This document shows positions 1 to 64,000 of a stretch of DNA of 64,000 nucleotides, piece after piece. This DNA is from Longimicrobium sp. (lineage in GTDB: Bacteria > Gemmatimonadota > Gemmatimonadetes > Longimicrobiales > Longimicrobiaceae). The DNA lies in contig DASUYB010000150.1 of the NCBI GenBank assembly GCA_036377595.1, positions 1 to 64,000 of the forward strand, in the 5' to 3' direction. The notes below the pieces were generated by a model that had not been told where the DNA came from, did not search any database, and saw nothing but the letters and a program-made list of their open reading frames with translations. Made by a program: the position numbers and the translations under genes. The first letter of the stretch is position 1. Each line of letters starts with the position of its first letter.

Positions 1-20
1 AATCGGATCGGATATCGGAT

Positions 21-201
21 GTCATTCCGAGTGGCGCCGCCGCTCCGGATCTTCAACCGCGCGGATGCCGGGCGGCGCCCGAGGAATCTGTAGCCTGCGT
101 CCGAGCGACAGGCGACCTGTGGCTCGGAAGCCGGCCACAGAGTCCTCGGGCGCCACGGCTTCGGCATGAAAGACAGGGCGGCGCAGCGCCTTCGGAATGA
201 C
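21..201. repeat. Foldback repeat, GTCATTCCGA type
   Basis: The element starts with GTCATTCCGA and ends with TCGGAATGAC, so its termini are inverted copies. Inside it are AGGAATCT and AGAGTCCTCGG, an imperfect inverted pair. Related elements recur across the window with the same ends and core. It lies downstream of the minus-strand glycosidase gene. No coding capacity is evident. Confidence 0.7.
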
Positions 202-242
202 ATTCCTTCCCGGCAATGCACAGTCGATCCGGAGATTCAGCA

Positions 243-1778
243 TCACACCCGGAGCGGCTCGCGTTCGATGGGCTCGCGGCCGACCGGCTCGAGATCCGGC
301 TCGTAGTCGTCCGGCGGGGGCGGCGGGGGCGGCGCGCCCTGCGCCGCCGCGGCCGCCGCGCCGATCGCCTGGAAGGAGAGCTTCACCGAGCTGTGGTTCT
401 GGAAGTGCACCGTCCCCGGCCGCGCGAACGCGTGCTTCAGCACCCGGTACGCCCAGTTGTCGAGGTCGTTGCGCGCCCGCTCGGTGCCGATGGACACCAC
501 CTCGTCGTAGCCCAGCGTGGTGCGCACCTGCCCGTCGCGCCGATACAGGGTGACCTTCGTTCCCGACGTGCCCGGGTACGTCTGCGGCGCGTCGAGGACG
601 GCGTCGGTGGAGAAGACCAGCGCCTTGCCGCGGTGTCGGCCACCGTGCTCGGTGACGCGCGCCTGGATGCTGTCGCGGTCGTAGCGCGGCAGGTGCGTGG
701 TGCCGCAGTGCGCCTCGCCCACGCTCCCCGCGGGGTAGCCGGTGAGGCCGTGGTAGGAGATGGCGTCGAGCTCCGCGTACCCGGCCAGCTCGCCGCGCGC
801 GGCCCAGGTGTCCACGTCCAGCGCGGCGCCGTCCACCGGCGGCGCGGCGTTGGCGGAGATCAGCGGCCGCCAGTCGTTCCCGTTCCGCGCGCACCAGTCG
901 GTGATCCACCCCGTGGCCAGGTTCAGCCACCGGGCCTGGTACACGCCCGGGTCGGGCGCCGCGGGATGCGCCGTGTCGGCAAGCAGCTGCGGCTCGTTGA
1001 TCAGCTCCACGATCACGTTGCCGTACGGCTTCACCGCGGCCAGCACCTTCTCCACGATCCGCTTCTGCACCGCCATCAGCCCGAGCCGGCCGGTGTTCAG
1101 GAAGTCCTGGCTGCGCAGGCGCGCCTTCATCCTCTCGTCGAGCCCCTGCCCCTCGGTGTTCACGCTCACCAGGTTCGCCTTCCCCCACTCGGGCGCGTCG
1201 ATCTGCGCCGGGTTCCACCACGAGTGCGGCCAGTAGCTGAAGGTGACCGGCTGCGGCGTGTTCCTCATGTCGTGGAAGGAGAAGAGGCAGAGCTGCAGCG
1301 CCACGCCGCGCGCGTCGGCGTCGGCCACGAACGAGCGCAGCCGGTCGAACCAGGGCTGCGACCAGGCGGTGGGGTCGTTGTCGCGGATGGCCGCGGCCAC
1401 GCGCCAGGCGCCGTTCGCCCGCGCGAACGGGTACAGCCCCGTCACGGCGCCGTTGGCGAGGGTAACGCCGTTGGAGAGGAAGACGCGCAGCAGGTTGCAC
1501 CCGTACGCCTTGAGCGCGTCGAGCATGGCCGTGCGGCTGCGCCAGGCACGCGGCAGGAGCTGGGGAGACGTGTGGTCGCGAAAGCACCCATCGGGGTTGG
1601 GATCGGCGCCGGGCTGCGGAAAGGTCACCACGAAGGGCTGCACGCCGTTCTCCAGCAGCTGCCCCCAGTACTCGAGGATGCTTCCGAAGGGGCTGGCCGC
1701 TCCGCCGCACAGCACGATCGACGTGCCGTTGTCGCGGATGGTTCCGGTCGAGCGTTCGCGCGTGAGCAGCATGGCCAT
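243..1778 (-). CDS. Glycoside hydrolase, clan GH-A (TIM-barrel, cellulase-like)
   Basis: A 511-residue protein, probably a carbohydrate hydrolase with a TIM-barrel fold. The motif VIVELINEPQ carries the Asn-Glu pair that holds the acid/base glutamate in clan GH-A enzymes such as GH5. The start at 1778 was chosen because GGAG sits nine bases upstream; longer readings through the leader lack this site. There is no obvious signal peptide. The C-terminus ends in a proline run followed by an acidic/basic tail, probably disordered. The substrate cannot be read from the sequence. It is a single gene facing away from the ATPase operon's promoter, with hairpin repeats between them. Confidence 0.75.
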   Translation of the reverse strand: MAMLLTRERSTGTIRDNGTSIVLCGGAASPFGSILEYWGQLLENGVQPFVVTFPQPGADPNPDGCFRDHTSPQLLPRAWRSRTAMLDALKAYGCNLLRVFLSNGVTLANGAVTGLYPFARANGAWRVAAAIRDNDPTAWSQPWFDRLRSFVADADARGVALQLCLFSFHDMRNTPQPVTFSYWPHSWWNPAQIDAPEWGKANLVSVNTEGQGLDERMKARLRSQDFLNTGRLGLMAVQKRIVEKVLAAVKPYGNVIVELINEPQLLADTAHPAAPDPGVYQARWLNLATGWITDWCARNGNDWRPLISANAAPPVDGAALDVDTWAARGELAGYAELDAISYHGLTGYPAGSVGEAHCGTTHLPRYDRDSIQARVTEHGGRHRGKALVFSTDAVLDAPQTYPGTSGTKVTLYRRDGQVRTTLGYDEVVSIGTERARNDLDNWAYRVLKHAFARPGTVHFQNHSSVKLSFQAIGAAAAAAQGAPPPPPPPDDYEPDLEPVGREPIEREPLRV

Positions 1779-2043
1779 GGTCGTCGCTCCATCTTTGAGG
1801 TGAGATGATGAGGGGACCTGCAAAGGTCCTGCACGCGCCGTCGCAGGCAAGCGCTGCGCCGTACGCGGAGTGATATCGTAAGCCATGAAGTGACAAAGAG
1901 TTGGGTGATGAATGGGAGGACTGGAGGAGTGCGATGACTGGGACGCGCATACCCGGCACTGCGGCGCCCCCGCCGCATCCCGCGCCGTCCCCACCGACGT
2001 CAATGGTCCGCGAGGTACACGGCCGCGCACGGCGGCGAAGATG

Positions 2044-2099
2044 GCCTCACGCGAAGACGCGGAAGACGGAACGGAGTTCTCCGCGTCTTGGCGTGAGGC
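2044..2099. terminator. Long hairpin of the CACGCGGAGACG family
   Basis: GCCTCACGC-GAAGACGCGGA pairs with TCCGCGTCTTGGCGTGAGGC across a short loop. The same type of stem recurs near 23.4 and 31.6 kb, usually after gene ends. Here it lies between two minus-strand genes. Terminator or RNA-end function is inferred from position and structure; there is no clean U-tract. Confidence 0.5.
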
Positions 2100-2187
2100 C
2101 GAACCGGTCCTGCATCAGATGACCAGGGGAGCAGGGGGAGCGATGCGTCGTCCCCCTGCGCTGCGCTTTCAATCCTTTGATTTTTCT

Positions 2188-2246
2188 CATGCAGAGTTAG
2201 CAGTTGAACAGCTGTTTTAAACTGCTGACCCTGCCAACTCTGCGTC
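2188..2246. terminator. Hairpin of the CAGCAGGGTCAGCAG family
   Basis: ATGCAGAGTTAGCAGTT pairs imperfectly with AACTGCTGACCCTGCCAACTCTGCGT. It is a decayed member of the hairpin family seen better at 39.77 and 41.45 kb. It lies about 60 bases past the stop of the TPR ATPase gene, so it probably ends that operon's transcript. Confidence 0.5.
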
Positions 2247-2308
2247 ACGGCCCTTTTATTTGACGCGGCCCCAGTGCGGTGGAGTGTACATCTTTGTCAG
2301 CCATGATT

Positions 2309-5300
2309 CTAAACTTGGTTAATTGCGCCTCGTATTGCCGAGCGACGGCGATTTTCGATACGTTTCACCACGTCACGCGCAATCTCCGCGACTTCTGTAG
2401 CCACATCAACGTGATCACCGATCAGATAATGGATTGCAACAACGAGCGGCTCAAACGTTTCGGCCTGACCAGTTGACTGAATAATTTCGAGAACCTCAGC
2501 TTGGTGGCCGACTGCCACAGCATCGATCAAAAAGTCGATACTCTCATCCAAAGAGTCGCTCAAAAAACGTTCGTCTCTCAAGAATACTGTTGCCTGTTGA
2601 AGCGCATCTCCCCACTTGCCCTGTCTTCCTAAGATACTCGCATACGTATGACAAAACGACCCATTGGTATCCAATTCCTCCACAGCATGTCGTGCCCATG
2701 TTTCGGCTTCTGAAAGGTCGTCATCATAGCCAAGCACAAATACTGCCCATGCTAGGTCATTAAGCAGATCAGGGGACACCCCGTCTTGTCCAGCAAACTG
2801 TCGCGCCGCATGCATGGCATCGTCGTGACGACCTGTTTCGAACAGAAGTTCAACCAACGCATTTTTCGCGTTCGAGTCCGGCAAGTCCAGCGCAATAGCC
2901 TCCCTAAAGTCTTCTTCGGCATTCTCCATCCTATGGAATTGGCGGTGCAGCAAGCCGCGCGCGAGCAGTATTGCTGAGGATCTCGGGTACCGCGAAAGCG
3001 CCTTGTCAAACGAATCGAAAGCCTCTTGTGCTCTCCCGAGATGTGCGAACGTGGTTCCCATTCTGATCCAAGCATCAGCATCATCTGCATTCAATTCTGA
3101 CGCACGAATATAGGATTCCACTGCATCCTCTTTGCGTCCGAGGCCTAGGAGCGCATCGCCTCTCAGGCGCCATATGGTTGAACTGTTCGGATTTATGGCA
3201 AGCGCACGCTCATACGAAGATAATGCATCACCATTGCGCCCCAAGTCGCTGAGGGCGTCTCCCATGCCGCGCCAAACAACTGAATCTGCTCGGTCAAGAG
3301 CCAAGCAACGCTCGAATGATCCCAGTGCCTCCTCTGCACGCCCGAGTAGGATTAGCGTAAACCCTCGGACAACCCATCCCCCAGCATCGTTCGGATTAAG
3401 ATTCAGCCCACGGTCATAAGACTCGAGCGCAGCCGCTTCACGTCCGAGTTCGCTGAGCAGAACTCCCCTAATGAACCATCCAGCAGCTTCCTGAGAATTC
3501 AATTGCAGAGCGCGGTCGTAGGCCTCGAGTGCTTCTTTGTCACGCTCCAAGCTACGTAGCGTATTCCCCTTCATGAACCAGCCATAAGAATTCTCTGGCT
3601 CAAGGGCAAGTGCCCGATCATACGACTCTAGCGCCATATGATGACGATCCATATGATCAAGCGTATAACCTCGAGCCAGCCATGCTTCTGGATCGTTGGA
3701 GTTCAGAATCAGCGCATGCTCAAAGGATTCTAGCGCTTCTTCGAAAGAGCTTAAACTATTCAGCGCTTTACCCCTGTTAACCCAGGCATCGACCATGTCC
3801 GAATGTAGAGATAGTGAATGGTCGTACGCCTCGACTGCTTCCACGTAGCGTCCTAGGTTAGCAAGGGCGCCACCTTTGTTGAACCATGTATCCGCATCCT
3901 CCGAGTCTAGAGCAATCGCATGTTCAAACGAATCGACAGCCTCTTCATAACGAGCTAAATCTGCCAATATAATACCCCGATTGCTCCAAGCTTGAGTCGC
4001 GTTTGCATCCAGCACCAACGCTCGATCAAATGATTCGAGCGCTTCTGCATTACGATCAAGGAAACTCAGCGAAACACCTCTGTTGACCCAAGCGCTACAC
4101 ATCTGTGGACTGAGAAGCAGTGCACGCTCAAAGGAATTTAGTGCCTCCTCAAAGCGGCCCAGTAGACCGAGTACTGTTCCTCGATCATGCCACACCTCGG
4201 CATCGTCTGGATTGAGAGCAAGCGCATCATCATACGCCTTCAGAGCTAGCTCGCTGCCGGTGCCGCTATGGTTGCTGGACGGCGCAGCTTCCACTTCGAG
4301 ATTCAGGAGCTTCAGCAGTGATGCAGGCACGTCGGGCATTGTCTTGAATGCATACCGAGTTACCTCAACGATCTTTTGAGTTACCTGTACCTTTCCAACC
4401 ATTTGCACGATCGCTTCATAAGCAGCAAAGTGTTCCCGCCGCTGGCCTGCCGTGAGCCGACGCGCCTCCTCAACAAGTGACCTTGTGGTCTGCACCAGTT
4501 CTTCACCTCGGTACAAGCTCACCATAAACCGCACGACGGCGTGCACTCGGCTAGCGCTCGGCCCTCTGCGACGCATCAGGTGGTAAACGTTGTACATCCG
4601 CTCTGCAACTTGATAAAATTGGGTTCGACCGCGTTTGTATGGTGCAGTCACAGCCCCCCGTTCGGTCAGACGCTTCAGAAGGGCACTGGCGATGTTGACA
4701 TCCACTCGCGCCGCTCCGGCAACCGTCCGCGCTGTCGACGGATCCCAGAGGTCTGCTAAAACGACGAACACCTTTCGTTCTTGGGGGGGGAGGTTGTCGA
4801 GGTGGTGCTTGAAATATTCCGTGTGCGCGTCCACCAGATGGGTTAGGTCGTCCATCAGAGAACGGAACGACGTCTTCGCAGCAAATTCCGAGAGGATACG
4901 GATGAGACGGGGGTTGCCCCCGGTGAGAATCTGTAGCGGACGAATGCGGTTGATATGAGCTTTCTGTCCTGTGTTGGAGGCCCACAAAGCCTGCGTCTCT
5001 TCCTGTTCGAGCGGTTGGAGCTCGATAATCCGGAACAGTTCATACAGTGCTTGGTTGTAGTCATCAATCGCGTCAAAACGGCTTGTGGCGGTTCCTAATA
5101 GCATCAGGCGCGGCTCATTCATCAGCGCCTGCCGCAAAGCCCATGCATCGTTCTCGCTGATCTGAGCCCCAATCAGCATGTTCAGGTTTTCCACTATCAG
5201 CAGCAGGCGTTTCCCTTGCTCGTCTGCGAAGTCCATCAGTTGCGCGATGGCTCGCGCCCGCAGCCGCACTTCATCACCTTCCTGAAGCAATTCCTCGTAA

Positions 5301-5647
5301 GCCTGCTTCCAGCGTGGCTCGCCGGTCTGCTCACCAAGGTGGAAGAGTGCTTCCAACCAGAACTCCCCTGGCGTGCTGACCTGGTAAGTCTCCTCGCCAA
5401 ACACTACAGGATACCACGCCGCACTCAGGATCGGGTCGATGCGCGTCTCCGCGGCAGACCTGAGCACGAGTGTCGTCTTGCCGATCCCCCTTGGACCGAT
5501 GACGAGTACGTGCTGATTCGAAACGCCGGTGTTCTCCCGGAGCACCTCCAAAATCCGGTCGAGATCCGAATTCCGAGCTACGAACGTCCGGATGAGTGTC
5601 TCGTCGTCGAGAAACGCCGGGTTGTACTTCATCGAGTTCGGAAGCAT
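2309..5647 (-). CDS. STAND-like P-loop ATPase with C-terminal TPR array
   Basis: A 1,112-residue protein. The N-terminal P-loop domain has Walker A GPRGIGKTTL (about 51-60) and a Walker B-like strand RLLLIVENLN (about 147-156). A winged-helix-like stretch follows at about 290-350. From about 466 to 950 there are roughly fourteen 34-residue TPR units with the usual W-x-x-x-G and A-x-x-x-Y/F-x-x-A-L pattern. This NTPase plus superhelical sensor layout is typical of STAND proteins. The gene starts three bases after the stop of the upstream ATPase gene, with AGGAG inside that gene's end, so the two are co-translated. Its base composition is visibly lower in GC than neighbouring genes, suggesting acquisition. 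The substrate or trigger is unknown; a defence or signalling role is inference. Confidence 0.75.
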   Translation of the reverse strand: MLPNSMKYNPAFLDDETLIRTFVARNSDLDRILEVLRENTGVSNQHVLVIGPRGIGKTTLVLRSAAETRIDPILSAAWYPVVFGEETYQVSTPGEFWLEALFHLGEQTGEPRWKQAYEELLQEGDEVRLRARAIAQLMDFADEQGKRLLLIVENLNMLIGAQISENDAWALRQALMNEPRLMLLGTATSRFDAIDDYNQALYELFRIIELQPLEQEETQALWASNTGQKAHINRIRPLQILTGGNPRLIRILSEFAAKTSFRSLMDDLTHLVDAHTEYFKHHLDNLPPQERKVFVVLADLWDPSTARTVAGAARVDVNIASALLKRLTERGAVTAPYKRGRTQFYQVAERMYNVYHLMRRRGPSASRVHAVVRFMVSLYRGEELVQTTRSLVEEARRLTAGQRREHFAAYEAIVQMVGKVQVTQKIVEVTRYAFKTMPDVPASLLKLLNLEVEAAPSSNHSGTGSELALKAYDDALALNPDDAEVWHDRGTVLGLLGRFEEALNSFERALLLSPQMCSAWVNRGVSLSFLDRNAEALESFDRALVLDANATQAWSNRGIILADLARYEEAVDSFEHAIALDSEDADTWFNKGGALANLGRYVEAVEAYDHSLSLHSDMVDAWVNRGKALNSLSSFEEALESFEHALILNSNDPEAWLARGYTLDHMDRHHMALESYDRALALEPENSYGWFMKGNTLRSLERDKEALEAYDRALQLNSQEAAGWFIRGVLLSELGREAAALESYDRGLNLNPNDAGGWVVRGFTLILLGRAEEALGSFERCLALDRADSVVWRGMGDALSDLGRNGDALSSYERALAINPNSSTIWRLRGDALLGLGRKEDAVESYIRASELNADDADAWIRMGTTFAHLGRAQEAFDSFDKALSRYPRSSAILLARGLLHRQFHRMENAEEDFREAIALDLPDSNAKNALVELLFETGRHDDAMHAARQFAGQDGVSPDLLNDLAWAVFVLGYDDDLSEAETWARHAVEELDTNGSFCHTYASILGRQGKWGDALQQATVFLRDERFLSDSLDESIDFLIDAVAVGHQAEVLEIIQSTGQAETFEPLVVAIHYLIGDHVDVATEVAEIARDVVKRIENRRRSAIRGAINQV

Positions 5648-5650
5648 GGC

Positions 5651-6913
5651 TCAGGCTCCTCTCTCCAGGGCCGGCGTGAACCCGAACGCGCCGAACCGGC
5701 GGCACCACCAGTCCCGCAACAGACGGGAGACGAAGGTGAACTCGCCGGGTCCGTCCTGCAGGTATCCATCGTGGGTGAGGATCTCCAGCACCTCACGCGT
5801 CTGGTCCATTCCCTCGCGCCCGTCCAGCCCGAACTCCTGCCGGAGAACCGCGATCGCGTCCGGCGTGAGACGGCCCACCACCGCAGTCTCGGTGATCAGG
5901 TCCAGCACGAACGGAAGGATGGCCGTGCCCACCATCAGCTTCAGCCGTTCCTCGAAGGTGCTCAGCTCGGCATGCCCGCGGGTGCTCAGCATCCGCTCCT
6001 CGTAAACACGATCCACAACTTCCGTCGAACAGGTCAGATTGCCGCGTCTGGTGCACATCTCGTGGATGTGCCCGAAGAACATCTGCACGTGGTGGGGAAT
6101 GCAGGAGCCGAGACGCTCCACCACGCGCTCGGATGCGCCGGGGAGGAACTCGACCCTGTAGTTCGCCGCGAGCGCGTTTAGGCATCCGATCGCGGTCGCC
6201 GGCTCCCAGGGCTCCAGTGGAAATGCGCGGAAGTTGTTGATGGTCGCGCTCAAGCCCGCTTGGCGAAGAATCGGCTCGAATCCGATGGAGCCGGTGACGA
6301 CAAAGCGGATCTTGCCGTTGTGACAGATGCTCTGCGCGCGGAGCCACGACATGAAGGCTTCCGTCGCCGCCGCGCGCTCGGGCGTGATCTCGAGCGCATT
6401 GACGTCGGTGCCCTTCAGGATTCGGTTTACGAGGATTGGGACTTCGTCCATGAACAGGACCACCGGTCGGTCGGAGGCAGCCAGCCCTGCCAGCAGCTGC
6501 GCTCCCTTCGCCTCCCAGTTCCCGTGGACGAGGCCTTCCCGGATCTTCAGCTGCAACTCGCTGATCTGGAGCGTGTCGATCGCTTCGGCGGCGGCGCCGA
6601 GCACGTTGCCGAACACCTCCCGCGTCTTCGTCCACAGGGATTTGTGCGGATGTGTGGCTGCGCTGAGCGCGGCGATGAAGTCGGGAGCGGAACTCGCATC
6701 CTGGAGATCGAGGTGCAGGCATGTGTAGCGGTCGCCGATCCGTCGCGACACCTCGCGCATGAGGCTGGTCTTGCCGATCCGGCGTTGCGCCACCAGGTAC
6801 ATGCTGGCGCCCTCGTCCAGATACTGCGTGAAGAGCGCAATCTCCGCGTCGCGATTCCAGAACCGGTCCGCGCCCGCCACCCAGTTGCCGTGTGCCTGCT
6901 TGAGAGTCGCCAT
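5651..6913 (-). CDS. AAA/STAND family ATPase (archaeal-type ATPase fold)
   Basis: A 420-residue ATP-binding protein. Walker A is AQRRIGKTS near residue 42-50 and Walker B is PVVLFMDE near 150-157. The C-terminal third ends in a winged-helix-like segment with FVSRLLRDWWCRRF, a pattern common in this ATPase family. ATG 6913 is preferred over the GTG three bases earlier because AGGAGG precedes it closely. It is the first gene of a two-gene operon with the TPR ATPase. A nested dyad lies about 20 bases upstream. No nuclease, protease or membrane domain is visible, so the effector, if any, is unclear. Confidence 0.75.
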   Translation of the reverse strand: MATLKQAHGNWVAGADRFWNRDAEIALFTQYLDEGASMYLVAQRRIGKTSLMREVSRRIGDRYTCLHLDLQDASSAPDFIAALSAATHPHKSLWTKTREVFGNVLGAAAEAIDTLQISELQLKIREGLVHGNWEAKGAQLLAGLAASDRPVVLFMDEVPILVNRILKGTDVNALEITPERAAATEAFMSWLRAQSICHNGKIRFVVTGSIGFEPILRQAGLSATINNFRAFPLEPWEPATAIGCLNALAANYRVEFLPGASERVVERLGSCIPHHVQMFFGHIHEMCTRRGNLTCSTEVVDRVYEERMLSTRGHAELSTFEERLKLMVGTAILPFVLDLITETAVVGRLTPDAIAVLRQEFGLDGREGMDQTREVLEILTHDGYLQDGPGEFTFVSRLLRDWWCRRFGAFGFTPALERGA

Positions 6914-6932
6914 CACTCCTCCTCACTGATTG

Positions 6933-6963
6933 CCAACAAATCTGTTGACAACAATTTTGTTGG
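6933..6963. promoter_or_regulatory. Nested 31-bp dyad, probable operator of the ATPase operon
   Basis: CCAACAAA and TTTGTTGG flank an inner TGTTGACAACA, and both dyads share one centre at 6948, giving 13 matched pairs out of 15. It contains a TTGACA hexamer reading rightward. It sits 20-50 bases upstream of the ATPase start, where a repressor would block transcription. The regulator is not identifiable here. Confidence 0.6.
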
Positions 6964-7001
6964 TGATCTCCCGGACTGTCAAGGTTGGGCAGATGTGAAG
7001 A

Positions 7002-7038
7002 GAGGCCCCGCCGCGAGATCGACTCGCGGCGGGGCCTC
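7002..7038 (-). terminator. Perfect 16-bp stem terminator
   Basis: GAGGCCCCGCCGCGAG pairs perfectly with CTCGCGGCGGGGCCTC around a five-base loop. It follows the stop of the SusD relic on the minus strand by 27 bases, so it is probably the original terminator of that lost gene. Confidence 0.65.
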
Positions 7039-7065
7039 CTTCATCCCCTCGGTCACCACCCGGCG

Positions 7066-7175
7066 CTAGTAGCCGGGGTTCTGGGTGAGGTTGGGGTTCA
7101 CGTCGATGGCCGCCTGCGGGATCGGGTAGAACAGGAAGTGGTCGTCGAGCGTCAGCGTGACCTTGGGCACGCTGC
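7066..7175 (-). pseudogene. SusD/RagB family C-terminal relic
   Basis: The last residues before the stop read FLFYPIPQAAIDVNPNLTQ then NPGY. This is the characteristic end of SusD/RagB nutrient-uptake lipoproteins (PIP-x-x-E/A-ID-x-NPNLTQNPGY). About 35 codons remain; further upstream the frame stops resembling SusD and runs into pectinesterase-like sequence on the other strand. SusD proteins work with TonB-dependent SusC porins in glycan uptake. No SusC is present. I read this as the stub left by a deletion. Confidence 0.7.
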
Positions 7176-7197
7176 TGTCGCGGGATGCAGTTGCTGC

Positions 7198-7425
7198 AGC
7201 CGCTGGATGGACGACCACGTCGGCGAGGTCGCGTGGGACTCGATGTCGAGCGTGGACGGCGCGGGAACGCGCTGATGGTACCGCCCCGGGAGCGCGCGCT
7301 TCTTCGAGCACGGCACCACCGGCCCTGGCGCGCTCACCAGCCCCAACCGCCGCCTCCTCAGCAACGGCGACGCGCAGGCGTACACCGTCGAGCGGGTGCT
7401 GGAGGGGTGGCGGCCGGGGTCATGA
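7198..7425 (+). pseudogene. Pectinesterase C-terminal relic, frameshifted
   Basis: In one frame WMDDHVGEVAWDSM resembles the M-x-D-H-I-x-P-x-G-W block of pectinesterases. After a shift near 7265-7279, a second frame reads RFFEHGTTGPGA and later AYTVERVLEGW before TGA at 7423. Those match the E-Y-x-x-x-G-P-G-A and Y-T-V-x-x-V-L-x-G-W blocks at the end of the family. The catalytic part is missing. Together with the abutting SusD stub it marks a lost pectin-utilisation locus. Confidence 0.65.
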
Positions 7426-7528
7426 GCCGGCTCCGCGAGAAAGCGCAGGGGCAGCGGAGCGAAGTGCTCCGCTACCCCTGCTTGTTCCGGCCCCCAGTGT
7501 CCCGGCTGTCCTGGAGGATGATCGCGGG

Positions 7529-7660
7529 CTACAGGTCGGCGCCAGGGTTGTCGGTGGGCAACGGAGGATCCATCGGCAGAGCGCCGCCCGCGATGGGAAG
7601 CGGCACCGACTGGGAGCTGTTGCCGCCCGAAACGATGATCGGGGGATCGGACTGTGCCAT
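7529..7660 (-). CDS. Small hypothetical peptide (43 aa)
   Basis: ATG at 7660 has GGAG seven bases upstream. The 43-residue product begins MAQSDPPIIVSGGNSSQS and is rich in proline, glycine and serine with no cysteine and no hydrophobic segment. I do not recognise the family. It sits beside a lanthipeptide precursor and a deletion scar. It could be a small secreted or RiPP-like peptide, but nothing in the sequence proves it. Confidence 0.4.
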   Translation of the reverse strand: MAQSDPPIIVSGGNSSQSVPLPIAGGALPMDPPLPTDNPGADL

Positions 7661-8049
7661 AACGGGCCTCCTTGAAGAGCGGGTAGCTGCGCGCTGAAGC
7701 GAGACATCCAGCGCATGAGGGAGAAACGGTTCGTTACGGCTAAGCTTATTCCGCCTCACTTCAGGTCACAAGCTCTTTCTGCAGCGCAGTCCCCGGGGGA
7801 TGGAAGCCGCGATCGCAACCGGTTGTTGGCGAATGAATTCGCAGCAACAACCACACGAAGTCCGCCTTCGCGGACTACAGGCGACGGTGCGGACGTGGGA
7901 TCGGCGCGCGCGACAGGTTTCTCTGGACGGTGAAGATTCGGTTCCAGCGTCAGGTGTTCCGGCGGCACGAGACTAGCGGGCGGGCGGGCCGGTTCGCGTC
8001 CACGCAGTTCGTGGACGATGTGGAATCCACTCGCCCGGAGGTTGTTGCA
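7661..8049. other. Intergenic spacer without a supported gene
   Basis: No convincing coding frame is seen. It holds one small perfect hairpin, AGTCCGC-CTTC-GCGGACT, near 7860-7877. It separates the divergent small peptide gene and the lanthipeptide precursor gene, so it should contain both promoters, but no clear -35/-10 pair stands out. Confidence 0.4.
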
Positions 8050-8247
8050 GTGAGAAAGATCCGCCTGATGCTGGACGAGCTTCGCGTCGAATCCTTCGCG
8101 ACGGATGCCGCCGGGCACGCGCGCGGCACCGTGCACGCGCACGACGATGCCAGCGGCCCGTCGTGCCCCTACGCCTGCACGCTCGACGAGCCGACGTGCA
8201 ACGGCCCGGCGTGCGTCACCATCCCCGTGCTCACCTGCCTCTGCTGA
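8050..8247 (+). CDS. Pinensin-like lanthipeptide precursor (65 aa)
   Basis: GTG start with GGAGG eight bases upstream. The leader begins VRKIRLMLDELRVESFAT and includes RGTVHA near residue 25-30, almost the same as the leader of the peptide at 35.6-35.9 kb. The C-terminal core (about 34-65) has six cysteines and several Ser/Thr: blocks such as CPYAC, CNGPAC and TCLC. In pinensin-type lanthipeptides, Ser/Thr are dehydrated by split LanB-type enzymes and coupled to Cys. No LanB or LanC homologue, protease or exporter is in this window, so maturation would have to be in trans. A hairpin follows the stop. Family assignment rests on the leader and core pattern. Confidence 0.7.
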   Translation: MRKIRLMLDELRVESFATDAAGHARGTVHAHDDASGPSCPYACTLDEPTCNGPACVTIPVLTCLC

Positions 8248-8268
8248 GAGCGGCTGCGTGGACGGTAT

Positions 8269-8313
8269 CAGAGGCCACGGAAGGACTGTAGATTCGGTCC
8301 TCCGTGGCCTCTG
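8269..8313 (+). terminator. Hairpin after lanthipeptide gene
   Basis: CAGAGGCCACGGAAGGAC pairs, with one bulge, with GTCCTCCGTGGCCTCTG. It starts about 20 bases past the lanthipeptide stop and lies before the ppc start. It resembles the other long CACGG-type hairpins of the window. Confidence 0.55.
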
Positions 8314-8359
8314 TGCCCTCTGTGAGAGACTTCTGTTTGTAGAATTGTCGGGAGGATGA

Positions 8360-11158
<2,799 letters not shown>

Positions 11159-11164
11159 TGGGGA

Positions 11165-11665
11165 TCACCCCTGCAGGAGGAAGTGCGTCCGCCACTCGGC
11201 GAGCCACGCCTCCCCGAACTGCGCGCGGAGCGCCGGCCGCGCGCCGACGCGGGTGGCGAGCGCGCCCAGCGAGCAGAGCCGGTCTCCCCACCCCAGCGCC
11301 ACGCCCGCCCGGATCGAGGCCTTGTCGGGCGAGCAGAGCAGCCATGCATCGCCGCCGCGGCAGTACGCATGCGCGAACAGGTCGCGCTCGCCATCGTCCA
11401 TCCCGTCGGCGCCGGCGTAGCCCAGCGCGAACGCCGCCTGCACGGTCGCGGTGACGCGGTGCACGCGCGCCAGCCGGCGCAGGTGATCGTCGCAGATCGC
11501 GACGTACCCCGGCCGTCCCGGACTCCCCGTCCGCGCCTTCGCGCAGCACGTCTCCACCGTCTCCACCGCCAGACCGCCGGTGATCGCGGCCCAGCAACCG
11601 GTGCGCACCGCCTCGATGATGACGTTGGTGTCGGCCAGCACCACGCGGGATCCGCCTCCGGCCAT
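11165..11665 (-). CDS. PIN-domain-like protein, probable toxin partner
   Basis: A 166-residue protein starting with VVLADTNVIIEAVRTGCW, the first acidic motif of PIN ribonucleases, followed by acidic residues in MDDGERDLFAH and a late block WLLCSPDKASIRA that fits the third acidic motif and its strand. PIN proteins cleave RNA, often as type II toxins. The gene lies three bases downstream of an XRE/ImmA-IrrE gene and ends a few bases from the ppc stop (convergent). The pairing suggests a toxin-antitoxin or stress module. No assay-level evidence is possible here. Confidence 0.65.
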   Translation of the reverse strand: MAGGGSRVVLADTNVIIEAVRTGCWAAITGGLAVETVETCCAKARTGSPGRPGYVAICDDHLRRLARVHRVTATVQAAFALGYAGADGMDDGERDLFAHAYCRGGDAWLLCSPDKASIRAGVALGWGDRLCSLGALATRVGARPALRAQFGEAWLAEWRTHFLLQG

Positions 11666-11668
11666 CGC

Positions 11669-12778
11669 TCAGACTTCGTAAGAGAGCGAGAGCCCGTACG
11701 AGCGGCAGATCTCCGCGAAATCCGCAACATCGATGTCGAGCAGCCGCGCCGCGCGGCGCAGCGACAGGCGCCCGGCCTCCACCGCCGTGTGCACGCGCGA
11801 GATGAACTCGCGGCTGAACAGCGGCGGAAGCGGGTCCCGCGTCCGCCATGTGCCTCCGGACGCGAGCCGTCCCTGGACCACCGCCTCGTTCTTCGTGATG
11901 AACCCCAGGTTGTGCAGGCGCCACACGACGGCCGGGCCGCTCACCCGGAGCGCCGTCGCGCTGGCGTTCACCCACTCCGCGAGGTCCGCCGTGCCGCGCG
12001 ACTTCCATCGCGCGGCTATCATCGCGGCCGGCATCAGCAGCGCGGCCGCGAAGTTCTCCGCCAGCTCCTCGACGCGCTTGCCCTTGGTCGCGCGCGGCTC
12101 CCACGGCTCGACGCGCTGGGGCGGCATCGCATCCCAGGTCAGGACGTGGAAAAGCTCGTGCCCAAGGTCGTACGAGCGGCGGCCGACCGGCTCGCGGCGG
12201 TTGATGAGGATCGCGTGCAGCCCGGGCAGCTGCGACGCCGCGCCGGAGAGCCCCTCCGGCGCGTCGACGTTCAGGACGAGCGCGCCGAGCTCCCGCTGGA
12301 TCGCGTCGCCGAGCGCCGCCGCGGGAACGTCGCCCAGGCTCCACCGCGAGTGAAGCTCCTCGGCACAGGCGTGCGCATCCTCGTACGACGAGCGGTCCGA
12401 GAGCTCCAGCTTGGTCCCGATTCGCGGCTGGGGCAGCCCCTCCTGCGCACCGAGCTCGCGGTACATCGCGATCCACCGCCCGGCCCGTTCCTCGAACGCA
12501 TCGAGCGCGGCGGGATCGATGTTTTTCGCCCGGAACGAGAACCTCGCCTCGCCGTCCAGCCGGAAGGCATCGGTGAAGTAGTCGACTGCCACGCCGAGCA
12601 CCTCGGCGGCGCGCGCCAGCTCATCGGCCGAGATCCGGCGCTCGCCGGCTTCGATCGCGGCCAGCGTCTGACGATCCTTAAAGCCGAGCTCCGCCGAGAG
12701 CTGCTGCTGCGTCAGTCCGCTGCGTTCGCGCGCTTCCTTCAGCCGCCGCGCGACGCGAAGGAGATGAGGATTTGCCAT
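11669..12778 (-). CDS. XRE-family HTH plus ImmA/IrrE metallopeptidase
   Basis: A protein of about 369 residues. The N-terminus has a classic helix-turn-helix (RERSGLTQQQLSAELGF, then IEAGERRIS). The middle carries the zinc motif HELFH in a DLGHELFHVL context, followed by EELAENFAAALLMP, diagnostic of the ImmA/IrrE (DUF955) family. Such proteins bind operators and can cleave regulators on a signal. ATG 12778 is preferred; a TTG seven codons earlier lies within an inverted repeat that is likely its operator. It is co-transcribed with the PIN gene. Confidence 0.85.
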   Translation of the reverse strand: MANPHLLRVARRLKEARERSGLTQQQLSAELGFKDRQTLAAIEAGERRISADELARAAEVLGVAVDYFTDAFRLDGEARFSFRAKNIDPAALDAFEERAGRWIAMYRELGAQEGLPQPRIGTKLELSDRSSYEDAHACAEELHSRWSLGDVPAAALGDAIQRELGALVLNVDAPEGLSGAASQLPGLHAILINRREPVGRRSYDLGHELFHVLTWDAMPPQRVEPWEPRATKGKRVEELAENFAAALLMPAAMIAARWKSRGTADLAEWVNASATALRVSGPAVVWRLHNLGFITKNEAVVQGRLASGGTWRTRDPLPPLFSREFISRVHTAVEAGRLSLRRAARLLDIDVADFAEICRSYGLSLSYEV

Positions 12779-12792
12779 TCCAGGATGATAAT

Positions 12793-12814
12793 CTTGCAAA
12801 TTGGACTATGCAAG
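12793..12814. promoter_or_regulatory. Inverted repeat, likely XRE operator
   Basis: CTTGCA and TGCAAG flank a ten-base spacer 15-36 bases upstream of the XRE gene start. The position fits autoregulation by the HTH protein. Inferred from symmetry and position only. Confidence 0.5.
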
Positions 12815-12925
12815 ATGCACTTAGGTAGATTGGGGAGATCGACGAACGAGTGTGATTTGCGGCGGCCTCCAGTAATGCGGTATGGTCCTGAAAGCCGCGA
12901 CGACTCCTCACCCAGATCGTAATTG

Positions 12926-13993
12926 ATGGCGCGCGAACGATCCCTGGCCCTCCTCGCCGGGCCGGATGCGATGGCGATCCTCCGCGAGCGCGGGCTGCGC
13001 GCGGAGGACGTGGACATCGTCCCCGGCGCGTCGGGCGGGCCCAAGTGGCTGGTGCTGGAGGGGCTCGACCGCTTCCTCTTCGGCGAGTTCCTGCAGCAGC
13101 CGCGCGAGCGCCCGCTGCACCTGGTCGGCTCGTCCATCGGCAGCTGGCGGATGGCGTGCCTGGCGCAGCGCGACCCCGCCGCGGCCGTCGCGCGCCTGCG
13201 CGAGGGTTACATCGGGCAGCGCTACACAAAGAGGCCGCGGCCGGCCGAAGTTACGCGCGTCATCGCCGCCATCCTGGACCGCATGCTGGGCGACACGGGC
13301 GCGGACGAGATCCTGTCGCACCCGTGGGCGCGGCTGCACGTGATCACCGCCGAGTGCCGCGGGCTGGCCGGGAGCGAGCGGATGCCGCTGCAGATGGTGG
13401 CGATGGCGGCCGCCGCGGCGGGGAACCTGGTCAGCCGCCGCACGCTGGCGCTCCAGATGCGCCGCGTGATCTTCCACACGGCGGGCGACGACACGCCGTT
13501 CCGCGGCCTGGCCGATCTCCCCACCGCGCACCTGCCGCTCACGCGCGAGAATCTGCGGCCGGCCCTGCTCGCGTCGGGATCGATCCCGCTCGTGCTCGAA
13601 GGCGTGCGCATCCCCGGTGCGCCGCGTGGGATGCACCGCGACGGCGGCACCGTCGACTACCACCTGGACTTCGACTACGGGCCGGGCACGGGGCTCGTCC
13701 TCTATCCCCACTTCTACCCACACATCGTCCCCGGCTGGTTCGACAAGGCGCTCCGCTGGCGCCGCGCGCGCGGCGAAAACTTCCGGCGCGCGCTGATCCT
13801 GGCGCCTACGGCGGACTTCGTCGCGCGGCTCCCCGGCGGAAAGATCCCCGACCGCAACGACTTCTACCGCATGCCCGACACGCAGCGCGAGGCCGCGTGG
13901 CGCAAGGTGGTCGCCGCGAGCGAGGAGCTGGCGAACGAGCTGCGCGAGCTGCTGGCATCCGGCCTCATCACCGACGCGGTGCGGCCGCTCTGA
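12926..13993 (+). CDS. Patatin-like phospholipase family protein
   Basis: A 355-residue serine acyl hydrolase. GASGGPKW provides the glycine-rich oxyanion loop, VGSSIGSWR the G-x-S-x-G nucleophile, and MHRDGGTVDYH the D-G-G motif with the catalytic aspartate, so the Ser-Asp dyad is complete. No signal peptide is visible, suggesting a cytosolic enzyme. ATG 12926 is used; a TTG precedes it. It is divergent from the XRE gene and precedes a small hypothetical gene by 22 bases, so both may share a transcript. The substrate is unknown. Confidence 0.8.
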   Translation: MARERSLALLAGPDAMAILRERGLRAEDVDIVPGASGGPKWLVLEGLDRFLFGEFLQQPRERPLHLVGSSIGSWRMACLAQRDPAAAVARLREGYIGQRYTKRPRPAEVTRVIAAILDRMLGDTGADEILSHPWARLHVITAECRGLAGSERMPLQMVAMAAAAAGNLVSRRTLALQMRRVIFHTAGDDTPFRGLADLPTAHLPLTRENLRPALLASGSIPLVLEGVRIPGAPRGMHRDGGTVDYHLDFDYGPGTGLVLYPHFYPHIVPGWFDKALRWRRARGENFRRALILAPTADFVARLPGGKIPDRNDFYRMPDTQREAAWRKVVAASEELANELRELLASGLITDAVRPL

Positions 13994-14015
13994 TGGAGAC
14001 GCATGGAGCAAGGAG

Positions 14016-14612
14016 ATGAGCGACAACCTGTGGACGTCCGACGATTCCGCTGCGTGGCAGGCCGCATTGGATCGCTACGAGGACGTGATCGAGGCGCAGA
14101 CTTCGAAGGTGCTGCCGGAGCTGGACCGCTGGTACCGTGACGAGCTGCCGGGGCTGATCGCCGCGCGGAAGCGGCCGCACGTGACGCATGCGGAGCTGGT
14201 GAAGGTGACGGAGTGGAAGATGGCGCGCGGGATCTGGCGCCCGCGCAACCTGCAGCTGGTGCGCGGCAACGATGCGGATCTGGTCGAGCGCACCAGCGGC
14301 GACGCGCTCGCGAAGATCCCGCACGCCAGCGAGCCGATCGCGGTCCTGTCGAAGCTCGACGGCGTCGGCCCCGCGACGGCTTCGGCGGTGGTGTCGGCCG
14401 CTGCGCCCGACATCTATCCGTTCTTCGACGAGCTCGTCGCCGCGAAGATCCCGGAGCTCGGGCAGGTCGCCTTCACCCCGCGCGAGTACGCGAAGTACGC
14501 CGAGGCGCTCCGCGATCGCGCGAAACGCCTCGGCAAGCGCTGGACGCCGGTGATGGTCGAGCGCGCCGTCTGGGCCAGCGTCGGCGGCAAGGCGGGAACG
14601 AAGCGCCGCTGA
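14016..14612 (+). CDS. Hypothetical protein with helix-hairpin-helix-like motif
   Basis: A 198-residue soluble protein. Residues 113-135 read LSKLDGVGPATASAVVSAAA, which matches a helix-hairpin-helix turn (G-V-G-x-x-T/A) found in DNA-binding glycosylases, followed by YPFFDEL. The C-terminal tail is basic (GGKAGTKRR). A GGAG lies just upstream of the ATG. Nucleic-acid binding is plausible, and the next gene, on the opposite strand, is an HhH-GPD glycosylase. I do not recognise a named family. Confidence 0.6.
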   Translation: MSDNLWTSDDSAAWQAALDRYEDVIEAQTSKVLPELDRWYRDELPGLIAARKRPHVTHAELVKVTEWKMARGIWRPRNLQLVRGNDADLVERTSGDALAKIPHASEPIAVLSKLDGVGPATASAVVSAAAPDIYPFFDELVAAKIPELGQVAFTPREYAKYAEALRDRAKRLGKRWTPVMVERAVWASVGGKAGTKRR

Positions 14613-14658
14613 TGGTTCGTTCGAGACGTGGGTGCCGCTACGGAACACTCCTACGGTT

Positions 14659-14853
14659 GTCATCCTGAGGGCGCGGGCGCGAAACTCTCGCCGTGACCGG
14701 CGTTTACCGCGCCCGAAGGATCTACTTTCCACCGAGCGAGGCACGCTTTCGCGCGATTTCGCCGGCCTCGGCTCACGCCGGCAGTAGATCCTTCGGTCGG
14801 CGCCAAACCACGGTGCGGTCGAGAGTTGAGCGCGGCGCCTCCCTCAGGATGAC
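14659..14853. repeat. Foldback repeat, GTCATCCTGA type
   Basis: Ends are GTCATCCTGAGG and CCTCAGGATGAC. The inner pair CGAAGGATCTACT and AGTAGATCCTTCG forms a second inverted match. It lies between convergent genes. Same family as the elements at 27.1, 44.65 and 54.0 kb. Confidence 0.7.
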
Positions 14854-14886
14854 ATCGGGGAGGTGTCCGTGAGGAGCAATCTCATA

Positions 14887-15789
14887 TCACACGTTCGCGC
14901 CCAGCGACTCCCACAGGTGGAGCGCCGCGTAGGCGCGCCAGGGGCGCCACCGCTCGGCGCGTTCGCGCACCTCGGCAGGGCGCTCGATCCCCTCGCGGCG
15001 CATCGCCTTGATGATGCCGAGGTCGGATACAGGAAAGGCATCGCGGTCGCCAAAGGCGCGCATGCGCAGGTAGGCCGCCGTCCAGGGGCCGACGCCGCGG
15101 ATGCTCGTCAGCCGCGCGTCCGCCTCTTCCGCGGACATCCCGCGCAGCGACTCCAGGTCCATCCGCGACGCGGCGACCGCAGCCGCGAGCACGGACTCCG
15201 ATTTCGCGCGCGTGAGGCCGATCCCGCGTAGCGCATCCATCGGCGTGGCCGAGAGCATCTCGGGCAGCGGAAAAGCGAGAAAGACATCGCCGTCCAGCCC
15301 CCGCGCGGGCGCGGCGACGAGCCGCACCAGCCGATCCGCCATCGTCGCGGCGGCGGCGACGCTCACCTGCTGGCCGAGGATGGCACGGATCAGCGCCTCG
15401 AACGGATCGCCGTACTGCGGCAGGCGGATGTGTGGCTGCCGCGCGACGAGCGGCGCCAGGATCGCATCGCCGGCCGCAAGGGAGCGGAACGCCTCGACGT
15501 TCGCCGTCAGGTCGAACATGCGCCGGGCGAGCGCGCGCAGCTCCTCCGGCGCCAGCGCGGGCGACGAACGCACCAGCAGCGCGGGCGCCGGCGCTTCGCG
15601 CAGGGTGACGGCGAGCGTCACCGCGCGGCCGTCCACGCGCAGGCTGCGGCGGTACTCGCCGGCGGCGATCCGCTCGATCGACAACACCGCGCGCGGGCCG
15701 AGGAATCCCACCGCCCACGCAAAATCGAATCGCTCCGGCACCTCCACGACCACCGCATCGTTCACAGACCCCGCCTGCGTCATCTCCAT
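14887..15789 (-). CDS. DNA-3-methyladenine glycosylase II (AlkA-like)
   Basis: A 300-residue base-excision repair enzyme that removes alkylated purines. The AlkA-like N-terminal beta domain is followed by the HhH-GPD core: ILGQQVSVAAAATMADRL, then LTSIRGVGPWTAAYLRMR and FPVSDLG, whose Asp is the expected catalytic residue. ATG 15789 has GGGAG just upstream. No Cys4 iron-sulphur loop is present, as expected for AlkA rather than EndoIII. It is transcribed alone and diverges from the thioesterase gene. Confidence 0.88.
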   Translation of the reverse strand: MEMTQAGSVNDAVVVEVPERFDFAWAVGFLGPRAVLSIERIAAGEYRRSLRVDGRAVTLAVTLREAPAPALLVRSSPALAPEELRALARRMFDLTANVEAFRSLAAGDAILAPLVARQPHIRLPQYGDPFEALIRAILGQQVSVAAAATMADRLVRLVAAPARGLDGDVFLAFPLPEMLSATPMDALRGIGLTRAKSESVLAAAVAASRMDLESLRGMSAEEADARLTSIRGVGPWTAAYLRMRAFGDRDAFPVSDLGIIKAMRREGIERPAEVRERAERWRPWRAYAALHLWESLGANV

Positions 15790-15999
15790 CGATCTCCCAT
15801 GGTGATCGGCATCGCCCACCCCGAGCCCGCGCGAAGCTACGCTGCGAGCGCGCCGGCGGCGACCCGTTTGTTGCGCATCCATGACCGGCGAGTGGACCAA
15901 TTCATCTGCGCATCTGCGGCCCAAAGCGCGCGGATCTGGTGTGACAGGCTCATCGTGCCGAGAATCCCACGCGAACCATCTGCCGATCATGGAGACGAG

Positions 16000-16428
16000 A
16001 TGGAGACGAGCGACTTGATGGCCCTGGGCGAGGCGGCGCTCGCGTCGCAGCCGTTCAGCCGCTTCCTCGGCGCGGAGCTGCACGCGTTCGCGCCGGGAAG
16101 CGCGGAGCTGCGGCTGCCCGTGCGGCCCGAGCTGCTGCAGCAGCACGGGTTCGTGCACGGCGGCGTGCTCGGCTACCTGGCCGACAACGCGCTGACCTTC
16201 GCGGGCGGCTCGGCGCTCGGGCCCGCCGTGGTGACGGCGGAGTACGTGATGAGCTACCTGCGCCCCGCGCGCGGCGAGACGCTGGTCGCGCGGGCGACGG
16301 TGCTGTCCGCGGGAAAGCGCCGCGCCGTATGCCGCTGCGACGTGTTCGCCGTCGCCGGCGGCGAGGAGACGCTGTGCGCGGCCGCGCAGGGAACCATCGC
16401 GCGGCTGGGGGAGGAGAGCGGCGAGTGA
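16000..16428 (+). CDS. PaaI-family hotdog thioesterase
   Basis: A 142-residue single hotdog domain that probably hydrolyses acyl-CoA thioesters. The signature HGFVHGGVLGYLADNAL matches the H-G-G-x-x-x-x-x-x-D/A core helix of PaaI/YdiI enzymes. GGAG precedes the ATG. Its stop overlaps the GTG of the next gene (GTGA), so the two are translationally coupled. The substrate cannot be told. Confidence 0.85.
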   Translation: METSDLMALGEAALASQPFSRFLGAELHAFAPGSAELRLPVRPELLQQHGFVHGGVLGYLADNALTFAGGSALGPAVVTAEYVMSYLRPARGETLVARATVLSAGKRRAVCRCDVFAVAGGEETLCAAAQGTIARLGEESGE

Positions 16429-17087
16429 GCGGCGGCGCGGAACGAGCGCAGGTCCGCGCCAGTTACGACGCGCTCGCGGACGAGTACGCGCGGCACGTCG
16501 CCGGCGAGCTGGAGCACAAGCCGTTCGACCGCGCGTTCCTGGACCGCTTCGCCGCGCGGATGGGCGGTGCGGGGCCGGTGGTGGACGTCGGCTGCGGCCC
16601 CGGGCACGTCGCCGCGTACCTGCACGCGCGCGGGCTCGAAGTGCGCGGGATCGACCTGTCGCCGGAGATGGTGGAGCAGGCGCGCGCCCGCTTCCCCGCC
16701 GTCCCCTTCAACGCGGGCGACGTCACCGCGCTCGACGCGCCCGATGCGAGCTGGGCCGCCGCCGTCGCCTTCTACTCGCTGATCCATCTCCGTGCCGGTG
16801 AGATGGCCGTCGCGTTGCGCGAGCTGCGGCGGGTGCTGCGGCCGGGCGGCCTCCTCCTCGTGGCCTTCCACGTCGGCGAGGAGACGCGCCACTTCGACGA
16901 GCTGTGGGGCGTTCGCATCGACCTCGACTTCCGCTTCTTCACGTCCGCGGAGATGGAGGGCTGGCTGCGCGCCGCCGGATTCGACGTCGAGAGCCTCGAG
17001 GAGCGCGATCCCTATCCCGACGTCGAAGCCCAGACGCGCCGGTGCTATATCGTCGCGCGGCCGGCGCCAACGAATCTCGGTGAATGA
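16425..17087 (+). CDS. Class I SAM-dependent methyltransferase
   Basis: A 220-residue methyltransferase. Motif I is VVDVGCGPGHVAAYL, the acidic residue of motif II lies in VRGIDLSPEMV, and LRPGGLLLVAFH is the post-motif strand. The GTG start overlaps the thioesterase stop by four bases. The acceptor is unknown; the family includes small-molecule and quinone methylases. Confidence 0.85.
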   Translation: MSGGAERAQVRASYDALADEYARHVAGELEHKPFDRAFLDRFAARMGGAGPVVDVGCGPGHVAAYLHARGLEVRGIDLSPEMVEQARARFPAVPFNAGDVTALDAPDASWAAAVAFYSLIHLRAGEMAVALRELRRVLRPGGLLLVAFHVGEETRHFDELWGVRIDLDFRFFTSAEMEGWLRAAGFDVESLEERDPYPDVEAQTRRCYIVARPAPTNLGE

Positions 17088-17100
17088 GCCGGCCGGCTGA

Positions 17101-17490
17101 TCAGCGATCCAGCGTCTCCGTCGGAGCGGCGTAGTGGTCGGCGCCGAGGAAGTGGAGGGAGACGTACGGCTCGTCGCCGATCACCCAGCTGTCGTGCGGC
17201 TCGGGCGGGACGTAAAAGAGCGAGCCGGCGCGCAGCTCCGCCGTGCGCCCGTCCGCGAACGAGACGCCCGCCGCGCCCGAGATCACCATCCCCACGTGCT
17301 CCACCGAGCAGCGCTCCGCGCCCACGCCGGGCCCCACGTGCTCGGACCAGCGCCACCCCGGCTCGTACGTCGCCCGCCCGATGGTCATCCCGTGCAGGCG
17401 CACGATCTCGAACCGCCCCTTCTCCATCCGCCGCACCTCGTCCGGCCGTTCGAAGCGCTTCAGGATCACGCCGGTGTCGGTCATCTCCAT
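17101..17490 (-). CDS. Cupin-domain protein
   Basis: A 129-residue single-domain beta-barrel. The first cupin motif is WSEHVGPGVG...CSVEHVGMVISG, and the second is GSLFYVPPEPHDSWVIGDEP. The His residues fit a metal site, though the first motif is atypical in having Glu-His next to a glycine-rich loop. No partner domain is present. It ends head-on with the methyltransferase gene only 13 bases away. Confidence 0.75.
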   Translation of the reverse strand: MEMTDTGVILKRFERPDEVRRMEKGRFEIVRLHGMTIGRATYEPGWRWSEHVGPGVGAERCSVEHVGMVISGAAGVSFADGRTAELRAGSLFYVPPEPHDSWVIGDEPYVSLHFLGADHYAAPTETLDR

Positions 17491-17572
17491 GGCTCGTAAG
17501 GGTTGGGGGTGATCGGAAGATCGTCGCGGAAGGCTGCCATTCCGAGGTGAGGCTGCCCATCCCGAGGAGATT

Positions 17573-17754
17573 GTCATTCCGAGCGGCGCCGCTGCACCGA
17601 ACCGTCGCCCGCGCTGATGTCATGCGGCGCCCGAGGAATCTTTGACCGGCTTCCGCGCCAGAGCCAGGCTGTCGCTCGGCCGCAGGCTATAGATTCCTCA
17701 GGCGCAACGGCTTAGGCACGAGACGACAGTTCGGCGAAGCGCCCTCGGAATGAC
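17573..17754. repeat. Foldback repeat, GTCATTCCGA type
   Basis: Termini GTCATTCCGA and TCGGAATGAC with inner GAGGAATCT and AGATTCCTC. It lies between two minus-strand genes. Same family as the element at the left edge. Confidence 0.7.
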
Positions 17755-17771
17755 AGATTGGGCTCCGCCAC

Positions 17772-18314
17772 TTATTCCCGCCGATTCGCCTCGGCCATCT
17801 CCTGCGTGAAGCGCTCGGAGGCGCCGCGGGGGATGCTGAGCGTCTTCCACGCGCCGCCGGCGTAGTGCTTGGCCAGCAGCACGATCATCCCCACGTGGTT
17901 GGCGATGTGCGCAACCTGGCGGTTCAGTGCGCCGATGACGGTGTGCGGCTCGCCGCGGATGTAGACGGTGTGCAGAACATCGTCCGGCGTGAGCGAGGCC
18001 AGCGCGCCCTCCAGCAGCGCCCATCCCTGCCGCCATCCCTCCTCGACGGCCGCGCGCGTCTCGTTCGGAGCGATCACGAACTCGGACTCGCGGTCGCGGT
18101 CGGGCTTCTCGCCGTCGCTGGTCAGGAAATCGGTGAAGCGCGAGCGCAGGTTGCCGCCCACGTGCTTCAGGTTGATGGCGATGCTGTTCGTCTCCGGGTC
18201 CGGCTGGGCGAAGAACGCTTCGTCGTCCACCTGCGCGACGGCGCGCTCGGCGGTCTGGCGCAGCGTGCGCAGCCGCTCGGCCACGTCGCGCAGGTACTCG
18301 CTCCCGATGTCCAT
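17772..18314 (-). CDS. DinB/DUF1572 family protein
   Basis: A 180-residue four-helix-bundle protein. The family carries a three-His metal site; candidate residues lie in INLKHVGGNLRSRF, QVAHIANHVGMIV and the C-terminal helix. DinB-like proteins act in thiol-transferase or stress reactions, but most, including this one, lack an assigned substrate. ATG 18314 has GGAGGGAG eight bases upstream, which decides the start. It lies 80 bases downstream of the PEP-mutase-like gene and may be co-transcribed with it. Confidence 0.75.
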   Translation of the reverse strand: MDIGSEYLRDVAERLRTLRQTAERAVAQVDDEAFFAQPDPETNSIAINLKHVGGNLRSRFTDFLTSDGEKPDRDRESEFVIAPNETRAAVEEGWRQGWALLEGALASLTPDDVLHTVYIRGEPHTVIGALNRQVAHIANHVGMIVLLAKHYAGGAWKTLSIPRGASERFTQEMAEANRRE

Positions 18315-18394
18315 CCCGGGCTCCCTCCGGTGGATGATGGCGATGCGTCCCGCGAGCCGTGGCGCGGCAGGAGCACGCCGCGACCATCTCGCGC

Positions 18395-19207
18395 TCAAGC
18401 CGGCACCAGGCGCGCGGCCGTGCCCAGCAGCGCGTCGTACGTGCCCTGCTCGCGCACCTCGATGGCGGCGTCACGCGCGGCGCGGAGGGCGCAGCGCAGC
18501 CACCCCGTCCCCACGCTGATCCGCCGCACGCCCAGCTCCGCCAGCTCGGCCACGGTGGGGACGCCGGGGACGACGAGCACGTTGACGGGAAGCGTAGATC
18601 CGGCCACCAGCGCGCGGATCTCCTCCGCCTCGCGCACGCCGGCGGGGAACGCGCAGCTCGCGCCGGCCTGCGCGTAGATGCCAGCGCGCTCGAGCGCCGC
18701 CTCCACCCGCCCCGCGGGGTCGCCGATGCGGTGCAGGAAGACGTCGATGCGCGCGTTGATCACCGCGTCGGGGACGCCCGCGGCGATGCAGGCCTCGCGC
18801 TCGGCACGCAGCCGCTCGGCCTGCTCGTGCGCATCGCGGATGCCGTCGCTCCCGATGCCGTCTTCCAGGTTGAAGCCGACGGCACCGGCCTCCAGCGCCA
18901 GCCGCACCGTCTCGGCCACGTCTGCAGGCGTGGCGCCGAAGCCCGCCTCCAGGTCGGCCGTCAGCGGCAGCCGCGTCACGCGCGCGATCCGGGCGACGGC
19001 GGCGATCACCTCGTCGCGCGGGATGTGCTCGCCGTCGTCGAAGCCGTGCGCCGCCGCCACCCCGCCGCTGGTGGTGGCGATGCAGCGGAAGCCGAGCTCC
19101 TGCACGAGCATGGCGCTGGCGGCGTCCCACGCGTTCATCACCAGCAGCGGCTCGTCCCGATGATGGAGCCGCAGCAGCTCCGTCGCGAGCGCGGGTCTCA
19201 CCGGCAT
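18395..19207 (-). CDS. Isocitrate lyase/PEP mutase superfamily protein
   Basis: A 270-residue TIM barrel. VMNAWDAASAML, ATTSGGVAAAHG, DLEAGFG and NLEDGI are the substrate- and metal-binding blocks of the PEP-mutase-like group. The K-K-C-G-H catalytic loop of true isocitrate lyase is absent, so that activity is not expected; oxaloacetate hydrolase, methylisocitrate-lyase-like or carboxyphosphonate roles remain possible. ATG 19207 follows AAAGG at a suitable distance; an ATG three codons earlier is possible. A TTGGACCA motif lies upstream. Confidence 0.8.
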   Translation of the reverse strand: MPVRPALATELLRLHHRDEPLLVMNAWDAASAMLVQELGFRCIATTSGGVAAAHGFDDGEHIPRDEVIAAVARIARVTRLPLTADLEAGFGATPADVAETVRLALEAGAVGFNLEDGIGSDGIRDAHEQAERLRAEREACIAAGVPDAVINARIDVFLHRIGDPAGRVEAALERAGIYAQAGASCAFPAGVREAEEIRALVAGSTLPVNVLVVPGVPTVAELAELGVRRISVGTGWLRCALRAARDAAIEVREQGTYDALLGTAARLVPA

Positions 19208-19233
19208 GGGTGCCATCCTTTCGCGTGTGGAGA

Positions 19234-19313
19234 TTGGACCATCACGGGGGCGAGATTAGCCGCGGCGCGTGCCGGGCGGTAGCGCCAAGCGATGGGGATC
19301 GGGAATGGTCCAA
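19234..19313. promoter_or_regulatory. Opposed TTGGACCA motifs upstream of the PEP-mutase-like gene
   Basis: GATTGGACCA near 19233-19242 faces TGGTCCAAATC near 19305-19315. The same octamer occurs at the MocR promoter (20.9 kb), upstream of the NTF2-like gene and at 25.8 kb. A MocR operator is suggested by its recurrence at the regulator's own promoter. Confidence 0.45.
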
Positions 19314-19377
19314 ATCCGCGGAGACCCCTCCCCGCGATCCGGACGGAAGCCTTGCTCCACGGCGCAAACGCTGACAC

Positions 19378-19432
19378 GGCGCTGAGTTCTCCCCTCCCCT
19401 GCGAAGCGGGGGAGGGGCCGGGGGAGGGGGCC
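19378..19432. repeat. GC-rich CCCCTCCCC hairpin repeat
   Basis: CTCCCCTCCCCTGC-GAA-GCGGGGGAGGGG folds into a stem and continues as GGGGGAGGGGGCC. Similar CCCTCCC/GGGAGGG stretches fill the spacer at 22.57-22.83 kb. It lies between two minus-strand genes and is probably non-coding. Confidence 0.45.
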
Positions 19433-19493
19433 GACCCGCGCCGCGCCAGCGCACGCTGCCCGTGCAGGCGATCTCACCGCGTTGGCCGCGCCG

Positions 19494-20177
19494 TCACCGC
19501 GCACCTGCTCCCGTCAGCGCAGGAGCCCGCACCCGCTTCCCCGGCCGATACGCCTCCTCCGGGATCTCCGCCAGGCGCGAGTGGCCGGCGCGCTCGCCCA
19601 GGCCGTAGAGCTGCTGGAAGCTCATGATCAGCGGCCGCCAGCGGTCCGGGTCGATGCGGTTGGGGTGCCCGTCCATGCGAATCGACTCGTGCACGTGGAC
19701 GCGGACGATGCGCACCTCGAGCGCCACCAGCCCGCCGCGCCGCTCGTCGTCGCGCACGGCCATCGGGTGCACGGCCTCGAGCGTGGCCTCGAGGCTCACC
19801 GGGCACTCGAGCACGCGCGGCGGCAGCACCAGGTCCGCGGGCGCCGCCGTCAATCCCGCCGCGCCGAACTTGTCGCGCTCGTGGCGGTAGCCCATGGCCT
19901 GCTTGTGCGGCGGCACGGGGTCCGAGCCCGTCGTCTTCGCCAGGCGGTTCACCGCGGCGGCCAGTTCGGCCGATGGCAGGTTCAGCACGCACTCGCCGGT
20001 GCGCAGGATGTTCTGCGGGGTGTGCGAGCGCGAGCCGAAGCCCAACATACAGCTCTTTCCCAGCCACCACGCAGACGACATCGGCGCCAGGTTGGGCGTG
20101 TCGTCGGCATTCAGCGAGCTGACCAGCACCACCGGGGTGCCGAAGTAGAGGATCGCGGGGTCGATGACGGTGTGCAC
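19494..20177 (-). CDS. Flavin reductase family protein (FMN-binding split barrel)
   Basis: A 227-residue protein that begins MHTVIDPAILYFGTPVVLVS, then NLAPMSSAWWLGKSCMLGF. These are the FMN-contacting blocks of the flavin reductase-like split-barrel family. The GTG at 20177 was chosen because the family normally starts with this M-H-T-V-I-D-P sequence; an ATG eighteen codons upstream would add an unrelated extension. It probably binds FMN and reduces it or a bound substrate. The electron acceptor is unknown. Confidence 0.82.
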   Translation of the reverse strand: MHTVIDPAILYFGTPVVLVSSLNADDTPNLAPMSSAWWLGKSCMLGFGSRSHTPQNILRTGECVLNLPSAELAAAVNRLAKTTGSDPVPPHKQAMGYRHERDKFGAAGLTAAPADLVLPPRVLECPVSLEATLEAVHPMAVRDDERRGGLVALEVRIVRVHVHESIRMDGHPNRIDPDRWRPLIMSFQQLYGLGERAGHSRLAEIPEEAYRPGKRVRAPALTGAGAR

Positions 20178-20287
20178 GGGTCCGTTCCGGTCCGGGGTTC
20201 GCCCCGCCGGTGGGACGCCGGCGGTGTGCATCCAAGCTCGCCTTGGGGCGCCCGCGCCTCCACCCGGATGTTGCGGACTTCGCGCCG

Positions 20288-20680
20288 CTACTCCGCGATG
20301 GGGGTGAGGTGGAGCGCCGCCAGCCGCCATCCCCCGTCGCCATCCACCCATACCTGGGTGCCACGGCAACGGTCCTCCACGCGCCAGCCGGCGTGCGTCC
20401 CCGCCACCTCCTGCCGCCCGACGACGATGGCCGACTCGCCGAAGACGCGGATCGTCTCCGCCATCCAGCCGAAGCGGTCCCAGCGCAGACGGCCGGCCTC
20501 GATCCGCTCGATCCACTCTGCGCGCTCCACCACCCGCCCGCGCGCCTCCACGCAGGCGAAGTCGTCGGCCAGGAGCGCGTCGAGCCGCGCCGCGTCGCCG
20601 CGCAGCTCGGCGGCGGCCCAGTCGTCCGCCAGCCCGGCGATCTCCGTTTCCGCGATCTCCATGTCCATCCAGTGCGTCAT
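20288..20680 (-). CDS. NTF2-like (DUF4440) protein
   Basis: A 130-residue cone-shaped alpha+beta domain of the SnoaL/DUF4440 type. The pattern LADDWAAAELRGDAARLDAL, LADDFACVEARG, IRVFGESAIVVGRQEV and WRLAALHLTPI matches helix-strand spacing of the family. These proteins bind small ligands or act as minor enzymes. It is divergent from the MocR regulator and lies 110 bases upstream of the flavin reductase, so all three may belong to one response. Confidence 0.75.
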   Translation of the reverse strand: MTHWMDMEIAETEIAGLADDWAAAELRGDAARLDALLADDFACVEARGRVVERAEWIERIEAGRLRWDRFGWMAETIRVFGESAIVVGRQEVAGTHAGWRVEDRCRGTQVWVDGDGGWRLAALHLTPIAE

Positions 20681-20773
20681 CCGCCCCCGCTCCCGCGCTG
20701 AGGGTGAGCTCCGCCGCGGATCTCCATCCCTCGTCATCCGACGGTGTACGGCTCCGAACCGATCAATGTGGCC

Positions 20774-20793
20774 GGAGGATCGAACCATCCTCC
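20774..20793. promoter_or_regulatory. Perfect dyad GGAGGAT-N6-ATCCTCC
   Basis: Seven-base arms around CGAACC in the divergent promoter region between the NTF2-like gene and the MocR gene. It could be an operator or a small hairpin. Evidence is symmetry and position. Confidence 0.4.
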
Positions 20794-20795
20794 AG

Positions 20796-20939
20796 TGCCA
20801 AATCTCCATCGACCCACTGGTCCATCTCCGTTTTCTTGCGGACTTCTCCAGAGGACTGGCGCGGGGGGATTCGGATCGCTACGGTAGGGGGCGGTTGGAT
20901 CAAGAGATTGGGCCAATCACCTGGACCGGCGCTGGTCCA
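20796..20939. promoter_or_regulatory. MocR promoter region with TGGACC-N6-GGTCCA dyad
   Basis: TGGACCGGCGCTGGTCCA at 20922-20939 is a perfect dyad 19 bases before the MocR start. A further TGGTCCA lies at 20818. Read leftward, GGACCAG is followed after 14 bases by TTTGGCACTGG, an arrangement repeated at 25.83 kb. Autoregulation by the MocR protein is the simplest reading. Confidence 0.5.
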
Positions 20940-20957
20940 AGTACGCGGGAGACGCGG

Positions 20958-22538
20958 ATGGCCGAAGCACCTTCGCTGTTGATCCCCATCGCCCCCGACG
21001 CGCGCGAGCCGCTGCAGGAGCAGATCTACCGTGGCCTGCGCGACGCGATCCTCACCGGCCGCCTGGCGCCCGGCGCGCGGCTGCCGTCCACGCGCACCCT
21101 GGCGGCCGACCTCGAGGTCGCGCGCAACACCGTCGTCCCCGTCTACGAGCAGCTGCGCGCCGAAGGGCTGATCGCGGGGCGCGCGGGCGGCGGCACGCGC
21201 GTGGTCGCCGTCCTCCCCGACGCGTTCCTTCGCGTGTACGGAACGGACGGGCACCGCACGGGCGCGCGGCGGCCGAACGGAAACGGCCACGGCACGAACG
21301 GAAACGGCAGCGGGAACGGGAAGCGGATCCGCCTGAACATCCCCTCGACTGGAGCCGCAACCGGCGGGACGATGGCGCCGCCGCGCGTCTCCGCCGCCGC
21401 GCTGGCCGTGGGCGGGGTGGAGATGGGATGCTGGAAGCCGGGCCCGCCGCGCACCTTCCGCCTGGGAGTGCCGGACCACGACGCGTTCCCGGCGGAGCTG
21501 TGGGGATCGCTGCTGGCGCGGCGGTGGCGGCGCTCCGGGCGCGACCTGCTGGCGGCGGGCGATCCCCGTGGATTCGCGCCGCTGCGCGAGGCCATCGCCG
21601 AGTACGTGGCCGCCGCGCGCGCGGTGCGCTGCACGCCCGAGCAGGTGATCGTGACCGGCGGCGCGCAGCCGGCGCTCTCGCTGGCCGCCCGCGCGCTGCT
21701 CAACCCGGGCGACCTGGCGTGGGTGGAGGAGCCCGGCTACGGCGCGGTGAAGGCCGCGTTCCTGGGCGTGGGCGCGCGCCTCGTCCCCGTTCCCGTCGGC
21801 CCCGGCGGCATCCGCGTGGACGAGGGGATGAAGCTGGCGCCGTCGGCCCGCCTGGCCTGCGTCACCCCGTCGAACCAGCACCCGCTGGGCGGGGCGATGG
21901 ACCTGCCGACGCGGATCGCGCTGCTGGAGTGGGCGGGGCGCCACGACGCGTGGATCATCGAGGACGACTACGACAGCGAGTTCCGCTACACCGGCCGCCC
22001 GCTGCCGTCGCTGCAGGGGCTGGATCCGTGCGAGCGCGTGGTGTACGTGGGGACGTTCAGCAAGACGCTGAGCCCGGCGCTGCGGCTGGGCTTCATGGTG
22101 GTGCCGAAGGCGCTGGCGGGGGTGATCGCGGGGCTGCGGAGCGGAATCGACCGTTATCCGCCGTCGCTGGAGCAGGCGGTGCTGGCCGACTTCATCGGCG
22201 AGGGGCACTTCGCGCGGCACGTGCGGCGGATGCGCGCCATCTACAGCCAGCGCGTGACCCTCTTCCGCGAGATCGCCGCGCAGGAGCTCTCCGGCCTGCT
22301 GGAGGTGCCGCCGATCGAGGCGGGATTGCGGCTGCTCGGCTGGCTTCCCGAGGGCGTGAGCGACCTGCGCGTGCGCGACGAGGCGCTGCGCCGCGGGGTG
22401 GAGGTGGAGGCGCTGTCGGTGCACCGCTCCGAACCGGCCGGCCGCGACGGGCTGCTGCTGGGCTTCGCCGGCTACAACGGCCACGCCACGCGCCGCGGGA
22501 TGCAGGAGCTGGCGGCGGCGATCCGGGCGTGCCTGTGA
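20958..22538 (+). CDS. MocR-type regulator (GntR HTH plus PLP aminotransferase-like domain)
   Basis: A 526-residue two-domain regulator. The GntR winged helix is at the N-terminus (PLQEQIYRGLRDAILTG, LPSTRTLAADLEVARNTV, EGLIAGRAGGGTRV). A low-complexity linker follows with Asn-Gly repeats (NGNGHGTNGNGSGNG). The class I aminotransferase fold includes DPRGFAPLREAIAEY, IIEDDYDSEFRY and GTFSKTLSPALRLG, whose Lys would hold PLP. MocR proteins use PLP or amino acids as effectors; PdxR and GabR are members. Several TTGGACCA sites nearby may be its targets. The effector is not predictable. Confidence 0.92.
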   Translation: MAEAPSLLIPIAPDAREPLQEQIYRGLRDAILTGRLAPGARLPSTRTLAADLEVARNTVVPVYEQLRAEGLIAGRAGGGTRVVAVLPDAFLRVYGTDGHRTGARRPNGNGHGTNGNGSGNGKRIRLNIPSTGAATGGTMAPPRVSAAALAVGGVEMGCWKPGPPRTFRLGVPDHDAFPAELWGSLLARRWRRSGRDLLAAGDPRGFAPLREAIAEYVAAARAVRCTPEQVIVTGGAQPALSLAARALLNPGDLAWVEEPGYGAVKAAFLGVGARLVPVPVGPGGIRVDEGMKLAPSARLACVTPSNQHPLGGAMDLPTRIALLEWAGRHDAWIIEDDYDSEFRYTGRPLPSLQGLDPCERVVYVGTFSKTLSPALRLGFMVVPKALAGVIAGLRSGIDRYPPSLEQAVLADFIGEGHFARHVRRMRAIYSQRVTLFREIAAQELSGLLEVPPIEAGLRLLGWLPEGVSDLRVRDEALRRGVEVEALSVHRSEPAGRDGLLLGFAGYNGHATRRGMQELAAAIRACL

Positions 22539-22574
22539 CGGGGGAGTGTGCCCGGCTCGCCCTTCCCGGCTCGC

Positions 22575-22830
22575 TTAGGCTCGCCACCCCTCCCGTACCG
22601 GGAGGGGTAGGGGTGAGGACGCCTGCGCCGGTGGCGGGAATTCTCGCGGCGCGGAGTGGCCCCTCCCCCGGCGGAGAGAACCTCAGCGTTGGGACTAGCA
22701 TCCGGCCGCACTGAAGATTCGAACCCAAGCCAGAGTCAGCAGGGTGGTGGGATGCTTGTGTGGCCCCCCTCTCCCGGTACGGGAGAGGGCGAGCGCTCTA
22801 AGGCGCGGGGAGAGGGCGGACCGTTGCAGG
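22575..22830. repeat. Intergenic GC-rich repeats with GGGAGAGGG blocks
   Basis: The spacer after the MocR gene contains CCCTCCCGTACCGGGAGGG, CCCCTCCCCCGGCGGAGAG and CTCTCCCGGTACGGGAGAGGG. Each is a small palindrome. No coding frame with a start and Shine-Dalgarno site is supported. Confidence 0.45.
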
Positions 22831-22894
22831 CGCAACGCACCGTGCTGACCCACGACCATCGTTTCTGCAGGATTCCCAGCCACTGGAGATGAGG

Positions 22895-23401
22895 ATGAGC
22901 GGACGCGCGCATCGCTACGAGGTGAAGCTGGAGTGGACGGGGAACAATGGGACGGGGACGTCGGGATACCGCGCGTACGAGCGCAGCCACGAGCTCTCCG
23001 CGGGTGACAAGCCGCCGATCCCGGGCTCGTCCGACCCGGTCTTCCGCGGCGATCCGAAGCGCTGGAACCCCGAGGAGCTGCTGATCGCGGCGCTCTCGGC
23101 GTGCCACCAGCTCGCGTACCTCCACCTCTGCGCCGACGCGAAGATCGTCGTCACCGCGTACGAGGACCGTGCGGACGGGGTGATGGTGGAGGACGACAAG
23201 GGCGGCGGCCGCTTCGAGCGCGCCACCCTGCGCCCGGTCGTGACCATCGCGCCGGGCGGCGATGCCGAGCTCGCGCGCGAGCTGCACCACGTGGCGCACG
23301 AGCGCTGCTTCATCGCCTGCTCGGTCAACTTCCCCGTCGCCAACGAGCCGGAGATCCGCGTCGCGGAGGCGGCGGAGACGGCGGAGACGGCGGGAGTCTG
23401 A
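22895..23401 (+). CDS. OsmC/Ohr family peroxiredoxin-like protein
   Basis: A 168-residue protein. The two redox cysteines are in LLIAALSACHQLAYLH and ERCFIACSVNFPV, the expected OsmC spacing. GDPKRWNPEELL is the conserved segment before the first Cys. These enzymes reduce organic hydroperoxides using thiols. ATG 22895 is preferred because GGAG lies six bases upstream; the ATG two codons earlier abuts that GGAG. The C-terminus has an AETAETA tail. It is a single gene followed by a hairpin. Confidence 0.88.
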   Translation: MSGRAHRYEVKLEWTGNNGTGTSGYRAYERSHELSAGDKPPIPGSSDPVFRGDPKRWNPEELLIAALSACHQLAYLHLCADAKIVVTAYEDRADGVMVEDDKGGGRFERATLRPVVTIAPGGDAELARELHHVAHERCFIACSVNFPVANEPEIRVAEAAETAETAGV

Positions 23402-23421
23402 TCCGGGAAAAGAACGAACGA

Positions 23422-23494
23422 TCCTCACGCGGAGACGCGGAGGCGCGGAGAACTCATCGACGAGGTTGGTTCTCCGTGTTCTCCGCGTCTCCTG
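23422..23494 (+). terminator. Hairpin of the CACGCGGAGACG family after osmC-like gene
   Basis: CCTCACGCGGAGACGCGGAGGCGCGGAGAAC pairs partly with GTTCTCCGCGTCTCC. It begins about 20 bases after the OsmC stop and precedes the small YegP-like gene. Confidence 0.5.
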
Positions 23495-23583
23495 TTAGAC
23501 ACGCATGTTTGGTTGCGGCGGCCGACCCATCCCGCCGATCTTTGCCGCTGGGTTGATGAGCCACCATTCAAGGAGAGACGAAG

Positions 23584-23763
23584 ATGGCCGCGTTCACCGT
23601 CTACAAGGACACCGCGGGCGAGTGGAGATGGACGCTCACCGCCGGCAACAACCAGAAGATCGCCAACTCCGGCGAGGGCTACCGGGACCGCGGCGACTGC
23701 ATGGCCGCGATCGAGCTCGTGAAGCGCGACGCGCCTTCCGCGCCCGTCGACACGTCGTCGTAG
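23584..23763 (+). CDS. Single-repeat YegP/DUF1508 protein (59 aa)
   Basis: Begins MAAFTVYKDTAGEWRW and continues with NNQKIANSGEGYRDRGDC, then AAIELVKRDA. This is one full DUF1508 unit: a beta-strand with the K-D-x-x-G-E-W-R-W core, the I-A-x-S-G-E-G-Y turn and a C-terminal helix. YegP proteins usually have two such units; a single one is common in other phyla. The ATG has AGGAG at good distance. The function of the family is unknown. A strong hairpin follows. Confidence 0.85.
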   Translation: MAAFTVYKDTAGEWRWTLTAGNNQKIANSGEGYRDRGDCMAAIELVKRDAPSAPVDTSS

Positions 23764-23771
23764 CCGGACGC

Positions 23772-23805
23772 AAGCCGGGGAGCCCGACCGCGGGCCCCCC
23801 GGCTT
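23772..23805 (+). terminator. Strong hairpin after YegP-like gene
   Basis: AAGCCGGGGAGCCCG pairs with CGGGCCCCCCGGCTT around a four-base loop with one mismatch. It starts nine bases after the stop codon. The run after it is C-rich rather than T-rich. Confidence 0.7.
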
Positions 23806-23831
23806 CCCCTCCCCCGCCCCACCTCCCCCCA

Positions 23832-24488
23832 TCAATCGCCCGGCCGCCGCGCCCGGTAGAACGCCATGCTCGCGGCCCACGTGTCGCGCGTGCCGACGAC
23901 GCGCGCGTCCCCGAATCCCGCCGCGCGCAGGTAATCGAGCACGCGCGCCTGGGCGTTGTCGCGCATCATCTTGCCCCCGTGGATCTTCCGCGCGATGAAG
24001 CTGCCGTGGGCCACGCTCGGCCCGTCGAAGTCCAGCAGGTGGAAGCGGCCCCCGGGCTTCAGCACGCGCCGCACCTCGCGCAGCGTGGGCTCGCGCGCAT
24101 CGCGGGGGAGATGGTGGAACATGAGCGACGACGTCACGTGGTCGAACGACGCGTCCGGGTACGGCAGCTCGTCCGCGAAGCCCTGGTCGAAGGCGATGGC
24201 GGCGCCCGCGCGCTCCGCCTTCCGCCGCGCGATGGCCAGCGCGCCGGGATCGGGATCGAGCCCGACGACCTCCACGCCGGGTTGCCGCGCGATCTCCACC
24301 GCCAGTGTGCCGGTGCCGCAGCCGATGTCCAGCACGCGCTCGCCGGGACGGATCTCCGCGTGCTCCAGCAGCACGCGCCGCGCGCCGTCCGCGCCCAGCA
24401 GCCGGGCGACGAGGTCGTAGAACGGCAGCCGCCAGTGCTTTCCCGCCGCGGGCAGGTACTCCCTCTGCGCGTGAGCCATCATCCTCAT
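23832..24488 (-). CDS. Class I SAM methyltransferase (UbiE/Methyltransf_11 type)
   Basis: A 218-residue methyltransferase. Motif I is VLDIGCGTGTLAVEIA, motif II has GLDPDPGAL, and LKPGGRFHLLDF is the post-I strand. ATG 24488 overlaps the stop of an upstream reading frame (ATGA), which suggests old translational coupling; ATGs two and three codons later are alternatives. The C-terminal WAASMAFYRARRP is typical of the group. The substrate is unknown. Confidence 0.82.
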   Translation of the reverse strand: MRMMAHAQREYLPAAGKHWRLPFYDLVARLLGADGARRVLLEHAEIRPGERVLDIGCGTGTLAVEIARQPGVEVVGLDPDPGALAIARRKAERAGAAIAFDQGFADELPYPDASFDHVTSSLMFHHLPRDAREPTLREVRRVLKPGGRFHLLDFDGPSVAHGSFIARKIHGGKMMRDNAQARVLDYLRAAGFGDARVVGTRDTWAASMAFYRARRPGD

Positions 24489-24652
24489 CCGCCGAGTTGA
24501 AGTGATGCTTCCGCCCGCCGCCGGCGCAGCATGCGGTAGAGATGCATCGCCGCCAGCGTCGCCGGAAGTGCCTGCAGGACGCCGGTGATCTCGAAGAACA
24601 CGTCGTCCGGCACGAACGGCGCGAGGCTCCAATGGCTAGAGGTGGCGCGGGT
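24485..24652 (-). pseudogene. C-terminal remnant of an unidentified, probably membrane, protein
   Basis: An open frame without a plausible start reads SLAPFVPDDVFFEITGVLQ then ALPATLAAMHLYRMLRRRR and stops at 24485, overlapping the methyltransferase ATG. The hydrophobic helix followed by an arginine cluster looks like the last membrane span of a protein. Its 5' part is replaced by a dispersed repeat. I cannot name the family. Confidence 0.4.
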
Positions 24653-24674
24653 GATGGCCTGTCGCTCGATAACC

Positions 24675-24722
24675 GACCCCCCAGCCTGCGCAGCAGGCTT
24701 CCCAGTGTTCCAGCCGCGGGTT
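24675..24722 (-). repeat. Dispersed repeat CCCGCGGCTGGAACAYTGGGAAGCC, copy 1
   Basis: About 40 bases nearly identical to the sequence at 29.64 kb, ending in the small hairpin AGCCTGC-TGC-GCAGGCT. It directly follows the stop of the GNAT gene on the minus strand and abuts the gene remnant. Confidence 0.6.
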
Positions 24723-25348
24723 CACCCGCCCGGGCCCGCGCGAGGCCCGGGATGACCCCGGTCCGGACCCGCGCCGAGGGCGAGCGCGTCGGCCCACTCC
24801 GGCAGGCGCGAGGCGGCGGCGAGGGTGAGCGGCTCGCGCGGCGGCGAATCCTCGTCACCGAGGGGGAGTTGCATCCAGAGCACGTCGCGCCACGCGCCGG
24901 CCTTGTAGCCGATGCGGCGGAAGACGCCGAGCTCCTCGAACCCGAGCGCGCGGTGCAGCGCCACGCTCGCCGGGTTCGGCAGCGCGATTCCCGCGAACGC
25001 GCCGCGATAGCCCTGCAGCGCGATCACGCGCAGGAGCGCGCGGTACAGCACGCGGCCGATCCCCCGCCCGCGCGCGGCCTCGCCCACGTAGATCGACGTC
25101 TCCGCCGACCAGCGGTACGCCGCGCGCGCCCGGTGCCGGCTGGCGGACGCGTACGCGAGCGGCTCGCCGCCGTCCTCGTAGACCAGCCACGGATGCCCGC
25201 CCGCGAGCCCCTCCTCGATCCTCCCGCGGATCTCCGCCACGCTCGGCGGCGCCCACTCGAAGGAGATGTGCGTCTCCGCGACGATGGGGGCGTAGATGGC
25301 GTGCATCGCGGCGGCGTCGCCTCCCGTCGCCAGGCGGATGCGCGGCAT
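24722..25348 (-). CDS. GNAT acetyltransferase, phosphinothricin-type
   Basis: A 208-residue acetyltransferase. Seen are MPRIRLATGGDAAAMHAIY, FEWAPPSVAEIRGRI, the acetyl-CoA loop GRGIGRVLYRALL and PNPASVALHRALGFEELG, the order found in phosphinothricin/methionine-sulfoximine N-acetyltransferases. The last ~15 residues (GAGPDRGHPGPRAGPGG) look like read-through into repeat sequence. The start lies in the end of the monooxygenase gene, so the two are coupled. Confidence 0.82.
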   Translation of the reverse strand: MPRIRLATGGDAAAMHAIYAPIVAETHISFEWAPPSVAEIRGRIEEGLAGGHPWLVYEDGGEPLAYASASRHRARAAYRWSAETSIYVGEAARGRGIGRVLYRALLRVIALQGYRGAFAGIALPNPASVALHRALGFEELGVFRRIGYKAGAWRDVLWMQLPLGDEDSPPREPLTLAAASRLPEWADALALGAGPDRGHPGPRAGPGG

Positions 25349-25350
25349 CG

Positions 25351-25677
25351 TCACGACGCGGACCCGGAGGGCGCCAGCCGCACCTCGTAGTGCGCGGACT
25401 TCGCGTCGAAGCGGGCCAGGAGCGCGCGGGCGGCGTCGGGAACCACACCGTGCTCGTAGTTCTCGCCCGCGAACACTTTTACAGCGTCCATCGAGTCGAA
25501 CAGCATGGTGGTGACGAACTCCACCTCCTCACCGACGTCGCGGCGATGGAGCCACGCGCCGTGGTAGCCGGCGATCCCGCGCGCCTGGATCCCCGGCAGG
25601 ATCGTCGTCACCAGCAGGCGCTCGTACGCGTCGGCGTTCTCGCGCGTCGTCCATCCGTGCCACACGCGGCTGATCAT
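25351..25677 (-). CDS. Antibiotic biosynthesis monooxygenase-like (ABM) protein
   Basis: A 108-residue dimeric alpha+beta barrel. ISRVWHGWTTRENADAYERL, GYHGAWLHRRDVGEEVEFVT and FDSMDAVKVFAGENYE match the ABM-fold strand-helix order. Members include heme-degrading and quinol oxygenases as well as proteins of unknown role. It overlaps the GNAT start. A TTGGACCA motif lies about 150 bases upstream. Confidence 0.75.
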   Translation of the reverse strand: MISRVWHGWTTRENADAYERLLVTTILPGIQARGIAGYHGAWLHRRDVGEEVEFVTTMLFDSMDAVKVFAGENYEHGVVPDAARALLARFDAKSAHYEVRLAPSGSAS

Positions 25678-26152
25678 CGTCCCCCTTCCTTTCCCGATCG
25701 CATGCGATCGCTGTCACATTCCGCATCGCGTCCTCGTCTCCAATCCGGACCCTGCGGAATCGTCGTGGAACCTGGCCGGCGGAGATGATAGGATGCGGCG
25801 TGTGCGTGGATCAACGATCGTGGAGATTGGACCAGCGAACGGCGTGCGTTTTGGCGCTGGATCGGGGACTGTCCAGCTCCATCTTCATGGCGCAGCCCGT
25901 CCGCACGCGCGGACGATCCCTTCGCCCTGATCCGGGGTCCGCACATGGTCCAGTTCGCCAGCCCACGGGCCTTTCTCCGCTTCCGCGACGCCACCGCGGT
26001 GTGCGGCGTCCGCTGGTTCCACGAGCCCGGTGCGTGGGTGGAGCGCGCGCCACGCCGCCCGGCCGACGCGCCGCCCGGCGACGCCACCCCGACCCATCCC
26101 AACCTGCGACTGCGATGGACGCGGAACGGCTGAGACATTCCGAGGTGCACCC
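25678..26152. other. Intergenic spacer without a supported gene
   Basis: A 62-codon rightward frame from 25945 is open but lacks family resemblance and a good ribosome site. The only clear feature is the TTGGACCA motif. I see no RNA gene. Confidence 0.35.
25827..25860 (+). promoter_or_regulatory. TTGGACCAG-N14-TTTGGCGCTGG motif
   Basis: The two blocks have the same spacing as GGACCAG-N14-TTTGGCACTGG near the MocR gene (20.79-20.82 kb, opposite strand). It lies in a 475-base spacer before a rightward two-gene operon. A shared regulator is inferred. Confidence 0.45.
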
Positions 26153-26551
26153 GTGAGCGCGCGCGACCCGCTGCGCGCGCCGCGGTGGATCTTCCGCGCG
26201 GCGGCGATCTACGGCGTGCTGGTGATCGCCCCGCAGTACTTCCTGGAGGCGCGCATCGGCCGCGACAACCCGCCGCCGATCACGCATCCCGAGTACTTCT
26301 ACGGCTTCCTGGGGGTGACGCTGGCGTGGCAGATCGCCTTCTTCGTCATCTCCGCCAACCCCGTGCGCCTGCGGCCGCTGATGCCGGTGGCGGTGCTGGA
26401 GAAGCTGGCGTTCGGCCCGGCCGCGCTGATCCTGTGGGCGATGGGGCACGCGGCGGGAACGACGGCGGCGTTCGGATGCGTGGACATGCTGCTCGGCGCG
26501 CTCTTCCTGCTCGCGTGGCGAATGACCCCCGACGTGGAGCACCGATCATGA
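26153..26551 (+). CDS. Small integral membrane protein (132 aa)
   Basis: GTG start with GAGGTG five bases upstream. Four hydrophobic segments: AAAIYGVLVIAPQYFLE, FYGFLGVTLAWQIAFFVIS, LIPVAVLE-type, and TTAAFGCVDMLLGALFLLAW. The loop DNPPPITHPEYFYGF is conserved-looking. The family is uncharacterised. Its stop overlaps the ATG of the following GNAT gene, so they are co-translated. Confidence 0.7.
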   Translation: MSARDPLRAPRWIFRAAAIYGVLVIAPQYFLEARIGRDNPPPITHPEYFYGFLGVTLAWQIAFFVISANPVRLRPLMPVAVLEKLAFGPAALILWAMGHAAGTTAAFGCVDMLLGALFLLAWRMTPDVEHRS

Positions 26552-27030
26552 TCGAGATGGACCATCCCGCTGCGGCCATCCTGCGCCCGCTGGTGATCGC
26601 CGGCGAGGCGCCGGTGCGCGAGGCGGTGACCGACGAGGACATCCTGGCCACGCGCGAGGTGATGCTGCAGTTGCGCCCGCACATCGCGCCCGACGACTAC
26701 CTGCCGCGCGTGCGGCGGATGATGGAGACGGACGGCTACCACCTGGCCGCGGGCGTCGAGGACGGCGTGGTGCGGGCCGTGGCCGGGTTCCGGCTGATGG
26801 AGATGCTGTACTGCGGCCGCATCCTGTACGTCGACGACCTGGTCACGGACGAGGCGGCGCGGTCGGCGGGGTGGGGCGAGCGGATGCTGGAGTGGCTGCG
26901 GTGGCGCGCCGCGGGGGAGGGGTGCGACGCGCTGCACCTGGACAGCGGCACGCACCGCAACCGCGCGCACCGCTTCTACTTCCGCCAGGGGATGACGATC
27001 ACCGCCTTCCACTTTGCCGATCAGCTGTAG
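26548..27030 (+). CDS. GNAT family N-acetyltransferase
   Basis: A 160-residue acetyltransferase. AVAGFRLMEMLYCGRILYVD is the central sheet, DEAARSAGWGERMLEWLRW the acetyl-CoA loop region, and HRNRAHRFYFRQGMTITAFHF the C-terminal block. The CoA loop deviates from Q/R-x-x-G-x-G/A (it reads RSAGWGE), but the fold is clear. It overlaps the membrane protein gene by four bases. The substrate is unknown. Confidence 0.82.
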   Translation: MIEMDHPAAAILRPLVIAGEAPVREAVTDEDILATREVMLQLRPHIAPDDYLPRVRRMMETDGYHLAAGVEDGVVRAVAGFRLMEMLYCGRILYVDDLVTDEAARSAGWGERMLEWLRWRAAGEGCDALHLDSGTHRNRAHRFYFRQGMTITAFHFADQL

Positions 27031-27100
27031 GGGGCGGGGATCGACCGGCGGCTGCAGCCGCGGCGATCGACACAGTACGACAAACGCGACCCACACCGAC

Positions 27101-27325
27101 GTCATCCTGAGGGAGGCGCCGCACCGAACCGGCGTCCGCGCAAGCGGTTGGCGCCGCCCGAAGGATCTATGGCCGGCATCCGAGCGAGAGTCCGACTGTC
27201 GCTCGGATGCCGGCTAGTCGTCCAATGCGCGCTCGGCTGACGATCGTGCGGACGAGAGTAAAGATCCTTCGGCCTGCAAGCACTTGCGCAGACGCCTGTT
27301 ACGGTCTGGCCGGCCTCAGGATGAC
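27101..27325. repeat. Foldback repeat, GTCATCCTGA type
   Basis: Ends GTCATCCTGAGG and CCTCAGGATGAC, inner CGAAGGATCT and AGATCCTTCGG. A long inner palindrome, GGCCGGCATCCGAGCGA against TCGCTCGGATGCCGGC, adds a second stem. Confidence 0.7.
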
Positions 27326-27413
27326 GTCGGGCGGGCGACGGCGCGGGATTCCCATGCATGCACCGGGATGACGTCGGGCGGGTGACGGCGCGGATTCCCA
27401 TGCATCCACCGGG
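27321..27413. repeat. Tandem duplication, about 47 bp x 2
   Basis: ATGACGTCGGGCGGG-CGACGG... is repeated immediately as ATGACGTCGGGCGGG-TGACGG..., each unit ending CCATGCATSCACCGGG. It adjoins the foldback repeat and the 3' end of the QueA-like gene. Confidence 0.7.
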
Positions 27414-27468
27414 ACGACGTCGGAGTGGCTTGAGGCGCGACACCCATACTTCCGTGCGGCCGAGCCTG

Positions 27469-28656
27469 TCATCCGCGCCGCGGCAGGATGAGGTGCAGGT
27501 CGCCGAACTCGTGCCAGAGGTAGCGGCGGCGCAGGGCGGCATCGTACGCGCGCGCCAGGTGCACGCGGCCGGCGATGGCCTCGAGCATCGCGAGGTGGGA
27601 TGCGCGGGGGGCGTGCAGGCCGGTGAGGAGGGCATCGACGGCGCGCACGCCGCGCTCGGGCGTCACCACGAGGTCCGTCCACCCCGCGCCCGCGCGCACG
27701 GTGCCGCCCGCGTTCGCGACGGTCTCCAGCGCGCGCACGACGGTCGTCCCCACCGCGACGATGCGGCCACCGGCGGCACGCGCCCGGTTCACCGCCTCCG
27801 CCGTCGCGGCGGGGACGCGGTAGCGCTCGGGGTACGGCGGCTCGTCGGCCTCCAGGCTGGCGACGCCGGCGTGCAGCACCAGCGGCGCGATCCCGATCCC
27901 CTTCGCCCGCAGCGCGCGGACGGTCTCGTGCGTGAACGCGCGGCCCGCGGACGGCATCTCCGCGCTCCCCGGCTCGGCGGCGAACACCGTCTGGTAGTAC
28001 GCGAGCGGCCATGCGCGCGGCACGTAGCGGTAGCGGATCGGCTCGCCGTGCGCCGCGAGGTATGCGTCCGCGCCGCCGGGCATCTCCATCTCCGCCACCC
28101 ACAGCCGCACCCGCCCGGCGGCCGTATCTCCATCAGGCGGGAGATACGGCGCGGCCAGCGTCGCCGCGCCGCCGCCGCGCAAGTAGATGCGCTCGCCGGC
28201 GCGCGCGTCGAGGAGCGGCTCGTTGCCGTCGGCCGTCGCGCGGCGCAACTCGATCACCCATCGCCCATCCTCCAGCGGCGTCGAGAGATGCACGAGGATG
28301 GGCGCGTCTCCATCCCCCGTCTTGCGAATCCCCTCGAGCGCGGTGGCGAGGGTGGCGCTGGCGTTCACCACGACGAGGTCGCCGGGCGACAGGAAGCGCG
28401 GGAGATCGCGAAAATGTGCGTGCGTCACCCGCTCGCCGTCGCCCTCCGTCACCAGCAGGCGGACGGCGTCGCGCGGGAGGCCGCGCGCCTCGGGCGGCTC
28501 GCGCGCGGAGAGTTCGTCGGGGAGATCGAAATCCAGCGTGTCGAGCGCCGGCGCCGTCTCGACCGTCCCGCGTGCCCGCGCAGCCGACGGCGGCGGCGCA
28601 TGGCTTCGCCGGATGCGCGGCGGCGCGGCGAGGGCGGCGTATCCCCGCGCGCTCAT
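27469..28656 (-). CDS. QueA-like SAM:tRNA ribosyltransferase-isomerase family protein
   Basis: A 395-residue protein. LDFDLPDELSA, FLSPGDLVVVNASATL, YYQTVFAAEPGSAEMPSAGR and GRIVAVGTTVVRALE align with QueA blocks. However, the usual Q-x-P after the N-terminal L-P-x-x-L-I-A is replaced (AREPPEARG), and A-A-P-T-A-G-L-H-F reads SAEMPSAGRAF. It may therefore be a paralogue with altered activity rather than the epoxyqueuosine enzyme. Its ATG overlaps the SDR stop (ATGA), so it is coupled to that gene. Confidence 0.8.
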   Translation of the reverse strand: MSARGYAALAAPPRIRRSHAPPPSAARARGTVETAPALDTLDFDLPDELSAREPPEARGLPRDAVRLLVTEGDGERVTHAHFRDLPRFLSPGDLVVVNASATLATALEGIRKTGDGDAPILVHLSTPLEDGRWVIELRRATADGNEPLLDARAGERIYLRGGGAATLAAPYLPPDGDTAAGRVRLWVAEMEMPGGADAYLAAHGEPIRYRYVPRAWPLAYYQTVFAAEPGSAEMPSAGRAFTHETVRALRAKGIGIAPLVLHAGVASLEADEPPYPERYRVPAATAEAVNRARAAGGRIVAVGTTVVRALETVANAGGTVRAGAGWTDLVVTPERGVRAVDALLTGLHAPRASHLAMLEAIAGRVHLARAYDAALRRRYLWHEFGDLHLILPRRG

Positions 28657-29372
28657 GCGGCCTCCAGCGCGGCGGGGGCGAGGTCGGGGACGACGTAGCG
28701 CCCGCCCGGCAGGTCCCCCTCCAGCAGCGCGACGAAGCCGGGAACGCGCTCCTCCGGCAGCGGACGGTCGGAGATGTCCTCGCCCGGGTACGCGGCCTGG
28801 TGCATGTCGGTGCGCATGTCGCCGGGGTCGGCCCAATACACGCGCAGCCCGGGGTTCTCCGCCGCCAGCACGGCCGAAAGCTGCTCCAGGGCGGCCTTGC
28901 TGGCCCCGTAGCCGCCCCAGCCCTCGTACGCGTTCACGGCCGCGTCGCTGGTGACGTTGACGACGGCCGCGCCCGGCTTCAGCTCGCCGCGCACGGCCTG
29001 CAGCAGCGCCAGCGGGGCGAGCACGTTGGCGCGGAAGACGTCCGCCAGCGCGTCGAGGGGATAGTCCAGCAGCGGCAGAAGGGGACTGGGCCCCAGCGCG
29101 CCCGCGTTGTTGACGACTGCGTCCAGCCCGGCGTGCCCGCGGGCGAGCACGGCCAGCGCGCGGCGATGCTCGGGGTCGGTCACGTCGCCCGCCAGCGCGG
29201 CGACGTGCGTCACCTCGGCCAGCTCGTCGCGGACTGCGCGCAGCCGCGCGGCGTCGCGCGCGGTGATGATCAGGTTCCAGCCGCGCTCGGCCAGCCCCCA
29301 CGCAAGCGCGAGCCCCAGCCCGCGCGAAGCGCCCGTGACGAGCGCCGTCTTCCCGTTGTTCCCGGGCGTCAT
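28653..29372 (-). CDS. Short-chain dehydrogenase/reductase
   Basis: A 239-residue Rossmann enzyme. TGASRGLGLALA is the NAD(P) loop, NNAGALG the structural N-N-A-G, and the catalytic Ser-Tyr-Lys lie in VVNVTSDAAVNAYEG and GYGASKAALEQL. The Arg after GAS in the cofactor loop favours NADP. ATG 29372 has GGAGG five bases upstream. Its stop overlaps the QueA-like start. The substrate is unknown. Confidence 0.88.
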   Translation of the reverse strand: MTPGNNGKTALVTGASRGLGLALAWGLAERGWNLIITARDAARLRAVRDELAEVTHVAALAGDVTDPEHRRALAVLARGHAGLDAVVNNAGALGPSPLLPLLDYPLDALADVFRANVLAPLALLQAVRGELKPGAAVVNVTSDAAVNAYEGWGGYGASKAALEQLSAVLAAENPGLRVYWADPGDMRTDMHQAAYPGEDISDRPLPEERVPGFVALLEGDLPGGRYVVPDLAPAALEAA

Positions 29373-29639
29373 CGGTTCCTCCGTTGGATGGCGATTTCCA
29401 GCCAACGAAGGATACCCGGCGCCGTCATCCCCCTGAATCGGGCAGGCGTCGGGCGCGAGGTCGGATCATCGTCCAGCATCTCCCCTGTACGATCGGGCAG
29501 GATCGCGGCAAATCCGTGGCGCGCCTGGCCGTCAATCCGCTACCATTCGCCGCGGATGCGAATCCGATCTTCCGCGCGAGGCGGGTTGGGACAGGCGGTT
29601 CGGTACTCGGTCGTGACGGACGGATCGGGACGGGCGGGT

Positions 29640-29683
29640 AAACCCGCGGCTGGAACATTGGGAAGCCTGCTGCGCAGGCTGCG
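29640..29683 (+). repeat. Dispersed repeat CCCGCGGCTGGAACAYTGGGAAGCC, copy 2
   Basis: Nearly identical to the minus-strand copy at 24.68 kb, including the terminal AGCCTGC-TGC-GCAGGCT hairpin. It runs directly into the octamer array in front of the histidine kinase. Confidence 0.6.
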
Positions 29684-29700
29684 TGAACGCACTCACGCAC

Positions 29701-29764
29701 TTTCGCACTTTCGCACTTTCGCACTTTCGCACTTTCGCACTTTCGCACTTTCGCACTTTCGCAC
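29701..29764 (+). repeat. Octamer tandem array, TTTCGCAC x 8
   Basis: Eight perfect copies of TTTCGCAC, with a partial CACTCACGCAC just before. It lies at the 5' end of the histidine kinase frame. An eight-base unit is not a multiple of three, so a change in copy number would shift any frame that starts upstream. Confidence 0.9.
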
Positions 29765-29766
29765 TC

Positions 29767-30921
29767 GTGATCTCCGACCTCGCCGCCCTCACCGCCCTCG
29801 CGCAGGCGCTCAGCCGCAGCGCGGACCTCGCCGAGTCGCTCGACGCGGCGCTGGCGACGGTCGCGGAGGTGCTGGGGCTGGAGACGGGGTGGGTGTGGCT
29901 GCTGGAGGAGGGCGATCCCGAGCCGCGGCTGGCGGCGGCGCGCGCGCTCCCGCCCGCGCTGCGCGACCATCCGCAGGCGATGCACGGCGACTGCTACTGC
30001 CTCTCCACCTTCCGCAAGGGCGATTTGCGCGGCGCGGCGAACGTCAACGTCGTCTGGTGCAGTCGCCTGGAGAAGGTGGTGGAGTGCGACCTCGGGCTCG
30101 CCTGCCACGCGAGCGTGCCGCTGGCCGTGGGCGACCGGCACCTGGGGATGCTGAACGTGGCCGCGCCCGACTGGCGCGTGCTCTCCGACGAGGAGCTGAA
30201 CCTGCTCACCACCGCGGGCGCGCTCGTCAGCCTCGCGGTCGAGCGGCAGCGGCTGGAGGCGGCGTCCGCGCGCGCGGCGGCCGCGGAGGAGCGCAACCTC
30301 CTCGCCCGCGAGATCCACGACACGCTGGCGCAGGGCCTCGCCGCGCTGACCATGCAGCTCGAGGTGGCCGACGCGCTCGCCGCCGGTGACGCACGGCTGG
30401 GCGAGGTGGTCGCGCGCTCGCTGTCGCTGGCGCGATCGACGCTGCACGAGGCGCGGCGCTCGGTGCTGGACCTGCGCGCCGCGCCGCTCGACGGCCGCAC
30501 CCTCCCCGACGCGCTGCGCGACCTGGCCGCGTCCGCCGCGCGCGAGGCGGAGGACGCGCCGGAGATCGTGGTCGACGCCGACGGGTTCACGGCGGCGACC
30601 TCCGCGCTCCCGCCGGCCGTCGAGGCGGGCGTCTACCGCATCGCGCAGCAGGCGCTGGCTAACGCGGCGCGGCACGCGCGGGCGCGAAGCATCACCCTGC
30701 GGCTGGCGCGGACGGCGGACGGGCTGGAGCTGGCCGTGCGCGACGATGGCGTGGGTTTCGACGTGACCGCGGTGCCGCCCGGCCGCTTCGGGCTGGTGGG
30801 GATGAGCGAGCGCGCGCGGCTCCTCGGCGGCACCTTCGAGGTCGACAGCGCACCCGGCGCGGGAACGGCCGTGCACGTGCGCGTCCCCCTGCACGCGGCC
30901 GGGAGATCGGGAGATGAGTGA
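29767..30921 (+). CDS. GAF-domain sensor histidine kinase (NarX/DesK type)
   Basis: A 384-residue cytosolic kinase. Residues about 10-185 form a GAF-like sensor with HGDCYCLSTFRKG and Cys/His-rich patches. The HisKA_3 phospho-acceptor helix is RNLLAREIHDTLAQGLAAL, and the ATPase domain has QALANAARHARA, VRDDGVGFD and GLVGMSERARLLGG. There are no membrane spans. GTG 29767 is used; an alternative GTG at 29683 would put the octamer array inside the gene. It overlaps its response regulator by eight bases. The signal is unknown; a redox or ligand cue through GAF is inference. Confidence 0.85.
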   Translation: MISDLAALTALAQALSRSADLAESLDAALATVAEVLGLETGWVWLLEEGDPEPRLAAARALPPALRDHPQAMHGDCYCLSTFRKGDLRGAANVNVVWCSRLEKVVECDLGLACHASVPLAVGDRHLGMLNVAAPDWRVLSDEELNLLTTAGALVSLAVERQRLEAASARAAAAEERNLLAREIHDTLAQGLAALTMQLEVADALAAGDARLGEVVARSLSLARSTLHEARRSVLDLRAAPLDGRTLPDALRDLAASAAREAEDAPEIVVDADGFTAATSALPPAVEAGVYRIAQQALANAARHARARSITLRLARTADGLELAVRDDGVGFDVTAVPPGRFGLVGMSERARLLGGTFEVDSAPGAGTAVHVRVPLHAAGRSGDE

Positions 30922-31576
30922 TCTCGATGCGATGAAGGGAGATGGCGCGATCCGCGTCGCCGTGGCGGACGACCACCCGGTGGTGCGCGAAGGGCTCGTC
31001 GCGATGCTGCGGACGCAGCGCGATTTCGACGTCGTCGGCGAGGCGGGGACGGGCGGTGAGGCGCTGGCGCTGGCCGCATCGGCGCGGCCGGACGTGCTGC
31101 TGCTGGACCTGGAGATGCCGGGGATGGACGGCGTGGGCGTGCTGCGCGGCCTGCAGGCGGCGCGGTCGCCGACGCGCGCGATCGTCTTCACCGTGTTCGA
31201 CACCGACGACCGTATCATCGCGGCGGTAGAGGCGGGCGCCGCGGGCTACCTGCTGAAGGGCGCCCCGCGCGCCGAGGTGTTCGCTGCGGTGCGCACGGTG
31301 GCGGCGGGCGGGTCGCTGCTGGCGCCCGTGGCCGCCTCGGCGGTGATGCGGCGGGTGCGCGGCGGCGGCCCCGCGCTGACCGCGCGCGAGCGCGAGGTGC
31401 TGGACCAGCTCGCGCGCGGGATGGGGAACAAGCGCATCGCCGCCACGCTCGGCATCGCGGAGCGCACGGTCAAGTTCCACCTGGGCTCCATCTTCGCCAA
31501 GCTGGGCGCCCGCAACCGCACCGACGCCCTCGCCCGCGCAGCCGAAGCCGGCCTCATCGCCCTCCGCGCGGGGTGA
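30914..31576 (+). CDS. NarL/FixJ-family response regulator
   Basis: A 220-residue two-domain regulator. The receiver has VADDHPVVREGL (acidic pair), LLLDLEMPGMDGVG (phospho-Asp) and YLLKGAP (Lys). The LuxR-type HTH is LTAREREVLDQLARGMGNKR then IAERTVKFHLGSIFAKLGA. It overlaps the kinase gene, so the two form a two-component pair. Target genes are not visible. A long hairpin lies between it and the convergent fusion gene. Confidence 0.93.
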   Translation: MSDLDAMKGDGAIRVAVADDHPVVREGLVAMLRTQRDFDVVGEAGTGGEALALAASARPDVLLLDLEMPGMDGVGVLRGLQAARSPTRAIVFTVFDTDDRIIAAVEAGAAGYLLKGAPRAEVFAAVRTVAAGGSLLAPVAASAVMRRVRGGGPALTAREREVLDQLARGMGNKRIAATLGIAERTVKFHLGSIFAKLGARNRTDALARAAEAGLIALRAG

Positions 31577-31608
31577 AGCGGTACAATCGCCACTGGATCC
31601 GAAAACGA

Positions 31609-31682
31609 TTCTCACGCGGAGACGCGGAGGCGCGGAGACAACCTCAAGCAGTTCTCCGCGCCTCCGCGTCTCCGCGTGAGAA
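31609..31682. terminator. Near-perfect 30-bp stem, CACGCGGAGACG family
   Basis: TTCTCACGCGGAGACGCGG-AGGCGCGGAGA pairs almost base for base with TTCTCCGCGCCTCCGCG-TCTCCGCGTGAGAA across a 13-base loop. It sits between convergent genes, as expected for a bidirectional terminator. Confidence 0.7.
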
Positions 31683-31712
31683 ATTCTGTTCCGTCTTGAA
31701 ATCACCCGGACG

Positions 31713-34592
31713 CTACCGCCAGCCCAGGCGCAGCACGCGCCGCGCGTTGCCGCCCAGCACGGCGTCGGCATCGGCGGTGGAGAGGTTGCGGTGCAGCATG
31801 TCGACCACGCGGGGGAGCTTCGACGCGTTGTCGACGTCGTCGGGCGGGTCGGTGAGGCCGTCGAAGTCGGTGCCGATGGCCACCACGCCCCAGCCGCCGC
31901 CCCACTCGGCGAGCTTGCTCATCGTCCTCCAGATCACGTCGAGCCCCTTCTTGGGATCGTGGCGGTCCAGCCAGTGCGGCATGAAGATCACCCCCACCAG
32001 GCCGCCCGTCGCCGCGATCGCCTGCACCTCCTCGCGGATCAGGTTGTAGCTCACCGGGTTCAGCGCCTGCACGCCGGTGTGCGTCACCACCAGCGGAACC
32101 TTGTTCTCCACGATCTGGAAGACCTGCCGCCGCGCCGCCCGCGTGCAGTGCGTCAGGTCGGGGACCATCTTCAGCTCCATCATCTTCCGTACGACCGCCT
32201 CGCCGATGACCGACAACCCGCGGCAGTCGTCCACCTTCGTATCCAGCGAGCAGAGCGGGAGCTGGTGGAGGGCCTCCTCGATGGCCTCCACGTGCCCGGC
32301 CAGCTCGGTGGGGAAGATGTGCGTCAGCGTGAGCGAGGCCACGCCGCGGCTGGCCAGCTCCTCGAGCCGCGCCAGTCGCCCGGCGATGTCGTGCGGCGCC
32401 AGCCCGGCGCCCAGCACGTGGCCGCCCTCCACCGTGTGGACGAAGGCGCGCCGCCCCGACGCCACCACCGCGTCGAGCTCGGCGTTGGAGTGCGCCATCG
32501 CCATCTGGAAGCGGTCGCCGGCGCGCGCCACCTGCCGCTCCATCCCCTCCAGCATGTCGATCACCACCTCCCACGCGTTCAGGCGCAGGATCTTGCGGCC
32601 GCCGCGGGTGAAGTGCGCGGCGAAGCGGGCGATCCGGCAGTCCAGGAACTCCTTCTCGGGCACGTGCAGCACCGACCAGAGCACGCGCACGTTCCCCTTC
32701 TTCAGCATGGGGAAGTCGGTGAGGCTGGCCAGCGGGTTGAAGGTGCGCCCCGACATGTAGTGCCGCCGCAGGTCGCGGTCGAAGAAGTACGCGTTCATCG
32801 CCGGGTGCGCGTGGATGTCGGTCAGCCCGGGCGACGGATCGGGCGCGGGGGCCGGCGGCTCGGCCCCGGCCGCGGCGCCGCCCATCGGCCGCGGGGCGGG
32901 CGCGCCCCACAGCCCGAAGCGCTCGCGCCAGTAGGCGGTCAGGAAGAGGTTGTTGGGATCCATCCGCTCGCGCAGCGCCAGGAAGTCGTCCCAGCGCGGA
33001 TACTGCGCGCGGAAAAACGCCACCCACCCCTCGGGGTCGCCCTGCGGGATCACCGGCTGGTACTTCCCCCAGTGCAGCCGGAAGGGGACGCCCGCGTCGC
33101 GCAGCAGCCGCCAGAGCGCGGGCCAGAAGCTCTCCGCGGGGTTGGTCGGGTTCCCCTCGAACCAGTACGGGTCCACCCGCACCACCCCGTCCTTCCACTC
33201 GTCCGCCCCGTCGGTGTACGCCGGGTTCAGCCAGAACGGGCTGGGCGGCGACCCGTACAGCTCCCAGGTGTAGGTCCCGGTGCGGTCCAGCGCCTCGCGC
33301 GGGGTGGCGGCCCCCTCGAAGTAGCCGCGCAGCAGCACGGCCACTTCCCTGGCGCGCCCGATGGGGATCCAGCACTCGGTGAAGCCGGTGGGAACGAGGT
33401 CGTCGTCCGCCTCGTAGTCCATCGGCAGCCCGCGCCAAGCGTGGTCCTGGAAGGTCTCCGCCTTCCCCTTGTCCAGCGGCGCGAAGATCCCCAGCACCCG
33501 CACGAAGAGCCCGGGGAGGCGCCGCTCCAGCGACCCCGCGAACGGCCGGAGGAGGAGCGTCACCAGGCCGACGAGGAGCCGCGCGAGGAAGGCCACCACC
33601 GGCGCGATGAGCTTCCCCGCGGAGGCGCCCAGGCGGCGGCAGGCGGGGCGCAGCTTGCGGCGCGCGGCGCCCAGGTCGCGCAGGTTGCCCGTCACCGTGT
33701 AGAACACGCCGGCCAGGAACTGCGTCAGCACCGGGCTCTTCCCGAACTGCCGGTACGGCTTCGGCTTGAAGTGGGGATCGAAGGGGATGCGGTGCGCCTC
33801 CCACGTCTCCAGCCGCTCGCCTCCGCGCTGCGGCCACCACTCGACGCGCGCGTACTGCCGCGTCTTCAGCCACTCCTCCAGCGACGGCCGGCTCCCGTCG
33901 CCCGGGCCGAAGACGTCGACCGGGCAGGCGTCGTAGGTGGTCACGCGCTCCTCGCCCACGATGTGGAACGCGGGCTCGCACTGCAGGATGAGGGTGGAGA
34001 CCACGCCCAGCAGCCCCATCGCCGGCGCCATGGCGAAGAAGGTGTCGGGGTCCGCGTCGTCGCGGGTGAATTCGTGCACGTCGCCGCGCCCGTCGATCAC
34101 CCGGAAGCCGTAGAGGTTGTGCGTGGCCGAGAAGGTCAGCGACCCGCCCGCCGACCCCGTGGCGACGAACCCGCTCACCGTCTGGTGGGTGATGCCGCCC
34201 AGCGCGGAGAGCGACCATCCCCGCGCGAAGAGCGCGCGCAGCAGGCCCTGGCTCGCGCCCGCGGAGTGCGTGGGGTCCGACGGGTCCACGTCCAGGTGGA
34301 TCCCCGCCTCGGCCTCGACCAGGCGGCGGGCCTCGTCGCGCACGCGCCAGCAGCGCAGCCGGTCCAGCATCACGTTGATGTGCGCGCCCCGGGGCGGCTC
34401 CTGGCGGCTGACGCGGTTCTCGCGGTCGGACAACGGGTCGGTGTAGAGCGCGCGCACCACCGAGTGCGCCGCGCCGCGCACCCGCAGCTGCAGCCCGTGC
34501 GCGTACGCGTGCCGCACCAGCGCAACCAGCTCGCGTTCGCTGGCGGGATGATGGTAGCCGTCCGGCTCCAGCTCGATGCCTTCGATGCTCAT
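31713..34592 (-). CDS. Fusion: FAD aldonolactone oxidase plus M19-like dipeptidase
   Basis: A 959-residue protein. Residues about 10-200 are a VAO-type FAD domain (RVRGAAHSVVRALYTD, GGITHQTVSGFVATGSAGGS), followed to about 600 by an aldonolactone oxidase-like C-terminal part ending in RLHWGKYQP and LRERMDPNNLFL. A proline/alanine linker then leads to an M19 renal-dipeptidase-like barrel from about 640 (DIHAHPAMNAYFF, FVHTVEGGHVLG, SLTLTHIFP, VVTHTGVQALN, VAIGTDFDGL, NARRVLRLG). Both halves keep their key motifs. A hydrophobic stretch lies mid-protein (PVVAFLARLLVGLVTLLL). No signal peptide is evident. The fusion suggests linked oxidation and hydrolysis of a shared substrate, but which one is unknown. 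Confidence 0.82.
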   Translation of the reverse strand: MSIEGIELEPDGYHHPASERELVALVRHAYAHGLQLRVRGAAHSVVRALYTDPLSDRENRVSRQEPPRGAHINVMLDRLRCWRVRDEARRLVEAEAGIHLDVDPSDPTHSAGASQGLLRALFARGWSLSALGGITHQTVSGFVATGSAGGSLTFSATHNLYGFRVIDGRGDVHEFTRDDADPDTFFAMAPAMGLLGVVSTLILQCEPAFHIVGEERVTTYDACPVDVFGPGDGSRPSLEEWLKTRQYARVEWWPQRGGERLETWEAHRIPFDPHFKPKPYRQFGKSPVLTQFLAGVFYTVTGNLRDLGAARRKLRPACRRLGASAGKLIAPVVAFLARLLVGLVTLLLRPFAGSLERRLPGLFVRVLGIFAPLDKGKAETFQDHAWRGLPMDYEADDDLVPTGFTECWIPIGRAREVAVLLRGYFEGAATPREALDRTGTYTWELYGSPPSPFWLNPAYTDGADEWKDGVVRVDPYWFEGNPTNPAESFWPALWRLLRDAGVPFRLHWGKYQPVIPQGDPEGWVAFFRAQYPRWDDFLALRERMDPNNLFLTAYWRERFGLWGAPAPRPMGGAAAGAEPPAPAPDPSPGLTDIHAHPAMNAYFFDRDLRRHYMSGRTFNPLASLTDFPMLKKGNVRVLWSVLHVPEKEFLDCRIARFAAHFTRGGRKILRLNAWEVVIDMLEGMERQVARAGDRFQMAMAHSNAELDAVVASGRRAFVHTVEGGHVLGAGLAPHDIAGRLARLEELASRGVASLTLTHIFPTELAGHVEAIEEALHQLPLCSLDTKVDDCRGLSVIGEAVVRKMMELKMVPDLTHCTRAARRQVFQIVENKVPLVVTHTGVQALNPVSYNLIREEVQAIAATGGLVGVIFMPHWLDRHDPKKGLDVIWRTMSKLAEWGGGWGVVAIGTDFDGLTDPPDDVDNASKLPRVVDMLHRNLSTADADAVLGGNARRVLRLGWR

Positions 34593-34831
34593 GGCCGTGC
34601 GGGGGCAAGGGTGGGCGGGCGAGGGGGATCGGGAGGGAGAAGCGGTTTCAGTGTGATGGCTTCGGGTCGAGCTCATGTGGCGGCGGACCTGGATAGTCCG
34701 CGGTGGAAGATGTCACGGCGGCGAGGAGATGGATGGCCGTCTCCTCTGATTTGGCGCGCTGGTGCTCTCCGGATGATCCGGCAATTCACGGCGAGCCGTC
34801 CGCCGCGGATCGACACGATCGCCGCGCCGCG
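34593..34831. other. Intergenic spacer, nothing recognised
   Basis: About 240 bases between two minus-strand genes. No coding frame, hairpin or repeat family of the window is recognised. Confidence 0.4.
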
Positions 34832-35248
34832 TCAGGAGCTCGTCATCTCCCGCGCGGCGAGGAGGTAGCTGCGCACGAAGAACACGGCGAGCCCCACGTT
34901 CGCGATCCCCGCCAGCACGAAGCCGATGCGGCCCAGCGTGGTCATGTGGTCCGCCGCCAGCATCCACGAATGGTCAGCGAAGATCTCGCTCATCGGCATG
35001 CCCGCCACGATCGCCAGCCAGTACGGGCGCGACCGCCAGACGAACCACGCGACCAGGTGGAAGAGCGCGAAGGTGAGCCACACCACGCCCGTGCGCGTGA
35101 GGATGTGCTCCGGATCGACGCGGGGAACGCCGTGCGCCAGGCGGAACCACAGGTCCGGCCAGAGCAGCGCCAGCGCCGCCAGCCCCAGGTCTCCCACCAC
35201 GGAGACCATCAGCAGCGTGGAGATCAGATTTCGGCGTGAGGGCGTCAT
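34832..35248 (-). CDS. Small four-helix membrane protein (138 aa)
   Basis: Four hydrophobic segments: LISTLLMVSVVGDLGLAALA, TGVVWLTFALFHLVAWFVW, PYWLAIVAGMPMSEIFADHS-type, and IGFVLAGIANVGLAVFFVR. The loop RVDPEHILTRTG is polar. No enzyme motif is seen. I do not recognise the family. It lies upstream of the oxidase-dipeptidase gene on the same strand, 240 bases away. Confidence 0.65.
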   Translation of the reverse strand: MTPSRRNLISTLLMVSVVGDLGLAALALLWPDLWFRLAHGVPRVDPEHILTRTGVVWLTFALFHLVAWFVWRSRPYWLAIVAGMPMSEIFADHSWMLAADHMTTLGRIGFVLAGIANVGLAVFFVRSYLLAAREMTSS

Positions 35249-35389
35249 GGCGCGGATCCGAGGTCACCGCGGGTGGGCCCGGCCGTTCGCGCGGGCGGTG
35301 AGGAATCTCAGGCGGGGTGGCGGAGCGGGAGCATCAAGATCTGCGGAAGAACGGCCAACGTGTCCGGCATCCGTCACGTTCTGCATGAT

Positions 35390-35439
35390 AAAAACGGGCG
35401 GGACGGCGCACCATGCTTTTCGCGTGGTGCACCGTCCCG
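35390..35439 (-). terminator. Intrinsic terminator of the lanthipeptide precursor pair
   Basis: Read on the minus strand, CGGGACGGTGCACCA pairs with TGGTGCGCCGTCCCG with one mismatch, followed by CCCGTTTTTATC. This is a stem plus U-tract about 15 bases after the 45-residue precursor gene, and it strongly supports transcription of that gene. Confidence 0.85.
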
Positions 35440-35454
35440 TGATCGCCCGTTCGC

Positions 35455-35592
35455 TCAGCACCAGGCCGTCAGCGGATCGCAGATGTGCGGACGGGTGGCG
35501 TCGGCGGCGGGGACCGCGCGCTCGCCGCGCATCTCCGCCGCGGCGAAGGACTGCACGCGCAGCGTCTCGACGTTCAGCGCCAGCTTCTTCAT
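35455..35592 (-). CDS. Pinensin-like lanthipeptide precursor, short core (45 aa)
   Basis: Starts MKKLALNVETLRVQSFAAAE, the same leader pattern as the other two precursors (K-L-x-L-x-x-x-x-L-x-V-x-S-F). The core is very short and holds two cysteines in HICDPLTAWC with one threonine between them, enough for a single thioether ring. GAGG lies seven bases upstream of the ATG. It is 38 bases downstream of the 85-residue precursor and followed by an intrinsic terminator, so the two are probably one transcript. Confidence 0.65.
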   Translation of the reverse strand: MKKLALNVETLRVQSFAAAEMRGERAVPAADATRPHICDPLTAWC

Positions 35593-35630
35593 CTGATCAC
35601 CTCGACGTTGGAGTTGGATGCGATGCGTCC

Positions 35631-35888
35631 TCAGCCGCCGACGATCACGCCGGCGACGACCGGCTGGTCCACCGCGTAGCACTCGCCCAAGCAGCTGTAG
35701 TGGCAGAGCGTGCGCGCGGTGCAGTCGGCCCCCTGGCAGGTCTTCCAGTCGGTCACGGTGATGAAGGCCGCCTCGCAGTCACCCGTGTCGCCCGAGCGCG
35801 CGTGCACGGTCCCGCGCGGCGAGCCGGACGACGCGGTGTTGAACGACTCCACCTGCAGCGCGTCGACGTCGAGCTTCATCTTGGCCAT
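35631..35888 (-). CDS. Pinensin-like lanthipeptide precursor, six-cysteine core (85 aa)
   Basis: Starts MAKMKLDVDALQVESFNTAS with RGTVHA at about 26-31, matching the leader of the 8.05 kb precursor nearly word for word. The core from about 36 has six cysteines (CEAAF, KTCQGADC, LCHYSCLGEC) and many Thr/Ser, then a hydrophobic end (AVDQPVVAGVIVGG). GGGAGG five to six bases upstream supports ATG 35888 over the GTG two codons earlier. No modification enzyme is nearby. The hydrophobic tail is unlike the other two. Confidence 0.7.
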   Translation of the reverse strand: MAKMKLDVDALQVESFNTASSGSPRGTVHARSGDTGDCEAAFITVTDWKTCQGADCTARTLCHYSCLGECYAVDQPVVAGVIVGG

Positions 35889-36080
35889 GCCCACCTCCCG
35901 GGGTGTGGGGGAACACGCACCCCGACGGGGCGGGCACCGGTGCGGCTCGTCCGTGCGGGGGCTCGACCCACGATGCGGGCAGACGATTCCGATGTCAACG
36001 AAAGCGTCCGAAGATGGGAGGGGATGGAACGCAAGGGCCGAAACGTCGCGCTACCCGGACTGCCAGCGGAGAACGGAGAT

Positions 36081-36205
36081 GTCATTCCGAAGGCGCCGCA
36101 CCGCCCTGTCCTTCCCTGCCGATCCGTGGCGCCTGAGGAATCTGTGGCCGGCTCCCGAGCCACAGGCCGCCCATCGCTCGGACGCATGCCGTGGATTCCT
36201 CGGGC
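36081..36205. repeat. Foldback repeat, GTCATTCCGA type, one end lost
   Basis: Begins GTCATTCCGAAGGCGCCGC and contains TGAGGAATCTGTGG and GGATTCCTCGGGC as the inner inverted pair, but the right terminal TCGGAATGAC is missing where the VOC relic begins. Confidence 0.6.
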
Positions 36206-36213
36206 ACCACCTC

Positions 36214-36306
36214 TCACCGCACCGGCTGCCCCATCCCCAGGAGATTGCCCTCGCTGTCCCTGAACCACGCCCGGGTGATGATCTCTCGCTCGGCCAGCCG
36301 TGCTCC
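36214..36306 (-). pseudogene. Glyoxalase/VOC-family C-terminal relic
   Basis: The last codons read EIITRAWFRDSEGNLLGMGQ then PVR and a stop. F-x-D-x-E-G-N-x-x-x-L is the final strand of VOC (glyoxalase/bleomycin-resistance) proteins, including the metal-binding Glu. Everything upstream is unlike the family. The fragment abuts a truncated foldback repeat, suggesting the repeat or a deletion removed the rest. Confidence 0.55.
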
Positions 36307-36421
36307 GGTCGAACGTCGACCGCACCGTTGCGCTCTCCCTCCTTCTCCCGCCTGCCGGTACGAAGGCTGCCAGCTGCCGTAAGCACCGCCAGCACGACTG
36401 CGATTACATCCACGGTGGCTC

Positions 36422-37258
36422 ATGAAACGGCACTTCATCATAGTTCCCGGGCCCGACGGCCAGCCCGAGCTTCACCCGATGAAGCGTTGGCTGCACGCGC
36501 ATCGCGCCGAGCTCCCCCCTGATTTCCCTCCTGATGGCACGTCGCACCAGCTCCGCGGAGCGCTTCGCCGGCTCGGCTGGATCGTGCGCGAAGGCGAGGA
36601 GGACGTGCGCGTCTACCGGCCGGGAGACCAGGCCGCCGCGCAAGCCGCCACGCCATTGCCGGCCACCACCCGCCAGAAAGCGGCGACGGCCCTCACGGGT
36701 GAGCGCACGTGGGTACGCGGACTCGTGCCGCAACTTCAGGCGGCACTCGGCGAGGCCGATCCCGCGCTGGAGGTCCGTGAGGGGTATCGGCTGCCGTACA
36801 CGCGCCAGATCGTGAGCTACTACGGGGCGGAGCCGCACCACCAGACCGACATGCGCTACGAGACCGATCTCCTGATCGTGGAGCGGCTCTCCGGCGCATG
36901 GATTCCGCGCGTGGTCGTCGAGGCCAAGCTGGGCTCCGTCACCACGCACGACGCCATCACCTACAGCCAGAAGGCGGCCACCCACAAGCACGTGCATCCG
37001 TACCTCCGTTACGGGATCTTCCTCGGCCGGCGTGCTCACCACCCCCTCCCCGGCAGGCTCTTCCGCCACGGCACGCATTTCGACTTCATGCTGTCGTGGA
37101 CGGGACTTGAGCCCAGCGCGGAGGAGTTCGAGCAGTTCAGAACCCTGTTGCTGGAAGAAGTCGATGCATCGCGCCTACTCCAGGACTTGATGTTCAACAC
37201 CCGGAGGCGGGCTCGCGCGCGCTTCTCGTTTCTGCGGCGGCCCCTCGTCGTCCAGTAA
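36422..37258 (+). CDS. PD-(D/E)XK nuclease-like protein of unknown role
   Basis: A 278-residue protein. Residues about 139-175 read MRYETDLLIVERLSG then RVVVEAKLGSVTTHDA: an Asp, a beta strand with E-A-K, and a following helix with Q-K (TYSQKAATHKH) fit the PD-(D/E)XK nuclease core. The N-terminal 70 residues (HFIIVPGPDGQPELHPMKRW) form a separate small domain. A basic tail ends RRRARARFSFLRRP. It stands alone with no methylase or helicase next to it. DNA cleavage is inference from the motif. Confidence 0.6.
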   Translation: MKRHFIIVPGPDGQPELHPMKRWLHAHRAELPPDFPPDGTSHQLRGALRRLGWIVREGEEDVRVYRPGDQAAAQAATPLPATTRQKAATALTGERTWVRGLVPQLQAALGEADPALEVREGYRLPYTRQIVSYYGAEPHHQTDMRYETDLLIVERLSGAWIPRVVVEAKLGSVTTHDAITYSQKAATHKHVHPYLRYGIFLGRRAHHPLPGRLFRHGTHFDFMLSWTGLEPSAEEFEQFRTLLLEEVDASRLLQDLMFNTRRRARARFSFLRRPLVVQ

Positions 37259-37264
37259 AGACCA

Positions 37265-37297
37265 CGGCCGTCCGCGCGAGTGCGAACGGCCGTCTCG
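37265..37297. terminator. Hairpin between convergent genes
   Basis: CACGGCCGTCCGC pairs imperfectly with GCGAACGGCCGT around GCGAGT. It begins a few bases after the nuclease-like stop and lies before the end of the convergent L,D-transpeptidase gene. Confidence 0.5.
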
Positions 37298-37321
37298 TCG
37301 AGGGTGCCAGCGCGCAGGCTC

Positions 37322-38974
37322 CTACGGCCCGTCCTCCTCGGCCGGCTTCTCGCGGGCGGCGCGGGCGGCGGACGGGGTGCGGCTGACCAGCGCGTGGAGG
37401 AGCTGCTCGTCCGACTCGTAGAGATCGCGCCGGAACTGCACCGCGCCCGCATCGTCCACCCACGCGGTGCGGTAGAAGATGTAGACGGGGATCGGCGCGG
37501 CCAGCGCCACGCCGCGCTCCTTCTCCCGCCCGGCCACCGCCTCCACCGAATCGCGCGACCACCCGTTCCGCGCCAGCGCCCACATCGCCAGCTCGAGCGG
37601 CTTCTCCACCCGCACGCACCCGTGGCTGAACGCGCGCTCGTCGCGCTGGAAGAGCGACGGCGACGACGTGTCGTGCAGGTACACGTTGTAGGGGTTGGGG
37701 AAGAGGAACTTCACCTCGCCCAGCGGGTTGCGCGCGCCCGGCACCTGCCGGTAGCGCACGCCCGCGCCGTCGCGCACCGCCTCGATCCCCTCGCGCGCGA
37801 AGTACGACGGGTCGCGCCGCTGCCGCGGCAGCACCTCTCTGGCCAGGATGCTCGGGGGGATGTTCCAGTAGGGGTTGAAGACGACGGTGGTCATCGCCGC
37901 GCCGAAGATGGGCGTGCGCCAGTCGTCCTTCCCCGCGATCACCCGGCTCTCCAGCGCCACCTCCCCGTCCTCGATCGCGCGCAGCTCGAACGCGGGGATG
38001 AAGACCGCCACGAAGCGGTCGCCCAGCGCGGCGGGGAGCCAGCGCTCGCGCTCCAGCGACGCGCGCAGCTGCTCGACGCGCTTCTCGGCGGCGACGTTCA
38101 GCGCCGCGCGCGTCGCGGGCCCCACCACGCCGTCGTCGCTGTAGCCGAAGCGGCGCTGGAAACCCTTCACCACCTCCACCATCGCGCTGTCGTAGGTCAC
38201 CACGCCCGCGTCGCCGGGGACCGCCGCTTCGGCCGCCAGCCGCGCGCGCAGCACGCCGATCTCGTCGCCCTCGTCGCCCGGGTGCAGCGTGCGGGTGGAG
38301 AGCGATGGCCATCCCCCCTGCTGCACCACCTGGCGATACCGCGCCAGCGCCTGCCGCAGCCGCCCGTACTGCGCCGTCTGCGGCCGTTGCGCCACCAGCG
38401 CGCCGGCGATGCGCCCGCTGCGCAGCGCCTGCGCGAGAGCCGCCGGCAGGTCGGCGTCGCGCCCGGGCGTGGTCCATGCGGGGTGGACGGCGCGCGGCGG
38501 CACGCGCCCGGCCACCAGGTCGTGCCCGATGGAGAGGAACGCGTCCGTGAGCAGCAGGTCCAGCTCGGCGCGGTCCTCCGGCGACAGCCGCCGCCGCCGC
38601 TCGTCGAGGAGGCGGCGGAGCGGGCGGGCATGGTAGTCGTCCGGCTCCAGCCCGTCGGAGGTGATCCCGTCCACGAACGCCGCCATCGCCCCCGCCACGG
38701 GGAGCGCCGCGGTCGGCGCGCTCCACGCCGGGCGGTACGCCGCCGACGCGTAGAACTGCCGGACGGCGGCGGGCGAATGCAGCTCCTCGCCGCCCGCGGA
38801 GAGCGTCCCCTGCCGCTCGACGCGCGCGCGGATCAGCACGCCCGCCGTGTCTCCCTGCGCGCGCGCCTCCCCGCCCCCGCCCACCATCGCGGCGATCACG
38901 AGCAGGGCGGCGGCGATGCGGCGCGCGCATCGCGCGTCGGCGGCGCTGCGTGTACCGGCTACGGTGTGGCTCAT
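37322..38974 (-). CDS. L,D-transpeptidase, YcbB-like, secreted
   Basis: A 550-residue protein. The N-terminus has a signal-like segment (RIAAALLVIAAMVGGGGEARA). A scaffold domain follows, then a peptidoglycan-binding block (VVKGFQRRFGYSDDGVVGP), and a YkuD catalytic domain with NPYNVYLHDTSSPSLF and AFSHGCVRVEKPLEL; His and Cys are both present. This order is that of YcbB/LdtD enzymes, which form 3-3 cross-links in the periplasm. ATG 38974 is used as the start in front of the signal peptide. Transcribed alone. Confidence 0.9.
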   Translation of the reverse strand: MSHTVAGTRSAADARCARRIAAALLVIAAMVGGGGEARAQGDTAGVLIRARVERQGTLSAGGEELHSPAAVRQFYASAAYRPAWSAPTAALPVAGAMAAFVDGITSDGLEPDDYHARPLRRLLDERRRRLSPEDRAELDLLLTDAFLSIGHDLVAGRVPPRAVHPAWTTPGRDADLPAALAQALRSGRIAGALVAQRPQTAQYGRLRQALARYRQVVQQGGWPSLSTRTLHPGDEGDEIGVLRARLAAEAAVPGDAGVVTYDSAMVEVVKGFQRRFGYSDDGVVGPATRAALNVAAEKRVEQLRASLERERWLPAALGDRFVAVFIPAFELRAIEDGEVALESRVIAGKDDWRTPIFGAAMTTVVFNPYWNIPPSILAREVLPRQRRDPSYFAREGIEAVRDGAGVRYRQVPGARNPLGEVKFLFPNPYNVYLHDTSSPSLFQRDERAFSHGCVRVEKPLELAMWALARNGWSRDSVEAVAGREKERGVALAAPIPVYIFYRTAWVDDAGAVQFRRDLYESDEQLLHALVSRTPSAARAAREKPAEEDGP

Positions 38975-39295
38975 CGTCTCGGTGGGTGGATGGGGCGGCG
39001 GGGCGGGATGGGCAGCGGGTCCTCTCCCGATCAGCCCTCTGGAAGGATGCTCACGGGGTCGCCGCATGGCTGTGGGGGGATCGCTGCAGCCGCTGTCGGC
39101 AAGGAAATGTACGACAAAGGGGGAGATGGGAAAAAGCCGCGCCGATCCGCCTCTCGCCCCATTGGACAAAATGGTACGTCGGGGGATGTCGATCCGTCCG
39201 AAACTCGTTCGTCGCCCCTGTAGAAGTCGGGGAGACGGGCACCGGTCACGACGACCGGACCGCCGGCCGAGAACCCAGGGAACGGAGAGACGACG

Positions 39296-39739
39296 ATGTC
39301 GACGATGACGCTGACCCGGCGCGAGCGGAAGATAAACGCGATCCTGTGGACGGTGCAGGTGCTGCTGGCGGCGCTCTTCCTGTTCGCCGGCGGGATGAAG
39401 CTGGTGGCGCCCCCCGAGATGCTGAAGGGCCCGGGGATCCAGTTCCCGCTGGAGTTCCTCCGCTTCATCGGCGTGTGCGAGTTCGCAGGCGGGCTCGGGC
39501 TGATCCTTCCCGGCCTGCTGCGCATCCGCACCGGCCTGACGCCGCTGGCCGCCGCGGGGCTGGTGATCATCATGATCGGCGCGGTGTCCACCACGCTGAT
39601 CGGCGGGCTGGGCGCGGCGGGCGCGACCGTCCCGTTCGTCACCGGCGTCCTGGCCGCCTCGGTGGCGTACGGCCGCACGCGCCGGGTGCCGCTGCGCACC
39701 TCGCCGCGCCGCCGCCTGGCCCTCCAGCCGGCCGCCTGA
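39296..39739 (+). CDS. DoxX-family membrane protein
   Basis: A 147-residue protein with four membrane segments. ILWTVQVLLAALFLFAGGMK followed by L-x-x-P and FIGVCEFAGGLGLILPGLL are the DoxX signatures. The C-terminus is basic (RTRRVPLRTSPRRRLAL). DoxX proteins are linked to quinone or sulphur metabolism and redox stress, but most lack a proven function. ATG at 39296; a hairpin follows the gene. Confidence 0.85.
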   Translation: MSTMTLTRRERKINAILWTVQVLLAALFLFAGGMKLVAPPEMLKGPGIQFPLEFLRFIGVCEFAGGLGLILPGLLRIRTGLTPLAAAGLVIIMIGAVSTTLIGGLGAAGATVPFVTGVLAASVAYGRTRRVPLRTSPRRRLALQPAA

Positions 39740-39765
39740 TCTCCCGGATCTGCAAAACAGACAGG

Positions 39766-39828
39766 CTCACGCAAAGTCAGCAGGGTCAGCAGAGAGACCA
39801 GCGTCAGTTCTCTGCTGACCCTGCTTGC
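39766..39828 (+). terminator. Hairpin of the CAGCAGGGTCAGCAG family after doxX
   Basis: CAAAGTCAGCAGGGTCAGCAGAGA pairs with TCTCTGCTGACCCTGCTTG. It begins about 27 bases after the DoxX stop, which fits a terminator. Confidence 0.6.
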
Positions 39829-39986
39829 CTTGGCCTTTGCGCTCGGAATTCTGTCGCCCAACTGCCGCACGCCCCGATGGTCGCGCGATGTTGACGCGCC
39901 CAGCCGGAGGCGTGGGAGAACACAAGCGTTCGTCTGAATACGTGGGCGATCTGGCAGATGAATCCAAGAAAAAATTGAATTCCGAA

Positions 39987-40015
39987 TTGCAGCAGGAGGC
40001 GTTCGTGCGTATATT
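39987..40015 (+). promoter_or_regulatory. Candidate sigma70-type promoter for the lipoprotein pair
   Basis: TTGCAG and TATATT are separated by exactly 17 bases, 50 bases before the lipoprotein ATG, in a notably AT-rich stretch. Confidence 0.5.
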
Positions 40016-40064
40016 AATCGCCCCTTTAGAGAAGATCTATACAACCGCGCGCGAGGCCGTCACA

Positions 40065-40985
40065 ATGCGCATCTCACGGAAGATCATCCTCCTCGCCACC
40101 CTCTCGGCGGCTCTCGCCGCCTGCTCGGACACGACGCCGAACCCGGTTACACCACAATCGCAAGTCATGAGGCGCCCGAGCTTTACGCACTCGGATGCAG
40201 GACGGACAGCCTATACATACATCGAGGTGAAGAAAAACGGCCGGGCGAAGTTGTACCGGGTGAAGATCAAGAGGGGCACAAGATCGATCGAGTTCGAAAC
40301 GGTCGCTGAGGAGACGAACACGACCAGTTCCGTGGGATCGACCTGCGATGACCCCACTCTGCCTGGCTGTGAGACCAACCCGGAAGATCCAAGTGGGAGC
40401 ACCGGCATCATTACAGGCGAACTGGATATTGATGGCATTGTCACGGACACGGTCGATACAGGCCTGCCATGGAATCCGTCTTATAGCAGTGCCGGTTGGG
40501 ATGGGACAGGATTCCACTGTAAGAGCACGATCGACGGTATGCATTTCAACTGGAAAAATCACTATTTCGAAACCGAAGGCGAAAGTCAGTACATGGGCAG
40601 GATTCCTTCCAGCATCGCTGGCGTAGTCAAAGGCCGCTACTCGTTGCCGAACGGGCCATGGCTCTCAACGGATGGCCGGGCGCGGATCTGGTCCGGCACC
40701 GTCGATGCGAACTGTTATTTTGAGTATGCCCAGTCCGGGTTTTTCCTCATCGAAGCTGGTTTCATTGTCGTGTACAGGTTCAACGGCGATTATGAGGAGC
40801 TCGGCAGCGATGCGACCTTCGCCTCGCACGAGGGCGGCTCGGAATACGGTGGAGAGGTCTACCACAGCCTCGACGCGCTCCGATCTGGTGACCCGGCAGC
40901 GTATGCGGTTGTGAGATCGTATCTGGATACCGGTAACTGCACGGAAGGTTGGGTCATTGTCATCGACGGAGTGCGAGTATGCTGA
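40065..40985 (+). CDS. Predicted lipoprotein of unknown function (306 aa)
   Basis: Signal peptide MRISRKIILLATLSAALAAC with lipobox L-A-A-C, so the mature protein starts at Cys20. The rest has no recognised domain. It contains two Asp/Thr/Gly-rich acidic stretches (SVGSTCDDPTLPGCETNPED) and several paired cysteines, suggesting a disulphide-stabilised beta-rich exported protein. GC content is lower than in neighbouring genes. Its stop overlaps the next gene. It could be horizontally acquired. Confidence 0.7.
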   Translation: MRISRKIILLATLSAALAACSDTTPNPVTPQSQVMRRPSFTHSDAGRTAYTYIEVKKNGRAKLYRVKIKRGTRSIEFETVAEETNTTSSVGSTCDDPTLPGCETNPEDPSGSTGIITGELDIDGIVTDTVDTGLPWNPSYSSAGWDGTGFHCKSTIDGMHFNWKNHYFETEGESQYMGRIPSSIAGVVKGRYSLPNGPWLSTDGRARIWSGTVDANCYFEYAQSGFFLIEAGFIVVYRFNGDYEELGSDATFASHEGGSEYGGEVYHSLDALRSGDPAAYAVVRSYLDTGNCTEGWVIVIDGVRVC

Positions 40986-41395
40986 CACTCGCGGCTTGCT
41001 TCGCATGCGTCGTGGCGCTGGACACGACTCCCAGGCCAGCGCTGCGGATCTCGCCCACTGACCCGAAAGAGGACACGGCCACCGTGGCGGATACGCTGCC
41101 TTCCGGGAATCGATTCAGCCTCCCGTTTACGCGAGAGGAGTTCAAGCGTTCGCTACAGTTCATGATGACCGCGGATGAGGCCGAGGTTCGCACCCGCATC
41201 CTGTATGAGCCTGACCGCGAAGCGATCGGGATCTGGATCGCAGACCTGAACCTCCTCCTGCTCGCTGCGCTCAGCGACGACGTGGCACAGCGGGTAATCG
41301 CGTATCGTCCTGAACTGCGAGACGCTGTGCTGCGGGTGAGAGAGAATCCAGAGGCGTTTACAGCGGCTTTCCGAAGAAACCCGCCATCGCCGTAA
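40979..41395 (+). CDS. Hypothetical protein (138 aa), coupled to the lipoprotein
   Basis: ATG lies seven bases before the end of the lipoprotein gene, so translation is probably coupled. The N-terminus MLTLAACFACVVALDTT is a short hydrophobic segment that may be a signal or a lipobox-like LAAC. The remainder (REEFKRSLQFMMTADEAEVR, DDVAQRVIAYRPELRDAVL) is helical and soluble. No family is recognised. It shares the lower GC of its partner. Confidence 0.55.
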   Translation: MLTLAACFACVVALDTTPRPALRISPTDPKEDTATVADTLPSGNRFSLPFTREEFKRSLQFMMTADEAEVRTRILYEPDREAIGIWIADLNLLLLAALSDDVAQRVIAYRPELRDAVLRVRENPEAFTAAFRRNPPSP

Positions 41396-41450
41396 ATCGG
41401 AGGCATATGGCCGCACCGTCACCTGGCGCTCCAGATCGAAAAACAGACAG

Positions 41451-41522
41451 GGTCACGCAGAGTCAGCAGGGTCAGCAGAGAACCGCTTCAGTTTCTCTGC
41501 TGACCCTGCTGACTCTGCGTGA
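41451..41522. terminator. Perfect long hairpin, CAGCAGGGTCAGCAG family
   Basis: TCACGCAGAGTCAGCAGGGT-CAGCAGAGA is matched by TCTCTGCTGACCCTGCTGAC-TCTGCGTGA around a short loop, about 29 paired bases. It lies between convergent genes and probably terminates both. Confidence 0.7.
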
Positions 41523-41541
41523 GCCGAATTCTCTTACGTAC

Positions 41542-41805
41542 TTATCCCACCACGCCGGGGACGTGGACCACGGCGGGGCCGGAGGTGTGATGCGCGCCGC
41601 CGTTGATCCGCAGCACCAGCGTGGCCGTGCCGTTGGGCCGCAGCTCGTCGACGCCGGTGGACACGTTCGCGCGCACGTCCATCCCCCGCTCCACCGACAC
41701 CTCGAACGCCGTGGCCGGATCCAGCAGCCAGTCGCGCACCTGGGCGCAGAGGGCGTCGGCGGCCAGCCGCCGCTGCTCGGGCGATAGCGCACTGGGATCG
41801 ATCAT
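41542..41805 (-). CDS. Small hypothetical protein (87 aa)
   Basis: ATG with GGAGG eight bases upstream. The product begins MIDPSALSPEQRRLAADALC and continues as an alpha+beta domain with FEVSVERGMDVRANVSTGVD and ATLVLRINGG. No membrane span or motif is visible. The family is not recognised. Ends next to the convergent-gene hairpin. Confidence 0.55.
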   Translation of the reverse strand: MIDPSALSPEQRRLAADALCAQVRDWLLDPATAFEVSVERGMDVRANVSTGVDELRPNGTATLVLRINGGAHHTSGPAVVHVPGVVG

Positions 41806-42031
41806 CGCGGTTGCCTCCGGGCTGCGGCTCCCTCTCCACCCTCTCCGCCCCGCACCACCGCAAGCTCCGTTCGCGCCCACCGCCGGGTGACGCGCCAATG
41901 GGCAGAAGTGCCCATGCGTCCGCCTCCCCGACGGGGCATCGTGGAGGGCCGCGCACTCGCGCGGCTGCCCGCGCGCGCCCATCTCCCGCGGCGCGCTGGA
42001 TCCCGCCCCTTCGATCGCGACAGGCCTCCTC

Positions 42032-42760
42032 ATGCTGCACACCTTCATCGCGCTCACGCTGGCCGCTTCGGTGCCGGCGCCGCCGTCCCGCATCCCCATC
42101 TCCCATCATCCCGTACTCGACACCACCGACACGCGGCCGGGGGTGGCGGTGCTGCCGTTCTTCAACGGCGGCTCACTCGGCGGGAGGACGCAGGAGGACC
42201 TGTCGGCGCTGGAGGTGGGGGTGCAGCAGATGCTGATGACCGAGCTGGAGCAGAACTCGGCGCTGCGCATCGTGGACCGCGCCGTGCTGCGGCAGATCCT
42301 GGAGGAGCAGAACCTGGCCACCGCCGGCCGCGTGGATGCGGCCACGGCCGCGCGGGTGGGGAGGCTGGTAGGCGCGCGCTACGTGATCAAGGGCTCGTTC
42401 ATGAACCTGGACGGCCAGTTCCGGCTGGACGGTCACGTGGTGGACACGGAGACGAGCGAGCTGGTGAAGGCGCAGCAGGTGTACGGCCGCCGGCGCGACC
42501 TCTTCCATCTGCTGGTGGACCTGGCGGGGATGATCACGCGCGACGTGCGCCTCCCGCCGCTGCCGCGCGACGTCGCCACCGCGCGGGCGCGGCTCTACGT
42601 GCCCAACGAGGCCGCGCTGAAGTACTCGCAGGCGCTGCGGCTGGCGGAGAGCGGCCGCAACCGCGAGGCGATGGAGCTCTATCGCGAGATCGTGCGGCGC
42701 TTCCCGGACTACACGCCGGCGGGCGTCAGGCTGCAGCAGTTGGAGAGCGCCGCGCGGTGA
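42032..42760 (+). CDS. CsgG/FlgO-like secreted protein with C-terminal helical repeat
   Basis: A 242-residue protein with a signal-like start (MLHTFIALTLAASVPA). GVAVLPFFNGGSLGG, LEVGVQQMLMTELEQN, RIVDRAVLRQILEEQNLA and GARYVIKGSFMNLDGQFRLD match the CsgG/FlgO domain, which senses or forms outer-membrane assemblies. A TPR-like helix pair follows (ALKYSQALRLAESGRNREAM). The 58.9 kb lipoprotein has the same domain. Role unknown; it lies upstream of, but opposite to, the secretion cluster. Confidence 0.75.
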   Translation: MLHTFIALTLAASVPAPPSRIPISHHPVLDTTDTRPGVAVLPFFNGGSLGGRTQEDLSALEVGVQQMLMTELEQNSALRIVDRAVLRQILEEQNLATAGRVDAATAARVGRLVGARYVIKGSFMNLDGQFRLDGHVVDTETSELVKAQQVYGRRRDLFHLLVDLAGMITRDVRLPPLPRDVATARARLYVPNEAALKYSQALRLAESGRNREAMELYREIVRRFPDYTPAGVRLQQLESAAR

Positions 42761-42800
42761 TCCAGGATCTCCGGATCAACTGTGCATCAGAAGAAGGAGT

Positions 42801-43068
42801 GTCATTCCGAAGGCGCTGCGCCGTCCTGTGCTCCATGCCGTATTCGTGGCGCCTGAGGAATCTGTGGCATGCGTCCGAGCGAAAGGCGGCCTTTCGCTCG
42901 GACGCATGCCACAGATTCCTCGGGCGCCGCCCGGCATCAGCGCGGTTGAAGGTTCGGAGCAGCGGCGCCACTGAATAGAAAATAAATCGCCGAAGCCGTT
43001 GCGGTGCAGGCGATTATAATTTTCATCCTCCGTGGTCGCGCGCAGCGCGGTGTATGACTCGGAATGAC
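42801..43068. repeat. Foldback repeat, GTCATTCCGA type, long form
   Basis: GTCATTCCGAAGGCGC at the left and CTCGGAATGAC at the right. The inner inverted pair GAGGAATCTGTGGCATGCG / CGCATGCCACAGATTCCTC is perfect over 19 bases, with a further AAAGGC/GCCTTT stem. The right half is AT-rich. Confidence 0.7.
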
Positions 43069-43165
43069 ATCCGATCAGAATGCACGATCAATGGGTGGCA
43101 GCCGGTATGGTACCAGGCGCGGGGTGAAGGATTGGTGCGTCCCGCCGAATCTCGTGCTGCCGCGA

Positions 43166-43233
43166 TGATAGATCCTTCGGCCTGCAACCGCTTGCTCGGA
43201 CGCTGATTACGGTCTGGCCGGCCTCAGGATGAC
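43166..43233. repeat. Half foldback repeat (GATCCTTCGGCCTGCAA...AGGATGAC)
   Basis: Contains GATAGATCCTTCGGCCTGCAA and the GGTCTGGCCGGCCTCAGGATGAC end, nearly identical to 56.67-56.74 kb and inverted at 60.56-60.63 kb. Only the right half is clear. Confidence 0.6.
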
Positions 43234-43280
43234 GTCAGCGCGGGACTGGGTCCAGGGGGAACCGACCCGATCCGCCCCCC

Positions 43281-44627
43281 TCACCGGCCCAGCAGGCGCG
43301 CCACCGCGTCAGCGGAGATGCCGAGGAGGAGCGGCCGTTCGGCCCGCGGGGCGCCGCCGTAGAGCACCGCGATCACCTGCCCGTCGGCGTCGAACACGGG
43401 GCTGCCGCTGGCGCCGGCGGCCGAGCGCGCGAACACCTCCACGCGTCCTCCCCGAACCGCGGCCAGCGTGGCGGGCGTCAGCACCAGGCGCGCCGCCTGG
43501 CCCCGCACCGGGTCGCCCGCGCCGGGAAAGCCGGCCACCATCAGGGGCGCGCCGGCGGGTAGGGTGTCGGGGCGCAGGTTCAGGCCGCGCACGGTGGGCA
43601 CCGCGCCCTCGATCCCCTCCACCCGCACCAGCGCCAGGTCCGCCTCGTCCGACGCGGCGGCCAGGCGCGCCGGCCACCTCTGCGACGACGCCGCGAACTG
43701 CACCGCGATCTGCCGCGGCGTCCCCCGTCCGTTCCCGCCCGTCACCACGTGGCGGCTGGTAACCAGCAGGGCGTCGCCGCGCACCGCGAACGCCGTCCCC
43801 GTCACCACCACGCCGTCCTCGTCCTCCACGAAGATCCGCGCCACCGCCAGCCGGTTGCCCCGCCCCACGTCCACCACGCGCGGCACCGCGGCCGTGCTCT
43901 CCGCCGCCGTCGCCATGAGGGGGGATGAAGATGGAGACGCGGGTGATGCGGCCGATGGCGCAGCGTCCGGCGGGCGATGCGTCCGCGGCGTCCGTCCGCG
44001 CGGGGATGCGGATCGTGCGGCGGGGGGATCGGACGAAGATGGGAGATCGGTGAGGGACGGCGCTCCCGCCGGCGGCGATCCGGCGAGCGCGGGCGCTGGC
44101 GGCGGGGATGGCGCGGCTCCGCGCTGCGGCGCGAGACGGATCGCCGCCGCGCCCGCCAGCGTCGCGAAGATGGCCCCCGCGGCGAAGGCGGCGGGCACGC
44201 CCATGCGGCGGCGTCCACCCTCCCGCGGCGGCCGCGCGGCGGCGGGGCGGCGCGCGCCGGCCATGCGGAACTCCAGCACCGGCCCCGCGGGGCCCAGGGT
44301 GATGCGGTCGCCGTCGCGAAGCCGCGCGGGCGAGGAGACGCGGCGGCCGTTGAGCCAGGTGCCGTTGGTGCTGGCCAGGTCGCGCAGCCTCCACCCGCCG
44401 CCGTCGCGCTCGACGCGGGCGTGGTGCGCCGACACCGCGGCGTCCGACGGCCCGGCGAAGCGCAGCGCAGCGTCGGGGTGGCGGCCCACGGTGCAATCCG
44501 CGCCGGTGAGCCGCAGCACCACGCCCGCGCGCTCGCCGGTCAGCACGTGCAGCTCGGCGGCCAAGGAGGGTTTCGTCGCAGGAGGGAATCGAAGACCAGG
44601 AATCGTCCCGGATCCGGATAAAGGCAT
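43281..44627 (-). CDS. FHA-domain, membrane-anchored trypsin-like serine protease
   Basis: A 448-residue protein. Residues about 24-120 form an FHA phosphothreonine-binding domain (TVGRHPDAALRF, SAHHARVERDGGGWRLRD, STNGTWLNG). One membrane span follows (VPAAFAAGAIFATLAGAAA), then a long Pro/Ser/Ala linker and a chymotrypsin-fold protease with His in LLVTSRHVV, Asp in DEADLALVRV and Ser in AAGASGSPVFD. The FHA domain faces the cytosol and the protease the periplasm. It follows the PP2C and kinase genes, which supports regulation by threonine phosphorylation as in Fha/PpkA/PppA systems. Its own substrates are unknown. Confidence 0.85.
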   Translation of the reverse strand: MPLSGSGTIPGLRFPPATKPSLAAELHVLTGERAGVVLRLTGADCTVGRHPDAALRFAGPSDAAVSAHHARVERDGGGWRLRDLASTNGTWLNGRRVSSPARLRDGDRITLGPAGPVLEFRMAGARRPAAARPPREGGRRRMGVPAAFAAGAIFATLAGAAAIRLAPQRGAAPSPPPAPALAGSPPAGAPSLTDLPSSSDPPAARSASPRGRTPRTHRPPDAAPSAASPASPSSSPLMATAAESTAAVPRVVDVGRGNRLAVARIFVEDEDGVVVTGTAFAVRGDALLVTSRHVVTGGNGRGTPRQIAVQFAASSQRWPARLAAASDEADLALVRVEGIEGAVPTVRGLNLRPDTLPAGAPLMVAGFPGAGDPVRGQAARLVLTPATLAAVRGGRVEVFARSAAGASGSPVFDADGQVIAVLYGGAPRAERPLLLGISADAVARLLGR

Positions 44628-44651
44628 CAGGAGTCCGAAACCCCTCCCGGT

Positions 44652-44839
44652 GTCATCCTGAGGGAGGCGCCGCGCCGTACCATGGTGCGAGCCGAATTCT
44701 GGCGCCGACCGAAGGATCTACTCGCCGCGCGGACAAAGTCTGTTTCTTCGAGCGAATCTCCAGCCCGCCATGCAAGATCCTTCGGGCGCGCGGAGCTCGG
44801 CGAGTACGCGGTTGCGGTGCTCCGCGCCCTCAGGATGAC
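44652..44839. repeat. Foldback repeat, GTCATCCTGA type
   Basis: GTCATCCTGAGGGAGGCGCC at the left, CCTCAGGATGAC at the right; inner CCGAAGGATCT and AGATCCTTCGG. It interrupts the otherwise tight secretion cluster between the FHA-protease and phosphatase genes. Confidence 0.7.
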
Positions 44840-44872
44840 ACCGCTGGGGTGCCTCACACGATTCGCAACGTT

Positions 44873-45781
44873 TCACCCCGGGTGATACGGGGCCCAGCCG
44901 ACGGTGTCGCCGGGCTGCGGGACGTCGAGGCCCGCGCCGTCGACGCGGATGGCGAGCACGGTGACGTTGTCGGGGCCGCCGCGGTCGTTGGCGGCGTCGA
45001 CCAGCACGCGGCAGAGGTCGGCCGTGTCGTGCCAGCGCGCGGCGGCCGCGGCGATCTCGTCCGGCGCCACCGCGCGGAACAGCCCGTCGGAGCAGAGCAC
45101 CAGCACGTCGCCGCGGCGCAGCTGCTGCCAGGTGAGGTCGACGGTGACGTCGGGCCGGGGCCCCAGCGCCTGCAGCAGCACGCTGGCCTGGCCGCTCCGC
45201 TCCGCCTCTTCGGCCGTGAGCGCGCCCCTGTCCATCAGCTGCTGCACCAGCGACTGGTCGCGCGTGAGCTGCGCCGCGCGCCCGCCGCGCACCAAGTACG
45301 CGCGCGAGTCGCCCACCTGCGCCAGGAACGCGCACCCGTCCAGCACCCCGGCGGCGGTGGCGGTCGTCCCCATCCCGTCGCAGGCGGGGTCGCGCCGCGC
45401 GTGGCGATGGATGGCGCCGTTCGCGTCTTCCAGCGCCTCGCGCAGCAGCGCCGCGAAGCGCGCGGGGCTGCCGTCGCGCGAGGCGGTCCACCGGTTGGAG
45501 AGCGCCGCGTAGATCGAGGCCACGGCCAGGCGGCTGGCCAGCGCGCCCGCGGCCGCGCCGCCCATCCCGTCGGCCACCACCGCCAGCAGCCCGTGCTCGC
45601 CCAGCGTGAAGCGGCGCGCCGGCTCGTCCCCGTCCGTCCCCACGCGCCAGGGGCCCTCGTCCACCGGCGCGCCCAGGTCGGCGATCAGGAACGAGTCCTG
45701 GTTCTCCCGCCGCCGCTGGCCGGGATGCGTGTGCCCGTACGCCTCGGCGTGGACGGCGCGGCCGACGGCGTAGGGGATCAC
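44873..45781 (-). CDS. PP2C-family Ser/Thr phosphatase
   Basis: A 302-residue metal-dependent phosphatase. The metal ligands lie in RRENQDSFLIADLG, VVADGMGGAAAGA, LCSDGLF and GGPDNVTVLAI; GTTATAAGV and VGDSRAYLVRGG are the central strands. The GTG start overlaps the kinase stop (GTGA), so kinase and phosphatase are made together. In type VI systems the matching protein is PppA, which reverses PpkA action on Fha. No membrane segment is present. Confidence 0.88.
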   Translation of the reverse strand: MIPYAVGRAVHAEAYGHTHPGQRRRENQDSFLIADLGAPVDEGPWRVGTDGDEPARRFTLGEHGLLAVVADGMGGAAAGALASRLAVASIYAALSNRWTASRDGSPARFAALLREALEDANGAIHRHARRDPACDGMGTTATAAGVLDGCAFLAQVGDSRAYLVRGGRAAQLTRDQSLVQQLMDRGALTAEEAERSGQASVLLQALGPRPDVTVDLTWQQLRRGDVLVLCSDGLFRAVAPDEIAAAAARWHDTADLCRVLVDAANDRGGPDNVTVLAIRVDGAGLDVPQPGDTVGWAPYHPG

Positions 45782-47418
45782 GGCGCGCCCCGGCTGCACT
45801 CGTCCAGCAGGAGCGACGCGGACTCCCTCGCGACCAGCGCGAGGGAGCTCCGGGCCCACTGCACGCAGCTTTCCGCGTCGCCCAGCCGGCTGGACGCTAT
45901 CGCCGCCACGTACGCCGCGTCCGCGCGCAATCTCCGCGACGCGCCGCGGCGGTACACGCCCACCGCCTGGCCGCGGATCCGCTCCAGCTCTCCCGGCCCC
46001 GCCGATCCCACCTCGTCCCCCAGCCGGTCGACCAGCGCGCGCGCAGCCACGTCCGGGTCCACCGGCGGCGGAGGAGGCGGAGGAGGCGGAGGAGGCGGGG
46101 GAGGAGGCGCGGGCGCGACCGCGACGGGGATCGGCGCTGAAGCGGAAGGCGCCGGCGCGGGCGTGGACGGGCCGGCCGTGGTGACGACCTCTCCCTGCGG
46201 CGCATCCACCGTCGCGGGCGAGGACGGCGGAGGTGCCGCGGCCACGGGCGCAGCCGCGGGCGCAACCGGCGAATCCGCGGACGCGATGGGCCCGCCTGCC
46301 CCGGCGCGCGAGCCGAGCACGCGGGGCGCGCCCCAGGCCAGCATCCCCACCGCCGCCACGCCGCCGATCGCGAACGACGTCCACCGCGCGAGAACGCGGA
46401 GCCGCGTGCCGGGCGTCGTCTCCCCCCGCCGCGCGGGGGCGGGGGTGACCACGGTGGGGGCGACGGAGACGGGATCGCCCGCGCAGATGCGGCTGATCCC
46501 CGTCAGCGGCCCGGCGGCGGCGGGCGCGGACGCCGCGGCGACGAGGGTGTCCGCGAACTCGTCCGCGCTGGCGAAGCGCTCCTCGGCGCGGCGCCGGAGC
46601 GCGCGGTCGAGCACCGCCTGCAGCGCGGGGGGCACGGAGACGCCGGGATAGACGGCGTCCAGCGGCATGGGGTCCACCGTCAGCCGCAGCTCCAGCAGCG
46701 AGGTGGTCGTCGTGGCGCGCCAGGGCTGCCCCCCGGCCAGCATCCGGTAGATGACCAGTGCCAGCGCGTACACGTCGCTGCGCCCGTCCAGCGGCGCGTT
46801 CAGCAGCTGCTCGGGGCTCATGTACTCGGGGGTGCCGATCACGAACTCGTGCCGGGTCAGGTCGCCCGCCACGCCCTCGGCCGAGCCCTTGGCGATGTCG
46901 AAGTCCACCACCTTCACCCGGTCCTCGCCGCGCGGGCCGGGCGAGATCATCACGTTCCCCGGCTTCAGGTCGCGGTGCACGATCCCCGCGTCGTGGGCGG
47001 CCTGCAGCGCCGCCGCCACCTGCCGCGCGATCTCCACCGCGCGCCCCAGCCCCAGGCGCCCCTCGCGCTCCAGCAGCTCGGCCAGCGTGCACCCCGGCAC
47101 GTACTCCATCGCCAAAAAGCGCGTCCCGTCGCCCGTGTCGCCGAAGTCGTAGACGGTGCATACGTTGGGATGGAGGATGCGCGAGACGTTGCGCACGCCG
47201 CGCTCGAAGCGCGCCGCGGCCTCGGCGTCTGACTCCAGCTGCGGGCGCAGCACCTTGATGGCGTCGCGCCGGCCGATGTGCAGGTGCTCGCCGAGATAGA
47301 CGGCGCCCATCGCCCCCTCGCCCAGCTTCTGGACGATGCGGTAGCGCCCGGCCAGCACGGTGCCGACCCGCGACGTCGCCGCCGCCTCGCCGGCGGCGGG
47401 CGGCACGGGCGCGGTCAC
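45778..47418 (-). CDS. Membrane-anchored Ser/Thr protein kinase (PknB/PpkA type)
   Basis: A 546-residue kinase. The catalytic domain has LGEGAMGAVYLGE, AIKVL (Lys near 55), HRDLKPGNV (about 148-156) and GTPEYMSPEQ. The magnesium loop reads VDFDIAK, so the usual Gly of D-F-G is Asp. One membrane span lies near 345-362 (TSFAIGGVAAVGMLAW). The outer part has a run of 14 prolines followed by a helical domain (DPDVAARALVDRLGDEVG). It is followed directly by the PP2C gene and lies in the T6SS-like cluster, so its likely targets are FHA or TssL-type proteins. Confidence 0.88.
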   Translation of the reverse strand: MTAPVPPAAGEAAATSRVGTVLAGRYRIVQKLGEGAMGAVYLGEHLHIGRRDAIKVLRPQLESDAEAAARFERGVRNVSRILHPNVCTVYDFGDTGDGTRFLAMEYVPGCTLAELLEREGRLGLGRAVEIARQVAAALQAAHDAGIVHRDLKPGNVMISPGPRGEDRVKVVDFDIAKGSAEGVAGDLTRHEFVIGTPEYMSPEQLLNAPLDGRSDVYALALVIYRMLAGGQPWRATTTTSLLELRLTVDPMPLDAVYPGVSVPPALQAVLDRALRRRAEERFASADEFADTLVAAASAPAAAGPLTGISRICAGDPVSVAPTVVTPAPARRGETTPGTRLRVLARWTSFAIGGVAAVGMLAWGAPRVLGSRAGAGGPIASADSPVAPAAAPVAAAPPPSSPATVDAPQGEVVTTAGPSTPAPAPSASAPIPVAVAPAPPPPPPPPPPPPPPPVDPDVAARALVDRLGDEVGSAGPGELERIRGQAVGVYRRGASRRLRADAAYVAAIASSRLGDAESCVQWARSSLALVARESASLLLDECSRGAP

Positions 47419-47442
47419 CGCCGCCCCCCGCGCGCGGCGCGG

Positions 47443-47970
47443 TCACTCACGGCCACACCCCTCGCCCTGCTCGCGGCGCTCCACGAAGCGCACCTGCCCC
47501 TCGTAGCGCGGCACGCGCACCAGCTGCACGGGAAAGACCGGGGTGGCGAAGGTGCGGCACCCCTGCGTGGTCAGCACGAGGACGGAGAGCACCTCGCGCA
47601 TCTTCCCGTCGGCGCCGGGCTCCTTGCGCACCCCCACGCTGTCCACGCGGATGCGGTCGTTGGCGCTCATCCGCCCGGCGGCCACCGCCAGCACCATCTC
47701 CCTGCGGAAGTCCACCTGCGGCGGCGGAAGCGGCGCGCTCTGCCCGCGGGTGGCGTTGCGCCAGAGCGAGCCCAGCGCCGCGGCGTCGCGCACCACCAGC
47801 CGCAGCGAGTCGCGCACGCCGCCCGCGTCGTCGTCGTACACCACCGCCGCCTGGGGCACCGGCTTCAGCGCCGGCTTCCCCTTCCCGCACGCGGCGGAGA
47901 TCGCGGCGGCGAAGAGGAAGAGGGGGATGAACAGCGGTCGGGGGATGGGGATGGAAGAAGGCCGGCTCAT
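47443..47970 (-). CDS. PrcB-like lipoprotein directly after tssM
   Basis: A 175-residue protein. The N-terminus (PLFIPLFLFAAAISAACGKG) is a signal peptide with lipobox S-A-A-C. The body has LGSLWRNATRG, VDFRREMVLAVAAGRMSAND and QLVRVPRYEGQVRFVER, resembling the PrcB C-terminal domain. Its ATG overlaps the tssM stop by four bases. In proteobacterial T6SS this outer-membrane lipoprotein position is taken by TssJ, which has a transthyretin fold; this protein is a different type but could have the same job. That is inference from position. Confidence 0.75.
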   Translation of the reverse strand: MSRPSSIPIPRPLFIPLFLFAAAISAACGKGKPALKPVPQAAVVYDDDAGGVRDSLRLVVRDAAALGSLWRNATRGQSAPLPPPQVDFRREMVLAVAAGRMSANDRIRVDSVGVRKEPGADGKMREVLSVLVLTTQGCRTFATPVFPVQLVRVPRYEGQVRFVERREQGEGCGRE

Positions 47971-50900
47971 GAGACCATCCTCGAGACGCAGGAAAGGCCG
48001 CGGAGGAACGACGGATCGAAGACGGGAACGCCGCGGGCGAAGGTGACGTCGAGCACCAGCGGCTGCTGCGCGCCGGGAACGCGCCAGCGCACCAGCCAGT
48101 GCCCGTCGCCCGCGGCCTGCCACTGCCCCTGGGCGAACAGGCGGAAGGGGGCCCACCCCCCCGCCGCCTGGGCCACGACCACCTCGGCCCCGCCCACCAG
48201 GGCGGTGACCTGCGCGTCGCCCGCGCCGCCGTGCCACTCGAACGGCTCCGACGCGGCGAAGGTGCGGGTGAAGCGGCGGGTGCGCCCCTCGAAGGTCACC
48301 CCCACCTCGGGGATCTCGGGCGAGGTCTGCGGGCGCACGCGGAAGACGACCTCGGGCCCGGCGCCGGAGGGGTCGTACAGCGCGCCGGAGAAGTCGGTGG
48401 CCGCGCCCAGGAAGCGGCGGAAGGCCGCCGTCGGCGGCGGGTCCGCGCCCATCTTCGGCTCCCACCGCCGCCCCTGCCTCACCACCACGCCGGAGACGTT
48501 GCCCAGCAGCTCGACCAGCGCGCTGTTCCCCGGCTGGAACACCGCGGCCACGTCGTCGAGCTCCGCCTCGCGCCCGGCGGAGGGCGAGAAGGGATACAGG
48601 TCCGCCAGCGCGGCGAAGCCGCGGCAGAAATGCGCGGCGGCCGCGTTGGGGTCGGGCGGGGGGCGGCCGTCGGCGCCGAGGGTCGGCACCTCGCCCTTCG
48701 CCTTGTCGATCACCCCCTGCGCGTACTGGATGGGCGCGCGCAGCAGCGCCTGCACCGCCGTGGCCGAGCTCCCCGCCACGGCGTCGGTGCGGAACTCCTG
48801 CGCCAGCTTGCGCGCCTCGGCCTCGGCCGCGCCGGCGGCCGTTCCCGCGTCGTTCAGCGCCTGGCCCTTCTGCGCCAGCGGCGCGGTGACGGCCTGCTGC
48901 AGCGCCGAGCGCAGGTTCCCCAGCGCCAGCAGGTACCCGGCGGTGGCATCTCCCGCCACGCGGTCGGTGAGGGTGGGCGGCACGGCGGCGTGCACGGGCT
49001 GGAAGTGGACGCCCACCTGCGCCGAATCCACCGCCGTGTGCTTCGAGACCAGGGAGAGCAGCTGCAGGATCGGCGAGTTGTTCCCCGACAGCGGCTCCAG
49101 CCGCGCCACCGCGTCCTCCAGGCCGGCGAAGGGAAGGACGCGGCCGTTGCCGAGGAACGAGCGCCAGTGGCCCACGTAGTCTTCCAGGTAGCGCGCCTGC
49201 AGCTCGCGCTCGAGCCGGGCGCGGTCGCCGGGGGACACCGTCTGCGGACCCAGCACCCAGTCCTCGCGCTTCAGCAGCCGCTCCACGTCCCCCACATGCC
49301 CGCGCACGTAGGCCCACCCGTCGCGGGTGAAGGGCCCCGGCACCTCGTACAGGTCGGCCACCACGCGCCCGGCCAGCGGGAACTCGCGCCCGAAGCTCAC
49401 GTTCTGCGAATGCGCGGCGGCCTCGGACAGGAGGATGCGGTAGATGGCGTCGGAGCGCGCGAACTTCCCCAGGAACTCGCGGCTGGCGGCCACGCGGCGG
49501 TCGTCGAGCGTGGGCTGGAAGGGATTCCCCCGCGGCAGCTCGGCGCCGAAGAAGGCGAACTGGCGCCGGGCCACCTCCAGGCGCGCGGCGTCGACCGCCG
49601 ACGCGGGGGCCCAGTGGCGCGCCAGCACGGTGTCCATGAACTCGGCCGTGCCGTGCTGCGGGTGGCTGGTGGTGATGAGGTACGCCTTCAGGTCGTCGTA
49701 GGTGCGCGTGTACTCCGACGCCTCGTTCGGCTCGGCGGGGAGATTGTCGAGCGCGGCGACCAGGGCGGAGCGGGTGCGCGTCCACAGCTGCCGGTCGAAG
49801 GTGGCGAAGTACACCCGCCGCAGGTGCGGGAAGGCGTCGTCGCCGGCGAACAATCCCCAGGTCAGCCACAGCGGGGCCCCCTCGCGCGTGTAGCGCCCGA
49901 TCGTCGCCGCGTCGCCGCGGAGCGCGTCCAGCCGGCGCAGCGCATTGAGCGAGGCCAGCGCGGCGGGGTCCACCGGCGCGGCCTGCGCCTCGCGCGCCGC
50001 CTCCACCGACCGGGCCAGGAGCCCGCGGTTCTTGCTCCACGAGACGGTGAAGCCCACCGCCGCCACCAGCGCCGCGGCAGCCACCGACACGGCGAGCGTC
50101 CGCCGCAGCGCGTTCACCCGCGTCCCCCCCGCCGTGGCCGCCATGGCCGCGCGGTCGCGCAGGATCACGTCGCCGAACACGCGCGGGCCGAACGCCCACT
50201 CGGCCACCTCGCGCAGGGAGCCGCGCGCCACGGGCGCCGGCTGGGGCGCCAGCAGGCTGCGCTGGCCGAACACGCCGGAGGCGCCCAGCGCCACCTGCCC
50301 CGGGCCGGGAGCGGGGCCCGCCGCGTCCGCCTCGTCGCCCGCGGACGCGAGGACGGTGCGCACGCCGGAGAAGTAGAAGCCGCGCAGGAACGGGCTCACG
50401 TGCAGCGGGCTGGGGCGGCACACCTCCACCAGGAAGTGCGTGGCCAGCTCGGAGACCTTGCGCAGCTCGCGCGGGAACTCGTACGCGCCGCCGCGCGCCT
50501 CCTCTCGCGCCTCGCGGGGGAGGAGGTCGAGCTGCGCCAGCGCCAGCGAGCGCTGCATCGCCCGCAGCGCCTCGCCCGCGCGGCGCGCGGCGAACTCGGC
50601 GTACAGCCCGGCGGCGGGCGCGTCGGCCAGGGGGAAGGTGGCGCCCAGCACCTCGCGCGCCTCGTCCCGGGTCATCCCCCGCACGTAGTCGGCGAAGTAG
50701 GGGATGCGGTCGGCGCGGGTGAAGAGCACGTAGACCGGGAGGCGCACGCCCAGCTCCTGCGCCAGGCCGGCCAGCCGCGCGCGGATGCGGCGCGCGGCCG
50801 CGGGAACGGCGTCGGCGGCGCCGGGGCGCAGCAGCTCGTCGCAGGCGAAGCAGACCACGGCCGCGCGCGGCGCCTGCGCGCCCCGCGCCAGCGCGGCGGC

Positions 50901-51431
50901 CAGACGGCTGGGCTGGAGGTGGCGCACCAGCCGGGCCCAGCGCCCGTCGTCGTCCACCACCCCCGCGCCCGGCTCCAGGAAGAGGGTGTCGCGCGCGTAC
51001 CAGACGTTGATCCCCTGCGTGGGCACCACCGCGCCGCCGCGCTCCACCTCGCCTGCCAGCAGCTCGGGCTCGGTGCCGGAGTGGACGACGGTCGAGGTCT
51101 TGGCGCTCCCCGCGGGCCCCATCACCAGCACCACGGGAAGCGAGGCGATGCGCGACGAGCCCGCCAGCGCCGACGACGCCAGGCGCGCCTCTGCCGCGGC
51201 CATGGCCTCGGCGATCTCGTCGGGCGCGTCCGGCGCGGCGGGCATGCGGCGGCTGCGCGCGGCCACGTAGAGGAAGATGAGGACGGCGGCCGCGATCCCC
51301 AGCACCGCCAGCCCGCCGCGCACGATCCACAGGTCGCGCCCCGCCACCTTCAGCCAGCCGGCCGACCACACGGCGGCGGCGAAGACGAGGAGCACCGTGA
51401 GCGCGGCCAGCCAGGCCTTCTTCTGCTTCAT
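47967..51431 (-). CDS. tssM: Type VI secretion membrane-complex protein TssM (IcmF family)
   Basis: A 1,154-residue inner-membrane protein. Two N-terminal spans (LAALTVLLVFAAAVWSAGWL and VRGGLAVLGIAAAVLIFLYV) lead to a P-loop domain with GPAGSAKTSTV (about 105-115), then TQGINVWYARDTLFLEPGAG, YVLFTRADRIPYF and PFLRGFYFSGVRT, all IcmF hallmarks. A third span near 440-460 (VSVAAAALVAAVGFTVSW) precedes the periplasmic part, which ends in a beta-rich domain. The length fits TssM. It follows TssL after 126 bases holding a heptamer repeat and overlaps the PrcB-like gene. It should form the trans-envelope channel. Confidence 0.93.
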   Translation of the reverse strand: MKQKKAWLAALTVLLVFAAAVWSAGWLKVAGRDLWIVRGGLAVLGIAAAVLIFLYVAARSRRMPAAPDAPDEIAEAMAAAEARLASSALAGSSRIASLPVVLVMGPAGSAKTSTVVHSGTEPELLAGEVERGGAVVPTQGINVWYARDTLFLEPGAGVVDDDGRWARLVRHLQPSRLAAALARGAQAPRAAVVCFACDELLRPGAADAVPAAARRIRARLAGLAQELGVRLPVYVLFTRADRIPYFADYVRGMTRDEAREVLGATFPLADAPAAGLYAEFAARRAGEALRAMQRSLALAQLDLLPREAREEARGGAYEFPRELRKVSELATHFLVEVCRPSPLHVSPFLRGFYFSGVRTVLASAGDEADAAGPAPGPGQVALGASGVFGQRSLLAPQPAPVARGSLREVAEWAFGPRVFGDVILRDRAAMAATAGGTRVNALRRTLAVSVAAAALVAAVGFTVSWSKNRGLLARSVEAAREAQAAPVDPAALASLNALRRLDALRGDAATIGRYTREGAPLWLTWGLFAGDDAFPHLRRVYFATFDRQLWTRTRSALVAALDNLPAEPNEASEYTRTYDDLKAYLITTSHPQHGTAEFMDTVLARHWAPASAVDAARLEVARRQFAFFGAELPRGNPFQPTLDDRRVAASREFLGKFARSDAIYRILLSEAAAHSQNVSFGREFPLAGRVVADLYEVPGPFTRDGWAYVRGHVGDVERLLKREDWVLGPQTVSPGDRARLERELQARYLEDYVGHWRSFLGNGRVLPFAGLEDAVARLEPLSGNNSPILQLLSLVSKHTAVDSAQVGVHFQPVHAAVPPTLTDRVAGDATAGYLLALGNLRSALQQAVTAPLAQKGQALNDAGTAAGAAEAEARKLAQEFRTDAVAGSSATAVQALLRAPIQYAQGVIDKAKGEVPTLGADGRPPPDPNAAAAHFCRGFAALADLYPFSPSAGREAELDDVAAVFQPGNSALVELLGNVSGVVVRQGRRWEPKMGADPPPTAAFRRFLGAATDFSGALYDPSGAGPEVVFRVRPQTSPEIPEVGVTFEGRTRRFTRTFAASEPFEWHGGAGDAQVTALVGGAEVVVAQAAGGWAPFRLFAQGQWQAAGDGHWLVRWRVPGAQQPLVLDVTFARGVPVFDPSFLRGLSCVSRMVS

Positions 51432-51503
51432 CGCTGCGCTGCGGGTTGAAGGAATCTTGATCGGGTCCTGCGATTCAGTCGCCCATCGAATGTCCGTCCC
51501 GAC

Positions 51504-51545
51504 GTCCTAAGTCCTAAGTCCTGAGTCCTAAGTCCTAAGTGCTGA
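51504..51545. repeat. Heptamer repeat GTCCTAA x 6
   Basis: Six consecutive seven-base units: GTCCTAA, GTCCTAA, GTCCTGA, GTCCTAA, GTCCTAA, GTGCTGA. It lies in the spacer between tssL and tssM. A related run of GTCCTGA-like units lies just upstream of the second tssK. Confidence 0.85.
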
Positions 51546-51556
51546 GAAGCGCAGTC

Positions 51557-52303
51557 TCACCCCGGCCCGCCGGCCAGCCGCGCGATCTCGCGCACCCACG
51601 ACGACAGGTTCAGGGTGGCGGCGACGTAGAGCACCACCGCCAGCACCGCCAGGGCCAGCGCGGCCAGCCAGAGGCGGCGCACCCACGGGTCGCGCGCGGC
51701 GGGGACGGCCTCGTCCACCGGCAGCGTCCACGCGGGCGACAGCGCGCCGCGCGGGCCGCGGACGCGCGCCACCTTCTCGCGCGCGGCGCGCAGCCGCGCG
51801 TCCAGGCTGCCGCGGTCGGCCACGGCGTAGCGCCCGCGGAAGCCCAGCAGCAGGCAGAGGATGAACACCTCCAGCACGTCGGCCGTCTCCTCCGAGTCCT
51901 GCCGCCCCAACAGCTCGTCCAGCCGGGTGAAGAAGGTCTCGCCGGCCATGTGGTCGCCGAACACCTCTTCCTGCAGCGACTGGCTGGCCCATCCCGCCAG
52001 CGCCGGCTCGCCCGAGTTCAGCACCGACTCGTCGATCAGCGCAATGCTGGCGAAGGTCGCCATCTCCAGCGACGAGCGGTCGTAGCCGGCGCGCGCGCCC
52101 TCGCGGTCGGCGGCGGCCAGCAGGTGCTTGATCTGCGCGCGGAAGGCGCCGGCGTCGGCCACGCGGCTGCGGTGGGCGCGCAGCCGCACGGCCGCGGTGA
52201 ACACCTCCTGCAGCGCCATGGCCAGCTCGCCGCGGCGGGCGCGGGCGCCGGACGGGGCGGCGGTCGGTGCGGCCTGGATCGGGGGCTCGAGCGTGGTGAC
52301 CAT
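51557..52303 (-). CDS. tssL: Type VI secretion membrane-complex protein TssL (DotU family)
   Basis: A 248-residue protein. ALIDESVLNSGEPALAGWAS, EEVFGDHMAGETFFTRLDELL and DVLEVFILCLLLGFRGRY are the DotU signatures. A single membrane span at the C-terminus (LWLAALALAVLAVVLYVAAT) gives the usual tail-anchored topology. ATG 52303 is chosen. No C-terminal OmpA-like peptidoglycan-binding domain is fused, unlike some TssL. It works with TssM in the inner-membrane complex and binds TssK. Confidence 0.93.
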   Translation of the reverse strand: MVTTLEPPIQAAPTAAPSGARARRGELAMALQEVFTAAVRLRAHRSRVADAGAFRAQIKHLLAAADREGARAGYDRSSLEMATFASIALIDESVLNSGEPALAGWASQSLQEEVFGDHMAGETFFTRLDELLGRQDSEETADVLEVFILCLLLGFRGRYAVADRGSLDARLRAAREKVARVRGPRGALSPAWTLPVDEAVPAARDPWVRRLWLAALALAVLAVVLYVAATLNLSSWVREIARLAGGPG

Positions 52304-52470
52304 CGGCAGGATCAGGCGGGAGAATGAACGGACGGCGTACGGCGAAAGGGCCGCGAGTGCTCTTCGCGCCAGTCTACCGGGCCGGGAGATGCCGGTCATG
52401 GGCAGTTCTGCCCATTTGCCGCGCCTGGCGCGATCGGCCGTGCATTTCGAGATCGATCAAAAGCAGGTTT

Positions 52471-52540
52471 TCACACGGAGGGAACGGAGGAAACGGAGGA
52501 CGGAGGGCAGTTCTCCCATTCCTCCGTTCCCTCCGTGTGA
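52471..52540. terminator. Long hairpin, ACGGAGGGAACGGAGG type
   Basis: TCACACGGAGGGAACGGAGGAA pairs with TTCCTCCGTTCCCTCCGTGTGA, a 22-base stem. It lies after the first tssK on the minus strand and before tssL, so transcription may be split or attenuated here. Confidence 0.6.
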
Positions 52541-52581
52541 TTCCTGTCGGTGGATTTTTCTGATACGCACGGCGATGAGCC

Positions 52582-53937
52582 CTACGCCTCGGTGACGATG
52601 GCCAGCTCCAACTCGGCGTCGGGGATGGCGGCGGGGGCGTAGACGCCGATCTCGCCGGATTCGGCGATCGACGCCCAGCAGGGGCCCTGCGGGCGGATGC
52701 GGAAGTAGTGCGTCCCCGGCCGCGGGCTGATGGCGCCCGGCGGCGCGCCCTCGTGCTCCAGCGGCAGCCCGGGGAAGGCCTCGCGCACCAGCCGCTCGAT
52801 GTGCTTGGCCGAGCACACCTTCACCCGCTTGGGCACCTCGCCGATCACCACCGCCGCGCTGGCCGGCGAGCGCACGCCCAGGTACCAGTGCGCGCGCTCG
52901 AAGCAGCGGCGGTCGGCCACCTTTCCCGCGTGGTACCACTCGGCCGTGCGCTCCAGCGGCACCCGCACCCCGCGCGTGGGGATCACGATCTCCAGGTGGT
53001 CCAGGATGTGGCGCTCCAGCGCGCCGAAGCTGGCGTCCAGCGCGTCGTGGTCGTACAGCGGCAGCGTGCGCGGATCGGAGGTGAGCGAGAAGGTGCAGAG
53101 CGCGCCCGCCAGCCGCGACAGCTCGGCGAACAGCTGCTCGGGATGTGCGCCGCGGGCCTGGCGCAGGTGCTCGAGCGGCGCGCGGCTGGAGTGCAGCGCG
53201 TGCGCCAGCCACAGCCCCGCGGCCTCGTCGGGCCCCGCGGCGGCGACGCCGGCCGAGCCCGCGCGCAGGGCGCCGGCCTTGGCGTCCAGCATCTCCGTCA
53301 GCCGCGCGGCCAGCTCCAGCAGCCGCTCGCTGGCGCCGATCTGCAGGCAGGGCGGAACGTAGCCGGCGTCGTAGACGAAGTGCCCCGCCCCGTCGCGCCG
53401 CACGCGGGCGATCGGCAGCGCGACGCGCTCGCCGCCGTCCGGCGCGGCGTCGCCGGTCTCCAGCTCCAGGCGGAAGTTCTTGCGGCCGACGGTCACCGGC
53501 TGCTCGTCGCCGCCGGCGGTCTCGTCGGCCACGGGGCGCGTCTCGGCCAGCCAGCGCGCGCCGGCACGGGCGCCGTTCGCGCTCGCATCGGCCACCAGCG
53601 CGCGGCCGGGGAGCTCGCGCGGGAGGGTGAGGAGGACGCGGTGGCTCTCCTGCACCGGCGAGAAGAGCTCGCGGATGTCGAGCGGGTCGGGCGGTGGGTC
53701 GTCGGGAAAGCGGAAGGGGAGCCCGTCGGGCATGATGCCGCGGGCGTGGCGGAGGACCACGGTGCCGTTCAGCAGCGCCTCGCCGTCCATCTCCACCCCC
53801 GCCACGCCGTACGGCGCGAAGAACAGCTGCCGCAGGGTGAACGCGGCCAGCCCCTCGAACCAGCGGCTCTGCGCCTGGAAGTGGTGCTGCGACAGGTGCA
53901 TCCCCTCGCTCCACACCACCCGCGCGGGAATCGTCAT
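52582..53937 (-). CDS. tssK: Type VI secretion baseplate protein TssK, copy 1
   Basis: A 451-residue protein. VVWSEGMHLSQHHFQAQSRW is the TssK N-terminal signature (W-x-E-G-M-x-L-x-P-Q-H-F-Q, here S in place of P). Later blocks LYDHDALDASFGALERHIL and KVCSAKHIERLVREAFPG, and FRIRPQGPCWASI near the end, are typical. GGGGAG precedes the ATG. TssK joins the baseplate to the TssL/TssM membrane complex. A second, clearly different TssK lies 1.2 kb upstream. Confidence 0.9.
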   Translation of the reverse strand: MTIPARVVWSEGMHLSQHHFQAQSRWFEGLAAFTLRQLFFAPYGVAGVEMDGEALLNGTVVLRHARGIMPDGLPFRFPDDPPPDPLDIRELFSPVQESHRVLLTLPRELPGRALVADASANGARAGARWLAETRPVADETAGGDEQPVTVGRKNFRLELETGDAAPDGGERVALPIARVRRDGAGHFVYDAGYVPPCLQIGASERLLELAARLTEMLDAKAGALRAGSAGVAAAGPDEAAGLWLAHALHSSRAPLEHLRQARGAHPEQLFAELSRLAGALCTFSLTSDPRTLPLYDHDALDASFGALERHILDHLEIVIPTRGVRVPLERTAEWYHAGKVADRRCFERAHWYLGVRSPASAAVVIGEVPKRVKVCSAKHIERLVREAFPGLPLEHEGAPPGAISPRPGTHYFRIRPQGPCWASIAESGEIGVYAPAAIPDAELELAIVTEA

Positions 53938-54015
53938 CGCGCGCTCCCCTGACGTGCGTCCATCCCCATCCTCCTGGAGTGCCTGGCTTCGGTCGTGTCC
54001 TTGGCGCCCTCCGGC

Positions 54016-54201
54016 GTCATCCTGAGGGAGGCGCCGCGCCGAAGGCTCGTCCACACAGGTCTCTCGCGCCGACCGAAGGATCTACTCGCCCACGCGACTG
54101 GCTGCTCCGTCGAGCGGACGTCCAGCCCGCCCTGCAAGATCCTTCGGGCGCGCTGGGTATCACGTGCACGCGGCTTCGGTGCGCCGCGCCCTCAGGATGA
54201 C
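54016..54201. repeat. Foldback repeat, GTCATCCTGA type
   Basis: GTCATCCTGAGGGAGGCGCCGCG and CGCGCCCTCAGGATGAC ends, inner CGAAGGATCT and AGATCCTTCG. Very similar to the copy at 44.65 kb (both contain CCAGCCCGCC-TGCAAGATCC). It separates the first tssK from the GEFT-motif gene. Confidence 0.7.
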
Positions 54202-54223
54202 ACCCGACGGGTGTCCCGCGGCC

Positions 54224-55189
54224 TCACTTCAGCGCGAACCAGAGCACCAGCACAACCGCCAGCACGACCACCACGACCAGGGCGATCAGCAGTGCGGTGC
54301 CGGAGCCGGCTTTTCCGCCCGCCGGGAGAGGCGGAGCCGGCGCCGGCGCCACGGCCGGCGCGGGATACGCGGGCGGCGGCGCGGCGAACGCGGGCGGAAG
54401 CGGAGGCAGCGGCATCGCGGGCACGTCGGCGGGGACGGCGGACGGCACGGGGTCGAGCGGCTCCGACGTGGCGTACAGCCGGTCGAGGTAGCTGTCGCTG
54501 CGCGGCGTGGCCGGACGCGCGAACGACAGCGGCGGCTCGCGCGGAGGGTCGTCGTACGGGAACGGATCGGGCGGCGGCGCGGGCCGCGGCGCGCCGAGCG
54601 GCTCCGCCGTCTCCGGCAGCTCCAGCCGCCGGAAGAGCCGGCTGAAGTCGCCGCCCGCGGGCGCGCCCGTCACCGGCGCCGGCCACGGCCCCGGCACCGG
54701 CGCGGGCGGCGGGGATTCGGCGACCACGGGCCGCGGCGCGGGCACGTCCATCACGAACAGCTCAGGCGGTTCGATCACCGGCGGCACGGGCTCGTCGACC
54801 ACGACCGGCGCGGTCTCGTCGATGACCGGTGGCGCGAGATCGATCGCCGGCTCCGGCGCTGCGGCGATCGCCGGCGGCGGATCGGGCTCCGCGACGGGCG
54901 GCGGCTCGATGGTCGCCTCGGGCGATGCGGCTTCCATCGCCAGGAACTGTTTCGTGAACTCGCCCGGCGGACGCGCGGGCGGCGCAGCGTCGGCGCTCGC
55001 GGGGGATGGATCCGCGGGCGGCGTGGATTCGGTCTTCGGCGCCGCCTCGGACGCCGATGCGGCCGCGGTCAGGTCGCCCAGGCGGAAGAGGCGGGTGAAC
55101 TCGCCCATCGGCCGCTCGGCGGGCGGCTCCCCCTCCGTCGTTGCAGGGGATTCGGGGAGGGGCGATCCGGGGGATTCGGGGCTCGTCAT
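54224..55189 (-). CDS. Proline-rich, tail-anchored protein with three GEFT-like motifs
   Basis: A 321-residue protein without a globular domain. Three similar short motifs are spread along it: GEFTRLFRLGDL (about 29), GEFTKQFLAMEA (about 76) and GDFSRLFRRLEL (about 190). Between them are long acidic, Pro/Ala-rich stretches. A C-terminal membrane span (GTALLIALVVVVVLAVVLVLWFAL) anchors it with the N-terminus in the cytosol. It starts one base after the stop of the second tssK, so it is co-translated with it. The motifs look like repeated docking peptides for a partner; which partner is unknown. Confidence 0.75.
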   Translation of the reverse strand: MTSPESPGSPLPESPATTEGEPPAERPMGEFTRLFRLGDLTAAASASEAAPKTESTPPADPSPASADAAPPARPPGEFTKQFLAMEAASPEATIEPPPVAEPDPPPAIAAAPEPAIDLAPPVIDETAPVVVDEPVPPVIEPPELFVMDVPAPRPVVAESPPPAPVPGPWPAPVTGAPAGGDFSRLFRRLELPETAEPLGAPRPAPPPDPFPYDDPPREPPLSFARPATPRSDSYLDRLYATSEPLDPVPSAVPADVPAMPLPPLPPAFAAPPPAYPAPAVAPAPAPPLPAGGKAGSGTALLIALVVVVVLAVVLVLWFALK

Positions 55190-55190
55190 C

Positions 55191-56540
55191 TCACCCGTCC
55201 TGCGGAAGGAGGATCACCAGGTCCATCTCCGGCTGCGGGAAGTCGGAGGAAGGCGCGTACACGGCCAGGTTCCGCGCCTTGCGCACCGTCTCCCACTCGG
55301 CCCCGGCGCGGTCGAGCAGGAAGTAGCTCCACCCCAGCTTGGCGGGGAGGAGGGACGGAGGCTGCGGCGCGTGGCGAATCGCCATCCCCGGCAGGGCGCG
55401 GCGGATCAGCCCTTCGATCTTGTCCGCCGAGCTGACCTTGAGCAGCTGTGGCGCCTTCTTCAGCAGCTCGGCCGTCTTCATCTCCGCCTTTATCCCCAGG
55501 TACATCTCCGGCGCCGCCAGCCAGCGGTCCTGCTCCAGGGCGGCGGCGTACACCATCGGCCCGCTGGCCTTCAGCGGCAGGGTGACGGCGTTCTCGGGGA
55601 CCGCCGTCTCCAGCAGCCCGCGCAGCAGCTCGTCGAGCCGGGTGAAGCAATCCCCCAGCTCCGCGTGGTCGTACGCGGGGAGGTCGCGCGGGTGCACGGT
55701 GGGCGAGAAGGCGGTCAGCGCGCCGGCCAGCGCCAGCATGGCGCTCCACAGCTCGCCCGGGTGGCCGCGGCGCACCTCCAGCAGGTGGCGGAAGCGGGGG
55801 AGATGGGTGTTGACGGAGTAGAGGAGCCAGAAGTGCGCGGCGTCGGCGCGCCCGAAGTCCGCCAGCCCCTGGTTGCGCTGCCGCCGCGTGGCCGAGAGCG
55901 CGCCGCCCCGCGCCGCCAGCAGCTCCACCAGGCGCCGGGCGATGCTCGTCAGGTAGCCGCTCGCCGACAGGTCCAGCAGCGGGGGGACGAAGCGGGGGTC
56001 GAGCCCCCAGGTGCCCGTCGCCGCGCACACTACGCGGGCGGCGCGGAGCACTGAGTGCCCGGCCAGCGACTCGCCCGAGGCCAGCAGCCGCACGTTCTGC
56101 CGGGCGAGCTGGATGGGCTTCTCGCCCGCGCCGGTGTTCTCGTCCGCGCGCGTGGCCACCTCGGCGCTGTAGCGCGCGGCCGCGTCGCCGCCGGCGAGGG
56201 AGACGTTGCTGCCGCCCGGCCGGTGCTCGGGGATGGCCAGATGGAGATCGAGCCACTGCGCGTCCGGCTGCCACGCGCCGTCCAGCGGCCGCGGCGGCGG
56301 AAGCGGCCCCCCGGCGGGAAGGTCGAACGGCGTGCCGTCGGGGAAGAGCCCCGCGGCGGCGGTAAGCGCCAGGGTGCCGCCGGCCAGCGCCTCGGGGTCG
56401 ATCTCCAGCCGCCCGAAGCCCCAGGGAAAGAAGCTCAGCGCGGAGAGCTGGAAGCCGACCAGGTCTTCCAGGAAGCGGTCCTGCGCCTGCAGGTGCTGGG
56501 GGGTCAGCAGCGTGCCCCGGGTCCACAGCACCTTCTGCAT
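55191..56540 (-). CDS. tssK: Type VI secretion baseplate protein TssK, copy 2
   Basis: A 449-residue protein. It opens with KVLWTRGTLLTPQHLQAQDRF, a TssK N-terminal signature, and contains AYDHAELGDCFTRLDELLR and KVSSADKIEGLIRRALPGM, matching the same blocks of copy 1 but with low overall identity. FLLDRAGAEWETV replaces the F-R-I-x-P-x-G-x-x-W block near the end. The ATG three codons in is used; an upstream ATG is equally possible. It heads a two-gene unit with the GEFT-motif protein and is preceded by GTCCTGA heptamers. Confidence 0.88.
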   Translation of the reverse strand: MQKVLWTRGTLLTPQHLQAQDRFLEDLVGFQLSALSFFPWGFGRLEIDPEALAGGTLALTAAAGLFPDGTPFDLPAGGPLPPPRPLDGAWQPDAQWLDLHLAIPEHRPGGSNVSLAGGDAAARYSAEVATRADENTGAGEKPIQLARQNVRLLASGESLAGHSVLRAARVVCAATGTWGLDPRFVPPLLDLSASGYLTSIARRLVELLAARGGALSATRRQRNQGLADFGRADAAHFWLLYSVNTHLPRFRHLLEVRRGHPGELWSAMLALAGALTAFSPTVHPRDLPAYDHAELGDCFTRLDELLRGLLETAVPENAVTLPLKASGPMVYAAALEQDRWLAAPEMYLGIKAEMKTAELLKKAPQLLKVSSADKIEGLIRRALPGMAIRHAPQPPSLLPAKLGWSYFLLDRAGAEWETVRKARNLAVYAPSSDFPQPEMDLVILLPQDG

Positions 56541-56572
56541 CTGCCGCATGGCGGGTCCGGTGGAGGATTCGA

Positions 56573-56611
56573 GTGGAGTCCTGGGGCCTGAGTCCTGAGT
56601 CCCGAGTCCTG
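56573..56611. repeat. Degenerate GTCCTGA heptamers upstream of second tssK
   Basis: AGTCCTG-GGGCCTG-AGTCCTG-AGTCCCG-AGTCCTG. The same seven-base unit as the array between tssL and tssM. Confidence 0.65.
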
Positions 56612-56668
56612 ATTACCACGTCCGGGGTGAAGCATTGGGTGCGTCCGACGAATCTCGTGCTGACGCGG

Positions 56669-56736
56669 TGATAGATCCTTCGGCCTGCAAGCTCTTGCGC
56701 GGACGCTGATTACGGTCTGGCCGGCTTCGGGATGAC
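56669..56736. repeat. Half foldback repeat (GATCCTTCGGCCTGCAA...GGGATGAC)
   Basis: Nearly identical to 43.17-43.23 kb: GATAGATCCTTCGGCCTGCAA, then GCGCGGACGCTGATTACGG and the GATGACGTCAGCG end. Confidence 0.6.
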
Positions 56737-56737
56737 G

Positions 56738-57292
56738 TCAGCGTGGGATTGGACCGGGTACATCTACCACCTTCGGGGAGCGCTGCTGCAGGATGATCTC
56801 GGGCGGGCCGGGCTGCAGCGTGAGCGCCGTGGTCCGGCCGCGCTGCAGCCGCACCAGCGCGCGCGCGCCGAAGACACCGCGCCCGTTGGCGTAGAGCAGG
56901 CACTTCACCAGGATCTCCTCGGCCCGGGCGCCCAGCAGGAAGCTGAACTGCATGCGGATGGAGGACCCGTCGCCGGCCACCGCGTAGGTGGTGTCGCGGA
57001 CGCTGTCGTAGACGAACACCGTCCGCGAGCCCTCGGTCACCGTCTTCCCGAACAGCAGCCACACGCGCAGCGACGAGACGCTGTCGAACACGGCCCGCGC
57101 GTTCTGCGGCGCCGCGGCCTCGGCGGGCGGCGCCACCGTCATCGCCAGCGACGCGGGCGCCTCCGCCGGCGGGGCCAGGAGGTCGCCGCACCCGGCCGCC
57201 GCCAGCGCGATCAGCGCCGCCGCCATCGCCCCCGCCGCCGCGAGGCGGCGGCGCCGCGCACGCATCGCCGCGCGTGCCGGCATCTCCATCCC
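56738..57292 (-). CDS. Predicted lipoprotein A of a paralogous pair (184 aa)
   Basis: Signal peptide with lipobox LAAAGCGDLL; the mature form begins at Cys. The body shares a spaced pattern with the adjacent lipoprotein: C-G-D-x-L-A-x-P-A, then SVSSLRVW, SSIRMQFSFLL and ARALVRLQRGRTTALTL. This is a small beta-rich domain of unknown function. ATG 57292 has GGGGAG eight bases upstream, which decides it over an earlier ATG. The 3' end runs into a foldback repeat. Confidence 0.7.
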   Translation of the reverse strand, partial: GMEMPARAAMRARRRRLAAAGAMAAALIALAAAGCGDLLAPPAEAPASLAMTVAPPAEAAAPQNARAVFDSVSSLRVWLLFGKTVTEGSRTVFVYDSVRDTTYAVAGDGSSIRMQFSFLLGARAEEILVKCLLYANGRGVFGARALVRLQRGRTTALTLQPGPPEIILQQRSPKVVDVPGPIPR

Positions 57293-57336
57293 CGCATCTC
57301 CCCGACTGCCGGTGGCGGCGATCATCTCGGGCTTTC

Positions 57337-57753
57337 TCACGGGACGGGGGTGACGGTGATCTCGGCGACGACCTTGCGGCCGCGCCACAGGCGCACGGTG
57401 GTGTCGGCGGCGAACACGGCCTCGCCCTGGCGGCGCAGCTGCACCACCAGGCCCAGGTCCTCGGGGTCGCTGTCCAGCAGCACCTCGAAGGTACGGCGGA
57501 TCTCTCCGCCCGACGGGGTGACGGCGACCGTGCCCTCCACCACCACCGCCGGCCCGCGGGTGACGCGCGCGTACACCGCGTCGACCTGGTCGTAGAGCGA
57601 GTCCAGCGCGCTCGCCATCACCCGTCCCGAGGGGTGGATGGAGAGGACCAGCGGCGCGGGCTCCGCGGCGGGCGCCGCCAGGAAGTCGCCGCACGCAGCG
57701 GCGGCGAGGAGCGCCGCCGCGGGCGCGACGCGCGTCCAGCCCCGCGCGCGCAT
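57337..57753 (-). CDS. Predicted lipoprotein B of a paralogous pair (138 aa)
   Basis: Lipobox LLAAAACGDF; the mature protein begins at Cys21. SLYDQVDAVYARV, EGTVAVTPSGGEIRRTFEVL and TVRLWRGRKVVAEITV line up with the same elements of lipoprotein A, so the two are duplicates that diverged. The ATG overlaps the stop of the outer-membrane protein gene by one base, linking them in one operon. Confidence 0.72.
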   Translation of the reverse strand: MRARGWTRVAPAAALLAAAACGDFLAAPAAEPAPLVLSIHPSGRVMASALDSLYDQVDAVYARVTRGPAVVVEGTVAVTPSGGEIRRTFEVLLDSDPEDLGLVVQLRRQGEAVFAADTTVRLWRGRKVVAEITVTPVP

Positions 57754-58880
57754 CACCGCCTCCCGCGGCGCAGGGTGAGGGCGAGCTCGGCGCCGGTGAA
57801 GCGGCTGCGCATGTCGCCGATCACCAGCACCTCGCCCATCCGCATCCGCGCGGAGGGGACCAGCGTGGCCCCCATCGCGGGCACCTCGGCGGCCAGGCCG
57901 GCGGCCACGCCGTAGCCCTGCCCCACCCCATCGGCGCTGTGGAAGATCCGCCCGTCGGCGGAGGGGAGGATCGCCCCTCGGTCGACGGGGATGCGCAGCG
58001 CGAGCCCGAGGAGCCCCAGGTTCTGCGCGGGAAGGTCCTGCGACGGGAGGGTCAGCCCCGCGCCGCCCTCGCGGTGCAGGAGGCCGGCGTACACCGCGCC
58101 CCCCACGCGCCCCTCGCCCGCGAAGGCGTACGACGCGGTCAGGTGATAGCGGTCGCCGGCGCGGTACAGGTTGGCGCCGGCCAGGCCGTCGTGCGCGTAG
58201 CGGTGCATCCCCCCCTGCAGCGCGGCCCGCCCCCCGCCCGACGTGTGGTCGAGGGTGACCACCAGGTACGTCTCGTCGCCCGGGCGGTAGGCGCCGCCGC
58301 CGTCGAAGGCGCGGTACTCGCGCCCGGCGCGGTAGCCGCCGCTCACCGCCACGCCGAAGCCGCCGAAGCGCGGCGACAGCTCCACGCCCGCGCCGCCCAG
58401 CGTGCCGCTTCCCCAGTGGGAGATGGCGAAGGGGAGGAGGTCCGAGGCCACCACCGCGGCCACCTGCAGCTCGTCGCCCGTCAGCCGCTGCTTGCCGGTG
58501 GGGACGACCAGCGTGCCGGTCACCGTCATCCAGTCGCCCACGACGGGGACGGCCACGCGCAGCTCCGCGTCGGTGGGCCCGTCGAGCGACGCCTCGCTCC
58601 CGTCCGCGCGCACCATCCGCGCGGATGCCCACGCGCCGCTGAGGGTGAGCCGCGCGCGCCCGGCGATCCGCGTCTCCGCGGCCAGGGGGACGGTCAGCAG
58701 CGAGACGCGCTCGATCCCCGTCCGCTCCGGCGCGGCGAAGGAATAGCTCTCGAATCGCGCCCCGGCGGCCGCCGTCCACGGCATCGCCTCTCCCTCCTGC
58801 GCCGCGGCCGCCGAAGCGACCGGGAGGGCCAGGAGGGCGAGGGCGATGCCGCGCCGCATCTTCCGATCAATCCTCTCCAT
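57753..58880 (-). CDS. Outer-membrane beta-barrel-like protein (about 375 aa)
   Basis: A signal peptide (GIALALLALPVASAAAAQ) is followed by alternating hydrophobic/polar strands, each ending in aromatic or polar turns, such as RARLTLSGAWASARM, FGVAVSGGYRAGREY, YHLTASYAFAGEGRV and GAVYAGLLH. The last residues (TGAELALTLRRGRR) are a beta strand but lack a terminal Phe. This fits an outer-membrane barrel. Two lipoprotein genes follow it directly. It may form an envelope part of the secretion locus, or an unrelated porin. Confidence 0.65.
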   Translation of the reverse strand: MERIDRKMRRGIALALLALPVASAAAAQEGEAMPWTAAAGARFESYSFAAPERTGIERVSLLTVPLAAETRIAGRARLTLSGAWASARMVRADGSEASLDGPTDAELRVAVPVVGDWMTVTGTLVVPTGKQRLTGDELQVAAVVASDLLPFAISHWGSGTLGGAGVELSPRFGGFGVAVSGGYRAGREYRAFDGGGAYRPGDETYLVVTLDHTSGGGRAALQGGMHRYAHDGLAGANLYRAGDRYHLTASYAFAGEGRVGGAVYAGLLHREGGAGLTLPSQDLPAQNLGLLGLALRIPVDRGAILPSADGRIFHSADGVGQGYGVAAGLAAEVPAMGATLVPSARMRMGEVLVIGDMRSRFTGAELALTLRRGRR

Positions 58881-58937
58881 GATCACCTGCCTGCATGAAC
58901 TTCGGGTGCATCGCCAACGGGAATGCGGCGCGTGCGT

Positions 58938-60242
58938 TCAGGGACGGGGGAAGACGAGCTCGATGGTGGCGGTCTGGCCGCGGAAGCCTTCCTGCCCCAG
59001 CGCCTCGGTGGCGGCGTCGCGGCCGCCGGGCGCGGGGACGAGGGACTGCACGGCGGCGATCCACATCGCGTTGCGCTCGGCGCGCGCCTGCGCCGCGATC
59101 TCCTCCGTGGTCACCCCGGACGCGCGCGCCGCGGCGGCCGCCTGGCGCGCCTTCGCCCGCGCCATGGCGAAGCCGGGATCCAGCCGCGCCGCCTCCAGGA
59201 AGTGGCGCACCGCCTCGGCGAAGTCGCCCTCGTCGGCGGACTGCAGCCCGCGCCCGAAGGCGAGCGCGGCCTGCAGGTTCTCCGTCGGCCGCACGAGAAC
59301 GCGGGCGCGCTCCTCGTCCGTCAGCCGCACGCCCAGCCGGCCGTAGATGTCGACCGCCAGCTCCTTCTCCATCCCGAACAGCCCGGCCAGCGCGCCGCTG
59401 CGGGCGGCGACGGCGGCGCCGGTGTCGCCCAGCACGCGGTCGACCTTGGCCACCGCGGCGTCGAGGCGGAGCGCCGCCTGGCTCCCCGCCACGCGCCCCT
59501 GCACCACGCTGGCGGCGCCCAGGAGGCGGCCGCTCCGCGCCGCCGTGGCCGGGTCCACCGCGCCGCTTTCGGCCAGCTTCAGCTCGTCGGCCAGCGCCTG
59601 CACGCGCACCCGCTCCAGCACCCGCAGCCGGTCGGTCTGCGACAGGTCGGTGGCCAGGAACTCGGCCAGCGCGCGGTCCAGCGGGCGCAGCGCCGGGTCG
59701 TCGGCGGTGACCAGGAAGGGGAAGACGGCCACGGTGCCGGGCTGCGGCGGCGTCTGCGCCAGCGCGGCCTCGCGCGCCAGGAGCGCGCGGACGGCGTCGT
59801 GCATCTCGCACCGCTCGAGCCCGGCCAGCCGCCCACGCACCCGCGTCTTCAGCGCCTGCGAGCCGCCGGGGGCGCGCAGGAACCGCTCGTACTGCGCCCG
59901 CGCGCAGGCCGCGTCGCCCTGGTCCTCGCAGGTCAGGCCCAGGAAGAGCGCGGCCTCGCCGTCGCGCGGCGCGCGCTGCGACGCGCCCTCCAGCACGCGC
60001 CGCGCGGCGTCCAGCCGCCCGGCGTCGCGGTACGCCTCGCCCAGCCGGACGGTGGCCCGCACGTCCGCCGGATCACGCGCCGCGCGGGCCTCCAGCGCAG
60101 CCACCCCCGCCGGCGACAGCCCGGCCGCCGGCGGCTGCGCGCACGCCGCCAGCGCCGCGGCCAGCGCTGCGGCGGCGGCAAGCGACAGGCGGCGAGTGTC
60201 CGGCCGGGTGATCCGGCGCGCGAAGACGGAATGGAGCGGCAC
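58938..60242 (-). CDS. Lipoprotein with TPRs and a FlgO/CsgG-like domain (434 aa)
   Basis: GTG start with GGAG nine bases upstream. Lipobox LAAALAACAQ. TPR-like pairs follow (LGEAYRDAGRLDAARRVLEG, LGLTCEDQGDAACARAQYE), then a CsgG/FlgO-like domain (TVAVFPFLVTADDPALRPL, EFLATDLSQTDRLRVLERVR, GRLLGAASVVQGRVAG), and a further helical repeat near the end (GLQSADEGDFAEAVRHFLE). It is an outer-membrane-associated periplasmic protein by prediction. It lies just upstream of the barrel gene. A shared domain links it to the 42.0 kb protein. Confidence 0.75.
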   Translation of the reverse strand: MPLHSVFARRITRPDTRRLSLAAAAALAAALAACAQPPAAGLSPAGVAALEARAARDPADVRATVRLGEAYRDAGRLDAARRVLEGASQRAPRDGEAALFLGLTCEDQGDAACARAQYERFLRAPGGSQALKTRVRGRLAGLERCEMHDAVRALLAREAALAQTPPQPGTVAVFPFLVTADDPALRPLDRALAEFLATDLSQTDRLRVLERVRVQALADELKLAESGAVDPATAARSGRLLGAASVVQGRVAGSQAALRLDAAVAKVDRVLGDTGAAVAARSGALAGLFGMEKELAVDIYGRLGVRLTDEERARVLVRPTENLQAALAFGRGLQSADEGDFAEAVRHFLEAARLDPGFAMARAKARQAAAAARASGVTTEEIAAQARAERNAMWIAAVQSLVPAPGGRDAATEALGQEGFRGQTATIELVFPRP

Positions 60243-60431
60243 GAGGGCGATCTCCAAGGCGGGAAGGACCGCGGGGCGGCGCCGAACGCGTGCGATCGAC
60301 GCCGGACTCAAGGGGTGGTGCGATCAAAATCACCATCGGGCCGGCGCCATGGGCCGACCCTGCATCCACGCTAAACCCGGAAGAAGGCCGTCGCATGGGC
60401 AGATCTGCCCATATCGATCATCCAGGAAAGA

Positions 60432-60500
60432 AGAATCTCACAGGGGCACAGAGTGAGGGAGGCACGGAGAACCCATCGCGGTCCTCCATGCCTCCGTGGC
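60432..60500. terminator. Imperfect hairpin, CACGGAGG type
   Basis: GAGGCACGGAGAACC faces GGTCCTCCATGCCTCCGTGGC with several mismatches. It belongs to the gene-end hairpin families and lies downstream of the TIGR02270-like gene on the minus strand. Confidence 0.4.
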
Positions 60501-60560
60501 GATCGACTTTCTGGTAGACCGACGGGATGATGATGTTCTGTGCGCTGACACCTCGCCGAC

Positions 60561-60627
60561 GTCATCCCGAGGCCGGCCAGACCGTAATCAGCGTCTCACA
60601 AGAGCATGCAGGCCGATGGATCTATCG
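60561..60627. repeat. Half foldback repeat, inverted copy
   Basis: GTCATCCCGAGGCCGGCCAG-ACCGTAATCAGCGTC...GCAGGCCGATGGATCTATC is the reverse complement of the 56.67-56.74 kb element with a few changes. Confidence 0.6.
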
Positions 60628-60673
60628 CCGGCCCAGCACGCGATCCGGGGAGACGCGCCGATTCTTCACCGGA

Positions 60674-61918
60674 TCAAACGCCAAGGACGCGGCTCTGGCG
60701 GTCGCCGCGCGCGCGGACCTCGAACAGTGCGTTGCCGGGGTAGCGCAGGGCGATCTCCAGCGCCGCCGCGGCGCGCTTGCGCTGCGTTCCCGTCCGCAGC
60801 GCATGGAGCAGCCCCGGCTGGTCGACCGGCGCGCCCAGCAGGTACCGGGTCCCCGCGGCGAAGCGACCTTGGTTCCGCGCCCACCACCCGGCGACGCGCT
60901 CCGGGTCGGGCCACGGCAGGTCCTCGTCGGCGTCCATCGCCACGTCCTCGTCCTCGGGATCGTCGCTCGGACCTGCCTCGAAGCCCTCCGGCGGCTTGCG
61001 GTCGAGGTTCTCGTACGCCAGGTCTGCCCCGGTGATGGCGCTGAACGCCTCGCCGGCGGGGCGTGCGAGCGCCTCGTCGGCCATCCGCTCCAGCAGCCAC
61101 GGCACCAGCGCGGGATCGGCCGCGGCGCCCGCGGCGATGACGGCGAGGCGATGCGCGTCCTGCGCGACGAGCCAGCGCCACCACCCCAGCGCCTGCGCCA
61201 GAGGCAGCGCGCGCGCGACCAGGTCCGCCGCCGCCTCCGCGCGCGCGCCGCCGGGGACGGCGAACGTCGCCGCCGTCCGCGCGGAGATCTCTCGGTCGCC
61301 CAGCAGCACGCCGGCCCAGGCGGCCCAGAAGCGGCACCCCTCGTCGCCGTCCTCCAGCGCCGCGGCGACGTCGAAGCGCAGGTCCGTGCGGCCCAGCTCG
61401 CCGGCGGCACGCAGCGCCCGCGAGCGCACCACCGGCTCGGGGTGCCGCACCAGCTCCGCCAGCCGCCGCCCCGGGTCCGCGCGGTGCACCGCGGACGCGC
61501 CCACGCCCATCCGGATGCGCACCGGGTGCTCGGAGGCCAGGAGATGCAGGACGTGCGGCTGCGCCTGGTCCCACCCCATCCACCCCAGCGCGGAGATCAC
61601 ACCGCGCGCCAGCTCGGGGGACTGGTCGGCCACGGCGAGCACCTCCTCGATCCGCAGCGGGTCGCCCGACTCGAAGGCGAGCGACGCGCCGGCGAACACC
61701 TCGCCCGCCTCCTCCCACGCCAGCTCGGCCTTGCACACCTCCCACCCCGCCTCCCCCGCGATGCGCAGGCCGTCGAGGTGGGCCTCCACGCGGCCGTCGA
61801 GCTCCGCCAGGTCGCGGAGCGAGTAGTTGCGCTGCGACACGGCGCGCGCGCGGAGGAGCCACAAAAAGGCGGCCTCTTCTGCGTATTGGAGGACGATGTG
61901 GGGAATGACGTAGCTCAT
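60674..61918 (-). CDS. TIGR02270-like, HEAT-type protein of T6SS loci
   Basis: A 414-residue helical protein. LRDLAELDGRVEAHLDGLRI is a family-like N-terminal block; then repeated helix pairs (ALGWMGWDQAQPHVLHLL, VRSRALRAAGELGR, GCRFWAAWAGVLLGD) form HEAT-like repeats. FSAITGADLAYENLDRKPPEG and LPWPDPERVAGWWARN are further conserved blocks of TIGR02270 proteins, known from type VI secretion loci. The function is unknown. It is seven bases from the methyltransferase gene upstream, so they are co-transcribed. Confidence 0.75.
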   Translation of the reverse strand: MSYVIPHIVLQYAEEAAFLWLLRARAVSQRNYSLRDLAELDGRVEAHLDGLRIAGEAGWEVCKAELAWEEAGEVFAGASLAFESGDPLRIEEVLAVADQSPELARGVISALGWMGWDQAQPHVLHLLASEHPVRIRMGVGASAVHRADPGRRLAELVRHPEPVVRSRALRAAGELGRTDLRFDVAAALEDGDEGCRFWAAWAGVLLGDREISARTAATFAVPGGARAEAAADLVARALPLAQALGWWRWLVAQDAHRLAVIAAGAAADPALVPWLLERMADEALARPAGEAFSAITGADLAYENLDRKPPEGFEAGPSDDPEDEDVAMDADEDLPWPDPERVAGWWARNQGRFAAGTRYLLGAPVDQPGLLHALRTGTQRKRAAAALEIALRYPGNALFEVRARGDRQSRVLGV

Positions 61919-61930
61919 CTGCACCGTGCC

Positions 61931-63538
61931 TCAGGAAGGCGCCGCGCCGAGCGGCTGCTCGAGCAACCCCCATCTCGCCAGCACCGGCAGCGTTCCATCC
62001 ACGAGCTCGTCGCCGAACGCCCGCCAGAGATGGCGCTGCGAGCGAGTCCCGTCCAGCGCGCGGACCATCTCCATCGCCGCCGGATCGAACGGGAGCGGCA
62101 GATGATACGGCGTAGTCAGCACCTCGCGATGCGCCGCTTCGAACCGGGCGAGCGCGTGGGCACGCGGATGCTCCGGAATACCGCGATCGTACGCGGGTTC
62201 GCGTAGCCGTAACTCGACCTGTCCGGCCTCGAAGAGCGTCGTCAGCTCCTCCGCGAGTTGGGCGGGCGTCCCCCGTCCCATCCCTATCCCGTGCTCGGCA
62301 AGGAGCCGCTCGGCACAAGCGTGCAGCTCGCCCAGCGGCACCCCAGCCGGCCACTGTGCCGCCAATAGCACCACCGCCGCCTTGGTGATCGCCGAGTCCA
62401 GCGTCACCACGGGTCCGCCCTGCCCGTCGAACGATTCGATCACGCCTTCCGTGAGGTCGAACGGGTCGGACCGCGCGCCGAGCGAGGTGGCGAGGTGGAC
62501 CTCGTCGAGGATCACCGAACGGGAACCCGGCTCGCGTGGAGCGTCCGCGCGGCAGAGGATCGATTGGCGGAAATAGCGGTCGCCGAGCAGATCCGCGGCT
62601 TCCTCCCGCTCGACGGGATCCAGCTCCCGCCGGGCGAGCGCCGAACTGATCGCGGAGGGCACGTGCCCCTCCCAGCGGCAGAACTGGGCGTCGCCCACAT
62701 AGTCCAGTCCGTGCCCGCACGCCTGCTCCACGAACTCGCCCAGCCAGAACCCGTCGTTCACCTCCGCGAGGTGCTCGTGGAAGACGTACCCCGGCTTCGC
62801 GTCGCGTACCCGCTCCATCTCGTCGGCCAGCAGGACCGCGTGGGCATAGTCGCGGGACGGCAGATCCTCCAGTAGCTCGGCGGCGAGCGCGATTGCCCTC
62901 GCCGCCTTCTCCTCGACGGGCGCGTCGCGGACGGCGCGGGAGCGCAGCAGCGTCTCGCGCACCATGCGGCGGGTGGCCCAACCCGGTTGCGCGTTGTAGG
63001 AGACGTAGGCCAGCCCGGCAGGCGCCAGGCACCGCCGGCAGAGGCCGAGGATCGCGGCCCGCGCATCCTCCGGCACCCAGGAGTAGAGCCCGTGAGCCAC
63101 CATGTAGTCGCATTCGCCGATCTCGCCCGGATCGACGTCGCGAACGTCATTGCGGATGAGGCGGACGTTGGCGAGCCCGAGGCAGCGGACGCCCATGCAG
63201 GCCCGCTCCAGCTCCGCCGCCGATGCGTCGACACCGACGAATGCCGATTCCCGGTCGTAGAAGGCCAGGGCCAGCAGATTGGCACCGTCACCGCACCCCA
63301 GCTCCGCCAGGCGATAGCGCCGGAGTGGCGGACGCGGGCCGCCGTGCCAGCGGGAGCAAAGCGCCAGGTGCGCGGGCGCGGTGTTGGCGACCACGGTTCC
63401 CAGGTACGGGACGACGTCGTATGCCGACCTTCCGGGTTTCACGGGATTCTGTTGCGGGGCATGGCCACTCCCTGGCCGATGATCCAGACGCATGTGTGCC
63501 GGGTGGTGCATCGAGTCGGCAGCGGCTTCCAAGTTCAC
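61931..63538 (-). CDS. Class I methyltransferase with C-terminal methyltransferase regulatory domain
   Basis: A protein of up to 535 residues. SAYDVVPYLGTVVANTAPAH precedes motif I (LAELGCGDGANLLALAFYD), VGVDASAAELERA and YMVAHGLYSWVPEDAR. The later half carries the methyltransferase regulatory domain (HEHLAEVNDGFWLGEFVEQA, DLLGDRYFRQSILCR). A winged-helix-like end follows. The start is unsure: GTG 63538 is the longest, and ATGs at 63511 and 63493 are alternatives. Its placement with a TIGR02270 gene suggests modification of a secretion component, but this is inference. Confidence 0.78.
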   Translation of the reverse strand: MNLEAAADSMHHPAHMRLDHRPGSGHAPQQNPVKPGRSAYDVVPYLGTVVANTAPAHLALCSRWHGGPRPPLRRYRLAELGCGDGANLLALAFYDRESAFVGVDASAAELERACMGVRCLGLANVRLIRNDVRDVDPGEIGECDYMVAHGLYSWVPEDARAAILGLCRRCLAPAGLAYVSYNAQPGWATRRMVRETLLRSRAVRDAPVEEKAARAIALAAELLEDLPSRDYAHAVLLADEMERVRDAKPGYVFHEHLAEVNDGFWLGEFVEQACGHGLDYVGDAQFCRWEGHVPSAISSALARRELDPVEREEAADLLGDRYFRQSILCRADAPREPGSRSVILDEVHLATSLGARSDPFDLTEGVIESFDGQGGPVVTLDSAITKAAVVLLAAQWPAGVPLGELHACAERLLAEHGIGMGRGTPAQLAEELTTLFEAGQVELRLREPAYDRGIPEHPRAHALARFEAAHREVLTTPYHLPLPFDPAAMEMVRALDGTRSQRHLWRAFGDELVDGTLPVLARWGLLEQPLGAAPS

Positions 63539-63573
63539 GAGCGCGGATCGCTACAGCGAGCCAGACGGAGTCG

Positions 63574-64000
63574 CTAGCACATCCGCAATCGCGTAATGCC
63601 GGCCTCCGAGCGATGCAGCCGGATCAGCAGGTTCGTCAGGACACCGTAGGCTGCGTCGTGCATTCCCTGGTCGCGGATGGAGAAATTCAGCTCGTCGAGA
63701 ATGATCTCGGGATCGTCCTCGGGCAAAAGGTCCAGCCTTTCCCGCAACGGGCCCGGATGGCGAAACCCTCCGAGCGCCCCCACCATCGACCAGATCCGGA
63801 GCATGTCGGAGACCGGCCCATGCTGCTGGACCGGAAGATCGTCAGCAAAGGAGATCGTGATCGTGACGTTCCGGTGCTCGCGCAGGTCGTCGATCTCGAA
63901 AGGGGCTTGCCGATAGACCTCGGGAAAGTCGTCGGGCGCATAGGCCTCCGGGGCCGTGTGACCCGCCGTATGTAACCATGCGCGCGTGACCTGCAGACCG
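63574..64000 (-). CDS. C-terminal part of an unrecognised protein, cut by the window edge
   Basis: The frame is open from the right edge to a stop at 63574, giving at least 141 residues. It reads AGHTAPEAYAPDDFPEVYRQ, then EHRNVTITISFADDLP and LDLLPEDDPEIILDELNFSI. The composition is coding-like and soluble. I do not recognise the family. It is 35 bases upstream of the methyltransferase gene on the same strand, so it probably belongs to the same transcript. Confidence 0.6.
   Translation of the reverse strand, partial: GLQVTRAWLHTAGHTAPEAYAPDDFPEVYRQAPFEIDDLREHRNVTITISFADDLPVQQHGPVSDMLRIWSMVGALGGFRHPGPLRERLDLLPEDDPEIILDELNFSIRDQGMHDAAYGVLTNLLIRLHRSEAGITRLRMC

What the first reader, a model, noticed from the sequence alone, without database searches (positions are those of the whole stretch)
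43281..64000. Divergent T6SS-like locus with two TssK proteins and no TssJ
TssM, TssL and two quite different TssK proteins are encoded together on one strand in a probable Gemmatimonadota genome. Most described T6SS clusters have one TssK. Both copies keep the W-x-x-G-x-L-x-x-Q-H-x-Q opening and the K-V-x-S/C-A-D/K-x-I block, so neither looks degenerate. A mixed baseplate or two alternative baseplates sharing one membrane complex are possible. No sheath, Hcp, VgrG or TssF/G is in the window.
Basis: partly seen in the sequence, partly recalled or inferred. Interest (0 to 1): 0.78.

Follow-up and report, generated by a model that had tools for sequence, protein, structure and literature searches.

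The report
Two-TssK type VI secretion system
This soil bacterium encodes a complete toxin-injecting machine whose docking subunit (TssK) comes in two anciently separated versions, together with an undescribed membrane-anchored repeat protein; the same trio recurs across two bacterial phyla, so the well-studied injection-machine baseplate appears to have a two-part version.

Summary
Observation confirmed and extended. The window holds two full-length TssK genes beside TssL and TssM. The double TssK is a fixed trait: all 34 Gemmatimonadota genomes seen with a strong TssK have two, and so do many Acidobacteriota, sometimes unlinked in the chromosome. TssKA and TssKB form two clades shared by both phyla, coevolve (mirror r 0.91), and share one TssG and one TssL. 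Each keeps its own conserved TssG-binding N-terminus. New: the gene between them encodes an unannotated tail-anchored protein with repeated PGEFTRMF motifs, usually fused to a catalytically dead kinase N-lobe. In 84,980 genomes the motif occurs only in these two phyla, mostly beside tssK; strong matches to its N-lobe were found in no single-TssK or TssK-less genome tested. Best reading: a heterotypic baseplate wedge, one TssK trimer type per TssG foot, with the motif protein as a multivalent inner-membrane docking scaffold. The two-paralogue machine is well supported; foot assignment and scaffold partner are inferred. No description was found in the literature searched.

The parts
55191..56549 (-). 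tssKA: TssK paralogue A (452 aa), socket W-x-[K/R]-G-T-L-L-x-P-Q-H-L-Q
   Evidence: PF05936 433 bits full length; clade A in tree; solved TssK relatives
54224..55189 (-). Motif-repeat tail-anchored protein (321 aa); starts one base after the tssKA stop; window copy lacks the kinase N-lobe domain seen in relatives
   Evidence: Pfam and NCBIfam find nothing
55085..55105 (-). motif copy 1: GEFTRLF
54944..54964 (-). motif copy 2: GEFTKQF
54632..54652 (-). motif copy 3: GDFSRLF
54233..54301 (-). C-terminal transmembrane stretch (tail anchor)
   Evidence: hydropathy 3.49 over 19 residues, coordinates
52582..53937 (-). tssKB: TssK paralogue B, socket W-S-E-G-M-x-L-x-x-H-H-F-Q (likely start MTIPARVVW)
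   Evidence: PF05936 396 bits full length; AlphaFold model and Foldseek
51557..52399 (-). tssL (DotU)
   Evidence: PF09850 161 bits; only copy in genome
47967..51431 (-). tssM (IcmF)
   Evidence: PF06761, PF14331, PF06744
45778..47418 (-). Ser/Thr protein kinase (PpkA-like)
   Evidence: PF00069 142 bits
44873..45781 (-). PP2C-type phosphatase-like protein (PppA-like), overlapping the end of the kinase gene
   Evidence: reading frame and sequence; name by inspection, not HMM-tested
43281..44627 (-). FHA domain plus trypsin-like domain protein
   Evidence: PF00498, PF13365
58938..60311 (-). TPR/CsgG-like protein with a lipobox-like N-terminus, often beside these loci
   Evidence: PF03783 and TPR hits; recurrence
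57753..58886 (-). probable outer-membrane beta-barrel protein paired with the previous gene
   Evidence: recurrence; beta-barrel nature inferred from sequence

Best explanation
One complete T6SS in which the baseplate-to-membrane adaptor TssK is split into two ancient, co-inherited paralogues. In the solved E. coli wedge one TssG holds two TssK trimers, one on each of its two loops (feet) (PMC6300606, PMC8406304). Here the two positions are most likely filled by different homotrimers, TssKA on one foot and TssKB on the other, giving six trimers of each kind per baseplate. TssKB, encoded with TssL and TssM, probably keeps the classical contact to the membrane complex. The tail-anchored PGEFTRMF protein between them most likely sits in the inner membrane and uses its repeated short motifs as a flexible multivalent tether that gathers trimers of one TssK class, probably TssKA, at the assembly site; the invariant threonine could let the locus kinase and phosphatase switch the tether. 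Shown: two intact paralogues, one TssG and one TssL, two conserved sockets, coevolution, linkage of the motif protein to double TssK, dead-kinase N-lobe fold, hydrophobic C-terminal segment. Inferred: trimer composition, foot assignment, membrane topology, binding partner, phosphorylation.
For: All 34 Gemmatimonadota genomes with a strong TssK (own included, split frames joined) have two. Tree: clade A (99) and clade B (100) each contain both phyla. Mirror-tree r 0.91 over 42 genomes, best of 5000 permutations 0.26. One TssG and one TssL per double-TssK machine. In unlinked genomes TssKB stays with TssL-TssM, and TssKA often with tail genes. Socket of 25 residues: identity 0.73 within A, 0.71 within B, 0.44 between; W-x-[K/R]-G in 58 of 58 A, W-x-[E/D]-G in 75 of 77 B. 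Both TssG feet keep their LG repeats, and foot 1 is acidic in double systems (-4.1) against +2.0 in Acidobacteriota single-TssK systems. Blind motif scan of 84,980 genomes: 103 stretches, all from the two phyla, 80 with a TssK inside. Strong N-lobe matches in 22 of 26 double-TssK genomes and 0 of 38 others; leaving out those picked by the motif, 11 of 13 against 0 of 38, p 1.6e-9.
Against: No direct interaction evidence. A and B could form heterotrimers. A lysine socket also occurs in a single-TssK Burkholderia system whose TssG was not recovered, so the charge argument is not exclusive. The double-TssK state may have arisen once, so the correlations carry few independent events and Fisher p overstates them. 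The window's own motif protein has lost its N-lobe; G300, G302 and G483 also give no strong N-lobe match.
Confidence: 0.58

Rival explanations
1. Alternative baseplates: the cell builds either all-TssKA or all-TssKB machines on one membrane complex, for different conditions or cargo.
For: Two intact TssK that keep separate sockets; in some genomes they lie in separate operons.
Against: One TssG, whose feet would each have to fit both sockets, and one TssL; neither paralogue is ever lost among 34 Gemmatimonadota genomes with a strong TssK; strong coevolution.
Confidence: 0.14
2. A/B heterotrimers: the two paralogues mix within a trimer, as paralogous ring subunits often do.
For: Strict co-retention and coevolution also fit; the fold is shared.
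Against: Three-fold symmetry of the trimer and of the TssG foot does not suit two subunit types; the trimer apex socket is highly conserved within but not between the classes (0.73 and 0.71 against 0.44), and tssKA and tssKB can be unlinked in the chromosome.
Confidence: 0.13
3. One TssK is the baseplate subunit and the other has a new role away from the wedge, for example as a membrane-side receptor held by the motif protein.
For: TssKB always beside TssL-TssM and TssKA often beside tail genes when separated.
Against: Both keep the N-terminal TssG-binding region as their most conserved part, and TssG keeps two intact feet.
Confidence: 0.12
4. The PGEFTRMF repeats are phosphothreonine docking sites: the locus kinase phosphorylates them and FHA proteins bind, as Fha binds phospho-TssL in Agrobacterium (PMC3953482); TssK is not the direct partner.
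For: The threonine is threonine in 99% of 549 copies; kinase, phosphatase-like and FHA genes are in the window locus; the N-lobe is closest to Ser/Thr kinases, several of them beside TssM.
Against: FHA genes found beside only 8 of 27 double-TssK loci, although an FHA protein could be encoded elsewhere; single-TssK Acidobacteriota loci have FHA genes but no motif protein.
Confidence: 0.25

Closest known systems
Type VI secretion system type i (SecReT6 i4b-like)
   Same: Complete tail, baseplate, membrane-complex and ClpV genes; the Gemmatimonadetes plasmid T6SS of PMC9113992 (1,106 kb, the size of the G080 contig NZ_CP007129.1) was typed i4b by TssB and clustered with an Acidobacteria plasmid system.
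   Different: Two TssK clades, the motif scaffold, and no TssJ. PMC9113992 does not mention doubled tssK in the passages found.
EAEC TssK-TssF-TssG wedge (PDB 6N38, 6GIY; PMC6300606, PMC8406304)
   Same: TssK fold, conserved N-terminal socket, TssG with two LG-repeat feet.
   Different: There one TssK gene fills both positions; here two diverged TssK genes and one TssG.
PpkA/PppA/Fha regulation of Agrobacterium T6SS (PMC3953482)
   Same: Kinase, phosphatase-like and FHA genes in the locus; threonine-centred signalling possible.
   Different: The candidate target is a multi-copy PGEFTRMF protein not found in the single-TssK loci examined; FHA linkage is patchy.
Pseudokinases (for example CASK, among the PDB matches)
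   Same: Kinase N-lobe to hinge fold.
   Different: Only the N-lobe remains, fused to probably disordered repeats and a C-terminal hydrophobic segment; the VAIK lysine position is mostly histidine.

Membership tests
Type VI secretion system (type i) | Sheath TssB/TssC and tube Hcp | tested here: met
   Sequences recognised at 80100-82657 of the contig and matched to homologous clusters; not run against Pfam one by one
Type VI secretion system (type i) | Baseplate TssE/F/G and TssK | tested here: met
   PF06996 338 bits; PF05936 twice; TssE/F by synteny and homology
Type VI secretion system (type i) | Membrane complex TssL and TssM | tested here: met
Type VI secretion system (type i) | Outer-membrane lipoprotein TssJ | tested here: not met
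   PF12790 absent in 34 genomes, E. coli control positive; several accepted T6SS lack TssJ (own knowledge), so this does not exclude membership
Type VI secretion system (type i) | VgrG/PAAR spike and ClpV | tested here: met
TssK (both paralogues) | Shoulder, neck and head fold over full length | tested here: met
   structure model for TssKB only
TssK (both paralogues) | Conserved N-terminal TssG socket (W8, L14, F19 of EAEC) | tested here: met
   in TssKA the F of HFQ is L
TssK (both paralogues) | Homotrimer bound to a TssG foot | not testable with these tools
   single-chain prediction only
Protein kinase superfamily (motif-protein N-domain) | N-lobe fold and profile homology | tested here: met
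   hhalign 95.1%, E 3e-8, controls 0.2-1%; top Foldseek hits are kinases, probability 1.00, E 0.001-0.01
Protein kinase superfamily (motif-protein N-domain) | Catalytic residues (VAIK lysine, HRD, DFG) | tested here: not met
   Lysine position mostly H; C-lobe absent

The most novel reading that the evidence does not exclude
A separate T6SS architecture shared by Acidobacteriota and Gemmatimonadota: a heterotypic TssKA/TssKB baseplate recruited to the inner membrane by a new tail-anchored, phospho-switchable scaffold built from a dead kinase N-lobe and up to 18 PGEFTRMF docking motifs that bind one TssK class.
Probability: 0.35. Interest if true: 0.85.

Novelty: new variant of a known kind. 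Interest (0 to 1): 0.72.

Why it matters
The T6SS baseplate is described with one TssK serving two non-equivalent positions on each wedge. A lineage that has kept one paralogue per position would be a natural experiment that separates the two roles and makes the division of labour between the two TssG feet testable. The linked PGEFTRMF protein is a diagnostic marker and a candidate new core component in two abundant, poorly studied soil phyla where TssJ was not found. Named strains carry it (Gemmatirosa kalamazoonensis, Acidobacteriaceae KBS 96, Acidicapsa dinghuensis).

Tried and rejected
Locus is a partial or decayed T6SS: rejected, full cluster found. Second TssK from a separate complete locus: rejected, only two TssK in the genome, both here. 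Assembly or recent duplication artefact: rejected, two ancient clades. Motif protein as a low-complexity accident: rejected; the reversed-pattern control gives 0, and 13 of 14 matches in 298 Gemmatimonadota genomes lie in or beside tssK. A same-strand-only search first missed the motif gene in relatives; it is on the opposite strand there. GemB_G080 in the tree is an ORF-boundary artefact with a very long branch. TssG feet as proof of which TssK sits where: only suggestive; the Burkholderia K-socket system could not be checked because its TssG was not in the fetched stretch. Complex prediction was not possible.
Full report
What is in the window. Two full-length TssK genes, tssKA (55191-56549) and tssKB (52582-53937), lie with tssL, tssM, a Ser/Thr kinase, a PP2C-like phosphatase and an FHA-trypsin protein on the minus strand. 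They are the only TssK in the 7.2 Mb assembly. The contig continues 19 kb past the window and carries, on the same strand, VgrG, ClpV, TssG, TssF, TssE, TssA, a TagJ/ImpE-like gene, Hcp, TssC and TssB. It is one complete T6SS; TssJ is not found.

The double TssK is conserved. In 298 genomes of the phylum, every genome with a strong TssK (34 with our own, fragments joined) has two, in 27 cases on one contig (read from its table). A second, distant single-TssK T6SS type exists in the phylum (about 150 bits). In Acidobacteriota both situations occur: single-TssK systems, and two-TssK systems in which the genes can be unlinked, for example 0.8 Mb apart in Acidobacteriaceae KBS 96. When unlinked, TssKB stays with TssL-TssM and TssKA often with tail genes. 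There is one TssG and one TssL in 20 of 22 double-TssK genomes; the exceptions G273 (extra TssG) and G425 (both doubled) carry an additional T6SS.

Phylogeny. TssKA and TssKB each form a supported clade containing both phyla (SH-aLRT 99 and 100), so the duplication predates the split of these systems between the phyla. Their distance matrices correlate at 0.91 over 42 genomes (0.97 within Gemmatimonadota), far above permutations. Relatedness of the genomes contributes to this, but it fits parts of one machine.

Sockets and feet. In EAEC each TssG carries two TssK trimers on two LG-repeat feet that plug into the N-terminal residues of TssK (PMC6300606, PMC8406304). Here the N-terminal 25 residues are the most conserved part within each class (0.73, 0.71) but differ between classes (0.44). 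W-x-[K/R]-G marks 58 of 58 TssKA; W-x-[E/D]-G marks 75 of 77 TssKB. Both feet of TssG keep their LG repeats, but foot 1 is strongly acidic (-4.1) compared with +2.0 in six single-TssK Acidobacteriota TssG. A lysine socket also exists in one single-TssK Burkholderia system, so the pairing of TssKA with foot 1 is only a suggestion.

The gene between. In 26 other Gemmatimonadota loci and in most Acidobacteriota ones, a gene on the opposite strand beside tssK encodes an N-terminal domain of about 100 residues, Pro/Ala-rich linkers with copies of PGEFTR[ML]F, and a C-terminal hydrophobic helix. Consensus over 549 copies in 100 proteins selected for two or more copies: P-G-E-F-T-[RQK]-[ML]-F-Q; threonine 99%, 2-18 copies, median spacing 41 residues. 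Pfam has no family for it. The window's copy is a shortened, same-strand version without the N-domain.

A blind DNA scan for PGEFTRMF over 84,980 genomes gave 103 stretches, all from Acidobacteriota or Gemmatimonadota; 80 contain a tssK within at most 8 kb, and 14 of 15 genomes checked, mostly from the remainder, have TssK, generally two. A profile of the N-domain over 64 genomes gives strong matches (43 bits or more) in 22 of 26 double-TssK genomes and in none of 38 single-TssK or TssK-less genomes. Since some genomes were picked by the motif itself, the unbiased count is 11 of 13 against 0 of 38, with shared ancestry as a caveat. Genome G425 carries both T6SS types and has the motif gene only at the double-TssK locus.

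The N-domain is a degenerate kinase N-lobe: hhalign 95% against kinases found in these loci (controls 0.2 and 1%), AlphaFold pLDDT 87 with strands, helix C, hinge and helix D, and top Foldseek matches that are protein kinases with probability 1.00, though E-values are 0.001-0.01. The VAIK lysine position is mostly histidine and no C-lobe follows, so it is not expected to be an active kinase. Among its weaker matches are kinases beside TssM in the double-TssK loci, which suggests, without proving, an origin from such a kinase.

Mechanism. Most likely the two positions on TssG are filled by different TssK homotrimers, and the tail-anchored repeat protein tethers one class to the membrane. Shown: two intact paralogues, single TssG and TssL, two conserved sockets, coevolution, tight association of the motif protein. 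Inferred: trimer composition, foot assignment, topology, partner and any phosphorylation. A phospho-FHA role for the motif is the strongest rival for that protein, but FHA genes were found beside only 8 of 27 loci.

Known or new. The T6SS and each TssK are members of known families. Eight literature searches found no two-TssK machine: the papers naming TssK1/TssK2 that were listed concern separate T6SS clusters judging by their titles and abstracts, and the passages found in PMC9113992, which lists a Gemmatimonadetes plasmid system, do not mention it. Subscription journals are not covered. I file it as a new variant of a known kind.

Noticed in passing
window 57753-60311 (and 42032-42760 +): A TPR/CsgG-like probable lipoprotein and a likely outer-membrane beta-barrel protein recur beside many double-TssK T6SS loci of Gemmatimonadota; with TssJ absent they are candidates for an outer-membrane module.
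   Followed up: partly
window 43281-44627: FHA domain fused to a trypsin-like protease domain in a T6SS locus.
   Followed up: no
contig 64290-68309 (just right of the window): Effector-like island: PAAR-like N-terminus protein, a possible immunity protein, a DUF2169-like and a ketosynthase-like frame next to VgrG; family names by inspection.
   Followed up: no
L083-L089 (G251, G273:C42, G255, G144, G288, G027, G286): A second, distant T6SS type with one TssK (about 150 bits to PF05936) in the same phylum.
   Followed up: partly
G251:C41:27628-28029 (L093) and similar weak hits in G037, G032, G112, G168, G361: Weak matches to the middle of the TssK model inside ORFs of about 560-760 aa, in L093 near a ClpV-like gene; possibly another contractile system.
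   Followed up: no
window 54224-55189: The window genome's motif gene is in tssK orientation and lacks the N-lobe, unlike its same-genus relative G273; several related proteins share a second motif, [DS]YLDRL.
   Followed up: partly
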